From contig JAFGIN010000027.1 in NCBI GenBank assembly GCA_016929595.1, positions 62,001 through 126,000 on the forward strand: 64,000 bases of DNA. Reading direction: 5' to 3'. Every line of letters begins with the position of its first letter. The first letter of the stretch is position 1. The position numbers and the translations under genes were made by a program. This document shows, piece after piece, positions 1 through 64,000 of the stretch. The DNA comes from Chitinispirillaceae bacterium (lineage in GTDB: Bacteria; Fibrobacterota; Chitinivibrionia; Chitinivibrionales; Chitinispirillaceae). Below the pieces are notes generated by a model. The model was not told the DNA's origin, ran no database searches, and saw only the letters and a program-made list of their open reading frames with translations.

Positions 1-512
1 AATTTTGTCTTCTGATTGTATTGCCGGAATCAGAACTGGCAGTAGTTGAAATGGTATGCTGTTGAAGATTCTGAATGAAATTTGTTTTTGAAAAGGTACG
101 ATTCTCTCCAATGCAGATCTGATGACTAATAATTACCAGTAGAATATGCATCCTGAATTTAAGGAAAAAATCACACATTGAACATGGCTCCATCAGTAAA
201 ACAATTCAGTAGAATTGAAGCGAACTGCGATTTATAAAATAAGTTGAATACTCATTAAATTCAAGAGATTATCAGTTATTGTTCTCTGATTGCACGACAG
301 GGCTGGAAATTTACTCAATAAATTAAAAACAGAACAGTACCTCTGAGAAAATCAGTTGAGCAACAACTGCTTCAGGCGAAAATTATTTTAGTAGCAGATT
401 TATTCACCGGAGATCAGATACGAAATATGCAATTTGCCCTCCGTCCCGTGCATAAGTCAGGTACTTTATCAGGCAGGAAAATTCAAATGTACTATCACAG
501 ACAGAGAGTGTT
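1..512. other. Non-coding start of window
   Basis: I see no convincing coding frame on either strand; stops are frequent and no recognisable protein fragment appears. The last part presumably carries the promoter of the patatin gene, but no clear promoter boxes or repeats stand out. Confidence 0.4.
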
Positions 513-3008
513 TTGATCAGAGCAATACTCAAATATGATTTCCGGTTTTTAAAAAAAATGTTCAGAGTTTTTGCATTACTGCTTATCTTGCAGAATTTCT
601 GCAGTTCCGATACAGTAGATTCGACACCAGACCATTTTAAAAAGAAATTTGCTCTGGTGCTCAGTGGCGGTGGAGCACGTGGTCTTGCTCAGATTGGAGT
701 AATAAAAGCTCTTGAAGAAAACCAGTTGCGGCCGGATCTTATCGTCGGAACCAGTATGGGAGCCGTTATCGGTGCACTGTATGCAGCCGGGTACGCACCC
801 GACAGTATCGAGAGTCTTGCTCAGCAAAATGATTGGGATGAGATTTTCAGTAACACATCTAAGCGCAAAAAACGATTTGTTAATCAAAAATCGCCTACTG
901 AAAACTACCTTTTTGAGATACGTTTCGATTATGACCTCACGCCGATAGTACCCAGCTCAATCTCATTTGGTCAATCTTTTTACAATCTTCTTACTCCACT
1001 TTTAGCTGTTCCCCAGTATAAGACATCAATGAATTTCGACAGTCTTCCAATCCCGTTACGCATTATCGCAACCGATCTTGTATCCGGTGGAAAGGTTGTT
1101 TTTTCAAAGGGTAATATGGTAACAGCAATCAGAGCCTCCTGTTCGATTCCACTGGCGTACGCTCCTGTCCATTTGAATAATATGGTTCTCATTGATGGAG
1201 GGCTGAGCGCAAATATCCCTGTTGAAACAGCGATCTCTGAAGGAGCGGGAGTAATTGTCGTTTCGGATGTAACTTCACCATTGTGGAAGATAAAAGATCT
1301 CGATAATCCTGTTAAACTGGTCGATCAAATTATGAATATCGGTATTACAAGACAGAAAGAGATCGAAAAACAGAAGTGTGACATTCTTCTTTCACCAGAC
1401 CTCACCTCATTTTCAAACACCGACTTTGACAAAATTGATTCTATGATAAAAATAGGGTACGCAGAAACGATCCGTCATATACGTTTAATAAAAAATAAAC
1501 TCCAGGTACTCTATCCCATGGACTCCGTATTGGCAAAAACCACCATATCTGACACAGAGCAGAGAGCAGCCTTTTCAATTAAAAAGCACAACCGCAGGAA
1601 TCCGCTGCAGATGTTTCATTCAGAAAACGATATCACCTATCAGGAGCTTCTGCAAAAGTACTCTTTTTCATCCGTAAGCATGGCCACCGATTCTTCATCG
1701 GGTATAAGTAACGAAGTAGTTAGCCCCGGAATAATCAGAAACATTGTTATACAGGGAAACGAACGTACACAGGAACGTGTGATTATTACCGCTTCCGGGC
1801 TATCAGTAAGTGATACACTGCAACAGCAGATACTGTCAAAGTGCCTCCATTCCCTCTATTCAACAGGTCTATTTCAGAATGTCAACATCCAGTTTGACAG
1901 TTCCAGCACCTTAACTATTATCGTGGAAGAAAAAAAGTATCTCAGAAGCAGAGTAGGTCTTCGCTTCGATCAGTTTAATCTTGGTGAAGGGTATATTGAA
2001 CCTGCTTACGAGAATCTGTTTGGACTGGGAGTTTGCGCAACAGCACATCTTCAGTATGGACTGCGACGTGAAAGGTATGCATTCGAACTGCAGGGTAACC
2101 ACCTCTTCACTGCCAGTATTGCCAATATGATTGAGTTTCAGGGGTATATTTCAAAAGAAAGAATTTATGAGCGTCAAATCATTTCAAGTGGTTTTGATTC
2201 AATTCCGGATATAATAGAGATCAATGAACGGATTCTTCGAAAAACAGGGGTTTCAGCATTGGTAGGAACCCTGCTTGGAAAATTTATTCAGCTCAGTGGT
2301 GGATTAAGAATTGAACGGTATAAAATTCAGCAGTCTGATAAAACATCAGTTCAAAATGCATTTGGTTTCAATTTCAAAAGAGCACATCCCTGTCTCATGC
2401 TTCGTCTGACAATAGATGCCATGGATAAGGATCTCTTCCCAACCTCTGGAACCGAGCATACACTTCTGGTTACAACAGATATAGACAACAGTGGCATTAA
2501 TGCCTCTTTTTCTAAAGTACAGTTCAGCCTGGGTAGATATTTTACCATTAAAAAACAGCACACATTTTTTCCGCAACTACGCATCTGCTGGGCAAATGAT
2601 GGTCTCAATGAAGTTGAACGCCTTTATCTGGGGGGTACTATTTCTACAGAACGTTTTCAGACATCGGGTGTCTACAACTATATTCCCTTTATCGGGTTGG
2701 CACCGAAAGCGATCTCCGGTGATTGTCTGGTGATGGCTCATCTTGATTACAGATTAGCTCTGAGAAAGAACTTTTACGCTCATATTTTTTCTGATATGGG
2801 ACTGCTCTGGGAATCGGGAGATTACACATTTTCAAAAATTGGAAAGGAATTTATCGAAAAGTCGGTGATTGGTATCGGTGCAGGTATTTCTTACCGTTCA
2901 ATTTTTGGTCCTCTTCGTTTATTTTATGGTCACCTGTTGCGAAATATCGAAAATTATGGTATTAATTCTGAAGGTCAGGTTTATTTCTCAGCAGGATATG
3001 ATTTCTAA
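513..3008 (+). CDS. Patatin-like phospholipase fused to POTRA/BamA-type outer-membrane barrel
   Basis: Probable outer-membrane lipolytic protein of 831 residues. After a hydrophobic leader (about residues 17-32) comes a patatin domain with the oxyanion motif GGGARG (52-57), the nucleophile elbow GTSMG (79-83, Ser81) and the DGG of the Ser-Asp dyad (about 228). A POTRA-like segment follows (about 400-480), and the C-terminal half has the alternating beta-strand character of a BamA/Omp85 surface-antigen barrel, ending in an aromatic residue (YDF). This matches the RssA/PlpD type of patatin fused to a 16-strand barrel. The chosen start is a TTG; an in-frame ATG 45 bases later has no ribosome site. 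It stands alone before a run of same-strand genes. Family assignment is firm; substrate and whether the passenger faces periplasm or surface are not visible. Confidence 0.9.
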   Translation: MIRAILKYDFRFLKKMFRVFALLLILQNFCSSDTVDSTPDHFKKKFALVLSGGGARGLAQIGVIKALEENQLRPDLIVGTSMGAVIGALYAAGYAPDSIESLAQQNDWDEIFSNTSKRKKRFVNQKSPTENYLFEIRFDYDLTPIVPSSISFGQSFYNLLTPLLAVPQYKTSMNFDSLPIPLRIIATDLVSGGKVVFSKGNMVTAIRASCSIPLAYAPVHLNNMVLIDGGLSANIPVETAISEGAGVIVVSDVTSPLWKIKDLDNPVKLVDQIMNIGITRQKEIEKQKCDILLSPDLTSFSNTDFDKIDSMIKIGYAETIRHIRLIKNKLQVLYPMDSVLAKTTISDTEQRAAFSIKKHNRRNPLQMFHSENDITYQELLQKYSFSSVSMATDSSSGISNEVVSPGIIRNIVIQGNERTQERVIITASGLSVSDTLQQQILSKCLHSLYSTGLFQNVNIQFDSSSTLTIIVEEKKYLRSRVGLRFDQFNLGEGYIEPAYENLFGLGVCATAHLQYGLRRERYAFELQGNHLFTASIANMIEFQGYISKERIYERQIISSGFDSIPDIIEINERILRKTGVSALVGTLLGKFIQLSGGLRIERYKIQQSDKTSVQNAFGFNFKRAHPCLMLRLTIDAMDKDLFPTSGTEHTLLVTTDIDNSGINASFSKVQFSLGRYFTIKKQHTFFPQLRICWANDGLNEVERLYLGGTISTERFQTSGVYNYIPFIGLAPKAISGDCLVMAHLDYRLALRKNFYAHIFSDMGLLWESGDYTFSKIGKEFIEKSVIGIGAGISYRSIFGPLRLFYGHLLRNIENYGINSEGQVYFSAGYDF

Positions 3009-3123
3009 TATTTATATTGCTGTTATCGGAATGAGAACGTAGAATTAGCATGGCTGGAAATGTTCTCGGGAATGTTATTTTATACATTGTATTTTCTACA
3101 ATTAAGTAGAGTTTTTACCTCTT

Positions 3124-4233
3124 ATGCGTTTAACTATAGCACTTAAATTATTTTTTGGTTTTCTTGTGGTGATATTTTTAAATGTTTTCTTTTTTGTTAT
3201 TATTTCCAAAATTGATAACGTCCGATCTATCACACAGGTACTTAAAAAGCACAATGATATTAAAACAAGAATCCTGAAACTACGGCCATTGCATCGTGTC
3301 CAGGGTACAAGCGTTCTGAGCTTTGAAAGTGTTAAGCGCGCGGAATCTGTGGAAAATTTTCGTTTAAAGAGTCAGGAAATCATAGATATTCTTGACACGA
3401 TTAACAACAAACTGGATTCAATTAAAAATCTCGATCTGATTATCCCTTCAGAGTCGGATATTCCCGAGACTGAAAGCATTACAACCTTGCAGCGGTATGT
3501 AGACAGTATCTCTATATACAATAATATATATTCAGTATCTTTTGACAGCCTGGTCAGTGCCAAACTGGCGAATCTGCCGGAAAAACAGGTAAAACCTAAA
3601 AGGGATATTCTTGATCAGGCTGATACACGTTTATCGTTTTTACTGGATTCATCAGAGCAGTTTATTGATCGTCAAACAATCATCAAATTGAAAGATGTTG
3701 AAATACGTATCAGTAAAATCAAGCAGCTGACCATCGGAATCATTGCTGGTGTTACTCTTTTTGCCATCTTTTTTGGTTTTATTTTTTCCAGATATATTAC
3801 AAATGCACTAAGAAGATTAAAGGATGCCGCAAGTACAATTGGACGGGGAGATTTCAATGTTAACCCGCATGGTTATCCAACAGATGAGATTGGTGATCTT
3901 GCCACGGCATTCTTTGATATGGCGATAGATCTTAAAAACAAAGAAGAACGACTGATACAGTTACAGCGGATGGCTGCAATCGGAGAAGTAGTTGCATCAG
4001 TTAATCATGAGATCAATAACCCGCTGATGATTATCAGTGGAAACGCTCAGTTTCTTGAAATGATCATGGAGGGATACCCCCAGGAGATGAGAGAACGTAT
4101 ACAAACCATTCTCGAAGAAACTGAACGTATCTCAAAAGTAACCAGAAAATTAAGAGAAATTAAAAATCCTGTTGTTGAAGATTACACTTCAAGTGGTGAA
4201 CAAATGATCAACCTGGATAAATCATCAACCTGA
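3124..4233 (+). CDS. Membrane HAMP protein with histidine phosphoacceptor (DHp) domain but no ATPase domain
   Basis: A 369-residue sensor-like protein. It has an N-terminal membrane helix (about 8-28), a mostly helical extracytoplasmic sensor (30-200), a second helix (about 203-222), a HAMP linker (222-275) and a HisKA dimerisation helix with the H-box around His295 (NHEINNP). The protein then stops about 75 residues later, after a short tail ending near MINLDKSST. The N, G1 and G2 boxes of the HATPase_c domain are absent, and the next gene begins 17 bases downstream, so there is no room for a missing ATPase module. It cannot autophosphorylate on its own; it could accept phosphate from a partner kinase or act as a scaffold. 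It heads a co-directional run with the TPR lipoprotein and proB. Confidence 0.85.
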   Translation: MRLTIALKLFFGFLVVIFLNVFFFVIISKIDNVRSITQVLKKHNDIKTRILKLRPLHRVQGTSVLSFESVKRAESVENFRLKSQEIIDILDTINNKLDSIKNLDLIIPSESDIPETESITTLQRYVDSISIYNNIYSVSFDSLVSAKLANLPEKQVKPKRDILDQADTRLSFLLDSSEQFIDRQTIIKLKDVEIRISKIKQLTIGIIAGVTLFAIFFGFIFSRYITNALRRLKDAASTIGRGDFNVNPHGYPTDEIGDLATAFFDMAIDLKNKEERLIQLQRMAAIGEVVASVNHEINNPLMIISGNAQFLEMIMEGYPQEMRERIQTILEETERISKVTRKLREIKNPVVEDYTSSGEQMINLDKSST

Positions 4234-4250
4234 CACGACACCAGAACCTT

Positions 4251-4856
4251 ATGAATTATAGAAAAACAGTAATTTCGATTATCATCCTTTTTATCGTAAC
4301 GTTAACAGGGTGTGTTGCTGTTGATAAATTTCATTCATACGATAAGCAGTTGCTCTTTGAAGCGGATTCCCTTTTTCGTGATGGGAATTTTGAGCTGGCA
4401 AAGCGTAAATATGAGAAAATCAGAGATATGCACCCGCAACCATCAGTTGCAAGCACAGCACAATACTATATAGGATTTATTAATGTTTATTACGAGAATC
4501 CCTTTGCTAACTGGGATGCCGCACTTAGAGAATTCAAGCTATTTTCATCATTGTATCCGGACGATATCCGAATAGAAGAGGTCAATTCGTGGATTCGCAT
4601 ACTTGTAGTGATGCAGGCATTCAAGAAAGACTATCTTGGTACAATGTCTCGTCTTGAGGAATTAAACGAACAGCGTCAGGCCGATTCCCGACTTATGCAT
4701 GAACAACTTCAGACCCAGAATAAATCTGCACTGGATTCTCTTTCTGCCATATTGCGAAACTGCAATGAGTACCGGGATTCTCTTGTCAGGAAAGCTCACG
4801 ATCTGGAAAACGTCATCCTTGACCTTGAACGTAAGTGTCAACAAGCTGGACGTTAA
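4251..4856 (+). CDS. TPR-type lipoprotein with C-terminal coiled coil
   Basis: A 201-residue lipoprotein. The leader ends in a clear lipobox (LTGC, Cys21). Residues about 35-125 resemble tetratricopeptide helices of the BamD/YfiO type (FRDGNFELAKRKYEKI, then a second pair around WDAALREFKLFSSLYPDD). The last 60 residues are charged and heptad-like, suggesting a coiled coil. It follows the HAMP-DHp protein by 17 bases and precedes proB by 36, so the three may be co-transcribed. A periplasmic scaffold or assembly role is inferred; it is shorter than BamD and I do not claim orthology. Confidence 0.75.
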   Translation: MNYRKTVISIIILFIVTLTGCVAVDKFHSYDKQLLFEADSLFRDGNFELAKRKYEKIRDMHPQPSVASTAQYYIGFINVYYENPFANWDAALREFKLFSSLYPDDIRIEEVNSWIRILVVMQAFKKDYLGTMSRLEELNEQRQADSRLMHEQLQTQNKSALDSLSAILRNCNEYRDSLVRKAHDLENVILDLERKCQQAGR

Positions 4857-4892
4857 TGTAAAATCATCATTTTTTTTAAAAGGCTCATTATC

Positions 4893-6005
4893 TTGCTATT
4901 CAGGAAAGAGATCGAAAAGGTTAAAACAATTGTCATTAAAATCGGAAGCCGGATTTTAACTGCAGATGGATACAAACAGCGGTTATCGCATCTTGTCGAG
5001 GACATCGCAGAACTTCACAAACATGACATCAGAGTAATACTGGTATCTTCAGGCGCAATTGCCCATGGCATGAATGTCCTTAAAATGCAAAAGCGCCCTA
5101 CAACGATTCCGCTCAAACAGGCATGTGCGGCCATTGGACAGAATAAGCTCATGCAGATTTATGACCAGCAATTTTCAAAATACTCCATCGTTATCGGCCA
5201 GGTTCTTCTTACCTGGGATGACCTTAAAAGTAAAAAACGCTACCTCAATCTGCGAAATACTTTTTTTCAGCTTCTTGACCATAAGTCAATCCCTATAGTT
5301 AACGAAAACGATTCTGTTGGAGTAGAAGAGATCCGCTTCGGTAATAATGACATTTTAGGCGCTCAGGTGGCTTTACTTGCACAGGCAGATGTATTTGTTA
5401 ATCTAACCGATGTTGGCGGTCTGTACGATAAAAACCCCCATACCGACAAAACAGCCAGGCATATCCCGGTGGTTTCACAGCTTTCCAGCACGATTCATCA
5501 ATTAGCTAGTGAAAAAAAGAGCGAAATCAGCGTTGGTGGAATGTCAACAAAACTGAAAGCCGCCGAAATTGTGACCCGCGCAGGAATATATTCGATTATC
5601 GGCGATGGCTATGATCAGCGAATCAGAGATGTTATCCTTCACCAGTACTGTGCGACCCTCTTCCTTCCATCAAAAAAACGGATGTCATCACTGAGACGCT
5701 GGATAGCCTTTTCGGGAACCAGTGCAGGGAAAGTAACCGTTGATGCCGGAGCAGCAGATGCAATTCTTAAAATGGGCAAAAGTCTGCTTCCCGCTGGTAT
5801 AAAAAGGTGTGATGGAACGTTCAAGTCTGGTGACATGGTGCAGATCTGTAACGAGCAAAATCAACCAATTGCAAAAGGCCTTGCAAATTACACCGCAGAT
5901 GAAATCTCACTAATTGCCGGCTGCAAAACCGGTCAAATTATGGAAAAGCTTGGACACAAAAGTTTTGATGAAGTAATTCATCGTGATAATATGGTTCTTA
6001 TTTAA
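4893..6005 (+). CDS. proB: Glutamate 5-kinase (amino-acid kinase domain plus PUA)
   Basis: Cytoplasmic enzyme that phosphorylates L-glutamate to gamma-glutamyl phosphate, the first step of proline synthesis. The amino-acid-kinase fold occupies about residues 1-260, with the phosphate-binding VIKIGSR motif, VSSGAI and the glutamate-site NENDSV. A PUA domain fills about 278-370, giving the usual full length of 370. The start is a TTG with an AAAGG ribosome site about 10 bases upstream. proA is not in the window. The gene lies within a same-strand run of otherwise envelope-related genes, 42 bases before a DUF445 gene, so its position in this operon looks incidental. Confidence 0.96.
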   Translation: MLFRKEIEKVKTIVIKIGSRILTADGYKQRLSHLVEDIAELHKHDIRVILVSSGAIAHGMNVLKMQKRPTTIPLKQACAAIGQNKLMQIYDQQFSKYSIVIGQVLLTWDDLKSKKRYLNLRNTFFQLLDHKSIPIVNENDSVGVEEIRFGNNDILGAQVALLAQADVFVNLTDVGGLYDKNPHTDKTARHIPVVSQLSSTIHQLASEKKSEISVGGMSTKLKAAEIVTRAGIYSIIGDGYDQRIRDVILHQYCATLFLPSKKRMSSLRRWIAFSGTSAGKVTVDAGAADAILKMGKSLLPAGIKRCDGTFKSGDMVQICNEQNQPIAKGLANYTADEISLIAGCKTGQIMEKLGHKSFDEVIHRDNMVLI

Positions 6006-6047
6006 AAATTCAACAATTTTTTTACAACTAATGCGTAGTTAATACTT

Positions 6048-6662
6048 ATGAAAATTATAGTTTTATTGTTTATTCCGGTAATTTCTGCACTTATTGGATG
6101 GATTACTAATTTTATCGCTGTACGGATGATCTTCCGTCCGCGTAATGAGGTTCGCATTCTGGGGATTCGGATCCAGGGATTAATCCCAAAACGGAAACAA
6201 GACCTGGCCGTTAAGATTGCACATACCGTAGAAAAGGAACTGATCTCACACAGAGACATTAAAGATGCGTTGAAATCAGAAGACTTTCATCTTCAAACCT
6301 CTGATGTCATCCGTGAGAAAATCGAAGATTTTATTACGGCAAAAGCCTGTTCCAATCCCCTGGTAGGGATGTTTATCACTCCCGAAATAACATCACGGCT
6401 ATCAGCAACGTTTATGGAGGAGCTTCAGAATGAGATCCCTGCCGTTATGGATTCGCTTCTTGAAAAAGTGGAAGCTAAAATAGATTTCCGTGAGATAATT
6501 CAAAATAAGATTGAACAGTTTGACCCGTCAAAACTGGAATCTATAGTTTATGCTATTGCCTCAAAGGAACTCAAGGCGATAGAGATTCTTGGTGGAGTTT
6601 TAGGATTTGTCGTAGGGCTCATCCAGCTACTCCTTGTCTTTGCAGGAGATATCTATGGTTGA
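6048..6662 (+). CDS. DUF445 family membrane protein
   Basis: A 204-residue protein with an N-terminal membrane helix, the family-typical start (GWITNFIAVRMIFRP followed by GLIPKRKQDLA), a helical soluble middle and a hydrophobic C-terminal segment (about 180-200). It matches the DUF445/UPF0754 family; the function is not known. The ATGA-type overlap with the next gene (ATG at 6655, stop at 6660-6662) indicates translational coupling to the Bat cluster. Confidence 0.85.
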   Translation: MKIIVLLFIPVISALIGWITNFIAVRMIFRPRNEVRILGIRIQGLIPKRKQDLAVKIAHTVEKELISHRDIKDALKSEDFHLQTSDVIREKIEDFITAKACSNPLVGMFITPEITSRLSATFMEELQNEIPAVMDSLLEKVEAKIDFREIIQNKIEQFDPSKLESIVYAIASKELKAIEILGGVLGFVVGLIQLLLVFAGDIYG

Positions 6663-7698
6663 GATGATTTCTCGCAGGTTTATAAAAACGGTATTCATAT
6701 TTCTCCCGTTATTTGCTGGTGTTTTTTCTTATGAGTTAATTTCAAAAGTCGAAAGTACGAGTTTTACTCTTGGCGACCCGATTTATTTTCGTGTAACAAT
6801 GGAGCTTCCGGACAGTGTTCAGTGTATACCACCAGAACCTGAAAAACTATTTGGTTCCATCACAGTCAGAGAGTGGAATATTAATCGGATGGAGAACGGT
6901 GCCAATGATACCGTTACCATCGACTACATTCTCACCAGTTATATTCCCGAAAACTGCACCATCCCTTCGTTACCATACATACTACAGTCAGGATCATTGT
7001 CAGATACGTTATATAGCGAAAAAATTACTCTTCAGTTTATGACTGTCATTACTCCTCCAGCGGGGGGTGCAGACAGTACCATAGACATAAAAGGCCTGAA
7101 AGAACAGCAGGTCGCAGGTAATCCTCCCCGTATCTGGTTGTGGATTATTGTCATTGTCCTATCAATCTGGATCATTTCACTACTTATCCTGTTTCTGACA
7201 GGTAAAATCAGGAAAAAAACGATTGAACCTCCGCCTGTTCCCCCCTACGAAGAAGCAATCATGGCCCTTGGTGTTCTTCATGGTAAGCGGCTCCTCGAAA
7301 AAGGACTCATCCGCGAATATGTGTTTGAACTCTCAGAGATTTTCAAAAGATATATTGAACGGCGCTTTGATACAAATGCATCGGAGTTTACAACAGAAGA
7401 GATGATTGCCTGGGCGGGTGCATCAGGACTGGATAAAAAACTGAAAAACTCGATTGAGTGGTTTTTCCAGACAACCGATCCGGTGAAATTTGCCCGAATT
7501 ATTCCTGATAATGAAACTATTAACCGTTTTTCTGATGAAGTCACACAGTTTCTCGAAGCAACAAAACCTCTCGAGCAGCAATCAGAACCGGGTGCAAATC
7601 AGCAGGTGCCTGCTGAAAAATCACAACAGCAGGAAACGCCGGCCTCTCAGGGGCCGCTTACAGAAAGTTCAAGCAACGTAAACGAGGTCCGTCAATAG
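6655..7698 (+). CDS. BatD-like / DUF4381-type protein at head of Bat cluster
   Basis: A 347-residue membrane protein. It has a signal/anchor helix, a periplasmic beta-sandwich (about 25-140) of the kind found at the N-terminus of BatD, one central membrane helix (about 160-180), and a cytoplasmic helical segment with the LIREYVFELSEIFKRYIERRF pattern typical of DUF4381 proteins beside BatA. The Q/S/P-rich tail looks disordered. The start at 6655 has a GGAG site close upstream and overlaps the DUF445 stop; a longer in-frame start at 6634 lies deeper inside that gene and is less likely. BatA follows directly. It presumably forms part of the membrane complex with the two VWA proteins. Confidence 0.8.
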   Translation: MVEMISRRFIKTVFIFLPLFAGVFSYELISKVESTSFTLGDPIYFRVTMELPDSVQCIPPEPEKLFGSITVREWNINRMENGANDTVTIDYILTSYIPENCTIPSLPYILQSGSLSDTLYSEKITLQFMTVITPPAGGADSTIDIKGLKEQQVAGNPPRIWLWIIVIVLSIWIISLLILFLTGKIRKKTIEPPPVPPYEEAIMALGVLHGKRLLEKGLIREYVFELSEIFKRYIERRFDTNASEFTTEEMIAWAGASGLDKKLKNSIEWFFQTTDPVKFARIIPDNETINRFSDEVTQFLEATKPLEQQSEPGANQQVPAEKSQQQETPASQGPLTESSSNVNEVRQ

Positions 7699-7699
7699 C

Positions 7700-8704
7700 A
7701 TGCAGTTTAAAAACCCTCAATTTCTCTTTCTATTTATATTATGGATACCGATGGTATGGATCTATATCGTACGGGAAAAGAAGTTTCGTCCCGCAGTCCG
7801 TTTTTCTGATCTTTCTTCGATTCTGAAAATCCCCAAATCTTCATTTGTTAAACTGCGTCACTCAATACTGGTGCTTCGGCTTATCGGAACCGGTCTGTTG
7901 TTTGTTGCACTTGCACGACCTCAGGAAGGGCGCAGTGATGAAGAAGTTACCACTGAGGGTGTTGACATAGTTCTTGTGCTTGACGTATCACTCAGTATGA
8001 AAGCTCTGGATTTCAAGCCAGAGGATAGACTTACCGTTGCAAAAGAGAGGATAAAAGAGTTCATTGCGAAACGTCAGAACGACCGGATTGGTCTGGTGGT
8101 TTTTGCGGCACGAAGTTTTACTAAATGTCCGCTTACACTGGATTATTCGGTTCTCAACACGTTTATCGATGATATAACCTACACCGACTTCAGTTATCAA
8201 ACAGCAATTGGAACTGCAATTGCAACTGCAGCCAACAGGTTGAAAGATTCCAATGCAAAAAGTAAGGTAATGATACTTCTTACCGATGGAGCGAGTAATG
8301 CCGGTGAGATCCCTCCTGTTACCGCCGCCAAAGCGGCTCAGGAGTTCGGAATAAAGATTTACACAATTGGTGTCGGTAAAGAGGGACAGGTGCCCATGCC
8401 TGTGACTGTTCAGAATCCATTTACCGGCCAGACGCATCAGGATGTTCAGATGGTAGAGTCAGATCTTGACGAACCGACATTACAGCAGATTGCGCAGACA
8501 ACCGGTGGTGTCTATTTTCGTGCACAAAACTCAGAAAAACTAAAGGAAATTTACGATCAGATCGACAAACTGGAAAAAACGGAGATAAAAACAACAATCT
8601 TTACATCGTATGAGGAACGGTTTTATCCCTGGCTGCTTGCAGGATTTATCGTACTTCTCCTTGAGCTGGTACTTCAAAACACCCGTTTCAGAAGGATTCC
8701 ATAA
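7700..8704 (+). CDS. batA: BatA: membrane VWA-domain protein
   Basis: A 334-residue protein of the Bacteroides-aerotolerance type. Two N-terminal hydrophobic helices (about 7-25 and 55-72) precede a von Willebrand factor A domain with a complete MIDAS metal site (DVSLS at 95-99, then conserved Thr and the TDGASN loop). A C-terminal membrane helix follows (about 305-325). VWA proteins of this kind assemble with MoxR ATPases and BatB. It starts 2 bases after the preceding gene and ends 6 bases before batB, clearly one operon. No MoxR ATPase or DUF58 gene, the usual companions, is present in the window. Confidence 0.88.
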   Translation: MQFKNPQFLFLFILWIPMVWIYIVREKKFRPAVRFSDLSSILKIPKSSFVKLRHSILVLRLIGTGLLFVALARPQEGRSDEEVTTEGVDIVLVLDVSLSMKALDFKPEDRLTVAKERIKEFIAKRQNDRIGLVVFAARSFTKCPLTLDYSVLNTFIDDITYTDFSYQTAIGTAIATAANRLKDSNAKSKVMILLTDGASNAGEIPPVTAAKAAQEFGIKIYTIGVGKEGQVPMPVTVQNPFTGQTHQDVQMVESDLDEPTLQQIAQTTGGVYFRAQNSEKLKEIYDQIDKLEKTEIKTTIFTSYEERFYPWLLAGFIVLLLELVLQNTRFRRIP

Positions 8705-8709
8705 ATAGT

Positions 8710-9726
8710 ATGAAAAACCCTGAAATGCTTTTTTTACTACTGCTGCTTTTTGTTTTCATATCCTTTTTTATCTGGGTTCACCAGAGCAAGAAAGCAGCAC
8801 TCAAACGTTTTGCATCACTTTCACTAATCGGTAAACTGACTCCCAATGCAAATTCATCCAGACAGATCACCCGCTGGATACTGTTCTGTATATTTTTCAT
8901 TTTTCTTGTAATTGCGCTTGCGCGCCCCCGTTTTGGTGTAAAAATGGAGATGGTTGAGCGTAAGGGAATCGATATCATGGTAGCTCTGGACATATCACAG
9001 AGTATGCTTGCTGAGGATATCACACCCAACCGTATAGACCGTGCAAAACATGAAATCAGTAAGCTCATCGACCTTCTCAGGGGTGACCGCATCGGGATGG
9101 TTGTCTTTGCAGGAGAAAGCTTTCTCCAGTGTCCTTTAACTCTTGATTATGGTGCAGCAAAATTATTTCTAAACTCGGTGTCGACCGGATGGGTTGAGCT
9201 ACAGGGTACTGCACTGGCGGATGCAATCAAACAATCGACATCTGCTTTCAATTCAAAATCAAAAAAACATAAGGTTATGATTATCATCTCCGATGGTGAA
9301 GATCACCAGGGTGAAGCTCTCGAAGCTGCAAAAAAAGCTTCTAAAGAAGGGATAGTTATCTACACGGTTGGTGTCGGTTCAGAAAACGGTGTACCGATAC
9401 CTATGAGTAAAGGTAACAACAGCATTGTTTACAAAAAAGACAAATCCGGTAATCTGGTCATGACAAAACTAAACCCGGTTGTTCTGGAAAAAATCGCACT
9501 TGAAGGGAATGGTAACTATTTTCATGCCGGTACCAATCTGGATCTTTCCAGAATCATGACCGAAATCTCGGCTATGGAAAAGAGAGATCTGGGGATGGGA
9601 AAATCAACAACCTATGAAGAGCGTTATCAGATCTTTCTGTTTATTGCAATACTATTTATCCTTCTTGAATTTCTCATCCCTGAACGTGTACGATCAAAAG
9701 AAGAATGGAAAGGACGTTTTGAATAA
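8710..9726 (+). CDS. batB: BatB: membrane VWA-domain protein
   Basis: A 338-residue paralogue of BatA. Two N-terminal membrane helices are followed by a VWA domain with an intact MIDAS motif (DISQS at 94-98 and the SDGEDH loop). The sequence IMVALDISQSM is characteristic of BatB. A C-terminal membrane helix sits at about 310-330. The neighbours on both sides are other Bat genes with gaps of 5 and 10 bases. BatA and BatB are expected to form a heteromeric inner-membrane complex, linked in other bacteria to envelope stress and oxidative tolerance. Confidence 0.88.
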   Translation: MKNPEMLFLLLLLFVFISFFIWVHQSKKAALKRFASLSLIGKLTPNANSSRQITRWILFCIFFIFLVIALARPRFGVKMEMVERKGIDIMVALDISQSMLAEDITPNRIDRAKHEISKLIDLLRGDRIGMVVFAGESFLQCPLTLDYGAAKLFLNSVSTGWVELQGTALADAIKQSTSAFNSKSKKHKVMIIISDGEDHQGEALEAAKKASKEGIVIYTVGVGSENGVPIPMSKGNNSIVYKKDKSGNLVMTKLNPVVLEKIALEGNGNYFHAGTNLDLSRIMTEISAMEKRDLGMGKSTTYEERYQIFLFIAILFILLEFLIPERVRSKEEWKGRFE

Positions 9727-9736
9727 GGACTGCACC

Positions 9737-10600
9737 ATGAATCATATAATATATACACTTATACTCCTTATCATCGTTTCAGCAGCGCATCATTCTTTCA
9801 GTGATGAAGCCTGGTCTATCAATAAAAGGGGTAATAAGCTTTATAAAAACAGGCAATACAAAGAAGCGCTGGAAGAGTATGATGATGCGCTTCTGCTTTC
9901 TCCATCAGATAACCGTTTGAAAATGAATAAAGGATCGGCACATTATCAGCTTGGTGAATTTGACAAAGCGGAGGAAGCATACAACGCTGCACTCTCTTCC
10001 GACAAAAAAGATCAGATCGCCGATGCGCATTACAATATGGGAAACATTCTGTTCCGTCAGGGCGTACAAATGTACCAGCAGGGACAGCAACAAGCTCTTG
10101 AAAAGCTCAAATCAGCAAACGACCATTACATTAAATCACTTGAAAAGCGGCCCTCCGACACCGATGCGAAATGGAACCTCCAGCTGGCTCATCAGGTTAT
10201 GAAACAGCTCGAACAACAGCAACAGAACCAGCAAGATGATAAAAATAAGCAGGATAAGAACGACCAGGACAAAAAGGATCAGAATAAACAGGATAATAAA
10301 GACCAAAATAAAAATGATAAAAACAAGAAGGACCAGGATAAAAAGGATCAGCAGCAAGATCAGGATAAAAAGGAAGACGAACAAAAACAGCAGCAGGAAA
10401 AAGAGCAGCAACAAAATCAGGACGATAAGCAGAAGCAAGAGCAACAGCAACAACAGTCCGAAATAAAAGACGAGCAGGATATCAAAAAAGAGGAAGCCCG
10501 ACGAATCATCGAGATGTTTGCAGATGATGCTGATACACTGAATAAACCTATGTCAAAGAAAAAAGCTGCAGGAATACGTCAACCGACACAAGACTGGTAA
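9737..10600 (+). CDS. batC: BatC: TPR protein with K/Q/D/N-rich low-complexity tail
   Basis: A 287-residue protein. After a signal peptide (cleavage near residue 20) come TPR helices (NRQYKEALEEYDDALLLSP, then GEFDKAEEAYNAAL and a third unit). From about 158 to 252 follows a strongly biased stretch of Lys, Gln, Asp and Asn. The conserved end (EEARRIIEMFADD) is typical of BatC. The ATG at 9737 has an AAGGA site eight bases upstream; a longer in-frame reading from 9614 is only an artefact inside batB. The low-complexity DNA creates long spurious leucine/isoleucine-rich frames on the other strand. Confidence 0.85.
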   Translation: MNHIIYTLILLIIVSAAHHSFSDEAWSINKRGNKLYKNRQYKEALEEYDDALLLSPSDNRLKMNKGSAHYQLGEFDKAEEAYNAALSSDKKDQIADAHYNMGNILFRQGVQMYQQGQQQALEKLKSANDHYIKSLEKRPSDTDAKWNLQLAHQVMKQLEQQQQNQQDDKNKQDKNDQDKKDQNKQDNKDQNKNDKNKKDQDKKDQQQDQDKKEDEQKQQQEKEQQQNQDDKQKQEQQQQQSEIKDEQDIKKEEARRIIEMFADDADTLNKPMSKKKAAGIRQPTQDW

Positions 10601-10610
10601 ACAACAAGCT

Positions 10611-11381
10611 ATGAATGATTTTGAATACTTTGAGTGGAAATACAATGGCAATGAGGTTCTGCGAGGCTCTATTGATCAATCAGGCAATACCAGTGCTCCA
10701 TGGGTTGTATTCTGCCATGGATTTACCGGCCAGAGAATGGGACCGGGCTACCTCTTTGTTAAACTTGCACGCCAGCTGCATTCCTGTGGTTTCTCCTGTC
10801 TGAGATTTGATTTCAGAGGTTCAGGCGAAAGTGATGGCCTCTTCCGGAACATGACAGTAAAAACGATGGAGCAGGATGTTGAATTTATTCTCAATGAACT
10901 TCAATCCCGCCACGCTCCATCAAAATTAATTCTTCTGGGGCACAGTTTTGGCGGGATGATCGCAGCAATGCATGCCGGTTCGACAGGTGCACAGGGTCTG
11001 ATTCTGCTCGCTCCGGTTGGCAATCCGGAAGGACTTATTCAACGCAGAAAAGAGCTGCTTGATGCAGGAGCAAACAGTAACGGGCTTTATGAAAACGGCC
11101 CGCATGAAATGAGTATAGAATTTCTCGATGCACTCAGAGGATTTGATCCTGTAAAGAGGTGTTGTTCCTCGTACAAGGGAAAGATGCTCCTGTTACAAGG
11201 TGATCAGGATCTCTCCATCTCAGTAGATGAATCGAAACGATATATTACCAGTGCTGAAAAAACAGGAATTGATACAGAATATCATGTTATCGAGGGTGCT
11301 GATCACAACTTTTCAAAGGTATCCTATGTTAAAACCGTGATAGCAACTGTCTGTGACTGGACAAAGGAGCATTTCAGTTGA
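10611..11381 (+). CDS. Alpha/beta hydrolase inserted in the Bat operon
   Basis: A 256-residue cytoplasmic serine hydrolase with no signal peptide. It has the HGFTG oxyanion region (36-40), RFDFRGSGESDG, the nucleophile elbow GHSFGG (110-115, Ser112) and a C-terminal GADHNF carrying the catalytic His. It resembles acyl-peptidase/BAAT-like or esterase-type hydrolases; the substrate is not visible. It sits between batC (10-base gap) and batD (4-base overlap) on the same strand, so it must be co-transcribed with the Bat genes, an uncommon position for such an enzyme. Confidence 0.85.
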   Translation: MNDFEYFEWKYNGNEVLRGSIDQSGNTSAPWVVFCHGFTGQRMGPGYLFVKLARQLHSCGFSCLRFDFRGSGESDGLFRNMTVKTMEQDVEFILNELQSRHAPSKLILLGHSFGGMIAAMHAGSTGAQGLILLAPVGNPEGLIQRRKELLDAGANSNGLYENGPHEMSIEFLDALRGFDPVKRCCSSYKGKMLLLQGDQDLSISVDESKRYITSAEKTGIDTEYHVIEGADHNFSKVSYVKTVIATVCDWTKEHFS

Positions 11382-13216
11382 AAACCATACATTGTATAGC
11401 ATTACTATTACTGATAAGCAGCACGAGCATCATCTCCCAGGTGCGTTTCACCGCCTCAACACAACGTACCAGGATCTCCATGGGTGAACAGGTTCTTATA
11501 ACTGCGCAGCTTGTAACAGGTAAAAACCCCGGAGCTGTAACAACTCCGTCAGTTGCAGCAAACGAGATGTTTTCGGTACTTCGCAGCGATCAGCGCCAGT
11601 CATCAAACTCCTCTATCCAGATGATCAATGGACAGGTATCACAAAAGACAGAGATCATTTTTAATTTCACCTACATTATCACTCCAAAGAGTACCGGTTC
11701 TTTCACCTTTCCATCACTTGTTACTGATGTAAACGGTACAAAATACCAGACTGATGCGATTGTATTCACTGTATCAAACGAACAGGTTAAAAACGCTGAT
11801 CTCAGAGCAATTTTACAATTTGGAAAAAAATCGTTATTTGTCGGAGAGCAGACCATTCTTACCTTCAAACTTGCTCAACGTGCGACAGCATCGATAGACT
11901 TTAAAAACAGTTTCATGCCAGCACTCGAAAAAATCGATCAGGCGTTCGGAAGTTCTTTTGCACTGACAAAACTCTTTACCAACCAGGTTACTTCAACAAC
12001 AGAAATGATTGACGGGGAAACGTATAAAGTGTTCTTTCTACAATTTGCAGTAGTACCACTTAACGCAGGTAAAATCACTATTCCATCAATACCGGTGGAA
12101 TACAATGAGTTGCATCAGAGCCGGCGCAGGCGGGTTGATCCCTTTTTTGACGACTTTTTCAGTTCAGACTTTTTTGGCAGCGGCGTGGAGGCCGTTGGCA
12201 AAACCACAATGTCTAATTCTTTGACATTAGATATTAAGCCACTCCCGACTCCGGCACCAGCAGGTTTTTCAGGATCAGTCGGAAAATTCTCATTGACTGC
12301 AGAAGCGTCTCCGGCAACGATTCCTGCCGGAGAGGCTGTTACTTTAAAAATTGGTTTGCGGGGAAATACACGACCCGGCAGTGTCGGTGAACTGACCATT
12401 CCCAAAATCGATGAATGTGAGATTTTTAAGCCGGAACGTCAGATCCATGCGGATACAACCCCTAATGGTATTTCAACCAGACAAACCTATAAATATCTGT
12501 TGATCCCGCGTCAGGAAGGAACGATGACAATTCCATCAATCGAATACAGTTATTTTGATCCGTCTGATGGCGGCAGTTATAAAACCGCCGGATCTAAACC
12601 AATAGTGATCAATGTTACTGCAGGTAAAGAGGGTTCCAAGCCGCAAACCCGTTATCTTACCCAGGAAGAGATTCGTGAAGTTGGACAGGATATCCGCTAT
12701 ATAAAAACCGGCGTAAAGATTAAAAATCAATCTCGTTTTCCACATCGTAATCCTCTGTTTTTTGTCGTTCTTCCTCTGCCGTTCATACTTTTCATCTTTT
12801 CGGTTCTCTACCGTGTACAGGCATCCCGCAAAGAGCTTACCGTCGAAAGAAATATCCGTAAAAAAGCGTCATCACTTGGTCAGCGCAGACTTACGCAGCT
12901 TAAAAAACAGGGGTCAAATCTTCCTGCACCGCAGTTTCTCGGCAAAATAGCCGAAATTCTCGAGCACTTTATCTCACAAAAGTTCGGGTTTGCAGCAACG
13001 GGAAGAACTCTTGACGAACTGAAATGTGAACTGCAAATGCGCACTACCAATGCTGAAACGATTTCAGATCTTGCATCATTTATGGAAATGCTTGACAGCT
13101 ATCGGTTTGGTGGAGCAACATTCAATGATACATCCAGAGCCACCATCATCGAAAAGGCCGGTGTATTTCTCTCAAAAATTGAGAAAGATTCTATCAAGGA
13201 GAAAAAAACAGTATGA
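11378..13216 (+). CDS. batD: BatD: oxygen-tolerance-type membrane protein
   Basis: A 612-residue protein with an N-terminal signal peptide and several successive periplasmic immunoglobulin-like beta-sandwich units (about 22-430) with the repeated FTFPSL / ITIPSI 'proline-Ser' strand pattern typical of BatD. A membrane helix follows (about 460-482), then a cytoplasmic helical domain. The start is a TTG overlapping the previous stop (TTGA) with an AAGGAG site well placed; the stop overlaps batE's start (ATGA). Role inferred from the family: the large periplasmic part of the Bat complex. Confidence 0.87.
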   Translation: MKTIHCIALLLLISSTSIISQVRFTASTQRTRISMGEQVLITAQLVTGKNPGAVTTPSVAANEMFSVLRSDQRQSSNSSIQMINGQVSQKTEIIFNFTYIITPKSTGSFTFPSLVTDVNGTKYQTDAIVFTVSNEQVKNADLRAILQFGKKSLFVGEQTILTFKLAQRATASIDFKNSFMPALEKIDQAFGSSFALTKLFTNQVTSTTEMIDGETYKVFFLQFAVVPLNAGKITIPSIPVEYNELHQSRRRRVDPFFDDFFSSDFFGSGVEAVGKTTMSNSLTLDIKPLPTPAPAGFSGSVGKFSLTAEASPATIPAGEAVTLKIGLRGNTRPGSVGELTIPKIDECEIFKPERQIHADTTPNGISTRQTYKYLLIPRQEGTMTIPSIEYSYFDPSDGGSYKTAGSKPIVINVTAGKEGSKPQTRYLTQEEIREVGQDIRYIKTGVKIKNQSRFPHRNPLFFVVLPLPFILFIFSVLYRVQASRKELTVERNIRKKASSLGQRRLTQLKKQGSNLPAPQFLGKIAEILEHFISQKFGFAATGRTLDELKCELQMRTTNAETISDLASFMEMLDSYRFGGATFNDTSRATIIEKAGVFLSKIEKDSIKEKKTV

Positions 13217-13965
13217 AAAAGTCACTCTTTGCAGTTTTTTTCGGCCTGACTCTGTGCCAGATATCGTTTTCTGCACCCGTAAACGTCTGGTTTGAAAAAG
13301 CAAATACATTTTATTCGGAACAGAAATTTGACAGTGCAGCTCATTACTACGAGAAAATAATTGAATCAGGTTATCAATCAAGTACGGTGTATTTCAATTG
13401 CGGTAATGCCTGGTATCGTTTGAAAAAACCCGGACTGGCTCGCCTATACTACGAAAAAGCATCTCTGCTCGATCCGCTTGATGACGATATCAGAAATAAT
13501 ATTCGCTTCCTTAATTCCAATATCGTTGATCGTATCCCCGAACCAGAACAAAGCTTAATGGGGATGATTTTCAGTCAGATCCATCATCTGTTCCCGTTGA
13601 GTGTTCAGCTGTGGATATTTTTCGGTCTGCTTCTTACCATTTCAATTTTTTTAAGCACAGTTTTATTTGTTAATGGTAATGGCAAACTCTGGCTGGTTTA
13701 CGGCTCTATTCTTCTTTCCCTGATTGCTCTTGCTATTGGATCCAGTGCGGCATACAAAATCTACGAAAAGGAAAATATCGCTTATGCAGTGCTGCTGACA
13801 TCGATTGCTGATGCAAAAAATGAGCCTGATGGAGCAAAAGTACTCTTTACTGTTCATGAAGGGGTGAAATTCAGAATCCGAAAAACTGAAGACAAATGGT
13901 CGCTTGTCAGTTTGCCTAATGGCGTCAGCGGCTGGGTTAAAAATACGGATCTGGGGAAGATTTAA
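13213..13965 (+). CDS. batE: BatE: TPR plus SH3-like protein
   Basis: A 250-residue protein. Signal peptide (cleaved near Ala21), TPR helices (about 24-105, with VYFNCGNAWYRLKKPGLARLYYEKA), two membrane helices (about 130-155 and 160-182) and a C-terminal SH3b-like domain (about 190-248) ending in GWVKNTDLGKI. This is the standard BatE layout. It is the last gene of the Bat run; no clear intrinsic terminator follows. An unusual run of eight C residues lies near 14034, in the gap before the kinase. Confidence 0.85.
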   Translation: MKKSLFAVFFGLTLCQISFSAPVNVWFEKANTFYSEQKFDSAAHYYEKIIESGYQSSTVYFNCGNAWYRLKKPGLARLYYEKASLLDPLDDDIRNNIRFLNSNIVDRIPEPEQSLMGMIFSQIHHLFPLSVQLWIFFGLLLTISIFLSTVLFVNGNGKLWLVYGSILLSLIALAIGSSAAYKIYEKENIAYAVLLTSIADAKNEPDGAKVLFTVHEGVKFRIRKTEDKWSLVSLPNGVSGWVKNTDLGKI

Positions 13966-14099
13966 CTCAGATTAACCTGCATTTGTTCTGAAAAAATGAG
14001 CGTATCAATAAACTTTTATTAGCAGAAGTTCTTCCCCCCCCTTTTAATAGTTGTATTTTTATTGCCATAGCCCTATAATAAAAAAACAGGGAGCACATA

Positions 14100-15014
14100 A
14101 TGTTCAACCACCCGCTAAAGACATCATTGCTTCTTGCAGGGAGCTATATAGCACTCTGCAGTCTTTACATCTGGTTTTCCGGAATCATAGCAGCCAGAAT
14201 GGCTCATTCTCTTCCAGGCCTGCAGCATATCGAACTATACAAAGGTCTTGCGTTTGTCCTGATATCCGGAATTCTTATTTTTTCAACCTCGTTCATTCTC
14301 CTTGGAAGAATCCGTACCCAGCATAATGAATTAATCATGCAGAGAAAACTGCTCATGGAATCTCATTCCCGGATACTCGCCGGAACATTTGCATCCGGTA
14401 TTGCTCATGATATCAACAATGTTCTTGGTGCAATCGACTATGGATTGAGTGAAATCGAAAGTACCATACCTGACAACAAACGAGAGTACTTCCTACGTAT
14501 TCACAAATCGTATGTAATGATTCAGCAGATGACCCAGCGTCTGCAAAAAATTGGAAACTCTCAGACGCAGATCGAGATGAAAAATACCAACATCAATGAT
14601 TTCATCACTCAGACCGTCGAATTTGCTAAACGTCACAGGAAACTGAAACCCTGCGCGATCCGTTTAAAACAAAACGGGGACGCAGTTTTAAAAATCAATA
14701 CTTTTCTATTTGAACAGATGCTCATAAATCTCATGATCAACGCTGCTGATGCCACCAGCTCACAGGGAATAGTTGAGTTGAATGTTGATAATCTTGACGG
14801 CCAGGTTTCAATAGAAGTGCACGACAATGGCCCGGGGATTAGTGAGGATCAATTTGAGCGCGTGTTCCAGCCTTTCCATACTACCAAGACCGATGGATCC
14901 GGTCTTGGGTTGGCCATGGTCAAACAGTGTGCTGAACTTCACAACGGCACAATATCAATAGGGAAATCTCCGCTTGGCGGTGCACTTTTCAAACTTGTAT
15001 TCCCCTCTTGTTGA
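14100..15014 (+). CDS. Membrane sensor histidine kinase (short, no separate sensor domain)
   Basis: A 304-residue kinase. Two membrane helices (about 8-30 and 48-68) with only a short loop between them are followed by a HisKA-type helix with His103 (AHDINNVLG). The ATPase domain is complete: N-box around 210-217 (NLMINAADA), G1 DNGPG (242-246), F-box and G2 GSGLGLA (266-272). No response regulator lies next to it, so it is an orphan kinase here. The ATG at 14100 has an AGGGAG site about seven bases upstream. Since the DHp-only protein at 3124-4233 lacks an ATPase domain, this kinase is one conceivable donor, but nothing in the sequence shows that. Confidence 0.9.
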   Translation: MFNHPLKTSLLLAGSYIALCSLYIWFSGIIAARMAHSLPGLQHIELYKGLAFVLISGILIFSTSFILLGRIRTQHNELIMQRKLLMESHSRILAGTFASGIAHDINNVLGAIDYGLSEIESTIPDNKREYFLRIHKSYVMIQQMTQRLQKIGNSQTQIEMKNTNINDFITQTVEFAKRHRKLKPCAIRLKQNGDAVLKINTFLFEQMLINLMINAADATSSQGIVELNVDNLDGQVSIEVHDNGPGISEDQFERVFQPFHTTKTDGSGLGLAMVKQCAELHNGTISIGKSPLGGALFKLVFPSC

Positions 15015-15375
15015 CCTCTATTGATGTCTAAGCTGTTTTTCGTTTCGTTTTTTTTAACTTTACCTCTACTTATTCTGTTATAGCTGCGCAGCACTCTACT
15101 GGTATGGAAATGTACCACTACAAATTGTTATTTTGATGTAAACTGTCTCACAATACTTTGCACAGGTTTTCATTTCGCAGTCGGGGTCGGTATCGGTATC
15201 GAAAAACGCAGTAATTGAGGATCGATCCCGATTCCGATTCCGACAGCGCCCCCGATAACCTGAAGGCCGTATACTAAAAAGTGCAATGGTGTTTGGATAT
15301 TCTCAATTTGAAGTGCGATCTATCCCCTCGGCGGCAATCCAGCAGATGTTATCTGGAGGTAAACAAACATCTATA
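15015..15375. other. Gap downstream of kinase
   Basis: No gene recognised. A CGGTATCGGTATCG / CCGATTCCGATTCCG imperfect inverted segment lies near 15187-15243 and may be structured. Because a good intrinsic terminator follows at 15376, this stretch could be a long 3' untranslated region or hold a small RNA. Confidence 0.3.
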
Positions 15376-15408
15376 TGTGGATGAAGGAAAATCATCCACA
15401 GTTTTTTA
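15376..15408 (+). terminator. Intrinsic terminator
   Basis: Perfect 9-bp stem TGTGGATGA / TCATCCACA with a 7-base loop, followed directly by G and six T. It lies 360 bases after the kinase stop, so either it ends a long kinase transcript or an unannotated short RNA. Confidence 0.75.
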
Positions 15409-15477
15409 CTCCAGGATATGATCGATGAACTGATCATCACCTGTTATTCTGGGTTCTGGAATTCCTCTATTTACTGA

Positions 15478-15711
15478 TATGGGGAAAAAATTGAAGTTCG
15501 TGGGGTAAAAACGACGAATTGGCAATCATTTCATAAAAAAATATGGCAACGCAATTGTTGGGAACATATCATACGTAATAACGAGAGATTATATCGAATA
15601 CGGAATTATATCAGGAATAATCCATTAAATTGGAAGAATGACAAGCTGATCAATGCGACTGGTAACCACATTCAGGAAAAAATGGAATCCTACGGAGAAA
15701 TACCACAGTAA
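15478..15711 (+). pseudogene. C-terminal remnant of a REP-associated tyrosine transposase (IS200-like)
   Basis: An open frame without a start translates to the end of a Y1/TnpA-REP transposase: KIWQRNCWEHIIRN, then RIRNYIRNNPLNW, which are the hallmark C-terminal motifs (WQRNYYEHIIR...IRxYIxNNPxKW). The HUH histidines and catalytic tyrosine region would lie upstream, but in-frame stops (for example TGA at 15475) and loss of recognisable sequence show that the N-terminal part is gone. It therefore cannot be active. It marks the boundary between the housekeeping region and the carbohydrate-degradation island. Confidence 0.75.
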
Positions 15712-15740
15712 ACATTAGTAATGAAAGGTGGAAAACAGTT

Positions 15741-17120
15741 TTGTATAAAATGAATTTTTTTGTAGCAGCACTGTATTGCTTATGCTGCATAACGATGTTC
15801 CATAAACCCCTGTGTGGGGATTCGGTTCGCATTTCTGGTTTAGTGCAGGATGAAAACAACAATGCCATTGAAAATGCTGAGGTGTCATTATTTTACAGAA
15901 ATTCGATCAAAACCACTACAAATACGAGTGGTGCATTTGATCTCAGCGGTACAGCCGCAATTTCATCAGAAAACACCGCTCAGGTTCACCTCTTACCATC
16001 TGTTATTCTCAACGGCAATAACATACGTTTTGATTTACATTCTAATAAGAATGCACACCTTACCATATTTTCTCTTAACGGAAGACAATTATTTCACCAG
16101 TCATTCATCTCCCAAAGCGATAATAAAACTACACTCCTTGTTCCCCTTTCAAAATTGCCATCAGGAATCTCATTACTGGTGCTGCACAGTAATAAAAGCA
16201 GATTCAGCTACACATTCGCAAAAACAGGAGATTACATCTACACGAGAGGTGAAACATCTCTATCCCGCCCTTCAAATGTTTCTTTTTCAACAGGCAGCAT
16301 AGCAGATTTCAAGGATATTCTCATCGTTTCAGCATCAGGTTTTCAGACAGTGCGACGGGCTGTATCAGCCCCGATTGAAGACGAGGTCAAAATTAGACTG
16401 ATGACCTCGGGGGTTGGGTATATCACTCCCACCATTCCTGTCTATAGCGATAAAGGTGGGATCGGTGATGTCACAACATATGGATCAGCCAGTGATCCCG
16501 AAAACTCACAGGGTGGTGCATGCAATTATGGCTCGACGAAGATCAAATACTATGCAGCTATAAATGTCAATCAGTTTCCGGGAGATAAAAAAGGTCAGTG
16601 GCAGGATGGACAGATCTGCGGACGATGCGCCAGAGTTCGTGTCCGAACTGCAACCGGTGAAGAACGAACGACTGTTGTCCGTATTATGGACAAATGCCCT
16701 GATGACAATTGCGGTATCGATCTTGGGGGTGCTCCGGCAGGTGTAATCATGAAAACGCAAAGCGGTCGTTATGCCGGTGAATGGGAATGGGTAACCTGTG
16801 ACGGTGTTGAAGGGGTATCTGACGGTTCCCCATCTCTATGTGTTAAAACAGGAAGCAATCAGTGGTGGTCACTGGTTCAGGCGCGTAACGGGTCCGGATC
16901 TGTTACAGAAATGCGAGTCAGAAAAACAGAAACAATTGAATGGCAGAGTCTAAAATGGGCAACAGAAGCCGAGAATTTCTTTAAAGTACCAGAAGAACTC
17001 CTTCAGGATAGTGGAGAATGGGATATCGAAATACAATGGAATACCGGTACTACTTCTACTTTGAAAATTGCCGGAAATAAATTATCAATTGAGAATGCGG
17101 TCTATGATTTACAAAAATAA
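15741..17120 (+). CDS. Secreted expansin-like protein with nested N-terminal beta-sandwich module
   Basis: A 459-residue protein expected to loosen cellulose/hemicellulose networks non-hydrolytically. After a signal peptide comes a carboxypeptidase-regulatory-like strand pair (VRISGLVQDENNNAIENAEVSL, about 29-52). It is interrupted by a second beta-sandwich resembling a secretion tail (IRFDLHSNKNAHLTIFSLNGRQL, about 95-150) and resumes near 190-225. An expansin pair follows: a six-strand double-psi barrel (about 228-360; TYGSASDP, GGACNYG, DKCPDDNCGIDLG) and a C-terminal CBM63-like domain (about 365-459). The TTG start at 15741 suits the AAGGTGGAAA site better than the ATG nine bases later. 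There is no C-terminal sorting tail. Confidence 0.87.
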   Translation: MYKMNFFVAALYCLCCITMFHKPLCGDSVRISGLVQDENNNAIENAEVSLFYRNSIKTTTNTSGAFDLSGTAAISSENTAQVHLLPSVILNGNNIRFDLHSNKNAHLTIFSLNGRQLFHQSFISQSDNKTTLLVPLSKLPSGISLLVLHSNKSRFSYTFAKTGDYIYTRGETSLSRPSNVSFSTGSIADFKDILIVSASGFQTVRRAVSAPIEDEVKIRLMTSGVGYITPTIPVYSDKGGIGDVTTYGSASDPENSQGGACNYGSTKIKYYAAINVNQFPGDKKGQWQDGQICGRCARVRVRTATGEERTTVVRIMDKCPDDNCGIDLGGAPAGVIMKTQSGRYAGEWEWVTCDGVEGVSDGSPSLCVKTGSNQWWSLVQARNGSGSVTEMRVRKTETIEWQSLKWATEAENFFKVPEELLQDSGEWDIEIQWNTGTTSTLKIAGNKLSIENAVYDLQK

Positions 17121-17121
17121 A

Positions 17122-17151
17122 AAGCCGGTCCTTTTTTTCAAAGTCCGGCTT
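17122..17151. terminator. Hairpin after expansin gene
   Basis: Inverted repeat AAGCCGG / CCGGCTT with a 16-base loop containing seven T. On the minus strand it is followed by TTTATTTTTG, so termination would be better for leftward transcription, yet its place one base after the stop codon suggests it also ends or protects the expansin transcript. Confidence 0.5.
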
Positions 17152-18162
17152 CATATGGGAAGAACGGAAACGGCTTTCCCCTTAACCAACTACTGAGATT
17201 TTTCTTTCTTTGCTATGAACTTCAAGAGCCAGACAAGCGATGCATTGAACAAAGTCGAAGTGTCGAAATGCACAGACCACACTTGAACATTTTTTTGAGA
17301 TGTAATAGCTGCCTGCACCTGAAGTGTATTACATATTTAATTCCACAGATATAAAAGTAAATTCATTTTTCAAAAATTGCAACAGTAAGAGATAAAAAGC
17401 GTTTCCTGTTGGGGAACGCTTAAAGCGTTATCTGATTACAATAATAGCAGCGCTTCTGAAAGATGATACTTTTCAGGTACTGTACTTTAGAGCCGCTCCA
17501 CTCATCCTGATCCCGGCCTGGAATCGAAGTGTGGACCGCGTAGTACAGGAAAACACACATATCTCTCCCGCAAACAGGATCAACACGAGCAATCCCGCAA
17601 ACATTGAAGTCAACGTACCTGAATAGTTACCGTTAATGGTTTAATGAATTGTTTAACAAATGCTTGAAGTATACATTTTCGCCAGAATATGAGTAACTAC
17701 ACTATCATATTTCACTGTGGCGGAAACATTATTTTTTTCCAACGAACAATACGGGTTTATTATTCCTTTTTATCCGAGAGCAGACAACCTGGGTTCAAAT
17801 CGTTTACTTTACGAGTAAATCACAATGCACTTTTCTTATAGATTTTTTAGCATTATTAAAATGCATGAGAAGAATCCCCGCTAGATAGTATTGGGGGAAA
17901 GCAGGGATTCTCCCATGCAATAAATGTAAAAATCAAAGCACTCTTTTTATAGCATCATCTATAAACCTTTTCGATAAACAACGATAACCTTGTATCATTA
18001 CGCCTTGTACTTCCAACTATGTACCCCAGGTTCGTACTACCAATCGCTAACCATTTCTACAAAATTAGCTAAAGAGGTAAAGAAATGCATTACTTTTGTT
18101 CGAAAGAATAGCATCTTCCATGGACGTGAATGTCCACACAAATCATTGCGCGATATTTGCAG
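17152..18162. other. One-kilobase gene-free region between convergent genes
   Basis: No coding frame is convincing. Seen here: a 10-bp stem with one G-T pair (AAGCGTTTCC / GGGAACGCTT, 17397-17421) with a 5-base loop but no T-run; and one copy of the CATGGAC-N6-GTCCAC element near the right end. A locally GC-richer stretch lies at about 17490-17600. The region is large for a convergent intergenic space and could contain a structured RNA or a lost gene. Confidence 0.4.
18119..18137 (+). promoter_or_regulatory. CATGGAC-N6-GTCCAC element, copy 1
   Basis: Spacer GTGAAT. The core TGGAC-N6-GTCCA is a perfect 16-bp interrupted palindrome. It lies only 26 bases past the stop of the minus-strand GH43-like gene, so unlike the other four copies it has no obvious downstream promoter target. 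Confidence 0.55.
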
Positions 18163-19497
18163 TTATTTCTGATGCAGAAATTTTATACCAGTAACATTTC
18201 CTTTAGATTTTAAAGCAACAGCATACATGCCATTTGGAAGCCTGGAAAGATTAACAAGATGTTTTTCCCGGTTATTTTTAAGATGACCTCTATAAACCGT
18301 AATCCCCATCAGGTTGTACACTTCAACCGAAGCTCCTGTTTCAGGTTCTTGATTAAACCTTATTTGCAGGAACCCATTCTCGAACATACATACCGGATCG
18401 CTCTTTTTGTAACCATCAGACAACGAAGCGGTTTTTATTTCACCATCAAAACCGGAACCATCAAACGGAACTACTATTACCTTACTATTGTGATTATCAT
18501 TGCCCTGATCACTCTCTTTCTCTGCATCGATTACCGCAAATGTCCAGTGAGTAACATGTCCGTTTTCAATATAAACACCCGGACGTTCAATCTTGGTCCA
18601 GTGATTTACAGTTCCATCTGTATAACGAAGGAATTTTGAACGGGGGTCAAATGCGATTCCCTGATTTGTCCACTTATTGATACCATCTTTTGATCTGAGA
18701 TGAAATGCTTTTTTTTCACTCCATGAGTTCACGACAATATGATAATAACCGCCGCTATGCCATAATACCGGATCTTCAAGATTCGGCAGGTTGACAGATT
18801 TATAAACGGAATTGCCCTGAATCAGATACGGTCCTGTAAGCTCTTTGTTGCTGATCATGATCTGCCCCCCACGTTCGACAATCATATACCTGCCGTCATC
18901 CGGTCGGATAATCATACTCAGATTTGCTATATGCGATGGTTTATTGTAACCATTTGCATTGATCCTGATCGCCCCTGCAAATTTCCAGGGTCCATCGAGT
19001 GATGGTGCAATGAAAAAATCACCCGGTCGCGTATCACTTACAACTGATGCATAAGTACCATCTTTAAGTTGAAGAATAGTCAGATTGTGACCTTTTCCAT
19101 TCTGATCTGATGGCCAGATCATCCCTTTGTCAACGTAAGGTCCCATAACCGATTCACTGACGGCATGTACACCAACAGAACTGAGCCATGCCCAATGACC
19201 ACCGGACTGACCCCAGCGGCTCGCAAACATATGAAATTTTCCATCAGGACCTTTGATGATTGGTCCGTCCCAGTAACTATACGCACGGTTTGTTGTATCT
19301 TCAAGACCATTGCTGATGTCACGTTTACCTGTAGATGCGCACCCCCACTTATCGGTCCGTAATGTCTTTACTACAGGCATCGGAAGAAAGTAATCGATCA
19401 GAGTCTTTGTTTGATTGAAACCAGTTGAAATGATCGAGAAGAAAATAGTTCCTGTTAACCACCATTTTTTAATTATTAACAGTTTTAAACTTTCCAT
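18163..19497 (-). CDS. Secreted GH43-like five-bladed beta-propeller glycosidase with sorting tail
   Basis: A 444-residue secreted protein. A signal peptide is followed by a propeller-type catalytic domain (about 40-360) with repeated 'PDGKFHMFASRWG', 'GKGHNLTILQLKDGTYASVVSD' and 'LEDPVLWHSGGYYHIVVNSW' blades, as in the GH43/GH117 group. The exact family and substrate (arabinose- or galactose-containing side chains are likely) are uncertain. The last 80 residues (from about FLQIRFNQEPETGASVEVYN to IKFLHQK) look like a type IX secretion sorting tail. The ATG has an AAAGGAA site. It is the last gene of a four- or five-gene minus-strand set beginning with the TIGR02147 regulator at 26471. Confidence 0.78.
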   Translation of the reverse strand: MESLKLLIIKKWWLTGTIFFSIISTGFNQTKTLIDYFLPMPVVKTLRTDKWGCASTGKRDISNGLEDTTNRAYSYWDGPIIKGPDGKFHMFASRWGQSGGHWAWLSSVGVHAVSESVMGPYVDKGMIWPSDQNGKGHNLTILQLKDGTYASVVSDTRPGDFFIAPSLDGPWKFAGAIRINANGYNKPSHIANLSMIIRPDDGRYMIVERGGQIMISNKELTGPYLIQGNSVYKSVNLPNLEDPVLWHSGGYYHIVVNSWSEKKAFHLRSKDGINKWTNQGIAFDPRSKFLRYTDGTVNHWTKIERPGVYIENGHVTHWTFAVIDAEKESDQGNDNHNSKVIVVPFDGSGFDGEIKTASLSDGYKKSDPVCMFENGFLQIRFNQEPETGASVEVYNLMGITVYRGHLKNNREKHLVNLSRLPNGMYAVALKSKGNVTGIKFLHQK

Positions 19498-19590
19498 ACA
19501 GAAATTCCTTTTGCTCTGTTCCGGGAATGTAATTTAAGTCAAAATAATCACATCAGAACATCCTTACATTAAAAAAAAAACCAGCAATTT

Positions 19591-22119
19591 TTAATAATTC
19601 ATAACGACATTCATTTTCTTGATTTTATCGCATTCGATGATAATTATGTAAATCCCTTTTGACAAAAGAGGCACGTTTAAACAGCTATTATCAATGTCGT
19701 TACTCATAACAATTTTACCGTTTGACAGTATGACTGAAACTTTAAAATTCTTTTTTTCCCCTTGTTGTCTGATAAACAACTTTCCACTTGAAATTCCAGT
19801 TTTGAAACTGGTAGGACCTACCCGTTTTAATGGTTCATCGTTGACATATCCAACTGTTCCGGTAGTTTTTAGTATAAATGAAGATTCTCCCAATTTGTTG
19901 CCTTGAGCATTCAGTACAAATAACTTATACGATCCCTGGGTAGGCGGAGCTGCAATCAGTGTATCGCATCCACCAGCTCTGCTCATGGTGCGCCCAACAA
20001 CAAAGTTATTTGAACCAGATGGGGCAAACCAGACCGAATTAGTTGAATCACCACTACTGCGGATTTTAATTTTACTACCCGAATTAGCAGCACAGCTCGC
20101 AGGAAAAACGTAGTTTGCAACAGGTACAAAATTTGAGGGATAAATATTCCGGAAAGAATCCTGCACACCGGAATTGACACAAAAGGTATACTGTTTTGAA
20201 GGCCAGACATTGTCGGATACGACTACCGGAGGATCTATGGTACTGTTTGGTGGATTGACACCCATTTTTCTTACAGTTGCATATGTCCGCAAAATCGTCA
20301 GGTGATGTTTATCACCAAAATCTTCACAGTTGATTGTATATTTAACATTAGGATTAATATCCAGAATATTATCATTCTCGGTGATATGAGCACTACCTTC
20401 ATCATTATGTAAACCATAGGTCGGTCCGGATGCCGCAGCTGGAATACCCCTGATATAGTTCTGATTGATGGTTGTACCGGGATTCTGACCGATAGTATAG
20501 ATAGCCCCACTATCATGAAGACGCCGTAATGTGTTGATAATCCGGTTATAACTAATGACGTTATTTTTAGCTGTTTTTGAATTCTTAAACTCTTTCCATC
20601 CCCACCCTAAGTTGATACCGTTATACGCAGTCTGTTCAATATGATTGTGAGTGATTGAAAGAGATTCTGTATAGTATGCCGTTATCGCTGCGCAACCTCC
20701 AAATCCGGGAGCAGTACTGATATCGTATAAAAGGTTATTCTTTATTGTTATATTTTTACATATACCTTCAACGTTTGCAGAGTATTTTGCATGAGTTCCA
20801 CCATCACCGATCTCGATGTGCTGCGGATGACCTACCGTTATCCCGCTTGAAGTAATACCGGTAATGAAGTTACCCGTGATATTACAGTCGATTACATCAT
20901 TTGCCATGTTGAGGCCATCTGCACCTGCATGCTTAATTGTATTTCCAGTGAAATCGATTGATTTACTATTAGTTAATGTTATCATACCAGGATTAAGATC
21001 AAGAATCTCGTACCTGGTAGTATGCCAGTTTATATCAGCATAAAATGCAATATACCCATTGGCTCCTTGACAGGTTGTTTTTCCTGAAGACCCACCGACA
21101 TTGAAAAGATTAAAATCTGTACAGGTAAATATAATGTCCTGAAAGGTGATATTTTCAACTCTGGATGAAGTTGATGTTCCAACTACGTCGATCAGTTTCT
21201 CAACAATAGGAGCCTGAACATCCGCAGAACTCATATCTTCGCCTGGTCGTATATAATAATACAGGGTTTTCGTGGATTTGTTAAAAAAGAACTGTCCCGG
21301 AGAATTCAAAAATTCAAATGCATTGTAGATCGTGTGCGTTCCGGAAGTGGTGAACGAAGCTCCCCATCCAGGGGTTTGGGTTATCGCACCATAGGGTTGT
21401 TGCAGCAACAATGCTCTGGAATTGTCGGAGGTTGTAACGACATCCCTTACACAGGCAATATTTTCATTCCAGGTGGTTCCATTGACGATTTCAATATCAT
21501 CTTTATTATCAGCAATTTCCGGTACATCAGATGATGAATATTTAACACCATCACTTTTACTGCCGCTGGCCCATGCCCATGGAGCCTGACCAGATGTAAC
21601 AGAATAGGTTCCCTGCCCCCCTCTGGCAGTAACCTTTTTGCTGGTCATTTGAGCCCGCTTATCATTTACATAAAGGTATCTGAGTTTTGTGGAACGGTTT
21701 AATGTTGCTTTGTAAATGTTACCGCTGTGTTGTGTCCATCCGGTAACCTTTGTTGCACCACTGATAACCGCTCTTTCACCAGGAAATGCTTTGTAATATA
21801 CACGATATCCATTCTTTCCACCATCCTGAGGATTGAAGGTGACAGGAGCAGTTAACTCATAAGTACCCTCTCTGAGGTATACAACAATATCACCCGACAT
21901 ACCACTGTTGATTTCACGAACTGCATCACGGGCAGCTGTGATCGTCTTGAATGGTGCATTTTGATTACCTGTGTTACTGTCATTCCCATCAGGGGAAACA
22001 TAAAAGATACCCTGTGTTGCCGCCATGATTGAAAATAAAAATGATGATACAACAACTGAAATTTTCGATTGAAAACGAACATCGAATTTAAAAAATAATA
22101 GTATTGATTTTTCAGACAT
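19591..22119 (-). CDS. Secreted GH141-like right-handed beta-helix enzyme with sorting tail
   Basis: An 842-residue extracellular protein. It opens with the common beta-helix start YVSPDGNDSNTGNQNAPFKTI and then REGTYEL, followed by an inserted 'AVISGATKVTGW' barrel segment found in GH141-type alpha-fucosidase/xylanase and related helix enzymes. Many parallel beta-helix coils follow (about 300-600: NNLLYDIS, HNHIEQTAYNGINLGWG, YNRIINTLRRLHDSGAIYTIG). After about residue 640 comes an Ig-like linker, and the end (FKVSVILSNGKIVMSNDI...GIYIIIIECDK) is a sorting tail. Assignment to GH141 is by overall layout, not by catalytic residues I can verify. Spacing of 68 and 93 bases to its neighbours suggests one transcript. 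Confidence 0.75.
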   Translation of the reverse strand: MSEKSILLFFKFDVRFQSKISVVVSSFLFSIMAATQGIFYVSPDGNDSNTGNQNAPFKTITAARDAVREINSGMSGDIVVYLREGTYELTAPVTFNPQDGGKNGYRVYYKAFPGERAVISGATKVTGWTQHSGNIYKATLNRSTKLRYLYVNDKRAQMTSKKVTARGGQGTYSVTSGQAPWAWASGSKSDGVKYSSSDVPEIADNKDDIEIVNGTTWNENIACVRDVVTTSDNSRALLLQQPYGAITQTPGWGASFTTSGTHTIYNAFEFLNSPGQFFFNKSTKTLYYYIRPGEDMSSADVQAPIVEKLIDVVGTSTSSRVENITFQDIIFTCTDFNLFNVGGSSGKTTCQGANGYIAFYADINWHTTRYEILDLNPGMITLTNSKSIDFTGNTIKHAGADGLNMANDVIDCNITGNFITGITSSGITVGHPQHIEIGDGGTHAKYSANVEGICKNITIKNNLLYDISTAPGFGGCAAITAYYTESLSITHNHIEQTAYNGINLGWGWKEFKNSKTAKNNVISYNRIINTLRRLHDSGAIYTIGQNPGTTINQNYIRGIPAAASGPTYGLHNDEGSAHITENDNILDINPNVKYTINCEDFGDKHHLTILRTYATVRKMGVNPPNSTIDPPVVVSDNVWPSKQYTFCVNSGVQDSFRNIYPSNFVPVANYVFPASCAANSGSKIKIRSSGDSTNSVWFAPSGSNNFVVGRTMSRAGGCDTLIAAPPTQGSYKLFVLNAQGNKLGESSFILKTTGTVGYVNDEPLKRVGPTSFKTGISSGKLFIRQQGEKKNFKVSVILSNGKIVMSNDIDNSCLNVPLLSKGIYIIIIECDKIKKMNVVMNY

Positions 22120-22187
22120 CTTTTATTTTGCTCCTGAAAGGTTCTTCAGATCAGAATACTCAGCCACAATGCATGTTTTAAATAACA

Positions 22188-23804
22188 TTAACGCATTAAG
22201 TAAGCACTATTGAATAACATCTTACTATCAGAAAAAACAGTAATAACATACATACCGGAACTAATCAGCTTTCTGTCTAATGAAAAAGATATAATTCCAG
22301 AATTCTTATCTGTAATAGACTGATTTGCCACCAGACGTCCCTGTAAATCCGAAACAGTCACACTGAATTTTCTGCTACTGTAATCATCTGATACATGGTA
22401 CGTGAATCTGACACAATTTACATTATAAGACTGAATTTTCAACTCTTTTGAATGGTGCACTACAGGATTATGAACTGTACCGGTTGGCATCTGAAACCGC
22501 CACCAATTGAAATTAAACAGCGATCCACTTCCTCCGGAAAAGGTGAGAAACAAATCATGTTTACCGCTTGTTGCATTGACTGTGCAGGATTTTGTCTGCC
22601 AGCTCTGAGCTCCACCAGTAGTTGCGACTGTACAGGTACCAATGATGGTTCCAGTCTTACTATCAAGACGCAATTCTATTTTTCCACCATTGGTGCTGGA
22701 AGCAACTCGTGCTTCAAACAGTGCAGAACCAGTACCGAAATCCACACCTTTAACTTTTATGTAATCTCCATTTTCGATTGAAGTTACATTAATTCCACCC
22801 TCGCTGCAGGTTTCAGTTTCGATACCAGACATGAGGTTAAAAGTTTCTGCTTCTATAGTATCGTAGGGGCTGAATGATCCGACCTGTTCCGGACCGGTTT
22901 TGCTCATTTTCATAGGATTAATGGTACCATCACTTTTATATGTCATTTTTTCAACACATACAGATCGTTTAAAGGTACCACCACCGGGTAATGCTGAATT
23001 ATGATAAAACATATAACTGCTATCCTTAAAATCGCATACTCCTGGATGATTTGTAAAACAGTTGCCACTTGGTATAATAATGCCTTTGGATGCCCAGGGG
23101 CCAGTTGGAGAATTACTGGTAGCATACTGAATATTTTCATTGCCGCCTCCCATCCCTGCATAAATCATGTAATACAGATTGCCGCGTTTGTAAAACCATG
23201 GGCCCTCAGTAAACCCTGTTGGTTTTGGGTTACAGGTAACAATGTTTCCGGAATATGAGATCATATTTTCATTAAGCTTAACATACCATAATGATCCATT
23301 TCCCCAGTACATATACGCCTGATCATCACTGTCGATGAACACTGTTGGATCAATATCACTCCAGTTTCCTCTGTTAATCAATGCTTTTCCAAGAGGATCC
23401 TTGAAAGGACCTGTCGGGCTATCAGCTACAAGGACACCCATTCCTTTTCCGTGAATTGGAATATAGAGGTAAAATTTTCCATTCCGCTCAACACACTGAG
23501 GTGCCCAGGCATCATTATTATGACCATTTAACCATTTAAATTCTTTGAGTTTCACTATGATTCCATGGTCGGTCCAGTTAACCATATCGCTTGTAGAGTA
23601 ACAGCAATAATCTCTCATCGTATAAAAATCAGCTTCAGTTTTATCGTCATCGTGGCTAGTGTAAAGATATACTCTGTCTTTATACACCATAGGAGCCGGA
23701 TCGGCAGTATAAACATTCTGGATAATTGGATTATCGGTAAACCCTTCAGAAATGAAACACAACAGTATTGGCACAAATAACAATTGTGATACTGATTTTT
23801 TCAT
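22188..23804 (-). CDS. Secreted GH43 xylosidase/arabinofuranosidase with CBM6 and sorting tail
   Basis: A 538-residue enzyme. Signal peptide; GH43 five-blade propeller (about 27-320) with the three acids visible: Asp35 (YTADPAP, base), Asp152 (SDIDPTVF, pKa modulator) and Glu200 (TEGPWFY, acid). A CBM6 xylan-binding domain follows (about 328-455, starting IEAETFNLMSG and ending FNFNWWRFQ), and a sorting tail (about 465-538, VSDLQGRLV...SSGMYVITVFS). The ATG at 23804 sits ten bases after AAAGAAAG; a GTG nine bases further upstream is possible. It follows the LamG lipoprotein gene by 79 bases on the same strand. Likely substrate is xylan or arabinoxylan oligomers. Confidence 0.9.
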   Translation of the reverse strand: MKKSVSQLLFVPILLCFISEGFTDNPIIQNVYTADPAPMVYKDRVYLYTSHDDDKTEADFYTMRDYCCYSTSDMVNWTDHGIIVKLKEFKWLNGHNNDAWAPQCVERNGKFYLYIPIHGKGMGVLVADSPTGPFKDPLGKALINRGNWSDIDPTVFIDSDDQAYMYWGNGSLWYVKLNENMISYSGNIVTCNPKPTGFTEGPWFYKRGNLYYMIYAGMGGGNENIQYATSNSPTGPWASKGIIIPSGNCFTNHPGVCDFKDSSYMFYHNSALPGGGTFKRSVCVEKMTYKSDGTINPMKMSKTGPEQVGSFSPYDTIEAETFNLMSGIETETCSEGGINVTSIENGDYIKVKGVDFGTGSALFEARVASSTNGGKIELRLDSKTGTIIGTCTVATTGGAQSWQTKSCTVNATSGKHDLFLTFSGGSGSLFNFNWWRFQMPTGTVHNPVVHHSKELKIQSYNVNCVRFTYHVSDDYSSRKFSVTVSDLQGRLVANQSITDKNSGIISFSLDRKLISSGMYVITVFSDSKMLFNSAYLMR

Positions 23805-23883
23805 ACTACACACACTTTCTTTGATTGGTTGTTTAACATAATGATTTTTACAATGTCCGGATCAAATCCCTGATAGTCTTTTG

Positions 23884-25608
23884 TTATCTTGTGAATACCA
23901 CAGCATTGTCCTCTGATCTCTGATTCATATACATAAGCTTTATGTATTCGTGCGAAAAAATTCTTGATGATATTGTGATTTCATCCATTGAACCATTCCA
24001 TTGGTAATTACCGTTTGCATCAGATCCAATACGTAATGGTAATTCATTCCTGATAGTACTGATATTTTTGATATCGCCGGCAGTCGGATATGTACTTACA
24101 TCTACTCCGTCAATATACAGATGACAATCGTTTCTATCCGAACGGTTAATCACCGCTGCTACATGGTGCCATGCTGTATCGGTAATCCATGCTCTGGAAG
24201 TAAGAACAAAGGTCCCGGGATCAGCCCAGACACCATCACCTGTTGCTATATAAATTGCCAGTGCTCCATCAGCATCTAACTGAAGAAGCCAGCCATATGA
24301 GCTACTGGCCTTTCCACCTGAACTTTTAGAAATAATTGTGCTTATTTTCTTTTCATCCGATTTCTTTATCCAGCCACTGACCGAAAAGTTGGACATATCA
24401 GGATTACATACATTTCCCATATCAGCATAATCCCCGGAACCATCAAAAAATTCTGAAAAGCCTATGCATCCTTTAACGGATCTGAGATTATCCATTTTTG
24501 TTCCATTGTAATTGTTTGCAGTTACATCAAGAATAGTCCTGGTGTCATTTCCGAAATGCCATGCAGACTTAAATCCATCAGTTGTATCGAAAACAGTCCG
24601 GCTGTTTGAATTACCAGAAGCATCTTCATTGCCCCAATACATCTTTAAACATTGAGTTGAATCATTACCATAAACCGTATCAACTTTAACCCATACCTCA
24701 GCTTCATGTTTCTCTGCATCCCATCGTTCGATTTCAAATGGAACAGGTACGCCATCATATTTAGTAAATCTGATATCACTTCCATCACTGTTAGCTTCAT
24801 TGAAATTGAAATTTTCATCACCTAAACGCACAAGAAGTGGGATATCCGTCACCGTTTCGGTAATATCTGCTCCTGAACTTGTCGTATTCAAGTATATATC
24901 TTTTGACATACGCCATTTGCTTAAAAGATCAAGATCGTAATTTCCCAGATCTTCAGTTTCGTTCGGATCAATAGTGATATGAGGTATTTGAACCGGAGAA
25001 TATTCCGTAGATGTTGATATTATACGGATTGTATAGTTACCTGCCGGAATATCTCCGATTACAAATTCTCCTGTTTCCTTATCACGAACACCTGACCGCT
25101 CAAGTCCATATACCTGAATGAAAAGCTCTGATGAGTCCCCTGGAGCTGTAGTACAGGAACCTTTTATCGTTCCGGTTGGAAGGAGTCTTGCATTTGGTAA
25201 CTGCACCACAGTATCCATCCGGGAGATTTCACACATCAGCAGAATTGCATTGGCTTTACCATCATTGATCTCAATACAGTACTGTCCACGATCAACTGAA
25301 TTTATACGGAATTCACCTTTTGAATTGGTAAAAGTATCCCGAAATGAAGCTAAATTTTTTTCCGGTTGTTCCCCCAGGATATAATCATGCGATCGTAAAC
25401 GCACTCTTGCCCCAGATGCAAAACTACCGTTATCATTATATATTACACATGAAATACGACCATTACCGGATTGTGAACCGGTACCTGTTATACCTTCATT
25501 ATTAGAGCACCTTAAAATAACCACCACTAAAGCAATAACACTTATAGCCACAAAAAACGTATTATTTTTAATGGTATGATTTTTCAATTGTATATGAATC
25601 TGTCTCAT
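23884..25608 (-). CDS. DUF2341/LamG surface lipoprotein paired with TIGR02147 regulator
   Basis: A 574-residue predicted lipoprotein. A long N-terminal anchor ends in ILRC, a poor lipobox (Arg at -1), then a short polar linker with the motif GSQSGNGRIS. Carboxypeptidase-regulatory-like repeats follow (about 50-130 and 140-215), a DUF2341 domain (about 230-330, SGSDIRFTKYDG-type core) and a LamG/concanavalin-like domain (about 340-570, with FSVSGWIKK, WHHVAAVINRS, DEITISSRIFSHEYIKLMY). The start codon overlaps the stop of the TIGR02147 gene by ATGA, so the two are translationally coupled. A paralogue with the same order lies at 41384-43057. The LamG part suggests glycan binding at the cell surface; this is inference. 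Confidence 0.85.
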   Translation of the reverse strand: MRQIHIQLKNHTIKNNTFFVAISVIALVVVILRCSNNEGITGTGSQSGNGRISCVIYNDNGSFASGARVRLRSHDYILGEQPEKNLASFRDTFTNSKGEFRINSVDRGQYCIEINDGKANAILLMCEISRMDTVVQLPNARLLPTGTIKGSCTTAPGDSSELFIQVYGLERSGVRDKETGEFVIGDIPAGNYTIRIISTSTEYSPVQIPHITIDPNETEDLGNYDLDLLSKWRMSKDIYLNTTSSGADITETVTDIPLLVRLGDENFNFNEANSDGSDIRFTKYDGVPVPFEIERWDAEKHEAEVWVKVDTVYGNDSTQCLKMYWGNEDASGNSNSRTVFDTTDGFKSAWHFGNDTRTILDVTANNYNGTKMDNLRSVKGCIGFSEFFDGSGDYADMGNVCNPDMSNFSVSGWIKKSDEKKISTIISKSSGGKASSSYGWLLQLDADGALAIYIATGDGVWADPGTFVLTSRAWITDTAWHHVAAVINRSDRNDCHLYIDGVDVSTYPTAGDIKNISTIRNELPLRIGSDANGNYQWNGSMDEITISSRIFSHEYIKLMYMNQRSEDNAVVFTR

Positions 25609-26471
25609 TGTGTATCACCTGTTATAGTAGAGTCTGCTTCCACCAGAGGAAACAGCTGGAAATTACATTGACATACCATTTCTGATCTTGTTGTATCTTC
25701 TAGTACCATTTTCAATAAGTCCTCTTTAAAGCTGCGTATACGCTCTTTAATTCTTATATAACAGTGCCGTGAAACTCCAAGAGTCAGTGAGCTGATTTCA
25801 CGCTCTGCTGGTTCAAAACGCTCGAGTGCATTCCTGGCAAGTTCAATGACTTCCGACTGAAAATTTCTTAAAATGAGCGATTTCATCTCATATTCAGATG
25901 ATATAACAGCATCGCTAAGTTCAAGTATCCCATTTTTATTGCGACGTAAAATCCCAAGCTGCAACATTATCTCAAATGATTTCTTTGCCTGCGATACCGT
26001 GATTCGCGGGATACACTTACAGGCAATCCATTCATAATCCTCTTTAAAATCCGGAAGAGTAACCATTTCCCTCAATGCACTATGGTACCAGGTACGAAAA
26101 AATTCATACTGACTTTTATCAATAAATTTTATAGAAGAATTTCCACGCAAACGGAGCAATTCTGTTAAATGCACATTTTTTTCATCAGTCGTTTTACTGT
26201 TATTAAACTTAACAACAGCACCAAAATAATCTGTTTCCTTTTGTGATATATTCATTGCAGCTGCATACTTCTTCATTACAGGAATACTAAGCCTCCGCCT
26301 GCCTTCAACGATATCGCTGAACAGGCTTGCCGATACACCGGATTTAACTGCAAAGTATCTGTATGAAAACGATCGGATCCGCTTCTTCTGAAATTCGTAA
26401 TATTCTTTTAAGAGAATTCTGTAATCAGAATAATCATAAACATTAAAACACTGTAAAGATTTTGAATTCAT
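25605..26471 (-). CDS. TIGR02147 family (DUF4423) regulator, copy 1
   Basis: A 288-residue cytoplasmic protein. It opens with the family signature 'FNVYDYSDYRILLKEYYE', then a helix-turn-helix of XRE type (about 38-75, YFAVKSGVSASLFSDIVEGRRRLS). A long helical DUF4423 region carries 'FFRTWYHSALREMV', 'RITVSQAKKSFEIMLQLGILRRNKNG' (a winged-helix-like segment) and the end 'SSLTLGVSRHCYIRIKERIRSFKEDLL...VCQCNFQLFPL'. TIGR02147 was defined on a Fibrobacter succinogenes paralogous family; the ligand and targets are unknown. The stop overlaps the lipoprotein start. With the second pair at 40525-43057, this makes a repeated regulator/lipoprotein module. Confidence 0.92.
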   Translation of the reverse strand: MNSKSLQCFNVYDYSDYRILLKEYYEFQKKRIRSFSYRYFAVKSGVSASLFSDIVEGRRRLSIPVMKKYAAAMNISQKETDYFGAVVKFNNSKTTDEKNVHLTELLRLRGNSSIKFIDKSQYEFFRTWYHSALREMVTLPDFKEDYEWIACKCIPRITVSQAKKSFEIMLQLGILRRNKNGILELSDAVISSEYEMKSLILRNFQSEVIELARNALERFEPAEREISSLTLGVSRHCYIRIKERIRSFKEDLLKMVLEDTTRSEMVCQCNFQLFPLVEADSTITGDTQ

Positions 26472-26972
26472 GATATATCAATATAAGTAATGATTCTTAA
26501 TGTGTAAGGATAATAAATGTTACTCACCCATATGATCTGCGTACATATTAACTACTAAAGCATTGATATAAAAGATATTATGAATGACAAAAAGCGCGTA
26601 CGTTTTTTTCTGCGAACATAAATTATATGTCATTTCCGTATGTACCTTTTTTCATAACAACATGCTTCAAATCAAGTCAGTTAATCAGTATCTGTTCAAA
26701 ATGATTTTTAATAATACATTTCGACAAGTTCAGAATGAGTGTTCTATGCGTATTCCGCATAAAAAGAACGTTCATCTGATCCCGAACCCGGGATGAAGTA
26801 TGGGCAGTTTTTTCAGAGTATTTTGAAAAGATTTTGAAAAGATACTGATTACTATACTCTTTGATTCAGTCGTAAAGATGTATATGTAGTTCTGATACAT
26901 TTTTCATGTATGGAAGATCGATTACTATCCCGAAAATGAAGAAACACTCACAATCAAAAAACAACCTTCTAA
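26472..26972. other. Intergenic region upstream of TIGR02147 copy 1
   Basis: No gene recognised; AT-rich. A short inverted repeat (ATCCCG / CGGGAT) lies near 26780. The promoter of the minus-strand module should lie in the left part; no CATGGAC-N6-GTCCAC element is present. Confidence 0.35.
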
Positions 26973-28448
26973 TCAGTAAAATGCCACCATTTTCTTTTCA
27001 GCTACTCCATTTTCATATAAAATACTTACAAGATAGACGCTTCTTGTTTCCACTTTCACTTGTAAATTTCCAGCAACTTTGTTTTTACAGTAAATCAAGC
27101 GTCCATCTGGTGTGAAGAGTGCAATTCTGTAAGATGAACCTATTCCTGAAGGAACTATTTCAATAGAATTCGCATCCATTTTTGTTCTGCACAAAAAACC
27201 GGTAATCGTTTTCAAAGGTTTAGCTATAGATCCGGTAACAGGTTGAGAAGAGATCATCAGCATGTTTGTACCGTGAGATGAGACTTGCATTGTGTATGAA
27301 CCGGTAAAGACTCCCAATTCTTTTTTCTCCCATAAATCTCTTATGGTAACTGTACCTGAGAGACCGATATCTGAAAAATTGACGGTGATATTCGCTGTAT
27401 TACTATTTCGGTTAAACAATCCAACAGCTTTTGTAGTGCCATCTTTTGAACCTAATGGTTTACACCATATATCGAGCCCATTGGACGATTTGATCCTGGT
27501 TCCCTGTATTCCCGCAGAATCCTGGTTGATAGCGATGACTTCTTTATTAAGAAGAATTTCTCTGGTAATCTGTTTCATATTCCGGATATCATTTCCAAGT
27601 ATAAGAGGTGCTGCCATGATACACCATAGACTCATATGTGAACGGTATTCATTATCGTTTGGACCACCATTTCTGTAATTGCCAATTTGAAGCATATCAG
27701 GATCATTCCAGGCTCCAGGTTTTGCATACGGTGCTCTTGGTTCATTTAAATCGATGATATCAAGTATGCCCCATGACCACTCATTTGTTTTTTTCCATAT
27801 ATTGAGTATATCAGTTGTGGTACGCCACAGATTTCCCGTTTTTGGCATCCATGGTTGAAATTCCCATGCGCAAATGCTATATACAATATCCCTGCCGCAA
27901 TTAGCAAGTGCATCCCGCATTTTTTCATAATCTTTCTGCATTGTCGCACCATTTGCTAAACAATTATCATATTTGAGATAGTCAACACCCCAAGAAGCAA
28001 ACGTTTTAGCATCCTTTATCTCTCTTCCGACACTGCCACTTTTGGTATCCAGTTCTTTGAAATTATCACGAAAATAACAGGTCTCTGTACCACGATCACC
28101 ATAGATACCAAATTTAAGTCCTTTGGAATGGATGTAATCACCAAGCGCTTTCATACCGCCAGGAAAGCGATCAGGATCTGCCCGTAAGTTATCGTTTGCA
28201 TCCCTTGATTTTGCCATCCAGTTATCGTCAAGATTGAGGTAAACATACCCTGCATCCTTCAAACCAGAACTCACCATTGCGTCGGCGACCTCTTTAATCT
28301 GTTTCTCATTAATGTTTGCACCGAAACAGTTCCAGCTGTTCCATCCCATCGGAGGGGTTTTAACTAATCCGTTATCTAATGCGACGGCATTGATTATTAC
28401 ACCTGCGATTGCGATGCCTGCTGTTAAGCGTATAATTTTATTTAACAT
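26973..28448 (-). CDS. GH27 alpha-galactosidase, secreted, with sorting tail
   Basis: A 491-residue enzyme releasing terminal alpha-galactose (or arabinopyranose) from side chains such as those of galactoglucomannan. Signal peptide (cleaved near residue 24); GH27 barrel (about 28-300) with TPPMGWNSWN (31-40), LNLDDNW, the nucleophile Asp161 in YLKYDNC and the acid/base-region motif WNDPDM (247-252). A C-terminal beta-sandwich (about 300-395) is typical of the family, then a sorting tail (about 415-491, IALFTPDGRLIYCKN...VYLVSILYENG). It lies 101 bases downstream of the GH10 gene on the same strand, so possibly co-transcribed with it. Confidence 0.94.
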   Translation of the reverse strand: MLNKIIRLTAGIAIAGVIINAVALDNGLVKTPPMGWNSWNCFGANINEKQIKEVADAMVSSGLKDAGYVYLNLDDNWMAKSRDANDNLRADPDRFPGGMKALGDYIHSKGLKFGIYGDRGTETCYFRDNFKELDTKSGSVGREIKDAKTFASWGVDYLKYDNCLANGATMQKDYEKMRDALANCGRDIVYSICAWEFQPWMPKTGNLWRTTTDILNIWKKTNEWSWGILDIIDLNEPRAPYAKPGAWNDPDMLQIGNYRNGGPNDNEYRSHMSLWCIMAAPLILGNDIRNMKQITREILLNKEVIAINQDSAGIQGTRIKSSNGLDIWCKPLGSKDGTTKAVGLFNRNSNTANITVNFSDIGLSGTVTIRDLWEKKELGVFTGSYTMQVSSHGTNMLMISSQPVTGSIAKPLKTITGFLCRTKMDANSIEIVPSGIGSSYRIALFTPDGRLIYCKNKVAGNLQVKVETRSVYLVSILYENGVAEKKMVAFY

Positions 28449-28549
28449 TGAAAACTCTCATTGACAAAGACATTTACCAATGCACATCCCGGATCTATTG
28501 ACACCAATAATCAGTGGTCTGTTTTACCAATTCGACAAGAATGATTCAA

Positions 28550-29809
28550 TCAGTGCATTTCATTGACTGTTTTACTGTAATGGTTACCGGTTTTTAAAAT
28601 AAAACAACCGTTTGCGCTGACTATCCCTGGTTTTTTATTGATTAGCATAGTACCATTAGAAGCTCTTCCCGCTCTTCCCTGAAGATCAAAAATTTGCCAG
28701 TTGATTGTGTTATCAGACATGCCTGTTGGCAATGGTGAAAATGAAATATTCCGTGAAGGGACATCAACGGTGACTTCCTTTACCAAATCAGGATAGTCAT
28801 TGGGTGGCTCAGGATGACTCTTCACAAAATCAACTAACCAGGTAAGTGCCGGACGTTCTGCTCCACCATCATTGAGCAGGCCAGTACCGCTTCTCCATGT
28901 CCGCCCTACAATGTAACCCCAATAAGTAATTCCTGGAATTTTGGGATGATTCCAGAACATGGTGAACTGTTCCTGCATAATCTGCTTCTGACGTGCATCA
29001 TTGCTTTCACCAATATCATATTCAGTAACAAATATCGGATATCCAGTGGCAGCCAGTTTGTCAATATTACTTTTTACAGTTGATGTTGCAATTTTCCATG
29101 CATCATGCGCCTGCACTCCGATGGCATCCATTTCAGAATTATTTTTCTTCATCGCATTCGCCATTCTTACCTGCCAATCAACTTCGCTGTTCCATTCGAT
29201 TGTGTTATAATCGTTGTAAATCAAGACAGCATCGGGCCATCGATCCCGGGCCATTTTAAATATTTTGATCATCCAATCATAACCTGTCGCTCCATCGCCA
29301 CCGAGAGCATTCTTGAATGGCGGAGGTTTATGTGAAGGATACGCCTCATTTATAACATCGATCATTTGCACATCGGGATAACGCGCTGCAACAGAATCCA
29401 GCCATTCGGTAATCTCCTCAAGCTGTTCCGATTGGGAAAGATTATCCATCCATCTTGGATACTGACTTCCCCAGATAAGGCAGTGAAACTTCCATGGAAT
29501 CCCGTTTTTTCTAGAAAAATCGGCAATGGCATCAGTACCCTTCCAGTTCATTTTATCGCGGGTACCTTCAATAGTTGCCCATTTTGATTCATTTTCGCCG
29601 GTAAGCTGGTTCCAGTATTTCAGGTAATCAGGACGTACGGCATTCCATGTCGTAATGTTCCCAAGAAATTTGTTTGCACCTTTTGCAGGTTGTGCAAATA
29701 AAGGTACGGGAGCCAGTATCAGCAACGTCAGAATGAGTACCAAAACCGTACTGACCAATTCTATTTTTTGTTTTGAGCTCACCTTTAAACTACGTGTGTT
29801 GACTGCCAT
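28550..29809 (-). CDS. GH10 endo-1,4-beta-xylanase, secreted, with sorting tail
   Basis: A 419-residue xylanase. The signal peptide ends near AQ (39-40). The GH10 barrel (about 44-345) shows the acid/base Glu155 (DVINEAYP) and the nucleophile Glu263 (FVTEYDIG). A short linker and a compact tail (about 365-419, INWQIFDLQGRAGRASNG...GCFILKTGN) complete it. I place the start at the ATG at 29809 because AAAGGAGG lies nine to ten bases upstream; the longer in-frame reading to 29890 lacks a site. The upstream region to the divergent CE1 esterase contains two CATGGAC-N6-GTCCAC elements. Confidence 0.95.
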   Translation of the reverse strand: MAVNTRSLKVSSKQKIELVSTVLVLILTLLILAPVPLFAQPAKGANKFLGNITTWNAVRPDYLKYWNQLTGENESKWATIEGTRDKMNWKGTDAIADFSRKNGIPWKFHCLIWGSQYPRWMDNLSQSEQLEEITEWLDSVAARYPDVQMIDVINEAYPSHKPPPFKNALGGDGATGYDWMIKIFKMARDRWPDAVLIYNDYNTIEWNSEVDWQVRMANAMKKNNSEMDAIGVQAHDAWKIATSTVKSNIDKLAATGYPIFVTEYDIGESNDARQKQIMQEQFTMFWNHPKIPGITYWGYIVGRTWRSGTGLLNDGGAERPALTWLVDFVKSHPEPPNDYPDLVKEVTVDVPSRNISFSPLPTGMSDNTINWQIFDLQGRAGRASNGTMLINKKPGIVSANGCFILKTGNHYSKTVNEMH

Positions 29810-30121
29810 AAAATGTGCCTCCTTTGAAAATAATACTCGATAGGAGTCTTTCTGATTAACTTTTATAGTCATACCTCTTATCAAGATCACCTGTTATGAA
29901 TATCTTTTGTAAAATAGTATACCTACATAAATTATCTGACTTGTGCACCAGGCTCATGTCCATCGGACATTTCAATTCTTCGGTATTTAATCTGATAACG
30001 TTCAGATAATCATTTATTTGTAAATTTTAAAAAAAACTGACTGAACTATTTCATGTAGTTTACTACAATTTAATCGAAAAAATATTAATCGTGATATTTT
30101 CTTACGATATTTTCAAAAAAG

Positions 30122-30140
30122 CATGGACTGTGATGTCCAC
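30122..30140 (+). promoter_or_regulatory. CATGGAC-N6-GTCCAC element, copy 2
   Basis: Spacer TGTGAT. It lies between the divergent GH10 xylanase (start 29809) and CE1 esterase (start 30336) genes, about 195 bases from the esterase ATG and 313 from the GH10 ATG. Confidence 0.7.
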
Positions 30141-30211
30141 ATGTTGTATCCATTTAATTCAGTTCACCCGATTTAACATTATATAATAAGCTACTTTGTA
30201 CCCGGTTGTCT

Positions 30212-30230
30212 CATGGACATTCCTGTCCAC
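30212..30230 (+). promoter_or_regulatory. CATGGAC-N6-GTCCAC element, copy 3
   Basis: Spacer ATTCCT. It is placed 105 bases before the CE1 esterase ATG and exactly 90 bp after copy 2, that is between eight and nine helical turns. Confidence 0.7.
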
Positions 30231-30299
30231 AGAATTTCCTGTATATCTACACTTTTTGTCCCTCATAAAAATTGTGGTGGTTATATTATCATAAAATAA

Positions 30300-31376
<1,077 letters not shown>

Positions 31377-31733
31377 CTTTAAAATAAACCCGGTTTTCAT
31401 GTCGGTGCAGGCGCATTGTGTTGAATCGTAAAGGCCTATTTGAGATGTTGAAGGTAATGCGCACTGTATCCGACCTGAAATTTCGGTTAAGTATTAGTCA
31501 ATCCAATATTGTTCTGTAACGTAAATTTTTTTTCAATCAATGCTACCCCATTTTACTGGATCGTAATCCGGCATCATCTTGTAAAACAGCTTTATTCAAG
31601 AGGTGCAGCTAAGACCTGAATATAAGATTTAAGTTTTTTTTAAAATTAAATAGAATTTCATGAAGAGCAAGCTATAGTTTATTAGTATACATTAGCAAAT
31701 AAATTACATTTATATAAGAAAGGAAATTCAAAA
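31377..31733. other. Intergenic region before CotH gene
   Basis: No gene recognised and no shared palindrome. The last 100 bases are very AT-rich and hold the AAAGGAAA site of the next gene. Confidence 0.35.
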
Positions 31734-34655
31734 ATGCTGCCGTGTAAGAAGTGTAGTTCTTTTTTGATTTCTTTTGTCATCTTTCTGTCGATTAAACATT
31801 CTGTTGCGGAAGTTGCTCCAGTTACTTTTAATGTTGACCATGGTTTTTTTGAATCTTCGTTCACCGTTGTATTGTCTACAGAAACAAAGGGTGCGACCAT
31901 AAAGTACACTCTTGATTGCAGCAATCCATTGACATCTCCTTCCGCATATTCTACTCAATCACCTGGTTCTGTCGTAATCGATTCCCGTAGTACAGTGGGG
32001 CGTGCAGAAACTCCGGCTGTTGTACTTCGTGCAGTTGCCGTCAATCCCCCCGATGTATCTGGTCCAATCCTTACCCGTACGTTTATCTTTACAAAACATG
32101 TATCATCTCAAACAAATCCTGGTGGAGGATGGCCAAAACCAAATCCCGACCCATCATTGACTACAACTACATCATCATCATCATCGATGGTCATGCCTGG
32201 TTTTACCAGGGGTCAAGTCTATGATTATGATATGGATTCATCAGTGATTCATGATCCCCGTTATAAAGATCTCATTGAAGAGGCACTTCTTGCAATTCCA
32301 AGTATTTCCCTGGTCTCAGATCTTGACAGCCTGTTTACCGACAGCCTGGGTATATTTGAAAATGCCCTTAACTCCGGAAGAGATTGGGAGCGTGCCGGTT
32401 CGATTGAATTGCTTCCACATAATGGATCTGATGGGTTTGCAGTACCATGCGGCATCCGAATACGCGGAGGGTGGAGCAGGCATGAAGATTGTCCGAAACA
32501 TTCGTTCAGATTGTACTTTCGCTCAGAATATGGTCTTGCCAAACTGAAATTTCCGCTCTTCGGTGATGAAGGTGCATCATCATTTGATAAGGTCAGCCTG
32601 CGTACCGCTCAAAACTATTCCTGGAGTTATTATGGAAAAGAGGGTGCTCATAACACAATGGTGAAAGATGTTTACTGCAGAGATTCTCAAAGAGAAATGG
32701 GTCACTACTATACCAGAAGCAGATACTATCATCTCTATCTTGATGGAATGTACTGGGGTATCTATCAGACACAGGAACAGGCGGATAAAAGGTATGCTGA
32801 AACGTATATGGGTGGAGATCATCTTGATTATGATGTTCTAAATACCGTAAATGACTATACCCGTGGAAGTGATCTGGATAAAACGGTCGAAGTTGCAGAT
32901 GGTACAATTGATGCTGCAGCGCGCCTATGGACAAAAACACTTTCCGGTTTCAGTAACAACAGTGATTATTACATGATTCAGGGACTGGAAGCAGACGGTA
33001 AAACAAGAAATCACTCATACGAACGATTGCTTGACATCGATAATCTTATCGATTATCTGCTGATAACATTCTACACAGGTAATTTCGATTCTCCTACATA
33101 TGCGTTTTCGGAGCCACAACGTACTAATAACCTGCAGGCAATTTACAACAGAATAAATCCTGACGGATTCAAATGGTTAAGTTATGATGGTGAACACACC
33201 ATGGTTGACTTTAAAATAAATCAGAGAGATACACTGGTTAAAGCGGTTGATGTTGATAGAACAGGTCCATATACATTATCTGATGAGATCCGTTTTTTCA
33301 ATCCCCAACGTATTCATCAGGAACTTTGTGCCAATAGTGATTATCGGATGCGTTTTGCTGATCATGTTTATAAACATTTTTTCAATGGTGGTGTTTTTTG
33401 TCCGGAGCCATCAATCGCACGATATAAAGCCAGAGCTAAAGAGATTGAAACGGCAATAATCGCAGAATCGGCCCGCTGGGGTGATTCGAAAAGGGATACA
33501 GCTCGCACTAAAGATGACGACTGGATTCCAGAACTTGAAAGAATTTACAATAATTATATGCCGTTGCGTACTGATATTGTTATTGACCAATTTAAAAAAG
33601 GTAACCTTTACCCTCCGATTGAACCACCTGTTTTCACTTCAGGGGAAATCATCTCCACAACTGAAATAGACGGCTCGAACGAATTTAAAATGACACTAAG
33701 TAATCCGAACACAACCGGAGATTTACTATATACTACAGATGGAAATGATCCACGTTTACCTGGAGGTGAGAAATTTTTAAAAGCTATTCAGGGTGAGAGT
33801 TCAACAGTTCTGAGTATTAACACATCAACTATTGTCAAAGCCCGAATAGTAGATGGTAATCAATGGAGTGCCCTGAAGGAACTTTTTATTGCATTTCCGC
33901 AAGATTTTGGTAACCTCAAGATTACCGAGATACATTACAAACCTGTCAGCGATGACAATGGAGAAAATGCAGGCGACTATGAATTTTTTGAATTAAAAAA
34001 TACAGGTGCAATCCCCCTGAATCTTACCGGTGTCAGTTTCAGTGATGGTTTCACGTTCACTTTTGAACAGGGAACTACTATCAATGCCGGTGATTTTTTT
34101 GTTCTGGCATCAAATGCGCAGAAATTTTCACAACGGTACGGGTTCAAACCAGATAGAGAATACACCGGACAGCTATCGAATGAAGGTGAACGGATTGCAT
34201 TGGTCGATAAATCCGGAAACTTAATAATGTCAATTACCTATGAGTATAAGGAACCATGGCCTGCTGATCCGGTTAAGAAAGGAAATTCACTGATTCCCAC
34301 AGATGCAGGAAAAAAGCAGGATCAGAATAATGCAGCAAACTGGACATTTTCAAATGAAGTACATGGTTCTCCAGGCAGAGATGATCCAAAATCGATTGGT
34401 GCCTCAGTTCATCACAGACAGCATAGTAATTTGGTAACTACTGTTTGTCATGTTGGCCGTTTCAGATTCGTGATACCTTTTTCATCTGAATACCAGGTCA
34501 GTATTATAAATTTACAAGGAAAATCTGTGGCTCAATTCCCTGAAAGGGGGCGAGCGGTTTATGACTGGCGCCCTGATGGTAAGGGGGTGTTCATTGTTCT
34601 GTTCAGAGATCTATCAGGGAAACAACTCGCCAAAAAGGTTCATGTCATACACTAA
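31734..34655 (+). CDS. Large secreted CotH-domain protein with chitobiase-like, lamin-tail and sorting domains
   Basis: A 973-residue extracellular protein. Order: signal peptide (1 to about 25); a chitobiase C-terminal-like beta domain (about 28-125, TKGATIKYTLDCSNPLTSPS); a Ser/Thr-rich linker (about 130-165); a CotH kinase-like domain (about 195-560, with CGIRIRGGWSRHEDCPKHSFRLYFR, the nucleotide-site region and KWLSYDGEHTMVDFK); a second chitobiase-like unit (about 630-720, LLYTTDGNDPR); a lamin-tail domain (about 725-835, ITEIHYKPVSDDNGENAGDYEFFELKN); and a sorting tail (about 895-973). CotH proteins are atypical protein kinases and occur with dockerins in cellulosomes. Phosphorylation of exported enzymes is possible but unproven. 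Confidence 0.88.
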   Translation: MLPCKKCSSFLISFVIFLSIKHSVAEVAPVTFNVDHGFFESSFTVVLSTETKGATIKYTLDCSNPLTSPSAYSTQSPGSVVIDSRSTVGRAETPAVVLRAVAVNPPDVSGPILTRTFIFTKHVSSQTNPGGGWPKPNPDPSLTTTTSSSSSMVMPGFTRGQVYDYDMDSSVIHDPRYKDLIEEALLAIPSISLVSDLDSLFTDSLGIFENALNSGRDWERAGSIELLPHNGSDGFAVPCGIRIRGGWSRHEDCPKHSFRLYFRSEYGLAKLKFPLFGDEGASSFDKVSLRTAQNYSWSYYGKEGAHNTMVKDVYCRDSQREMGHYYTRSRYYHLYLDGMYWGIYQTQEQADKRYAETYMGGDHLDYDVLNTVNDYTRGSDLDKTVEVADGTIDAAARLWTKTLSGFSNNSDYYMIQGLEADGKTRNHSYERLLDIDNLIDYLLITFYTGNFDSPTYAFSEPQRTNNLQAIYNRINPDGFKWLSYDGEHTMVDFKINQRDTLVKAVDVDRTGPYTLSDEIRFFNPQRIHQELCANSDYRMRFADHVYKHFFNGGVFCPEPSIARYKARAKEIETAIIAESARWGDSKRDTARTKDDDWIPELERIYNNYMPLRTDIVIDQFKKGNLYPPIEPPVFTSGEIISTTEIDGSNEFKMTLSNPNTTGDLLYTTDGNDPRLPGGEKFLKAIQGESSTVLSINTSTIVKARIVDGNQWSALKELFIAFPQDFGNLKITEIHYKPVSDDNGENAGDYEFFELKNTGAIPLNLTGVSFSDGFTFTFEQGTTINAGDFFVLASNAQKFSQRYGFKPDREYTGQLSNEGERIALVDKSGNLIMSITYEYKEPWPADPVKKGNSLIPTDAGKKQDQNNAANWTFSNEVHGSPGRDDPKSIGASVHHRQHSNLVTTVCHVGRFRFVIPFSSEYQVSIINLQGKSVAQFPERGRAVYDWRPDGKGVFIVLFRDLSGKQLAKKVHVIH

Positions 34656-35063
34656 GCATGACATGTGCATTGGATTTATATATTGTGTGTCCCCGCACTT
34701 TGATGCCAAAGATGTCGTCGGATGGAGTTGATTGACTATTAGTTATTGGTTCAGGAGAACCCACGAAAAAAAATGAGGATGGTTTGTTTTTGTCATATTC
34801 TGTCCTTTTAGTGCCTTTCGTGTATTTCGTGGTTAAAATCTTCAAGGGGATTGGTTATTTGCTTTCCCTCCGTCCCCTCCGTCCCCTCAGTCCCCTCAGT
34901 CACTCAGTCACTCAGTCACTCAGTCACTCAGTCACTCAGTCACCTTTTCTGCAGTTTTCGCCGGTGTTGCTTTTGTCAACAATATCAAGGAGGAATCTTT
35001 TCCGTGGAAAACCCGCACCATGATCAGGTTGATAAGGGGAAGCTTCCTTGTTTTTTTATTTTT
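34656..35063. other. Repeat-bearing spacer between convergent genes
   Basis: Contains the stretch near 34801-34842 whose reverse translation reads KYTKGTKRTE, a simple-sequence motif widely scattered in environmental bacterial genomes (TTTCGTG-type repeats), followed by the tandem repeat listed separately. No gene is present. Confidence 0.5.
34866..34941. repeat. Compound tandem repeat (9-mers then 8-mers)
   Basis: Four 9-base units (CCCTCCGTC twice, then CCCTCAGTC twice) pass directly into five 8-base units (ACTCAGTC). The switch from 9 to 8 bases by single changes shows stepwise growth by slippage. It lies outside genes, between the CotH and GH8 stops, and should vary in length between strains. 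Confidence 0.9.
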
Positions 35064-36461
35064 TTAATATATTGAAACGATCTGTCGAAAACTGTTATTA
35101 TCATTTTTATTTTTGACAGTCAATATATAGCATCCACTTTGTAATGATGATACATCAAGCGAAATCTGCTGTTTACCTGCAACTGGTGTGCTTTTTGCCA
35201 CATTTCCATTGAGAGCGATAAGCGTCACACGATTACACTCTGAAATACCAGATAGTTCGATTGTATTATTTTTTAAAGTTTTTACTATAATGGAATTAGT
35301 ACTATTTAAGATTCTATTCCTTTGCAGATCAGTTTTAGAAGAGATTCCAGTATCTTTTATTTGCCACATATTACCAGTCATAGTTAACATATAACAGTTA
35401 CCCAGAAATGCATGATACCAGTACCTGTCAAACGACATACGGGCAACTTCTGTACCGAATGCATCTGCAATTTCCTGACTATTACACATTGCAGCCACAG
35501 CAAAACTACCCACGTAAGCCATATTATGGTTTCTACCGGTTGGTGTACCGTCGAGTCTGTATCCATCTTTAATATTTTGTGGACCTATTTTATAAGCCCA
35601 GTCGGATATTTTTGTACACCATTCTTTCGCCTTTTCATTACCATTCCAGAGATAGTCAAGTGCAATTCGCCATGGAGCCCTGCAGGCATCAAATCCATAG
35701 GAATGAATTCTTCCACCTGCTGCCCCTCCTGAGAGTGTTTGCCAGTCTGGAATAAGACCAGTTGTTTTATCTGCACCATTATTGAGAAGCGTATATGTGT
35801 CATCCGCAAGCTTACTCCATGCCTTTTCACCAGTTAAATCAGCGAAACATCTGAAAAATGCTGGTGTATGGTAAGAAATATCTGTTTCCTGACATCCACC
35901 ATATGTGCTGTTTCCACCCATACCTCCTGCAATCACAGAAGTACCACCGGAACAATTGACTATCAATTTTTTTACGGTATTTATAATTTTTATAGCTTCT
36001 GTTTTATAACTCTCTCCCCACTGCCATGAAGCCACTACCATCGAAAAAGCTACATCAAGATCTCCATCACTGGCACTGCCTCCATCAGAAACCCCCCCAC
36101 AGGTTGTTCTCCAGGCCATCATTCCATGACCTTGTACTTTACTTTTATAAAACTTGTATAATCCATCAAAGGTTGTTTTGTCACCCATATATGCAGCGAT
36201 AATCATTGCCCATCCCATGGATTCAACCTTTGTTTCAGACGCATTATCAGCAGCCGTTCTGATCCCCCCATTACACTCCGGAAGAAGATTACTTGACTTA
36301 TAACTTTTATACCACTTATCGAGCGTAGCATTAGTTATGGTTTTTGGTAAAAAACCATGACGGTATTTAATATTCAATGGATATTTAAAATTCTGGCTGT
36401 AAGCTGTTCCGGTTATTAGTACCGCCACTAAAAATACCAACATTATCTGTTGTCTTTTCAT
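35064..36461 (-). CDS. GH8 endoglucanase/xylanase, secreted, with sorting tail
   Basis: A 465-residue enzyme. Signal peptide (cleaved near YSQ, 21-23); GH8 (alpha/alpha)6 barrel (about 30-375) with the proton donor Glu80 (VESMGWAM) and the family signature ASDGDLDVAFSMVVASWQW (about 130-148, with Asp132 and Asp134). The tail (about 395-465, IELSGISECNRVTLIALNGN...SGCYILTVKN) is of the sorting type. The ATG at 36461 has AGGGAG eight bases upstream; the reading extended to 36518 has none. GH8 enzymes act on cellulose, lichenan, xylan or chitosan; the sequence alone does not tell which. Confidence 0.94.
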   Translation of the reverse strand: MKRQQIMLVFLVAVLITGTAYSQNFKYPLNIKYRHGFLPKTITNATLDKWYKSYKSSNLLPECNGGIRTAADNASETKVESMGWAMIIAAYMGDKTTFDGLYKFYKSKVQGHGMMAWRTTCGGVSDGGSASDGDLDVAFSMVVASWQWGESYKTEAIKIINTVKKLIVNCSGGTSVIAGGMGGNSTYGGCQETDISYHTPAFFRCFADLTGEKAWSKLADDTYTLLNNGADKTTGLIPDWQTLSGGAAGGRIHSYGFDACRAPWRIALDYLWNGNEKAKEWCTKISDWAYKIGPQNIKDGYRLDGTPTGRNHNMAYVGSFAVAAMCNSQEIADAFGTEVARMSFDRYWYHAFLGNCYMLTMTGNMWQIKDTGISSKTDLQRNRILNSTNSIIVKTLKNNTIELSGISECNRVTLIALNGNVAKSTPVAGKQQISLDVSSLQSGCYILTVKNKNDNNSFRQIVSIY

Positions 36462-37042
36462 AGTATGTTCTCCCTGAATCTGAAAAAAGTTCCTGTAAAA
36501 AAATCTTTTAAAAATCAAATAAAAAAGGTTATACCTGAGTCCGTCGATTTTTTAGTTATGAACCGCTGATACAATAGTTTAGGGTTGCTACATCCTTCTG
36601 GTCATGATACTAATTTACTTTTAATGGAAAGATGCCTAACCGATAAATTATAGATCGAAGCTAATTGCGCTATAAAAATCATCCGATTCAGGTTATTGTT
36701 TTTTCATTTAACTCCACATTGTCAATAATAATTGAATGATAATGACAGGTAATTTTTTAAGATCCGGTACACCATTACCAGAATTTTTTCATTCATCTGT
36801 ACGATGCAGGTAACGAAAACATTCCTGATGGTTCACCATACTATATAATATACTTTGAATTAACAGATGATGACGGGTTTTGTTAGAGGCGGATTAAAAA
36901 ATGGTGAATAACTTTTCATCGATTTACTGTCAGAAACGACAAAAAACAAAATAACTATAATTGTTACCACTTAACATTTTACATCCTGATTCACACCATG
37001 AAATCGATGTGGTTTTTTAATTATTAATCGTTAAAACATTTA
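36462..37042. other. Gene-free region upstream of GH8
   Basis: Contains the GH8 promoter. A short open stretch near 36800-36885 (reading YDAGNENIPDGSPYY) has coding-like character but no start, extent or family I can recognise; it may be another gene remnant. Confidence 0.3.
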
Positions 37043-37071
37043 AAAAAACGCCCCGGTTGCATACCGAGGCT
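37043..37071 (-). terminator. Intrinsic terminator for the minus-strand esterase unit
   Basis: On the minus strand a GCCTCGGT / ACCGGGGC stem (one mismatch) with a 5-base loop is followed by G and seven T. It ends the CE6 / modular esterase transcript about 180 bases after the last coding remnant. Confidence 0.7.
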
Positions 37072-37194
37072 ATAAAAATTACACATTTTTTAAACGATCA
37101 ATTTAACGATGGTTATCGATCTCGCAAACGAGACGAAATGAACCGGAAAGATCAAGTGAAATCTCGCATAATGCGATCGTTATTACATTTTTAG

Positions 37195-37230
37195 CACCGA
37201 TCAATGCAGAGCTCAGCTCAATGATCGGTG
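37195..37230. repeat. Inverted repeat CACCGATCA / TGATCGGTG
   Basis: Perfect 9-bp arms around an 18-base centre that itself contains GAGCTCAGCTC. No T-run follows on either strand. It lies just past the decayed esterase end and may be an RNA-stabilising structure or a mobile-element scar. Confidence 0.5.
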
Positions 37231-37251
37231 TGTTATTTTAACGTTGTATAA

Positions 37252-37562
37252 TCAGAATCTCGTGAAGAATTCCCATGTCTCAGTGGGAATCCAGTTCTTG
37301 CCGTTCTCCGTACTATTAGCTGTATGCCCTCCATTGAAGGAACTGAATTTCACGGGATATCCTTCATCGCACTCAAATTCAGTGGAGACATGAGTATTGC
37401 CGTTTGCAAGGGGAATTGATGACGGTACGATTCCCCCGTTGTCCTGAATGCGGCCCTGGAGACAATATCTTCCCGCCACGATTTCCACCATTGTCCCATG
37501 GACAGGTTTGGTCACCTGTGACGGGCAGGCAGACGCTTTACCGGTCGCGCCCGCCATCTTAA
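37252..37562 (-). pseudogene. Decayed second copy of an esterase C-terminal end
   Basis: Immediately after the stop of the modular esterase, an open minus-strand frame without its own start encodes about 100 residues ending EGYPVKFSSFNGGHTANSTE...WIPTETWEFFTRF. This parallels the real enzyme's own end (EGYPVKVVTWGGGHTAGESWMPQMAWDFLKQF) and includes the His-containing GGHT. The nucleophile region is missing. It is best read as the leftover 3' end of a related esterase gene after recombination that swapped in the present catalytic domain, or of a tandem duplication. Confidence 0.7.
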
Positions 37563-38984
37563 TCAGAACTGTTTTAAAAAGTCCCACGCCATTTGCGGCA
37601 TCCACGACTCCCCGGCGGTATGTCCACCACCCCAGGTGACGACTTTTACCGGATACCCTTCTTTACAGCCTTTAAAATCGTGGACTAAATACTGACCGCT
37701 GGAGGTGGGTATGGTTGTCGGATTATCGCAGCCGTTGTCCTGTGCATGCTTGGTCGCACAACCTTTTGCACCCGACCAGCCACAGGTGCCATCGCTCATA
37801 CCGGTTGTCTGCATAAAGGCAATGGGTTTGTGAGAGTTGGTAGGAAGCCAGATAACACCATCATACGGAGCAAAGCAGACGACAGCGCGTAACTGATCCT
37901 GATGATTCAATGAGAGTGAGTAGGTGAACATTGCGCCGAAACTGAAACCGACGGAGAAAACCCGCGCGGTATCGATGCACAAATTGCCTTTTAAAAGATC
38001 CAGCAGGTCCTCAAAGAATTTATGATCCTCTTTTCCACCCCAGGTACCATTTGAGTTGGGTCCCTGAGGAGCAACAAGAATGGCGTTGGTTGCAAGATTT
38101 CCCAACCTATAGAAATTATAGGCACCGTCTTGGCGTGCATTATTACCATAAATATCCTGAGCGCTGGCGCCCATACAGTGCATGCCGAATATCAGGCGGT
38201 ATGGATTCGACTTGTCGTAATTACTCGGAAATCTTATCATATATGTTCTATTCTTTCCGGAGGTTGTAATAGTATACGTCCCGGATTTATTGATGGACCC
38301 CAACGTCTTGCCGCAACCGATACTTGGCCCCGGATCCTTGCCGTTGCTGGAGTCGAGTGTAATATCCAGCTTCTGTTCATAAGCATTTATTGTAATTGCT
38401 TTGTCTTTGTAACCAGTAGCTGTAATTTTGAGTGTGTCGTTAACGGCATTTATTTTCGCAAGCATTTGATTTGCTATTACATCAGAACTTTTTGTAGCAG
38501 ATTGTAAGGTATATTTACCATTTGCAAGCGGATGGAATCGAAAGGTCATTTCTGTATTATTGATAGAAATTTTGATGATAAAAAGTTTGTTCGAAGGTGT
38601 AATTTCAGATAGTTTATAGCTGTAAAAACCAGTAGTAATGTTTCTTAAAAGTACCTTCTTTATAAGAGTACCACTGATATCGAATGCCTGAATTTTAATA
38701 TCTGATGGTTCAGTAAGACTGAATACCAGGGCATTATTTTGAAGAATCGCACTGGTGTATTGCGGTATCAACAATGGCAATGTCGATGTAACTATTTTTT
38801 TTATCGAATAGGTGCCATCGGTCCCAGTCGTATCTTTCATCTTCTGGGCTGAGAGTGTGAGTATCGCACCATTTATTGGCTTTCCACTTGCGTTAGAAAC
38901 AGTGCCATGCAGATTAATCGTTTGAGCATTGATTCCACAGATCAGACTGAAACAGAATATCAAGATTACTGATTTTTTTTGCAT
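37563..38984 (-). CDS. Modular secreted esterase (feruloyl/PHB-depolymerase-like) with nested N-terminal module
   Basis: A 473-residue enzyme. Signal peptide ending NAQ; carboxypeptidase-regulatory-like strands (about 22-55, INLHGTVSNASGKPINGAILTL) interrupted by a secretion-tail-like beta-sandwich (about 85-155, IKIQAFDISGTLIKKV...), resuming near 170-215. The alpha/beta-hydrolase domain (about 225-473) has GCGK, HCMGASAQD, the nucleophile elbow GFSFGA and the His motif GGGHTAG. The ATG at 38984 follows GGGGGAAGG; a TTG 12 bases upstream is possible. Catalytic-domain DNA is about 50% G+C in samples I counted, against 30-37% in the N-terminal part, indicating a mosaic gene. It follows the CE6 gene by about 48 bases. 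There is no C-terminal tail. Confidence 0.87.
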   Translation of the reverse strand: MQKKSVILIFCFSLICGINAQTINLHGTVSNASGKPINGAILTLSAQKMKDTTGTDGTYSIKKIVTSTLPLLIPQYTSAILQNNALVFSLTEPSDIKIQAFDISGTLIKKVLLRNITTGFYSYKLSEITPSNKLFIIKISINNTEMTFRFHPLANGKYTLQSATKSSDVIANQMLAKINAVNDTLKITATGYKDKAITINAYEQKLDITLDSSNGKDPGPSIGCGKTLGSINKSGTYTITTSGKNRTYMIRFPSNYDKSNPYRLIFGMHCMGASAQDIYGNNARQDGAYNFYRLGNLATNAILVAPQGPNSNGTWGGKEDHKFFEDLLDLLKGNLCIDTARVFSVGFSFGAMFTYSLSLNHQDQLRAVVCFAPYDGVIWLPTNSHKPIAFMQTTGMSDGTCGWSGAKGCATKHAQDNGCDNPTTIPTSSGQYLVHDFKGCKEGYPVKVVTWGGGHTAGESWMPQMAWDFLKQF

Positions 38985-39032
38985 ACCTTCCCCCAAATAA
39001 AATTAAAAAAAACTACTATTTTGATTATTAAT

Positions 39033-40145
39033 TTATTTCTGATTAACGATAACAGTCCGTTGATTCATTTGTGAACCATTGTGACTATCATTAAAACATT
39101 TTCTATGAATTACAATACATTTATTACTACTATTTTTTGTGAGTCTCATTTTGGATAACAATCCTTGATGAGAACTGATCTTCTTTCCAGACAAATCAAA
39201 AAGAGTATTTATTGTATATGATGGTAATTGACTCTTCTGAATAACGTATTTATTGCTGTATGAATTTATTATATGCACCTTCTCTCCATATGTATATCGC
39301 ATTTTCAGCCATCGCTGGGCACAGATCTGCCCAATTTTGATATACCCGGCAGCCTTGTAATGTGTTCCATCAGTCGGAAACCCTTTGGTATCCATTGTAT
39401 CGACATTCTCGATTTTCTGACTTACAGCAATATCTGCAGCTCTGACTATTGCGTTATGGGTCCATTGGTTTTGCACATCGATCATGGGCAGGATTACAGG
39501 AAGGTCTGATACTTTAACTTCAGCCCGAATATCATTAATGAGATTTGTGAGATTTTTTTCATAAGCATTTGCGTAACCCTTGTCATAAGCGTCAAACTCA
39601 CCTTGAAACCATACAAATCCAGCCCATCTTGGCGTATATTTACTTGTATCAAATGCAGATGAAAAAGATTTCATAGCAGCATCAATCGTGCTCATCATTT
39701 GTTTATAGAGGTTTCCCTCTTTACCATTATTTGAGCTCGGAGGTAGCCACTCTTCAGCCTTTGCAAGATATGTCCCGCCGACAGCATGCTTGATAAATGC
39801 AATTCTGATCCCCGGCATCGAATCTGATAATGTCCGCCCGAAAGAAAGCTCTGGTCCCAGAAATGAACTGAAGGCACCAAACCCTGGCCCTAATGTCAGC
39901 CACTTATTCTTTTTTCCATTATCCCCATCTCCATTCATGAATATTTTTACGCTATCGACACTTTTCTTCTGATCAGCATTGAGATCATTAACTGATCCAA
40001 AATAGCCTGACATATTCGATTGACCCGACAGCAGAAAAACCGGTACTTCGGATTTTCCATAAGAAATCATCGTGCAACAGAAAACTATTATAATAACTGC
40101 GTATATAAATTTTAAACACGAGGATAACTTTATATATTCAATCAT
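39033..40145 (-). CDS. CE6-type acetyl (xylan) esterase, SASA domain, secreted
   Basis: A 370-residue SGNH-type esterase. Signal peptide, then the SASA/DUF303 domain (about 33-275) with the nucleophile block LLSGQSNMSGY, the glycine/Asn blocks AVGGTYL and WFQGEFDA, and the catalytic DGTHY. The tail (about 300-370, YTINTLFDLSGKKISSH...) is sorting-tail-like but poorly conserved beyond its first half. The ATG has GGAG five bases upstream. CE6 enzymes remove acetyl groups from xylan. One CATGGAC-N6-GTCCAC element lies 177 bases upstream, between this gene and the divergent TIGR02147 regulator. Confidence 0.9.
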   Translation of the reverse strand: MIEYIKLSSCLKFIYAVIIIVFCCTMISYGKSEVPVFLLSGQSNMSGYFGSVNDLNADQKKSVDSVKIFMNGDGDNGKKNKWLTLGPGFGAFSSFLGPELSFGRTLSDSMPGIRIAFIKHAVGGTYLAKAEEWLPPSSNNGKEGNLYKQMMSTIDAAMKSFSSAFDTSKYTPRWAGFVWFQGEFDAYDKGYANAYEKNLTNLINDIRAEVKVSDLPVILPMIDVQNQWTHNAIVRAADIAVSQKIENVDTMDTKGFPTDGTHYKAAGYIKIGQICAQRWLKMRYTYGEKVHIINSYSNKYVIQKSQLPSYTINTLFDLSGKKISSHQGLLSKMRLTKNSSNKCIVIHRKCFNDSHNGSQMNQRTVIVNQK

Positions 40146-40524
40146 TTTGTCTCCATTAGTATTAAGCTACTCATAATCTATCTCAAGGAACTGCTACTCT
40201 GAGTGTAACAGGTATCAAATAAAAAGAACAATTTAAAAAACTTTCTCCAGATATGTTTTTTTTTAATGTAACACAAAAGGTAAAAAAATGAATGAGTTTT
40301 GTTCTACTGGTTTGAAAGTTCCATGGACCATGATGTCCACAAGGTAGTTTTGTTACCAATTTTACTATTTTTTTTAATCGTGTAAATATTTTTATATTTA
40401 TTGAGGCGTGTTAGGTATCTGTGATTAATTATTTTAATATTAAAGGTTTAAATGACATTATTCATACTAAATACCCCATAAAAAAAGATAAATTTGTTAC
40501 CTGAAATGTTATATATTATTGTAT
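40146..40524. other. Divergent promoter region CE6 / TIGR02147 copy 2
   Basis: AT-rich, no gene; holds one CATGGAC-N6-GTCCAC element almost exactly midway between the two divergent starts. Confidence 0.6.
40322..40340 (+). promoter_or_regulatory. CATGGAC-N6-GTCCAC element, copy 4
   Basis: Spacer CATGAT. Midway between the CE6 esterase (177 bases away) and the TIGR02147 regulator (about 184 bases away), so it could serve either or both. Confidence 0.7.
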
Positions 40525-41394
40525 ATGAATCAGCATACTGAAACTAAAGTGGATATTTATCATTATTTTGACTATCGCGAATATCTTAATGCTGTCTATA
40601 CTGTGAGGAAGCAGAAGAAAAGTGGCTTTTCACATCGTCTTTTTTCCCATGAAGCTGGTATTACAAGCCCGAACTATCTTTTTCGGGTTCTGAAAGGGGA
40701 ACGTACCCTCAATGGCGATTATATAGAGAAATTTTGTCATGCCCTTCATCTGACCGGTAATAAAAAAAAGTATTTCACCACACTGGTTTATTTCAATAAT
40801 GAAACTCAATCCTCGACAAAAGAGAGGTATCTTCAATCACTCCTGTCGATCCGATACCGTAGAGGCATTCATAGAATAGATGATAAAAAGCTCCAATTCT
40901 TCAGCAAATGGTATTACCCTGTCATTCGGGAACTTGCAGTAATAATAGATTTCAGGGGAGATTTTAATCTTCTCGCAAGAAGCTGTCATCCCCGCATTAC
41001 CGCACAGCAATGTGAGAACGCAGTATCGTATCTGTTAAAAAATGGATTCCTCGAAAAAAATAAAAATGGTACATTTAAAAGATCCGATCCGGTAATTTCC
41101 AGCGGTGATGAGGTAAAATCTGTTGTTTTGAGAAACTATCATAAACAGACATTAAACCAAAGTATTGATGCACTGAACACTATAGCTCCGGAAAATCGTG
41201 ATATTTCATCGGTAACTCTCTGTGTTTCAAAAAAGACCTATCTTGCAATGAAAAAAGAGATCCAGGATTTCCGCAAGCGATTGCTGTCAATGGCCAGAGA
41301 GGACAAAAATCCGGAAATGGTATGCCTTGCAGGTTTTCAATTGTTTCCACGTTCCAGGATAGATCTTGATACAGGGAGTACGCATGAAGATTAA
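40525..41394 (+). CDS. TIGR02147 family (DUF4423) regulator, copy 2
   Basis: A 289-residue paralogue of the protein at 25605-26471, with the same blocks in the same order: 'IYHYFDYREYLNAVY', a helix-turn-helix (about 38-72, LFSHEAGITSPNYLFRVLKGERTL), 'FFSKWYYPVIRELAV', 'RITAQQCENAVSYLLKNGFLEKNKNG', and 'SSVTLCVSKKTYLAMKKEIQDFRKRLL...VCLAGFQLFPR'. I use the ATG at 40525; a TTG six bases earlier is possible and neither has a strong ribosome site. The gene overlaps the following lipoprotein gene by 11 bases. A DNA-binding role is likely from the helix-turn-helix. Confidence 0.92.
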   Translation: MNQHTETKVDIYHYFDYREYLNAVYTVRKQKKSGFSHRLFSHEAGITSPNYLFRVLKGERTLNGDYIEKFCHALHLTGNKKKYFTTLVYFNNETQSSTKERYLQSLLSIRYRRGIHRIDDKKLQFFSKWYYPVIRELAVIIDFRGDFNLLARSCHPRITAQQCENAVSYLLKNGFLEKNKNGTFKRSDPVISSGDEVKSVVLRNYHKQTLNQSIDALNTIAPENRDISSVTLCVSKKTYLAMKKEIQDFRKRLLSMAREDKNPEMVCLAGFQLFPRSRIDLDTGSTHED

Positions 41395-43057
41395 ATCGCA
41401 GGGAACGGGATTACATTTGACAGGATGGATTTGCAGCATTGTAACAATTGCTGTGTTCTTATCAGTTATGTATTGTGCACCCGACATATCGGGAGGTGGA
41501 TCTGAGGCCGGGAATGCACGGATTTCCGGGTTGGTAACCGATGAGGAGGGTAAACCAGCCTCAAATGTTAAAGTATCAATTGTTCCAGCAGATTATGATC
41601 CGGTAAAAGATCCCAAACCCGCCGCACCCTTTTATGCTACTACAGGTGCTGATGGCAAATATCACTTCACTATTGCTGACAGTGGAAAGTATTCAATATT
41701 TGCATGTCAGGAGTCTTCACACACATCGACATTACTTTCATATTTTGCGGGTAAAGGTGATGAAACCATTCCCTCATGCAAACTTCATAAACCCGGAGCT
41801 ATCAAAGTTCCATTGCCACCGGGAAGCGATACGGTAAACGGATACCTGTACATACCGGGGACTACGATATATGCACTCCTTCAACATGCAGTAACAAGCG
41901 TAATCATTGACTCTGTGCCATCCGGAATTATACCCGCAATAATGTATGCTGCTATTGGCAATAACAATGCAGTCGAAATAAGGAACAATGTGAATGTCGC
42001 CCCTGGAGATACTATAGCTATTATACTACCGCGATGGAAGTACTCCAGGCAACTGATTCTGAATACCTCTGTAACAGGTGCTGCTATTCAGGAGGATATC
42101 TATAATTTCCCAATACTGATACGACTTTCTTCTTTAAACTTCGATTTTACACAGGCAAAAACTGCCGGAGACGATATCCGTTTTACAAAAGCGGATGGAA
42201 CACCCCTTCCTCATGAAACCGAAGCGTGGGATGGTAACGATTACAGTGCGTCAATATGGGTAAAAATCGATACTGTATTTCAAAATAACGAAATGCAATC
42301 AATTATTATGCACTGGGGAAACCCCGATGCTGAGGACGTTTCAGAAAGTGCTCTGGTATTTGATACCTCCGATGGTTTTCAGGGGGTCTGGCATCTCAAT
42401 GAAAGGTCCGGTGATACAGTTCGTGATGCAACCCGAAACGGATATCATGGTATCACAACTGCCGATAGTACCTTCCCATCAATTACAAGTGGTACAATTG
42501 GAGGATGCTGCGCTTTTGATGGAGTAAACGATTTTATTACCATGCCCAATACAGCTGTGGGGAGATTGAATTTTGCACAGGACGGAAAATTCTCTGTTTC
42601 TGTATGGGTAAAGGCAGACACACTGATTGATTTACAGCAGACCCTTGTTTCAAAAGATAAATATCAATACTTCCTCTGGATCGATTCGACGACCTGGCAG
42701 TTCTGGGAGTTTCAGCATCGTACCGGCTGGATTGCATCAGAGTTCCCTGCACAAAGTAAGCAGTGGATCTTACTGACCGGAGTCTTTGATGGCTCGACAC
42801 AACAACTATATGTCAATGGGGTTCCCGCTTCAACCCAATCACTAAAAGTGGATAATTCTGCCAGGGATACAACAAGTGATCTGATTCTGGGTCGGGCACA
42901 TAAACCAGCTCCATTAATAGTTGAAAATGCAGGTATATGTTCGTTCAAAGGTTCTCTCGATGAAGTTCGTATTACCAGCACGGTGCACAGTGCTGCATGG
43001 GTGCGCTTGTGTTACATGAATCAACGAAGTGATGACCGATTGGTGATTTTTAAATGA
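41384..43057 (+). CDS. DUF2341/LamG surface lipoprotein, copy 2
   Basis: A 557-residue paralogue of the protein at 23884-25608. The anchor ends VMYC, followed by the shared linker motif GSEAGNARIS; then a carboxypeptidase-regulatory-like repeat (about 42-110), a second sandwich (to about 200), DUF2341 (about 215-320, AGDDIRFTKADGTPLPHETEAWDG) and LamG (about 325-555, FSVSVWVKAD, LTGVFDGSTQQLYVNGV, DEVRITSTVHSAAWVRLCYMNQRSDD). The ATG at 41384 follows AGGGAG. The modular esterase at 43096 starts 38 bases downstream on the same strand, so regulator, lipoprotein and enzyme form one unit. Confidence 0.87.
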   Translation: MKIKSQGTGLHLTGWICSIVTIAVFLSVMYCAPDISGGGSEAGNARISGLVTDEEGKPASNVKVSIVPADYDPVKDPKPAAPFYATTGADGKYHFTIADSGKYSIFACQESSHTSTLLSYFAGKGDETIPSCKLHKPGAIKVPLPPGSDTVNGYLYIPGTTIYALLQHAVTSVIIDSVPSGIIPAIMYAAIGNNNAVEIRNNVNVAPGDTIAIILPRWKYSRQLILNTSVTGAAIQEDIYNFPILIRLSSLNFDFTQAKTAGDDIRFTKADGTPLPHETEAWDGNDYSASIWVKIDTVFQNNEMQSIIMHWGNPDAEDVSESALVFDTSDGFQGVWHLNERSGDTVRDATRNGYHGITTADSTFPSITSGTIGGCCAFDGVNDFITMPNTAVGRLNFAQDGKFSVSVWVKADTLIDLQQTLVSKDKYQYFLWIDSTTWQFWEFQHRTGWIASEFPAQSKQWILLTGVFDGSTQQLYVNGVPASTQSLKVDNSARDTTSDLILGRAHKPAPLIVENAGICSFKGSLDEVRITSTVHSAAWVRLCYMNQRSDDRLVIFK

Positions 43058-43095
43058 CGAATGAAAGAATACCACATTTTCAAAAGGAGCTAGGT

Positions 43096-44562
43096 ATGTC
43101 AAAACATCTCCTGAGCAGTCTTGTTGTATTGTTAAGTATGACAATTAACGCGCAAACTATTGACTTACACGGTAAAATTACCAGTAAGTCCGGAACTGCG
43201 GTTTCCGGAGCAATTGTAACTCTTGTCAAACAGGGTGTTAAGGATACGACCGGTGCGGATGGTACGTATTCAATCACCAAATCTTCAGTTGCAATTTTAC
43301 CGCAACTGTTACCTCAAAACAAGGTTCTATCTATTGATAAGGGTTGTCTGGCACTTTCTCTCCCTGAAGCATCAACGGTTAAAATCAACATTTTTGATAT
43401 AAACGGTAATCTTCTTAAAAAGGAGCAGGCGCAGACTGTTCCCGCAGGGTTCTACCGTTTTAACATTGAGAAAAACATAAGCACAGCCAGAGTTTTAATT
43501 ATCAGAGCGACAATTGACCAGGATGAAATAACATTCCGTTATATTCCGTTGAAAACCGGCAACTATAATTTAGCAGGCACAATTGACGGTTTCTTGCCAC
43601 CTGGCGGGAAACTTGCAAAAATTGCAGCGATTGACGATACTCTAAAAGTCACCGCTGCCGGCTTTACACCAAAATCAGTGTCAATCTCAAGCTATGAACA
43701 GGAACTCAATATTACTCTGGATTCAGCTTCAGTTGGAGATGCAGGGCGTAGTGCTGGTTGTGGAAAGGCAACGACGCTCAAGGGACAGACAGAACTTAAG
43801 ATCACATCCGGAGGCAAAGAACGCTCATATTTTATCCGTCTTCCTGACGACTACGATAACAACCATCCTTATCGTTTTATAGTTTCGATACACGCACTTA
43901 CTGGCTACGCAGTTGATGTCGCGAATCAAAAGGGCTATGAATACTACGGACTGTGGAATTTAGCGAATCCAAAAAACGGAAAAGGAACAACAATTTTTGT
44001 CTCCCCACAAGGTTTAAAATCAAATATAATGGGTGGCAATTATACTGGCTGGTCAAATACTGGTGGTGAAGACGTTGAGTTTATACGTAGTATAATTACC
44101 AAATACGAAAATGAACTCTGTATAGACACTACTCGTATCTTTGCCGAAGGTTTCAGTATGGGTGGTTCCATGTCGTATGCATTAGCTTGTGCTCTCCCCG
44201 GCAAGATACGAGCGGTTGCTGTTCATTCTGGCGGTAGAATGAGTGGTTGTGATACATTACATCGGGGCCCTGTTGCATACTTCATGACACATGGTAACCT
44301 TGATTCAATGTGTACCTACCCAAGTTATGGTGTACCTGAAGCTCAGGATATCGCCCGCTTGAATGGATGTAAAAACCTGGATATAGTCAAAGAATTAAAA
44401 CCCACAGATAACAGCGGAAACACTCCTGTATGTGGTAGCTTTCAGGACTGTAAAACCGGATATCCCTGTCGTGCATGTATCTTTGTAGGAAAACACGCTT
44501 ACAACCCCGGAAATAATGGTTGGGTAGCAGATTCATCGTGGAAGTGGTTTCTTCAGTTCTAA
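43096..44562 (+). CDS. Modular secreted esterase, paralogue of the 37563-38984 enzyme
   Basis: A 488-residue enzyme with the same plan as its paralogue: signal peptide ending NAQ, regulatory-like strands (IDLHGKITSKSGTAVSGAIVTL), an inserted tail-like sandwich (about 90-155, VKINIFDINGNLLKKEQAQTVPAGFYRF), return of the first domain, and an alpha/beta-hydrolase domain (about 230-488) with GCGK, HALTGYAVD, the elbow GFSMGGS and a C-terminal GKHAYNPGNN in place of GGHT. The replacement of the usual GGH by GKH near the catalytic His is unusual. The ATG at 43096 has AAAGGAG upstream. Probably acts on ferulic or acetyl esters of hemicellulose. Confidence 0.87.
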   Translation: MSKHLLSSLVVLLSMTINAQTIDLHGKITSKSGTAVSGAIVTLVKQGVKDTTGADGTYSITKSSVAILPQLLPQNKVLSIDKGCLALSLPEASTVKINIFDINGNLLKKEQAQTVPAGFYRFNIEKNISTARVLIIRATIDQDEITFRYIPLKTGNYNLAGTIDGFLPPGGKLAKIAAIDDTLKVTAAGFTPKSVSISSYEQELNITLDSASVGDAGRSAGCGKATTLKGQTELKITSGGKERSYFIRLPDDYDNNHPYRFIVSIHALTGYAVDVANQKGYEYYGLWNLANPKNGKGTTIFVSPQGLKSNIMGGNYTGWSNTGGEDVEFIRSIITKYENELCIDTTRIFAEGFSMGGSMSYALACALPGKIRAVAVHSGGRMSGCDTLHRGPVAYFMTHGNLDSMCTYPSYGVPEAQDIARLNGCKNLDIVKELKPTDNSGNTPVCGSFQDCKTGYPCRACIFVGKHAYNPGNNGWVADSSWKWFLQF

Positions 44563-44633
44563 AATGAATGAATTTTTATAAAATGTAATTCTATTTATTA
44601 TCGATTCTGCTGCGAAGGACAATCCCCCCTGTG

Positions 44634-44667
44634 TTCCCCCCTCTTTTCGCTCTTTTCGAGGGGGGAA
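44634..44667. terminator. Strong G/C hairpin between convergent genes
   Basis: Stem TTCCCCCCTC / GAGGGGGGAA (10 bp) with a 14-base loop. No long T-run follows, but its place between the stops of the esterase and the Ig/InlB protein suits a bidirectional terminator. A second hairpin (CCCGCTG / CAGCGGG, 44718-44737) follows. Confidence 0.55.
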
Positions 44668-44753
44668 ATCTGCAGTATCAGCTCTTTGATCCGTAAGAAT
44701 TACCCACTCAATTTTTCCCCGCTGAATATACAGCGGGTAACTACAAAAATTTA

Positions 44754-47700
44754 TCATTTATTGCAAGCAGCTACATGCCATGTACCACTAGTAATTCTAT
44801 TTCCGGAGAGATCTGTGACAACGCAATAGTAATTATTCACTTCCCACTCATTTTCGGTGGTTATAGAAGGTCCTGTTGCCGGTAGTATATTATCCATAAA
44901 CACAACAGAATGCCATTCATATGAAGCTGCACAAGTGGAAGTGCTCACAGTAATTACTGGGTTACAACTACCAGATCCACCAATGTCAAGATCCTGACCA
45001 TAAGCTGGAGTGACCGTCATCGTGGGATATGCCCAAATCGCGTACAATGTCACATTGCCTACACCCATCGTATAGGGCGATTGATCATTATATATAGCTG
45101 CACCATTGGGAGAAGTCGCCCACCCGACGAAGTACATACAAGACTCAGAAAAACCGATTGGAGTCAGGTTCTCTTGCGAACCGCAAGCGATATTCTGTGA
45201 GAGCATAATGCCAGCCGCAGAAGTATTATTTCTATCAAATGTTATTTTGTAAAGATTAGCTTTCCATTTCGCATACAGTGTCACATTTGTAGTGCCCATC
45301 TTATAGCCTTGTTGATTCGAATATGAGACTGCCCCAGACGAAGATGTTGCCCACCCATCAAAAGTCCACCCCTCTTTTGCAAACGCATTTGCTTTCAGTG
45401 GTGCAGATGAACCACTCGCAATTGTCTGAGGTGTCATTGACCCGGTAGCGTTCAGGTCGTTTTTATTAAAGGTAATCGTTAGATCCTGAGCTTTCCATTT
45501 CGCATAAAGCGTCACGTTTGCAGTACCCATTGAAAAGTCGTCCTGATCTGCATATATCGCCGCTCCGTCTGCTTCGGTCGCCCACCCTTCAAAACTCCAT
45601 GCTGCTTTTGTAAAACTATTAGGAGTAAGTGATACCGTTGTTCCTTCTGGAATGCTTTGAGCAGACATCGTTCCAGAAGCAGCTGGATCATTTTTGTTGA
45701 ATGTTAAAGTGTGGGTATTCTGCTTCCATTTTGCATACAAGGTCACGTCAGCTGCGCCCATCGTATAACTAACGCCATCTTTGTAAACCACCTCACCAGC
45801 TGAACTTGCAGCCCACCCGTCAAATGTCCAGCCGGTTTTGACAAATGAATTTTTTGTCAATACTGCAGATGAGCCGCTCGCAATAGTCTGTTCTGCCATT
45901 GTACCAGTAGTAGCTGCATCGTTTTTATTAAACGTTATTGTATATAAGCTTTGTGTCCATTTGGCATAGAGCGTCACAGGACCATTCACAATGTCGGTAG
46001 TGAAATTCCATACAGAAGTAGCTGCAGAATCTTTGTACCAGCCTCCAAAATCATAACCACTACGTACTGGAACCGCAGGTTGAGTTACTTTTCCCCCCTC
46101 TGCAATCTGCTGATTCGCGGTGGCGGTAACTCCTTCACCAACAATAAAAGTAACCTTATATATCGGTTTTGCCGTTACTGTTAATATTGCAGTCACACTT
46201 GTATCACTGTTAATGGAATTGCCTGCAATGCAGAAATACTGTTTTCCATTGTCGGCTACACCAGCGTCGGTTATTGAATACATTGCACTGGTAGCTCCAG
46301 TGATAAGCTCTCCATTCCTGTACCATTGGTACGTAAGAGGTTCTTCTCCCCTTGCCGTGATAGTAAATGCTCCACTCCCCCCTTCATTCACCGTAGTGGC
46401 AACAGGCTCGCTGGTAATTACTGCTTTAAGTCGTATAGACACCACTGTTTTTGCAGAGGTAACAATTCCTTTAGTGTTGTTTACAATTACATAATAGGAT
46501 CCGGAATCAGTTGCAGTAACGCTGTTTTTACTAAATTCTGCACCCGTTTGTCCTGCCACTAATTCATCATTTTTGTACCACTTGTAAGTTAATGGTGATG
46601 TCCCGGCAGCAACAACTTTCAGAGATAGTGTTGTCCCCTCAATGACCTTTGAGGTCGCAGGCAGTTGTATTGTTATCGATGGTGCATCACCCGGTACGGT
46701 TGTATCATAAGTAACTATAAAAGCAAGTGTTCTGCTGTTCTTTTTCATCGACTTATCAACCGCTGTTATAGTAATCTCGGTCGGTTTTCCGTATTCAAGC
46801 CCTGTAACAACTCCCGAATAAATACTGTCCTGTTGAACAACTGCAGCCATCGTGATGCTGCCACATGTCATCGAAACGTTACCGATTCCCGCGTCACTGT
46901 CTTTTGCGATACAATTAACGGTAAGTTGTGATGTTCTGATCTTTTTACCATCGAGTGTTGGATCTACAAGTGAAAGCTGTGGTTTTACAGTATCTGAAGG
47001 GGTTATTGTAATTGTCATTTTAATCTGTGAAAGAGTAGTATTGTTTACAGCAGAGATTATTGCAGAAGCTGTGTTTTCATAACCGTAAGCAGGTGTCCAC
47101 TCCCATGCTGTATCGTTAATGGTACCTACGTCTGTACTAAATACCACATCACCAGTTTGTGGTTTAATAAAATACTGGCGAAGGTCATGTTTAAGCTGCT
47201 TGCCTTCAATTGCAGGGACTGCAACTTCGGTTCTGTTCCACAATAAAGCATCTACAGTACCCATTGTTACCTGATACCATGTTGTATCACTACGTTTACT
47301 GTTCGATACGATAATACCGATTTTTACAATACCGGCTTGAGCTGGCGTTACTTCGATACGCAATGAATCAGTTCCGGAAGTAACTATGGTAAATACTGCA
47401 GAGTCGAGTGGTGATTCCGTTATGAGTTTCATAGTTAATTTATCAGTATTATTTTTATTATCAACTGCAAAAAAGAGGGTATCAGAGGTACCAACGGGTA
47501 TTGAGTTTGGAATAGTAACGTTTGATGGGATCAGTGTTTCACCAGCATTAACGCGTATGCCTGTAAAAACGCTGTCGTATGCATAGACACCACCGTACAA
47601 TGCAGAAACAACAACCTTCAAAACAAACGTATCCGCAACAGAATAAGCCGTTATCACTCGCAATGAATCTTTCTGTCGTGAAAAAAGAGGCGTAAGTGTG

Positions 47701-48233
47701 ATACCTTTAGACGGTACTGCCGTAATTTTATATTCCGGAGGCAAAACAACTCCACTGGATGCGTTTGTTATGAAAAGCAGTGTATCTGTTTTCCCGATAG
47801 ACGTTTTGACCGGTGCTGGAGTTGCGGTGAAATATATTCCAGTCTCTCTGGACAATACAAACAGTGGTAATGTATCACACTTATCCTGCAACCCCCTATC
47901 CTTGTATTGAGCATTCACAAAAACAGTACAGGGACCGGTAATATCGAATCTTGGTTTTAAATAGACGGTGTCTTCCATTCGCAGAGTATCTGTGGAAAAT
48001 GAAGTATTGAAAACACCACATGATGTTGTCACCGAAACATTATGAAAATGCTGCGGAAAAAACAACTCAACTCCTATCGTTGGTTCATCCCCCTGATGTA
48101 ACAAAACATCATCGACAAGCAAATAAACATCTGCGTTATTGGGGTCTTGAGACGGATTCTGTGGTAGACAAAATAGAAATGTTGCGATATAAAAGAATAA
48201 CAGCGAGAATGAAATGAGTGGCTTTTTTTTCAT
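44754..48233 (-). CDS. Surface protein with Ig-like domains and five InlB-type repeats
   Basis: A 1159-residue exported protein, possibly a lipoprotein (leader ends LFC). The N-terminal half has beta-sandwich domains including putative-Ig-type units. From about 520 to 690 come two immunoglobulin-like repeats (LTYKWYKNDELVAGQTGAEFSK; LTYQWYRNGELITGATSAMYSI). Five InlB/Listeria-Bacteroides repeats (about 690-1070) follow, each ending VTLYAKW or VTLYAIW and mostly containing ITFNKND and WTFDGWA. The end is a Cys-containing sandwich; there is no sorting tail. Such repeats usually form rigid adhesive stalks. The ATG follows GAGGA. A canonical CRP-type palindrome lies 170 bases upstream. Confidence 0.85.
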   Translation of the reverse strand: MKKKPLISFSLLFFYIATFLFCLPQNPSQDPNNADVYLLVDDVLLHQGDEPTIGVELFFPQHFHNVSVTTSCGVFNTSFSTDTLRMEDTVYLKPRFDITGPCTVFVNAQYKDRGLQDKCDTLPLFVLSRETGIYFTATPAPVKTSIGKTDTLLFITNASSGVVLPPEYKITAVPSKGITLTPLFSRQKDSLRVITAYSVADTFVLKVVVSALYGGVYAYDSVFTGIRVNAGETLIPSNVTIPNSIPVGTSDTLFFAVDNKNNTDKLTMKLITESPLDSAVFTIVTSGTDSLRIEVTPAQAGIVKIGIIVSNSKRSDTTWYQVTMGTVDALLWNRTEVAVPAIEGKQLKHDLRQYFIKPQTGDVVFSTDVGTINDTAWEWTPAYGYENTASAIISAVNNTTLSQIKMTITITPSDTVKPQLSLVDPTLDGKKIRTSQLTVNCIAKDSDAGIGNVSMTCGSITMAAVVQQDSIYSGVVTGLEYGKPTEITITAVDKSMKKNSRTLAFIVTYDTTVPGDAPSITIQLPATSKVIEGTTLSLKVVAAGTSPLTYKWYKNDELVAGQTGAEFSKNSVTATDSGSYYVIVNNTKGIVTSAKTVVSIRLKAVITSEPVATTVNEGGSGAFTITARGEEPLTYQWYRNGELITGATSAMYSITDAGVADNGKQYFCIAGNSINSDTSVTAILTVTAKPIYKVTFIVGEGVTATANQQIAEGGKVTQPAVPVRSGYDFGGWYKDSAATSVWNFTTDIVNGPVTLYAKWTQSLYTITFNKNDAATTGTMAEQTIASGSSAVLTKNSFVKTGWTFDGWAASSAGEVVYKDGVSYTMGAADVTLYAKWKQNTHTLTFNKNDPAASGTMSAQSIPEGTTVSLTPNSFTKAAWSFEGWATEADGAAIYADQDDFSMGTANVTLYAKWKAQDLTITFNKNDLNATGSMTPQTIASGSSAPLKANAFAKEGWTFDGWATSSSGAVSYSNQQGYKMGTTNVTLYAKWKANLYKITFDRNNTSAAGIMLSQNIACGSQENLTPIGFSESCMYFVGWATSPNGAAIYNDQSPYTMGVGNVTLYAIWAYPTMTVTPAYGQDLDIGGSGSCNPVITVSTSTCAASYEWHSVVFMDNILPATGPSITTENEWEVNNYYCVVTDLSGNRITSGTWHVAACNK

Positions 48234-48604
48234 ATAATCCTCATCTTCCTTACTGACGGTTATTGGAAATTATATACTGTATTTTATTAGCTATGTATTT
48301 TTCTTTACAAAAAGAACGTATTCCCTGAATAATTGAACAGCTTTATCTAACTATTTAATTCAGGTGCGTACAGGGAATATAATTATTAAATACAGAAAAA
48401 AGTGTGACGGAAATCACATTGGCGTTTTTTTTAGAGTTTTTTCTAAAGCGTTAAAATATTGTGATGACAACGTTGAATTAATAATCTGATGAATTCCTTT
48501 ATATTATCTCGCAGCTGGAAGAATAGAGTGCGTTTTAATGCCAACCGGAACCAGTATTGTTTTTCCGGAAATTCACCCCCACTTCTTTTAATAGTATTTA
48601 AGTA
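48234..48604. other. Intergenic region upstream of the Ig/InlB gene
   Basis: Holds the CRP-like palindrome. Otherwise AT-rich, with no gene recognised. Confidence 0.4.
48403..48418. promoter_or_regulatory. CRP-consensus palindrome TGTGA-N6-TCACA
   Basis: Perfect match to the classical CRP/cAMP-receptor consensus, spacer CGGAAA. It is 170 bases upstream of the minus-strand Ig/InlB gene start, in a leader-sized gap. No CRP gene is in the window, so binding is inferred from the motif alone. Confidence 0.55.
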
Positions 48605-50119
48605 CTATCTCCGTATTCCCCCGGTAGTAGCCCTCTCTACCACGCTTCCATCAAAAGAATACATATTCGAATGATTATTTCCGTTTGAATTATTAGTTAT
48701 GTGGGTAATCATCGCTCGTATCATCGAGTAGGTATCGAAACTATAGCTGGTGAGGCCATTTACAAGAGCATTGAAAGAATTATCGAATCCAGCCAGTGAG
48801 ATTTGCAATGGAATTTTTATTCCTCTTCCTTTGAAATAATCAAGCACCAGCAATGCACAAAGGTCATTTGCTGCAACTACAGCGGTTATTTCCGGATTTT
48901 TTATGATATAATCCAGATGTGATTGTATAGTATTAAGAATAAGTAAATCACGATGTAAATGAATATACTCGTTGTGAAAATGCTCGATTCTTGCTCCCAG
49001 GGAAAACGGAAATTTATCAGTCATCACCTTCGATTGCTGCACATTTATACTATCATCACTGTTCATTACCTGTTCAGCATAATCCCACTCACTCTTCGCT
49101 GTAGTAATGAGCATTGGATGAACCCTGAAGCTTGAATCCTGTTTACCAAATGTCTCTATTATTCCCGAAAGACGTGCCTTCGACCAGAGGCTATCGTGAA
49201 ATGGTGAAAGGTAGGCAATCTCGCGATGTCCAAGCGTTAGAAAATGCTCCGCTATTTGTACTCCCGCATTCCTGGAATATCCGATATTGAAATATGCCAA
49301 TTGCCTTCTGATAGTAAGCGTTTGCATATCTGTTGGATGCTCAACCCAGACCGCAAGCGGTTTTTGTGACGGCAGTAACCGGTAGATGCAGTCAGCAAGA
49401 CTTTTCATATGCCATGATGAAACGATATACCCAAGTACCGCATCATCCTCCGGTAATTTTGAACATGCCTGGTAATTGAAAGGATAAAAAACCGGTTCTC
49501 CACCCCAGTCTTCGTATATGACAAATTCCAGTTCAACCTGTTTCTGCGAAGCTTCTATTGAAATATATTGAAAAAATTCCCGTTCCCGTTCACTTACTAC
49601 CTTAGGTAAACCAGATGCTGATCCGGCACAGATAACAACAATCCTGGGTTTCCATCGTTTTTTTATCTTTTGATTGCAAATGCGCAGTTTTCCTCCTGAA
49701 ACCTCAATTTTTCCTGAAGCAAGCAGAGGCTCAAGTGCTTTTGATAACGTCTGCCAGGATACATTATACCGGTTCTGCAACTCTTTTTTTGCAGGTAACA
49801 TCACTCCTGTTTTTTGATGACAATCAATGTAATCATTGACCAAAGCATCTCTCAATTGTTGCCACTTACCCTTCATTTGCCTGTTTTCAGGAACAGATTT
49901 TTCAGATACCTCCTTTTTAATCCGAATCTCATGCCCCCATTGAGAGACCAGATTATGTTGCTTTTTCAGTAATGTAATAACCTTGCTGACTGTTGCCGGA
50001 CATACGTTACAATGCTTCGCTATTTCGCGTAGCGAGGGTAATGTGGTCATACTACTCTCTTTGATCAATTTTGTAATATATGTAGAAACGTTGTCTCTTG
50101 CCGGATGTGTTCGATTCAT
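48605..50119 (-). CDS. GntR/LacI hybrid transcriptional regulator with two tandem winged-helix domains
   Basis: A 504-residue regulator. A first GntR-type winged helix (about 22-62, LPSLREIAKHCNVCPATVSKVITLLKKQ) is followed by a second (about 85-155, DCHQKTGVMLPAKKELQNRYNVSWQTLSKALEPL). Then comes a LacI-type periplasmic-binding-protein-like sensor (about 170-490, with GHREIAYLSPFHDS and AVVAANDLCALLVLDYFKGRGIKIP). The sensor suggests response to a sugar. Two DNA-binding heads in one chain are unusual. The gene is divergent from the GH16 lichenase at 50289 across 169 bases, so that gene is the first target to test. An internal ATG at 50053 would remove residues before the first domain. Confidence 0.88.
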   Translation of the reverse strand: MNRTHPARDNVSTYITKLIKESSMTTLPSLREIAKHCNVCPATVSKVITLLKKQHNLVSQWGHEIRIKKEVSEKSVPENRQMKGKWQQLRDALVNDYIDCHQKTGVMLPAKKELQNRYNVSWQTLSKALEPLLASGKIEVSGGKLRICNQKIKKRWKPRIVVICAGSASGLPKVVSEREREFFQYISIEASQKQVELEFVIYEDWGGEPVFYPFNYQACSKLPEDDAVLGYIVSSWHMKSLADCIYRLLPSQKPLAVWVEHPTDMQTLTIRRQLAYFNIGYSRNAGVQIAEHFLTLGHREIAYLSPFHDSLWSKARLSGIIETFGKQDSSFRVHPMLITTAKSEWDYAEQVMNSDDSINVQQSKVMTDKFPFSLGARIEHFHNEYIHLHRDLLILNTIQSHLDYIIKNPEITAVVAANDLCALLVLDYFKGRGIKIPLQISLAGFDNSFNALVNGLTSYSFDTYSMIRAMITHITNNSNGNNHSNMYSFDGSVVERATTGGIRR

Positions 50120-50140
50120 AGTGTTATTTGCTTAATCACA

Positions 50141-50170
50141 ATTTAAATAAACAGTAAACAATTATTTAAA
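50141..50170. promoter_or_regulatory. AT-rich inverted repeat between regulator and lichenase
   Basis: ATTTAAATAA and TTATTTAAA arms separated by about 11 bases, in the divergent promoter region. It could be an operator of the GntR/LacI hybrid, but in such AT-rich DNA chance is a real alternative. Confidence 0.3.
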
Positions 50171-50288
50171 ATATAGAATTTTAACCGGACTTTTATAAAG
50201 TACTATTTTTTTATTTTAATCATTGTAAGCGGATAAATGTCTTTCAACAGAGAAAAAATAATTTCCAAAAATATCAGGAGGATTCGAA

Positions 50289-51371
50289 ATGGTTTTAAAA
50301 AGAGGTACACTGTTTTTATTGTTTCTATTGAGTGTTTCTTTCGCAGAGATTAAAGTTCGTGGGGCAGAGCTAGCGTCTAAAGATCAACTGCTCTATGGCC
50401 GGTTTGAAGTAAGAATGCAGACCGCTGAAGGTAAAGGTATCCTTTCAACTTTTTTTACATACGAAAGTGATGGATGGATGCCTAACTCAGGAAATCCATG
50501 GCGTGAGCTCGATATCGAAGTTCTGGGGCGCTATACTGATCAATTTCAGACTAATATCATAACCGGGACTGCTGAAAAGAGAATAACTTCAGAATTTTTT
50601 CCTAAAGTTATTTCCAACCCTGCATCCGGATATCACACCTACGCAATTGAATGGACCCCGGATTACGTGGCATTTCTATTCGATGGAGAAGTCATGCGAA
50701 AAACTGAAGCGAATGATGCAAAAAAACAGATCACCGATTGCCGTGATATTCCTCAATCATATCGTTTTAATTTCTGGGCCAACGCAATATCTTCATGGGT
50801 AGGCGCATTCGATGCATCAATACTTCCACGGTATCAATTTGTGAACTGGATCAAATACTATAAATACTCAACAAGCAATAAATCATTTACTCTTGACTGG
50901 ACTGATAATTTTGATTCATTTAATTCTTCACGATGGTCCAAATCTACTCACACTATTGAGGATTTCACTCAATTCAGTGCTGCAAATATTATTTTTAAAG
51001 ATGGTACACTGATACTTGCAATGACAGATCTTTCTGGAAACGGATTGTCAAATATTACAGTTCCACCTGATGTACAAACTGAAATTACAGAAAAACGCCT
51101 CAGTAGAAAGAGTAAAAAAAAATTTTCCATTAAAATGTCCGGCAAATGGATTCTTTGTTCGCTTGAACCATCAATGAATCGTACTGTATCATATGTAATT
51201 ACTGATATGTACGGTAGAACTGTTTCAGAATCTACTGTATTCACTTCAGGAAATAGCAGCTTTTCCATTCCACTGGGTTCAACTTACAGACCCGATGGGA
51301 TGTATATTATCAGAGTGAAAACTGATACGGGAATTTATTCACATGTTTTCACGTCTATAAAAAGACAATAA
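50289..51371 (+). CDS. GH16 lichenase (1,3-1,4-beta-glucanase), circularly permuted Fibrobacter type
   Basis: A 360-residue secreted enzyme cleaving mixed-linkage glucan. Signal peptide to about residue 19; the mature sequence starts within the fold (RGAELASKDQLLYGRFEVRM), with catalytic Glu73-Leu-Asp75-Ile-Glu77 (ELDIEV) very early. The segment normally found at the N-terminus of bacillary lichenases (FTLDWTDNFDSFNSSRW, about 200-216) comes after it. This order is that of the F. succinogenes enzyme, which is circularly permuted relative to Bacillus lichenases. A sorting tail occupies about 280-360. AGGAGG precedes the ATG. It lacks the Pro/Ser repeats of the F. succinogenes enzyme. Confidence 0.95.
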   Translation: MVLKRGTLFLLFLLSVSFAEIKVRGAELASKDQLLYGRFEVRMQTAEGKGILSTFFTYESDGWMPNSGNPWRELDIEVLGRYTDQFQTNIITGTAEKRITSEFFPKVISNPASGYHTYAIEWTPDYVAFLFDGEVMRKTEANDAKKQITDCRDIPQSYRFNFWANAISSWVGAFDASILPRYQFVNWIKYYKYSTSNKSFTLDWTDNFDSFNSSRWSKSTHTIEDFTQFSAANIIFKDGTLILAMTDLSGNGLSNITVPPDVQTEITEKRLSRKSKKKFSIKMSGKWILCSLEPSMNRTVSYVITDMYGRTVSESTVFTSGNSSFSIPLGSTYRPDGMYIIRVKTDTGIYSHVFTSIKRQ

Positions 51372-51684
51372 CCGTAACTATTATTCCGGCTATTAAATAG
51401 CACTCGCTGTAATCTCGCTAAAGCTTACAATTTTGAATCGTGTCCTTAAGAACAGGCCACCCTTAAGTGTTAAATGAGTACTATTTAATTGTCGATGTAA
51501 GAAATTAGAGCGTTTTTAAAAAGTCATCCACACCTCTCCCTAAAACAGGTATTTGCCCATACTTTACTACGACATGAAGGAATTATTAATAAAATTGTGT
51601 GACACTGATACAACCTGTAGTTCGCAGCAACGTTAGAGATATATGTGAACATATAACTGCGTAAAACCCTGGCTTCATGTAATG

Positions 51685-51700
51685 ATTCCCTGCAGGGAAT
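51685..51700. repeat. Perfect palindrome ATTCCCTGCAGGGAAT
   Basis: Sixteen bases with complete twofold symmetry and no spacer, 315 bases past the GH16 stop. Could be an operator or REP-like element; no other copy seen in the window. Confidence 0.5.
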
Positions 51701-51780
51701 AAGAGAATTCTGGAGAGCATTTTTTTCTACAATAATTAAAGGGCTTACAGCCCATTTTTGCAATAACCTGCAATGTCTAT

Positions 51781-51920
51781 ATGTTCGGAATTATAAGTAT
51801 TTTTTTGTATTTTTTTTAACTTATTTTATACATATAATACATTAAGATAACGTTTTAGTCATTGTATTCAGTACTATTATAAACTTTAAAATAACTTGAT
51901 ATTTATTATCATGTTCGGAA
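51781..51920 (+). promoter_or_regulatory. Two direct ATGTTCGGAA boxes upstream of CE1 esterase
   Basis: Identical decamers at 51781-51790 and 51911-51920, each followed by similar T-rich tracts. The second extends to a TGTTC-G-GAACA palindrome. They lie 128 and 258 bases before the CE1 esterase start and may be operator sites. Confidence 0.4.
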
Positions 51921-52047
51921 CAATAATTAATTTTTTTTGCATTATTTGTTTTTTTTAATTATGTTATCAATAAATAGAACCACTGAAACAACAGACACAA
52001 CACAACCTTTATAACATTTTTATGAGAACATTAACCAGGAAGATTTT

Positions 52048-53193
52048 ATGAGCAACAAGCAATCAGTATTTGTTTTATCGATAATTTTTTACAGCATAAC
52101 ATTATGCACCGCTCAATTTGGTGCCTCTTATAAATGGAACAATTCGGGGAGTAACCTCCCTTCAGGTTATAAACATGAAACCTATCATAGCTCTCTAATA
52201 AATACTGATATCGGATATGTAATCTATCTTCCACCCGACTATAACAACTCTTCAGACCGTTATCCGGTGATATATTCTCTGCATGGTATGGGCGGCAATG
52301 AAAATTCAAACAGCCAGAACTATTCCGGCGTCCTTCAGAGTGGCATCACAAGCAATTCATTTCCTCCGGTAATAGTAGTATTTATTAATGGCAGAGGAAA
52401 TACATTCTACAGTAATTCCAAAGACGGAAAAGTTAAGTGTGAATCATCAATAATGACAGAGCTTATTCCGCATATTGATTCCACCTACCGGACTAAAAAA
52501 GATCGTACCCAACGCGCTATAGAGGGAATGTCCATGGGGGGGTTCGGCGCATTAATGCTTGGATTCAAATATCCTGAGATGTTCGCCAGCATTGCCACCT
52601 ATGATGCTGCGCTTGTCAATTGGGACACCCTGAGCCAGCAGCAATTTGACCGAAGTACCCCCAATGATATTTTTGGAAATGATAGAAATTACTTCAATGA
52701 GAACAGCTACCCGTTTACCTTTCTTAAAAAGAACTCTGCAACAATCAAAACACTGGGTATCCAAATACGCATGATCACCGGAGACAATGATAAGCAGATG
52801 GGACCGCTGTATTATTATAACTTATCCATGAGAGATTCGTTGCAGGCGAATGGGATCAGTCTTGATTTTAAGGTCATTCCCGGGGGAACCCATGGCTCCG
52901 GCATGAATGCAACAACTATTAAAGAAAATATGATTTTTCATACAACAAATTTCAACGCTGCAATAACAGATATAAACAGACGATCTGTCTTTAAAAAGCC
53001 TTCCGGCAGCATTCAACCTGAAGCATTTACACTATCAGCAGGGGGATCGTTCAACATTTATCAATACCGGCAACATTCTAATGGCTTCACCAGAGTGTAT
53101 GATTTCAGGGGAAGAGTCGCAGGAGTAATTCCTGGTTCCGGTCTGAATAAAAAACGATTAGGATCTGCAGTGTATATTATAAGCACAAAATAA
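52048..53193 (+). CDS. CE1-type secreted esterase, second copy
   Basis: A 381-residue esterase D/CE1 enzyme. Signal peptide (cleaved near TAQ, 21-23); catalytic domain (about 40-310) with SLHGMGGNENSN, the elbow GMSMGG (160-165, Ser162) and a His in PGGTHGSGM. A short sorting tail ends the protein (about 338-381, FNIYQYRQHSNGFTRVYDFRGRV). The ATG follows AGGAAG by eight bases. It resembles the enzyme at 30336 but is clearly a separate paralogue. Likely removes feruloyl or acetyl groups from plant cell-wall glycans. Confidence 0.92.
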   Translation: MSNKQSVFVLSIIFYSITLCTAQFGASYKWNNSGSNLPSGYKHETYHSSLINTDIGYVIYLPPDYNNSSDRYPVIYSLHGMGGNENSNSQNYSGVLQSGITSNSFPPVIVVFINGRGNTFYSNSKDGKVKCESSIMTELIPHIDSTYRTKKDRTQRAIEGMSMGGFGALMLGFKYPEMFASIATYDAALVNWDTLSQQQFDRSTPNDIFGNDRNYFNENSYPFTFLKKNSATIKTLGIQIRMITGDNDKQMGPLYYYNLSMRDSLQANGISLDFKVIPGGTHGSGMNATTIKENMIFHTTNFNAAITDINRRSVFKKPSGSIQPEAFTLSAGGSFNIYQYRQHSNGFTRVYDFRGRVAGVIPGSGLNKKRLGSAVYIISTK

Positions 53194-53304
53194 AAAAGGG
53201 CGAACAAAATTCCGGCTCATAAAGCACCATTCATCACTATGTAAGGCTTTATACAAACCGTTAAAAAACTTTGTATCATCGGGATATTGACGAAAGCAGA
53301 AGAA

Positions 53305-53345
53305 AAGACTGCCGGATCACAAGATAGCCGTGCAGTCTTGTTTTG
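53305..53345 (+). terminator. Intrinsic terminator after CE1 esterase
   Basis: Stem AAGACTGC / GCAGTCTT, extended inside by CGG / CCG, followed by GTTTTG. It lies 110 bases past the esterase stop. The rest of the gap (to 53718) shows no gene. Confidence 0.7.
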
Positions 53346-53718
53346 TAATGATACAATTTATACGGATTCGTTAGTTGCTCTTTCAACGGCGACACCTGAA
53401 AATAATTGGACTCAATCGAGAACATTCCCTTAAAACTAGCACTCATTTCCGATGGGAGTAGGAATGCTGATAGGTATTTTAATCTTTTTTACTTATGAGT
53501 TTAAAATATTGCTTGCATTGGCCGGTTTCAAACTAAACCCTCATAAGATAATTAATACGTTTCACTATCACTTTTGTTAAATTTCCGGAACTTACTAACC
53601 GTCATACCCGTCTAAAATTCAGGAAACCAGAAAAAAGGTTTCAATTATTTCATTTATATCTTATAATTTCCCGAAATTAGTTTTAATGCAAAAATCATTT
53701 ATAAGAAGGAGTAACCCA

Positions 53719-54315
53719 ATGAGACATTTTCCCTATTTTCAACAACTGGTATTGATTGGCTGTTGTGTATGTACGTTGTATGCACAACCTTCAGAAGAGA
53801 ACGACAAAAACAGACCTGGGCCTTATTATCAGATGCACCCGGATATGCCACCTCCGCCCCCTTTGGAAAATGGTATAGCCTTCAAACCGGATGGAGTTCT
53901 TCCGGATCCAATGATGCTGCGCGATCCTGTCAGACTAAAATCGTTTCTCGTTGAAATCGGGATTAATGATCGTTCTAAAGAGCAGATTTTGAGTCTGGTA
54001 CGTGATTTTAACAATTCTATGGAAGAACGAATCTTACGGATGCAGCAGGAAGAGATCAACATAAAAACAGAACTATTAAAAGAAAATCCGGATCTGGCTG
54101 CGATTCAGAAAAATATCAACAAAAAATCACAGATTTTTTCAGAAATAGAATTTGCTCAAATTAAAAGGGACATCGGAATAAAAAAATTGCTCAGCGACGA
54201 AGAGTTTGAGTTGTGGAAATCACTGATGAGAAAGCAGATGTTGCTGCATATGAAAAAGTTTAAAAATGTTTACCAGAGAAGGGATGATACTGGTTCAGGA
54301 CGTGAATCAAGATGA
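53719..54315 (+). CDS. CpxP/Spy-like periplasmic protein
   Basis: A 198-residue exported protein. The signal peptide ends near YAQ; a Pro- and Met-rich stretch (about 40-60, MHPDMPPPPP) is followed by a long helical domain (about 75-175) with the two-helix pattern of Spy/CpxP/zinc-resistance-associated periplasmic sensors. No cysteines remain after the signal peptide. The ATG at 53719 follows AAGGAG; the in-frame extension to 53686 has no site. The stop overlaps the sigma factor start (ATGA), tying it to the sigma/anti-sigma pair: a likely periplasmic stress sensor or chaperone of that circuit. Confidence 0.75.
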   Translation: MRHFPYFQQLVLIGCCVCTLYAQPSEENDKNRPGPYYQMHPDMPPPPPLENGIAFKPDGVLPDPMMLRDPVRLKSFLVEIGINDRSKEQILSLVRDFNNSMEERILRMQQEEINIKTELLKENPDLAAIQKNINKKSQIFSEIEFAQIKRDIGIKKLLSDEEFELWKSLMRKQMLLHMKKFKNVYQRRDDTGSGRESR

Positions 54316-54869
54316 CAATAAGTGAAAATGCATCCTGCATAATACCTAAGGATGCTGCTGATTTATCAGAATCACCATTGCAACGTATCAGAACCTGTAT
54401 GATTGAAAATCGTGCTGAACTGATCAGCGTTGCATTCCGTATCACCTTTGATAAAGATGCAGCTGAAGATATTATTCAGGACATATCTCTTTCTCTCTGT
54501 TCCAGCAGTGAGCAGTTCAAAGGACTTTCTTCGCCCAAAACATATATCTATCGAATTGTCATCAATCGAAGTATCGATTACCTTCGGAAAATTAAACGTT
54601 CACGCTCATTGTTAAATAATATATTTTTTTATCAACAACCAGAATCGTCACATGGCGATCTCCTGGAGACAAAAGATCTTGCATCGAAAGTTTTCATGAA
54701 GATTCCTGAAAAATTCAGAGTACCTTTGATCCTTGCAGAAATTAAAGAATTGTCATACGAAGAGATTGCCAAAACCCTTTCATTACCTGTTAACACCATT
54801 AAAACAAGGATTTTCCGTTGCAGGGAGAAACTGAGAATCGCATATGAAAAACTGGAGATACTGCCATGA
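54312..54869 (+). CDS. ECF RNA polymerase sigma factor
   Basis: A 185-residue extracytoplasmic-function sigma factor. Region 2 (about 35-100, DKDAAEDIIQDISLSLC and PKTYIYRIVINRSIDYLRK) and region 4 (about 130-180, LPVNTIKTRIFRCREKLR preceded by ELSYEEIAKTLS) are complete. The start overlaps the CpxP-like gene's stop and the stop overlaps the anti-sigma start, so the three are translationally coupled. Confidence 0.93.
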   Translation: MTISENASCIIPKDAADLSESPLQRIRTCMIENRAELISVAFRITFDKDAAEDIIQDISLSLCSSSEQFKGLSSPKTYIYRIVINRSIDYLRKIKRSRSLLNNIFFYQQPESSHGDLLETKDLASKVFMKIPEKFRVPLILAEIKELSYEEIAKTLSLPVNTIKTRIFRCREKLRIAYEKLEILP

Positions 54870-55435
54870 GTAAATGTAAAAAAAATAGAATACTGATCAG
54901 CAGGATGATTGATCGTGACCTGTCGGTTGAAGAACGGAATGTTCTTGAGAAACACATTCAGATATGTGATCGATGCTTTTCAGTTTTAAAAGGTTACAAA
55001 AAAGTCAGCAATGTTCTTGACACAATTTTTTTAGAAAAAAAGGATATTATTAAAGCAAATCCACAACTACCCGGAGAATCCTTCTTCTGGAAATCATTCA
55101 GGATGAACAGGTTGATTCCACTGACTGGTTTTGCGACAATTGCGTGCATACTGATCACACTCTTCTTCTCATATGAATCAAGCAGTAAAAAGGTTCTTTT
55201 ACTCTTGAATCATTCAACCATATCCCTGATGAGCCTCCCTCTGAGCTCATTCTCATATTATGGATATACAGTTGAAACGCCTGTTCAGTCACAGTTTTCA
55301 TATGCGATCGACTGTTTTGACTATACAGAAGTGAATCCGGTTGAAATATATCGGGGATATGAAAGCCCTTTATTCAACGATAAAATATCTGATGATTCCC
55401 ATTTCTGCCACTCTTCACAATTTTTACTTGAATAA
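54866..55435 (+). CDS. Membrane anti-sigma factor with zinc-finger-like N-terminus
   Basis: A 189-residue protein. The N-terminal ~50 residues match a zinc-binding anti-sigma domain (LEKHIQICDRCF, His-x3-Cys-x2-Cys). One membrane helix lies at about 87-106, and an extracytoplasmic tail (about 107-189) shows no recognisable domain. It is the last gene of the CpxP-like / sigma / anti-sigma operon, with the standard arrangement for an envelope-responsive ECF circuit. Confidence 0.82.
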   Translation: MSKCKKNRILISRMIDRDLSVEERNVLEKHIQICDRCFSVLKGYKKVSNVLDTIFLEKKDIIKANPQLPGESFFWKSFRMNRLIPLTGFATIACILITLFFSYESSSKKVLLLLNHSTISLMSLPLSSFSYYGYTVETPVQSQFSYAIDCFDYTEVNPVEIYRGYESPLFNDKISDDSHFCHSSQFLLE

Positions 55436-55832
55436 GGTCTCCAAAATGTTTCCACGACAGCATTCATCTGTAAAAACAATACTGATAACAATAAAAAATT
55501 CTGCATTGATTTTGTCAGACACTAAAAACCAGCCACTAATAGCTTTTAAATAATCGGCTGTCGCGAATGATTTTTCTTCATGAAAACGTGAGCTGCTACG
55601 GGCATCTGGGATCCTTACGAGTTAAGTAACAAACGTAAGCATCGAAACTGGACGTATGCCGAAAAGCTATAATCCTAAAAAAACCGCAGTGCTTGACGCA
55701 AATAACTCGCAATCTATTGCGCATAAAGTTTTTCAGCTCTTGCGGTTCTTCATCGTCACCTACTGCGGTTTTTAGGATAATAGTGATAACTTCAAGGAAT
55801 CTTCTTCCCTTTGATACCATTATTATTCATTA
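55436..55832. other. Spacer with MITE-like element
   Basis: Between convergent genes. Apart from the inverted-repeat element at 55668-55782 there is no gene. Confidence 0.4.
55668..55782. mobile_element. MITE-like non-coding element with ~20-bp terminal inverted repeats
   Basis: The ends read TATAATCCTAAAA...CCGCAGT and, inverted, TATTATCCTAAAA...CCGCAGT; they differ by one base and two A residues. The 115-bp body holds no gene but has inner inverted stretches (TTGCGC and similar). Compact size and paired ends fit a miniature transposable element; the folded form could also end transcription from both sides. Confidence 0.5.
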
Positions 55833-57641
55833 TCAATTTTCTGTGATGGAACTGATGGATTCTGCTTGTTTTGTGATAAATTTAAACAGGCTCGTATATC
55901 CATTTTCAAAATCAGCGAGGGAAGATAAACACGTGTATCCGCTCTGCTCACCTTCGGAGCCTGTGACATAGGATGCTATAAGATCATGAGCAGCCACCAC
56001 TTTTGATGAAGCGACGTCTGTTTTGAGATATTTTGTTGCAAATGTATGTAATTCTTCCAGGTAATATGCATGATATACAGAATCATCCATCAAATATCTG
56101 ATCAGCGGCCAGTTCGAACCAACATTGGAGTGAGTCAATGATGCAGTTGCATCAGTTACGGAACCGTTACCTGGCATAGGGCCCATCCCACCCGATTCAC
56201 TGAAGGATAATCCAAGATCCCAGGGGATCCATGAGAGCACCCCTTTGTTATTATAAAGGTAATAATTGTGCGCCATTGAACCATATGCATCCCAGTTACC
56301 GATTGCACTATTGATCGCAAGCCACTTTAGAAATAGTCTGACATTGAAAACCGTTTCCAGTTTCGAGCGCCAGGCCTCAGCATTTGACCGATCATTGTGC
56401 AGTGCTGCAAAGAGGGCCGCCAGATCATTGAGGCTGTTATCATCGTTGTTCTTTTCTTCAAATGATGAAGGTTCCCAGATACTGAACCGGGCTCCCGTAC
56501 CCTCAGGTTTGTAAAGGTTCCCTTTTTTATTGCCAAACGCGTTTTCAAGAAATGGTCCATCGGGGACTTCAGCCATTGTGTATAAACCGAAGTATTTTTT
56601 TCCCTGTCCATAATCAATAAAGAGACGTACAAAGGTTGTTTTTACCGCTGGAACACCATTGCTACGGAAAAGCTCGCTTGCGACTTTCTCATGCACCAGT
56701 GTGTTATCCATGAAACCATTACATAATGATATATTTTGAAAACCATACATACGCTGATTTTTAATTTCAGTATAGAGTGATTCAAATTTATCGGTTTTAA
56801 TCCTGAAGGGTAGTTTATACACTCCCTGTCCCCAGGCACTGACCAGTGATGAATTACCCTTGAGCCTGAATCCAACTTTCGTCCATTTTTTTCCATTGAA
56901 TTCAACGTCAACCGGAATGTAAACAGGTTCGCGGGGAAGAAACTCTGTATTGCCCATTTCACCAAAATTCGAACCTGTATCTCCCGGACCATCCATTTGA
57001 GGTTTACAGAAAAGCTTGCCTCCAATGGTATCAACCTTCCCGCTCATACTCATTCCCATCAAGGTACAGCTGCATGAGTCACCAAACTGTTTATCTTTTG
57101 CTGCATCAAAAAACTCCTGAGGCATCTGTCCGGAAAAAGGACTTCCGGATCCTGGATTTGTTCCTTGAAAACCCATTCCAGCTGTATCCGGAGATATGTT
57201 TACTCCAGGAATTTTCATTTCATTGGTATCGAAGGGGAGGCCACCTTTCACTCCGGTGGTATCAAAGGGCACCCCCCCCTGCTTTCCTGTATTACCGGGC
57301 ATACCCATACCGCCAGATCCAAAAGAACCCGACATGGAACTCATATCATCCATCAATACTTTCCATGCTGAGTCTGATATAGTTATGTCAATTCTGTTTA
57401 CTTTATTGTCGGGGAATAGTGTGTTGTAGTCAACTTTGGCATCTTTATCATGTGAATAGTACTCCCATCCCTCGGGACGTTCGGTGCTCTTTTTTGCTGT
57501 TGTATCCGGAATAAGTATCTCATCATCCTGATGTTCATTCAAATCCTGCTGGTTTTCAGGTTCAAAAAGATCACAGGTTAAGGTGAGCATCGTTGCGAGA
57601 ACTGTTGTCGTTGAGAGCCGAATCACTTTACCATAAAGCAT
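55833..57641 (-). CDS. CotH kinase-like lipoprotein
   Basis: A 602-residue predicted lipoprotein (leader ends LTLTC). After a polar linker and the CotH N-terminal strand (about 75-100, VNRIDITISDSAWKVLMDDM) comes a Gly/Met/Pro-rich insert (about 100-190) with repeated 'GGVPFDT / GGLPFDT' units. The main CotH domain (about 235-590) contains VGFRLKGNSSL, KYFGLYTMAEVPDG, KKGNLYKPEG and VLSWIPWDLGLSF. In many CotH proteins the last motif reads WDxDxxF, so the Gly is noteworthy. The ATG follows AAGGAG. It lacks the chitobiase and lamin-tail domains of the larger CotH protein at 31734. Confidence 0.87.
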   Translation of the reverse strand: MLYGKVIRLSTTTVLATMLTLTCDLFEPENQQDLNEHQDDEILIPDTTAKKSTERPEGWEYYSHDKDAKVDYNTLFPDNKVNRIDITISDSAWKVLMDDMSSMSGSFGSGGMGMPGNTGKQGGVPFDTTGVKGGLPFDTNEMKIPGVNISPDTAGMGFQGTNPGSGSPFSGQMPQEFFDAAKDKQFGDSCSCTLMGMSMSGKVDTIGGKLFCKPQMDGPGDTGSNFGEMGNTEFLPREPVYIPVDVEFNGKKWTKVGFRLKGNSSLVSAWGQGVYKLPFRIKTDKFESLYTEIKNQRMYGFQNISLCNGFMDNTLVHEKVASELFRSNGVPAVKTTFVRLFIDYGQGKKYFGLYTMAEVPDGPFLENAFGNKKGNLYKPEGTGARFSIWEPSSFEEKNNDDNSLNDLAALFAALHNDRSNAEAWRSKLETVFNVRLFLKWLAINSAIGNWDAYGSMAHNYYLYNNKGVLSWIPWDLGLSFSESGGMGPMPGNGSVTDATASLTHSNVGSNWPLIRYLMDDSVYHAYYLEELHTFATKYLKTDVASSKVVAAHDLIASYVTGSEGEQSGYTCLSSLADFENGYTSLFKFITKQAESISSITEN

Positions 57642-57685
57642 CAGAATACTCCTTGATTTTTAATTAAGTTGATGTTATGTGGTGA

Positions 57686-58066
57686 TTGGACGAATGGAGA
57701 AATATAATTGTTCCAGAAATGATGTGGAATTTTTTGGATTACCAGCAACCAGCTCATTATCAATTAACGGCAGTAAAAATTTCAGTTCCGATAAGCACAG
57801 ATAGAACAGGTTTACAACCTAAGGACATGATCGAAATAAGAAAATTTTTTCTCAATGATGTTCGGCAACCGTTTCCAACACTCTCGACAAAAAACAATAC
57901 ATCACTTCAAGTATTATCACTCTGAACACAGCCGTAGCTAATGATTTCAGGCTCATATATTTCATCACGGCGGCTTCACATGGCAGCTATTTTCGATCTA
58001 TCGGGAAAAAAATTGATACCTATCAGATACAATTCAAATATCGACCTGAGAATTTTTATAGATTAA
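57686..58066 (+). pseudogene. Decayed 3' end of a secreted esterase with sorting tail
   Basis: On the + strand, frames interrupted by TGA (57923) and TAG (57935) still read as the end of an esterase domain, DEWRNIIVPEMMWNFL (compare WMPQMAWDFLKQF in the intact enzyme at 37563), followed by a linker and the secretion-tail hallmark IFDLSGKKL (57989-58015). The rest of the gene is absent. The sequence lies between two minus-strand genes, so it is a stranded remnant. Confidence 0.6.
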
Positions 58067-58224
58067 CGCCGGCAAGGGGGGCCGGGTCATTCAATTCAAG
58101 TAAGCATATAATTGCAAAGCCCTCAGGGGGCCCCCGTGAAAAACTTTTCGACCTTAACAGACCGTTGCCCGGGGGGTCCCAAAAAAAATTATAATTCGGG
58201 TACCTGTAGTGGAATCTCTGACGT
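58067..58224. other. G/C-rich patch downstream of the TolB/TPR gene
   Basis: Three poly-G/C tracts (near 58075-58087, the perfect GGGGGCCCCC palindrome at 58126-58135, and 58168-58180) stand out in AT-rich surroundings, spaced by roughly 45-50 bases. No gene is seen. Confidence 0.5.
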
Positions 58225-60600
58225 CTATTTTCCCGACAAGAAATCCAGGTGTCCTCTGATAGCCTGCACCAGCTCAAGATTATTCTGTGACATCGCCTCC
58301 ATCAGGGCTTTACGTTCTACCTGAAGTGCTTCAGGGATACGGTTCAAGTCTGTATAGACCCTTCCAAGCAGGAATAACGCGAGGGGATCTTTCTCGTTTG
58401 ATGTTCTGACAGCTATCTCAAGATGAATCAGAGCATCCTGAAAATTTTGTTTTTCTGCAAGGGCATGCCCCAGATTCCTCCGGATTTCAGAATTATCAGG
58501 CATTACCTCTGCGGCTTTTTTAAGATGTACAATAGCATCATTCGTATGACCTGATCCCGCTAGTAAAGTTCCAAGATTTGCATGAGCAACACAGTAATCA
58601 GGATTCAACTTAACTGCGCGTTTAAATTGCAGTATCGCATCCCTGATATTACCCTTTGTATTCAATGCTTCACCCATATTATTATATGCTTCCGCATACT
58701 GCGGATTCAACGAAATCGCTTTCTTATAATGTATAATTGCATCATCAATCTTAGCATTTTCCATCAATGCCACTCCAAGGCTGTTGTATACCCGTGGATT
58801 ATCATGATCAAGCAGAAGTACCTTGTTCCATTCCTGTATAGCATTTTCATATTGACGGTTCTTCATAGCCTCCACAGCAAGATCGGTGTGTCTGGCATAA
58901 TCTGCAGCAGGTGCCAGAATCTTTTCGATCCCGCCAGAGGATGTGTTCAGAAATTCCGGAATATTTACCGCGCGATTTGATGCTGTTGCGTTCTCAATGA
59001 GAACAGGTGGGCTGTCCATCCCAGTGGAATCAATATGTGTCAGATACATTTGTGTAAAGGGTGAACGGCTTTTTGAAGAAAAAACCATCCACCGACTGTT
59101 TGGAGAAAAGCTGTGCCATGAATTCATAAGTGAAGTATTGCATCGCATACGACGAGCAGTTCCACCACCTGATGGCACAATAAATAATTGTCCATCAGGA
59201 CGCATAAGCAAACCATTTCGGGATTGCACAAAAACAATCCATCGTCCATCAGGAGATATTTTGGGAAATGAATTGCTCATCCCATTCTGTGATGCCCCAG
59301 GTACAGATTCGGAATTCCCCCCTCTTCCATTATTGAATGGTATCCTGTGCAGATCGTATTGTATCTGAGTTTCATTTGGATCATTTGCATACCGGGCAAG
59401 ACGATTATCTACAGGATATGCATCCCTCGCTTTTGCACGTACAAAAACCAGATAACTTCCATCAGGACTCCATACCGCATTTGCATGGACAAATGAAGTA
59501 TCATCAGCCCCGGGTAAATTGTGAAGTTTTTTTTCTTTGCAATCATACCAGACCAGAACACCCCGAGTTGGATAAAAAACCTGCAGAAACCGGTAATCAC
59601 TGAAATTCGCAACATAATAGCTCTGATGCAGGTCAACAGGATTTTTATACCGCTCATAATCGTTCTGATTAACCCCCGGGTCATTAACAGTTGTAATTAC
59701 ATAACGAGCATCAGGTGAGATCTGGGACATGAATCCAACCCGCAAGGTATTTCCCTGTTGACCCCGGAAATTACTCCATGAAACAATATCCTGGTTGCGA
59801 ATTAAAATGGATGGTTGAATTTTTACGATTGCATACAAACCCTTATCATTCCGGGGTCCATCCATATCCATTCCCAGTGTTCGTCCATCTGCCGAGAAAG
59901 AGTGGCAGTTAGCACAACTATGAATACCATCCATAACAAGGCGACTTTTTGTTTTGGAAATATCGCGAATTCTCCATGCAATCAGCGGTACAGCTTGCTG
60001 TGCAAGCGGTTTGATAACACCCTTTTCATTCTCTGATGGCATCAGCGGAACATCACGGTAAAAAATCGGTGCCCCAACAGAATCTCTTGAAATGGTGATC
60101 GTTACATTCCCTTCCGATATAACTCTTCCTGGTTTTTTCTTTTTATGACCAGTAATAATAATCTTTACTGGTCGATACCCGGATTGCACCTTGATTTTCT
60201 CCCACATAACAGAATCAGGTTTCCAGGTGTATGCAATTTCCTGTTCCCTGGACAGTACTGTTGGAGTATGTGATGATGCAACACAGCGTGGATCAATTTC
60301 TCCAGTCTGTAACCGTTCACCAGTGCAATAAACCTGAATCGAAGATGAACTGTTGTCGCAAAATGAAATGAAAATTTTCCAAAAGCTGCTTATCTCTGCA
60401 GTGTCCCGCCATATCCAGACTGGAGCAGGAAATTCAGGTGGAAAAACAGTTCCCTCAACAGGATAATCTATTTGGATACTTCCAACTGGTATCGATGTAT
60501 CCTGTGAACATGTTTGTTTAACAACAAATACGACTGTAATTAAAACGATAAGGAAAACGATGAGGATGCCTGAACGTTTCATTATTGAATTCACAGACAT
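58225..60600 (-). CDS. Exported TolB-type propeller protein with CxxCH haem motif and C-terminal TPRs
   Basis: A 791-residue protein. An N-terminal membrane/signal helix is followed by an Ig-like region (about 40-180). A CANCH motif (about residues 228-234, in IHSCANCHSFSADGRTLGMDMDG) follows, of the type that binds c-type haem. Then a PD40/TolB-like beta-propeller (about 240-560; VWSPDGSYLVFVRAKA, SPDGRWIVFVQSR, SPNSRWMVFSSKS). The C-terminal third has five or six TPRs (about 580-785; AIIHYKKAISLNPQYAEAYNNMGEAL is one). The ATG at 60600 is used; a GTG two codons upstream is possible and neither has a good ribosome site. The function is unknown; a redox-linked scaffold is possible. Confidence 0.8.
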   Translation of the reverse strand: MSVNSIMKRSGILIVFLIVLITVVFVVKQTCSQDTSIPVGSIQIDYPVEGTVFPPEFPAPVWIWRDTAEISSFWKIFISFCDNSSSSIQVYCTGERLQTGEIDPRCVASSHTPTVLSREQEIAYTWKPDSVMWEKIKVQSGYRPVKIIITGHKKKKPGRVISEGNVTITISRDSVGAPIFYRDVPLMPSENEKGVIKPLAQQAVPLIAWRIRDISKTKSRLVMDGIHSCANCHSFSADGRTLGMDMDGPRNDKGLYAIVKIQPSILIRNQDIVSWSNFRGQQGNTLRVGFMSQISPDARYVITTVNDPGVNQNDYERYKNPVDLHQSYYVANFSDYRFLQVFYPTRGVLVWYDCKEKKLHNLPGADDTSFVHANAVWSPDGSYLVFVRAKARDAYPVDNRLARYANDPNETQIQYDLHRIPFNNGRGGNSESVPGASQNGMSNSFPKISPDGRWIVFVQSRNGLLMRPDGQLFIVPSGGGTARRMRCNTSLMNSWHSFSPNSRWMVFSSKSRSPFTQMYLTHIDSTGMDSPPVLIENATASNRAVNIPEFLNTSSGGIEKILAPAADYARHTDLAVEAMKNRQYENAIQEWNKVLLLDHDNPRVYNSLGVALMENAKIDDAIIHYKKAISLNPQYAEAYNNMGEALNTKGNIRDAILQFKRAVKLNPDYCVAHANLGTLLAGSGHTNDAIVHLKKAAEVMPDNSEIRRNLGHALAEKQNFQDALIHLEIAVRTSNEKDPLALFLLGRVYTDLNRIPEALQVERKALMEAMSQNNLELVQAIRGHLDFLSGK

Positions 60601-60823
60601 ATGCACCGGGCGAGTTTCGGCAGTATATATGATTGCCTGAATAATTGGTTAAATAATTAAAAAACGAAGAAATTTGATTCAGCAGTAATTTTCCTTTATA
60701 CCCCTGAGTCACACAGAAAAAAATACATCTCTGCCATAAGAAAAATCACGAATCAACCATCTTAACAATTACTTAAGCGAATCTATCTGGCAGAGATGTT
60801 GTGTCAATGAGCTGAAAATCAAT

Positions 60824-61717
60824 TCATTTTCTTAGTGCAAAGTAAACTCCATTCACATTTTTTGAAGAATTGTATAATACTACAGAGTTCTTACCGGACA
60901 CATGCATCGTTGCAGGCATATTGGTTATCTTCTTTCCAAGAGCATTGTACAACTCCTGATGAGAATAGCTGTTTACGGGCATTACTATGGAAACAACATT
61001 CTTACGTTCATTTTTACCGATACCTGTCATGTACTTATCCTTTGTGGTCATCGTTACAGTGACATCAGCTTTCCCGCCTGGACTCTGGTATGCCTCGACA
61101 TTAAAGGAAACTTCATAAAAGGTTCCGATTTTCATACCTTTCTTTTCCCATGCGTCAAAATGGTTACCACATGTAATTACACCTTTAGTACGCTTGGATT
61201 TTCTTACACTCCAGTATTGCTGAAATGTTTTGTTGTCCCCGTCAATAGATGGACCTGTCCTCTGATTTTGATAGATATCGTATGTTCCGCTGTCAGTCTC
61301 AAAAGAACCCTTTGATCCAACCCCTGGCGGTCTCCAGTTACCCCAGCTCTCTATGATATAATACTCCACCAATGGATTTCTAAACCACCCATATATACTC
61401 AAGTACGAATTACCCTGAGGATTGTAATTTGCAGAATAGATCACCACCTGATCCCTTGATCCTGGTCGTATTCCTTTTCTAAACAGAATATTATTTACCT
61501 GTCCCCACTCACAACTGAAACTGCACCCCTCTTTAAGTGTCATAGTTCCAGATCCGTTATCTTTCCAGTATTCGACATAATAGTCGCCCTGTTTACCGGT
61601 TTTATATCCGCTGATAACGTCACCGACTTTTAATCCTTGTGCATTCACTAATGCTGAAACCTGAAGGAGTAACACAGACGGTATAATTAGAATCTTTTGG
61701 CTTAATCTCACAATCAT
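60824..61717 (-). CDS. GH11 endo-1,4-beta-xylanase, secreted
   Basis: About 297 residues. A signal peptide ending NAQ is followed by a GH11 jelly roll (about 30-225) with the nucleophile Glu in NPLVEYYIIESWG and the acid/base Glu in FNVEAYQSPGGKADVTV. The end (about 235-297, QELYNALGKKITNMPA...GVYFALRK) is a short sorting tail. Start choice: GGAGG stands just before, so the GTG at 61711 (seven bases away) may be the true start; the ATG at 61717 is only one base from it. A CATGGAC-N6-GTCCAC element lies 110 bases upstream of the ATG. Confidence 0.95.
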   Translation of the reverse strand: MIVRLSQKILIIPSVLLLQVSALVNAQGLKVGDVISGYKTGKQGDYYVEYWKDNGSGTMTLKEGCSFSCEWGQVNNILFRKGIRPGSRDQVVIYSANYNPQGNSYLSIYGWFRNPLVEYYIIESWGNWRPPGVGSKGSFETDSGTYDIYQNQRTGPSIDGDNKTFQQYWSVRKSKRTKGVITCGNHFDAWEKKGMKIGTFYEVSFNVEAYQSPGGKADVTVTMTTKDKYMTGIGKNERKNVVSIVMPVNSYSHQELYNALGKKITNMPATMHVSGKNSVVLYNSSKNVNGVYFALRK

Positions 61718-62126
61718 GCCTCCATAACTTTTAATAACTTTAAAAGTCGATCCTGACAACCTTTCTTAAAAATTTAGCCTATAAGGTATCTTTTTGCCTG
61801 GGTTTTGTTCTTCAGAATAAAAACTTTCATGGACCGGAATGTCCACGATATTTTCAGAAAATTTCCTTGAAAAAATGTTCCGGGACATGGTTTATACGAA
61901 ACAGCCCTCCACGACCGATCGGCAGTAATCCATAATTCCCGGAACACCAATGGTATATCATCAATATTTTCATATTAGATAATGGGTAGTTTTTATAAAC
62001 GAACTTATGCATCGAATCCGTAATGTATACTACTTTCCTACGGTATAAAGCATCGCCAGATTTTTGAATTGAATCATCCAATCGGTAGGTTATTACATTA
62101 CATCCTTCATCGATGCACAAGACCGG
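61718..62126. other. GH11 upstream region
   Basis: Promoter region of GH11 with one shared palindrome. A minus-strand frame at 61854-62120 has no family resemblance and is rejected. Confidence 0.5.
61828..61846 (+). promoter_or_regulatory. CATGGAC-N6-GTCCAC element, copy 5
   Basis: Spacer CGGAAT. About 110 bases upstream of the GH11 xylanase ATG on the minus strand, a distance very like that of copy 3 to the CE1 esterase (105). Confidence 0.7.
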
Positions 62127-63713
62127 TTATTTGGCTTCATAGAAAGTTATCTTCACACCTCCACTACCCATTTCCGGGCCGGAGCTTAAATATTTTGTTT
62201 CATTTAAAAAAGCATATTTACCATTGACACGTGTCTCAAATACCGGCACAAGTCCATTGCTTCCACAATTTCTCACAATAATAAGATCTGTGTCACTTGG
62301 AGCAAGCGTATATCTTGCATCAAGTCCTGAAAGCTGATAATCAGCTCCACCCGAAAGAATTTTTCCTTTTACACGTCCGCTGGTTGTCCCTCCGGTAATC
62401 GGAATTATGTTCCGGCTGCCTCGTTTACTGGCTCCAATGTTTATGGAAGAACCAAGCGTAACATTTTCTGTAAACACTTCAGCACCTTTCGATCCTGACA
62501 ATTTGAAGCATTCCCAGGTCTGATTGGGAACCCCCGAAGGATCCTTAATCTGTATTTTCTGGCTGGGATTTGTAACATTAGTGACATCATAAACTTCCAT
62601 GGTTATAGTCTTTGCAGCAGAGTCAATCTTTCTTGTTGCAGCATATTTTCCTGAATGTAACCATTTACATGAACTGGAGTTTGGTGCTTCAAAATCTAAA
62701 ACAACCCTCACATTCTTTTCTCCTGCAGGTGCAACACCGGCATTTCTCATTAATACCGGAGTATTGTCCTTAGTTCTAAAGATATTTATCTGCTCGACTT
62801 CAACAGACCCATTTGAAAGTGTCAATTCATAATCAAGTCCCCCACTCAGAATATCAGCGTTTAACTTCTCCCCTTTTATTGTTCCACTTTTTATATCAAA
62901 CTGTCTGCGTTGACCAAATTGCGTCAGTCCGACATCATGACAAGCACTGTACTGGAGAGTAATAGTAAATGAAGCACTGCCGGATTCTGGTGGTGGAATC
63001 CCCTCCGGCATGTAACAGGTCCATGAGGGGTCAGGTATAATCACCGCATTGTCCACTTGTATAGTTGACGTATCCTCAAGAGTAACCATCAGTCCGCTTA
63101 CATTATATGAATTTATTGCATGCCGTGAAGATCTGTAACCGTCTTTTGTAACTAATAGTGTATCAACAGATTTCAAATCAGAAGCTTCTTTACTTACTAA
63201 ACCATGACCGTTAGATTGATTCCTGTTACTTTGCAGTTTTTGCAGTACGTCACCACAGGAATTCTTTTTTTTATCTCTTGAAACAAAGCAAACAGCGCAT
63301 TTTTCCTGCTGCGATTCAAAAAGACAAACATAGACACCTTGTGAAAGATAAGGTGGAACAACTTTCCATACACCATAATCTAGCTTACCTGAGTGAATTA
63401 CGGCTTGTTGTTTACCAGAAAGATCAAAAATCCTGATGTTAACGATTCCTTCACTTTCATGATTTAAAATAAGTGAATTGATATCGCCAAAGGGCATTCT
63501 TTTTTTAAATTTGATTAAAGATGTAACACTGATATTGAATTTACCGTCAACATCAGTAACAGCCGAACCGCCCATTTTCAGTAATTTTACAGTGGCACCT
63601 TCAATCGCTTCCGATGTACGGAGATTTTTTACAACTCCTGATACTGTTATTGCAGATTGAGAGAAAGACGTGGCAAACAGAACTAAAACTAACATATGCA
63701 TTTTTTTAACCAC
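62127..63713 (-). CDS. Secreted protein with nested N-terminal module and two DUF3237 domains
   Basis: About 528 residues. Signal peptide (ends near SFSQS); regulatory-like strands (ITVSGVVKNLRTSEAIEGATVKLL) interrupted by a tail-like sandwich (about 70-135, VNIRIFDLSGKQQAVIHSG...SQGVYVCLFES) and resuming near 175-215 (LLVTKDGYRSSRHAI). Two DUF3237 barrels then follow (about 230-385 and 390-528), both with IKGEKLNADILSGGLDYEL / VRGKVKGKILSGGADYQL-type cores; the second ends in the family-typical VKITFYEAK. DUF3237 has no settled function. The GTG at 63713 follows AAGGAG by about ten bases and gives a signal peptide with Lys-Lys; the ATG at 63755 is less likely. Confidence 0.85.
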   Translation of the reverse strand: MVKKMHMLVLVLFATSFSQSAITVSGVVKNLRTSEAIEGATVKLLKMGGSAVTDVDGKFNISVTSLIKFKKRMPFGDINSLILNHESEGIVNIRIFDLSGKQQAVIHSGKLDYGVWKVVPPYLSQGVYVCLFESQQEKCAVCFVSRDKKKNSCGDVLQKLQSNRNQSNGHGLVSKEASDLKSVDTLLVTKDGYRSSRHAINSYNVSGLMVTLEDTSTIQVDNAVIIPDPSWTCYMPEGIPPPESGSASFTITLQYSACHDVGLTQFGQRRQFDIKSGTIKGEKLNADILSGGLDYELTLSNGSVEVEQINIFRTKDNTPVLMRNAGVAPAGEKNVRVVLDFEAPNSSSCKWLHSGKYAATRKIDSAAKTITMEVYDVTNVTNPSQKIQIKDPSGVPNQTWECFKLSGSKGAEVFTENVTLGSSINIGASKRGSRNIIPITGGTTSGRVKGKILSGGADYQLSGLDARYTLAPSDTDLIIVRNCGSNGLVPVFETRVNGKYAFLNETKYLSSGPEMGSGGVKITFYEAK

Positions 63714-63851
63714 AGGATTTTCACTCCTTAAAAAATGTTTCCGTTGCGAAACCATTCAAAATCCTCAGGTTTTGCAAACGATTCTGTATAATCTGATTTT
63801 TTATTCTAAATTCTTTTTTTCTATCATGAACAAATATAACTACTCTGATTG

Positions 63852-64000
63852 TCATGGTAGAATAAATGTCGAACCCGTTCCATTTTCAGAAAATGAATTA
63901 TCTTTTATTAAAGATTGATCGGCATTTTTATCGATAACAATACCGTAATTCTGGTTGTCAGTAAACGAGCAGTTTTCAATTTTGACATTCGCATCAACAT
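63852..64000 (-). CDS. 3' end of a right-handed beta-helix protein (partial)
   Basis: The last 49 codons of a minus-strand gene running off the window: reading IENCSFTDNQNYGIVIDK then SLIKDNSFSENGTGSTFILP and a TGA stop at 63852-63854. The alternating 'NxF...N..GI.I' pattern is that of parallel beta-helix (pectate-lyase/NosD-like) coils. No sorting tail follows. The start lies beyond 64000. Confidence 0.65.
   Translation of the reverse strand, partial: VDANVKIENCSFTDNQNYGIVIDKNADQSLIKDNSFSENGTGSTFILP

Follow-up and report, generated by a model that had tools for sequence, protein, structure and literature searches.

TIGR02147 genes are paired with a downstream gene for an exported lipoprotein that carries a short tag close behind its putative lipidated cysteine. 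The tag is restricted to these partners, is conserved at the level of protein and covaries with residues 196 and 205 of the regulator. Our preferred reading, to which we give an even chance, is that each regulator reads the N-terminal tag of its own partner, likely before export, and controls the operon.

Two regulator-lipoprotein modules in the window

The window, that is, the whole 64,000-nucleotide stretch analyzed, contains two such modules with the following features.

25605..26471, minus strand: regulator 1, a TIGR02147 protein with an XRE-type HTH and a predicted DUF4423 winged-helix domain (profile score, AF2 model, fold matches)
23884..25608, minus strand: partner lipoprotein 1, with signal peptide, Cys34, tag, beta-sandwich domains, DUF2341 and LamG (AF2 model)
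25462..25485, minus strand: tag 1 codons GTGSQSGN, residues 42-49, 8 residues past the putative lipidated Cys34
25507-25509, minus strand: codon of the putative lipidated Cys34 of partner 1
22188..23813, minus strand: downstream enzyme 1, GH43 + CBM6; such an enzyme is a frequent third gene but not a constant one
26479..26485, minus strand: TATATTG, tentative -10-like element directly before regulator 1
40519..41394, plus strand: regulator 2, a TIGR02147 protein (alternative ATG at 40525)
41366..43057, plus strand: partner lipoprotein 2, with signal peptide, Cys37, tag, CarboxypepD_reg, DUF2341 and LamG
41492..41515, plus strand: tag 2 codons GGGSEAGN, residues 43-50 of the ORF, 6 residues past the putative lipidated Cys37
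41474-41476, plus strand: codon of the putative lipidated Cys37 of partner 2
43054..44562, plus strand: downstream enzyme 2, a secreted esterase-like protein whose start overlaps the lipoprotein 2 stop by 4 bases
40512..40518, plus strand: TATATTA, tentative -10-like element directly before regulator 2

Both modules had been described in an earlier sequence-only reading as lying on opposite strands with overlaps of 4 and 11 bases, and the open reading frames were found exactly there. Regulator 1 and lipoprotein 1 overlap by 4 bases; the 11 bases of pair 2 are counted from the lipoprotein ATG at 41384, and the ORF opens earlier, at the TTG at 41366. By curated score, both regulators are members of TIGR02147 / Fsuc_second (NCBIfam) with DUF4423 (PF14394), reaching 260 and 259 bits over model positions 3-271 and 2-271 (curated cut-off, 50 bits). 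Each partner starts with an N-terminal signal peptide ending in a cysteine, followed by GTGSQSGNGRIS or GGGSEAGNARIS. The GSxxGNxRIS linker that had been noticed after the cysteine is indeed present in both lipoproteins (C34...GSQSGNGRIS and C37...GSEAGNARIS). Carboxypeptidase-regulatory-like domains come after the tag in both, ahead of DUF2341 and the LamG-type domain, and Pfam detected DUF2341 and Laminin_G_3 well above cut-off. The further claim that a carbohydrate-active enzyme gene comes next on the strand held for module 1, with its GH43 and CBM6 domains, while the enzyme of module 2 is only esterase-like, by a sub-cut-off match to PHB-depolymerase-type esterases. A proposed analogy to SusD found no support in the domains, as the Pfam matches in the window partners comprised DUF2341, Laminin_G_3, CarboxypepD_reg and minor related families and no SusD/RagB.

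The pairing is genome- and phylum-wide

The 6.6-Mb genome, assembled in 224 contigs, yielded 54 TIGR02147 matches, of which 51 are full-length; 14 control genomes yielded none. The neighborhood of every copy was inspected by eye. A same-strand lipoprotein gene comes next after 47 of the 51 full-length regulators, mostly overlapping and usually by 4 bases, and its product has a signal peptide and a cysteine with a short glycine-rich tag behind it. An automatic lipoprotein rule recovered 38/51 partners and scored 20 of 247 background genes, taken from ~0.6 Mb of the genome, as lipoprotein-like; the by-eye 47/51 compared with the automatic 20/247 gave a Fisher p of 6e-34. In two of the four exceptions (C76 and C149) the next gene encodes an exported protein of another kind, of 955 or 965 amino acids. 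No recognizable lipoprotein lies downstream of the third (C160), and the neighbor of the fourth (C12) is on the opposite strand.

TIGR02147 is a large paralogous family in Fibrobacterota, present in 157 of 168 genomes, one of which has 85 matches; it is missing in all 8 genomes of one genus within the window's own family. In other Fibrobacterota (~50 genomes, two locus sets), a lipoprotein-like gene follows 173 of the 189 regulators with a readable downstream ORF, several of the misses being wrong frames in a GC-rich genome. The regulator gene overlaps its partner in 144 of these 173 pairs, by exactly 4 bases in 87. The family also occurs in Bdellovibrionota, with 9-16 copies per genome. Of the regulators read there, about half have a gene for an exported protein next downstream, in many cases overlapping by 4 bases; ~10 of these partners carry a G-N tag right behind the signal peptide (e.g. 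TTTGNP, GGSDIGNA, VVGNGGEP, RIGNGGN). Bdellovibrionota share the pairing in part.

The tag is a protein motif restricted to the partners

The tag near the putative lipidated cysteine, which is invariant in 47 aligned partners, approximates G[GT]x[ST][ED]T[GT]N. A PSSM built from other genomes only reads G-[GT]-[GV]-[ST]-[ED]-T-G-N, and it scored above the 95th percentile of shuffled tails in 28 of 38 partners from our genome versus none of 20 other lipoprotein-like genes. A regular expression, composed after the partner tags had been seen, matched 160 of 221 partners (38/47 in our genome, 122/174 in others). Among non-partner lipoprotein-like genes, it matched 2 of 59 in the same genome and, in a related genome that lacks TIGR02147, 1 of 38; these three matches are unconvincing and look spurious by eye. 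A general surface-export or lipoprotein sorting signal was therefore rejected, the tag being nearly absent from other lipoproteins and from the regulator-free genome. The residue preceding the cysteine is often not G, A or S, equally in partners and non-partners.

The wobble positions of the tag codons are free, with all four glycine and all four threonine codons in use and serine drawn from both codon sets. The tag is thus selected as protein and not as a DNA element, which also rules out an operator within the lipoprotein gene. In the AlphaFold2 model of partner lipoprotein 1, residues 33-47, covering the cysteine and most of the tag, have pLDDT values under 50. The tag thus has the character of a short linear motif, placed within a tether that is predicted to be disordered. 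G-N tags were also seen behind ordinary signal peptides in Bdellovibrionota and, in Fibrobacterota, behind one N-terminal hydrophobic segment of a non-lipoprotein (L257).

Tag type covaries with regulator residues 196 and 205

For the 47 pairs of our genome, regulator distance correlated with tag distance (Spearman 0.28, Mantel p 0.002) and weakly with that of the first domain (0.19); neither the signal peptide (-0.10) nor the remainder of the partner (0.04) showed a correlation. Column scans placed 205 and 196 among the top three columns in each of three sequence sets. After correction for overall regulator identity by regression, and with the comparison limited to pairs below 38% identity, columns 196 and 205 were clear outliers with respect to the tag (robust z of 6.0 and 5.9, respectively; 194 non-redundant pairs), followed by columns 253, 225 and 242, likewise within DUF4423. 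Both columns still stood out after the same correction when the limit was lowered to 32% identity. The same identity-corrected test on the signal peptide and on segments C+22-60, C+60-120 and C+120-200 gave no signal at 196/205. At the level of sequence, this pattern is the expectation for specificity residues.

By eye, the pairs fall into classes: W196 and Q205 with ETTNG, V196 and H205 with xGN[PAG], N205 with xxGNA, S196 and I205 with TEAEST, and A196 and L205 with SEVxG. With relatedness kept in, H or N versus Q at residue 205 against GN versus TN tags gave 53/9 versus 19/43 (p 6e-10), and W versus V at residue 196 gave 30/4 TN versus 8/51 (p 6e-13). The rule has exceptions: regulator 1 of the window combines Q205 with a GN tag, and two regulators (L122 and L148) combine H205 with a TN tag. 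Furthermore, H205 is common in Bdellovibrionota even without a tagged partner, so that these genomes are consistent with the 205 rule but provide no independent test of it. Independent-pairs tests on the tree, run twice, were underpowered and not significant, both for W196 with TN (same direction 3.7, opposite direction 0.16; median p 0.125) and for H/N/M205 with GN (3.3 and 0.5). Thus, part of the association is co-inheritance. The tests run in the same direction as the association, which is suggestive.

Only ~6-8 tag classes exist among ~50 pairs. The tag alone therefore cannot insulate each pair, and we discarded the idea that it is a private key for every one of them. Insulation would need local co-translational contact, unless cross-talk is tolerated.

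Predicted regulator structure and upstream elements

The AF2 model of the regulator (pLDDT 87) places an XRE-type HTH at residues 13-97, with fold matches of Z up to ~9 and weak profile matches to C.BclI and similar proteins (E 0.009). Residues 113-276 contain strands in the model and weakly resemble a winged helix of the ArsR type, accompanied by two long helices (Z about 7). For the C-terminal part Pfam gives DUF4423 only, and TPR repeats were not seen. Residues 196-253 are modeled past the wing and within the two long helices. No signal peptide or membrane segment was seen in the regulator. A toxin-antitoxin system of the HigA type was rejected, since the HigA fold matches stem from the HTH and the partners are exported lipoproteins, not toxins.

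Upstream of the regulators, we found seven TGTTG-N6..12-CAACA dyads versus 0.26 expected, located in 6 of 54 upstream regions; these palindromes are candidate operators. The -10-like element is present in 31/54 regulator upstream regions versus 31/120 background regions. TATATTA was rejected as a family-specific element because 17 of 120 background upstream regions contain it too, and it is thus probably an ordinary -10.

Partner domains and neighboring enzymes

The sequence-only reading had pictured a dedicated pair of a TIGR02147 regulator and a DUF2341-LamG lipoprotein. The dedicated pairing is borne out by its genome- and phylum-wide preference; LamG as a rule is not. Pfam analysis of the 47 partners of our genome detected CarboxypepD_reg in 30, Laminin_G_3 in 18, DUF2341 in 17, LRR in 4 and Kelch in 2. 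What is general is the pairing with a lipoprotein. Partners without LamG or DUF2341 contain carboxypeptidase-regulatory-like domains alone, LRR, Kelch, FGE-sulfatase or nothing known, and LamG occurs across unrelated regulator and tag classes. On sequence grounds, regulator and lipoprotein are linked by the short GSxxGN tag, which covaries with the regulator, and not by LamG, which is shuffled among regulator types. Foldseek matched the lipoprotein model to widespread jelly-roll domains, a result that is uninformative on function.

Comparison of the neighboring enzymes supported the suggested glycan connection to a degree. Glycan-active enzymes make up ~9-10 of 30 contiguous next genes compared with ~1 of 60 background genes, and comprise GH43, glucuronyl esterase, pectinesterase, pectate lyase, SASA or GH116. 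This enrichment is not a general rule, however, as in 14 of 50 pairs the next gene lies on the opposite strand. In published proteomics of Fibrobacter succinogenes, 40 of 49 lipoproteins were down on cellulose, and four carboxypeptidase-regulatory-like ones are listed as down (PMC6851124).

Discussion

We propose that the unit consists of a cytoplasmic regulator and the exported lipoprotein that belongs to it, encoded by overlapping genes. DUF4423, near residues 196 and 205, would recognize the tag in the disordered tether of the partner, and the contact would take place before or during export, with the nascent or accumulating pre-lipoprotein. Because the regulator lacks both an export signal and a membrane segment, contact is most simply placed in the cytoplasm before export, and because the genes overlap, regulator and lipoprotein would be made side by side. 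In this way, the regulator would monitor the production and export of its surface protein and adjust the operon to which it belongs, together with the enzyme gene where present. In this scheme, we infer direct binding, contact in the cytoplasm, DNA binding at the palindromes, and autoregulation with its sign and stimulus.

The main rival to contact before export is a peptide returning from outside: the lipoprotein would bind an external ligand and be cut, and the tag peptide would re-enter the cytoplasm to be read by DUF4423. The same covariation of tag and regulator would be expected, the tag lies in a tether that is disordered in the model and could be cleaved, the variable outer domains (LamG, LRR, Kelch) would suit ligand binding, and carbohydrate-active enzymes lie downstream. 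The route would resemble that of cytoplasmic XRE-type receptors of enterococci, which read peptides from lipoprotein signal sequences. We nevertheless consider this route unlikely, since the inspected gene calls show a two-gene unit without a dedicated protease or peptide importer, and the C-terminal domain resembles, albeit weakly, a winged helix and not a TPR peptide receptor. It is distinctly improbable, in our judgment, that a third component, such as an inner-membrane sorting or anchoring factor, reads the tag while the regulator merely autoregulates the operon. Such a factor would fit the position of the tag, always directly behind the export signal, and the similar G-N tags after ordinary signal peptides in Bdellovibrionota and after the hydrophobic segment of L257. 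It would not account for tags confined to TIGR02147 partners and absent from the lipoproteins of the regulator-free relative, nor for a tag type that varies with two regulator residues where a uniform one would be expected.

Equally doubtful is descent alone, whereby pairs duplicate as units and the tag matches the regulator class without any contact. Regulator clades do largely follow tag classes and the independent-pairs tests fell short of significance; yet residues 196 and 205 are still outliers among pairs under 32% identical once identity is removed, and adjacent partner segments, which are equally inherited, give no signal. Least probable of all as a general account is the glycan-sensing pair of the sequence-only reading, with the LamG lipoprotein as a sensor of plant polysaccharide and the regulator as the switch for the neighboring enzymes. 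LamG or DUF2341 occurs in 17-18 of 47 partners, the model matches jelly-roll folds that bind carbohydrate in other proteins, and carbohydrate-active enzymes are enriched downstream. Most partners, however, lack LamG, the domain turns up in regulator and tag classes that are unrelated to one another, the C-terminal parts of the partners do not co-diverge with the regulators (Mantel 0.04), and the signal would have no path. Glycan sensing through LamG may still apply to the subset of pairs with LamG and an adjacent enzyme.

Recognition of the tag before export, as we prefer it, invites comparison with several known systems. RRNPP receptors (PrgX, PlcR, ElrR) share the cytoplasmic XRE-type HTH and read a peptide of an exported protein, as is proposed here. 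In our regulators, by contrast, the C-terminal part is weakly predicted as a winged helix with long helices and not as TPR repeats, and the tag belongs to the mature tether instead of the signal peptide. SusC/SusD loci of Bacteroidetes, with hybrid two-component or ECF/anti-sigma regulators, likewise combine surface lipoproteins near carbohydrate-active enzymes with a dedicated regulator; in contrast, the window pairs have no SusD, hybrid sensor or membrane-spanning sensor, and LamG is not general. In type III secretion, control is coupled to export by substrate-binding regulators and chaperones. There too, the gene adjoins that of the cognate exported protein, the N terminus of the partner is recognized (here a proposal) and export is linked to transcription, but our pairs involve Sec/lipoprotein export, a DNA-binding regulator and ~50 paralogous pairs per genome. 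The lipoprotein export signal of Bacteroidetes and other surface-sorting signals are also short motifs right past the lipidated cysteine, whereas the present tag is limited to the partners of one regulator family and varies with regulator residues.

Our literature search, to which most subscription journals were closed, turned up no report of the pairing, of the tag or of its covariation with the regulator. DUF4423 itself is mentioned in one proteome study of Bdellovibrio, where a table lists it among proteins upregulated during growth in prey. The TIGR02147 family model carries no function and DUF4423 is a domain of unknown function. The pairing of regulator and tag suggests an undescribed way of tying gene control to individual surface proteins. 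In its broadest form, this would be one-to-one signaling, in which a cytoplasmic DNA-binding protein reads the tag of its own lipoprotein, dozens of times per genome and in at least two phyla, and couples transcription to the making or export of that protein; we hold this tentatively, at slightly below an even chance. A large paralogous family that is named for Fibrobacter but has no function would thereby gain a definite role, along with a recognition rule open to testing, in which residues 196 and 205 are set against the tag. If DUF4423 binds the tag, the pairs would offer a naturally occurring collection of regulator-peptide specificities that operate in parallel. If true, the scheme would explain how dozens of variable surface proteins are controlled without one transmembrane sensor each, in fibre-degrading and predatory bacteria alike.

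Partner proteins of other kinds

Two exported proteins encoded after TIGR02147 regulators depart from the lipoprotein pattern, lacking both the lipidated Cys and the short motif (tag) found beside it:

L080:2367-5231, minus strand: exported protein, no lipid Cys, no tag
L037:3141-6035, minus strand: exported protein, no lipid Cys, no tag

These proteins of 955 and 965 amino acids, respectively, have N termini that look alike, and they apparently represent a second partner type. At a further regulator locus, L257, the partner also lacks a lipid Cys; its N-terminal hydrophobic segment is followed by AGGSATGNAL. Thus, the tag does not require lipidation.

Several exported proteins in the Bdellovibrionota loci L181-L193 open with a common GNGG(D/N)VV-C sequence and continue into an LDxYE-like segment. 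Encoded beside TIGR02147 genes, they could form a family of their own.

In the window genome, lipobox position -1 frequently holds not G, A, or S but Q, R, K, Y, F, or N, both in TIGR02147 partners and in non-partner lipoproteins. This lineage may have relaxed lipoprotein processing.

Promoter-like elements and possible regulator turnover

A tentative -10-like element precedes each window regulator:

26479-26485, minus strand: TATATT[AG], about 6-8 bases 5' of the regulator's likely start codon
40512-40518, plus strand: TATATT[AG], about 6-8 bases 5' of the regulator's likely start codon

Given this spacing, both transcripts would be nearly leaderless.

TIGR02147 was wholly absent from eight genomes of genus g5 (G007-G014), in the same family as the window, and from two genomes of another genus (G028-G029). 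All are small, and the absence probably reflects natural loss. The window genome itself carries three truncated copies (C113:130777, C74:88, and C124:5927), two at contig ends and one a contig-internal remnant of 82 amino acids. Such copies may reflect the birth and decay of regulator-partner pairs.
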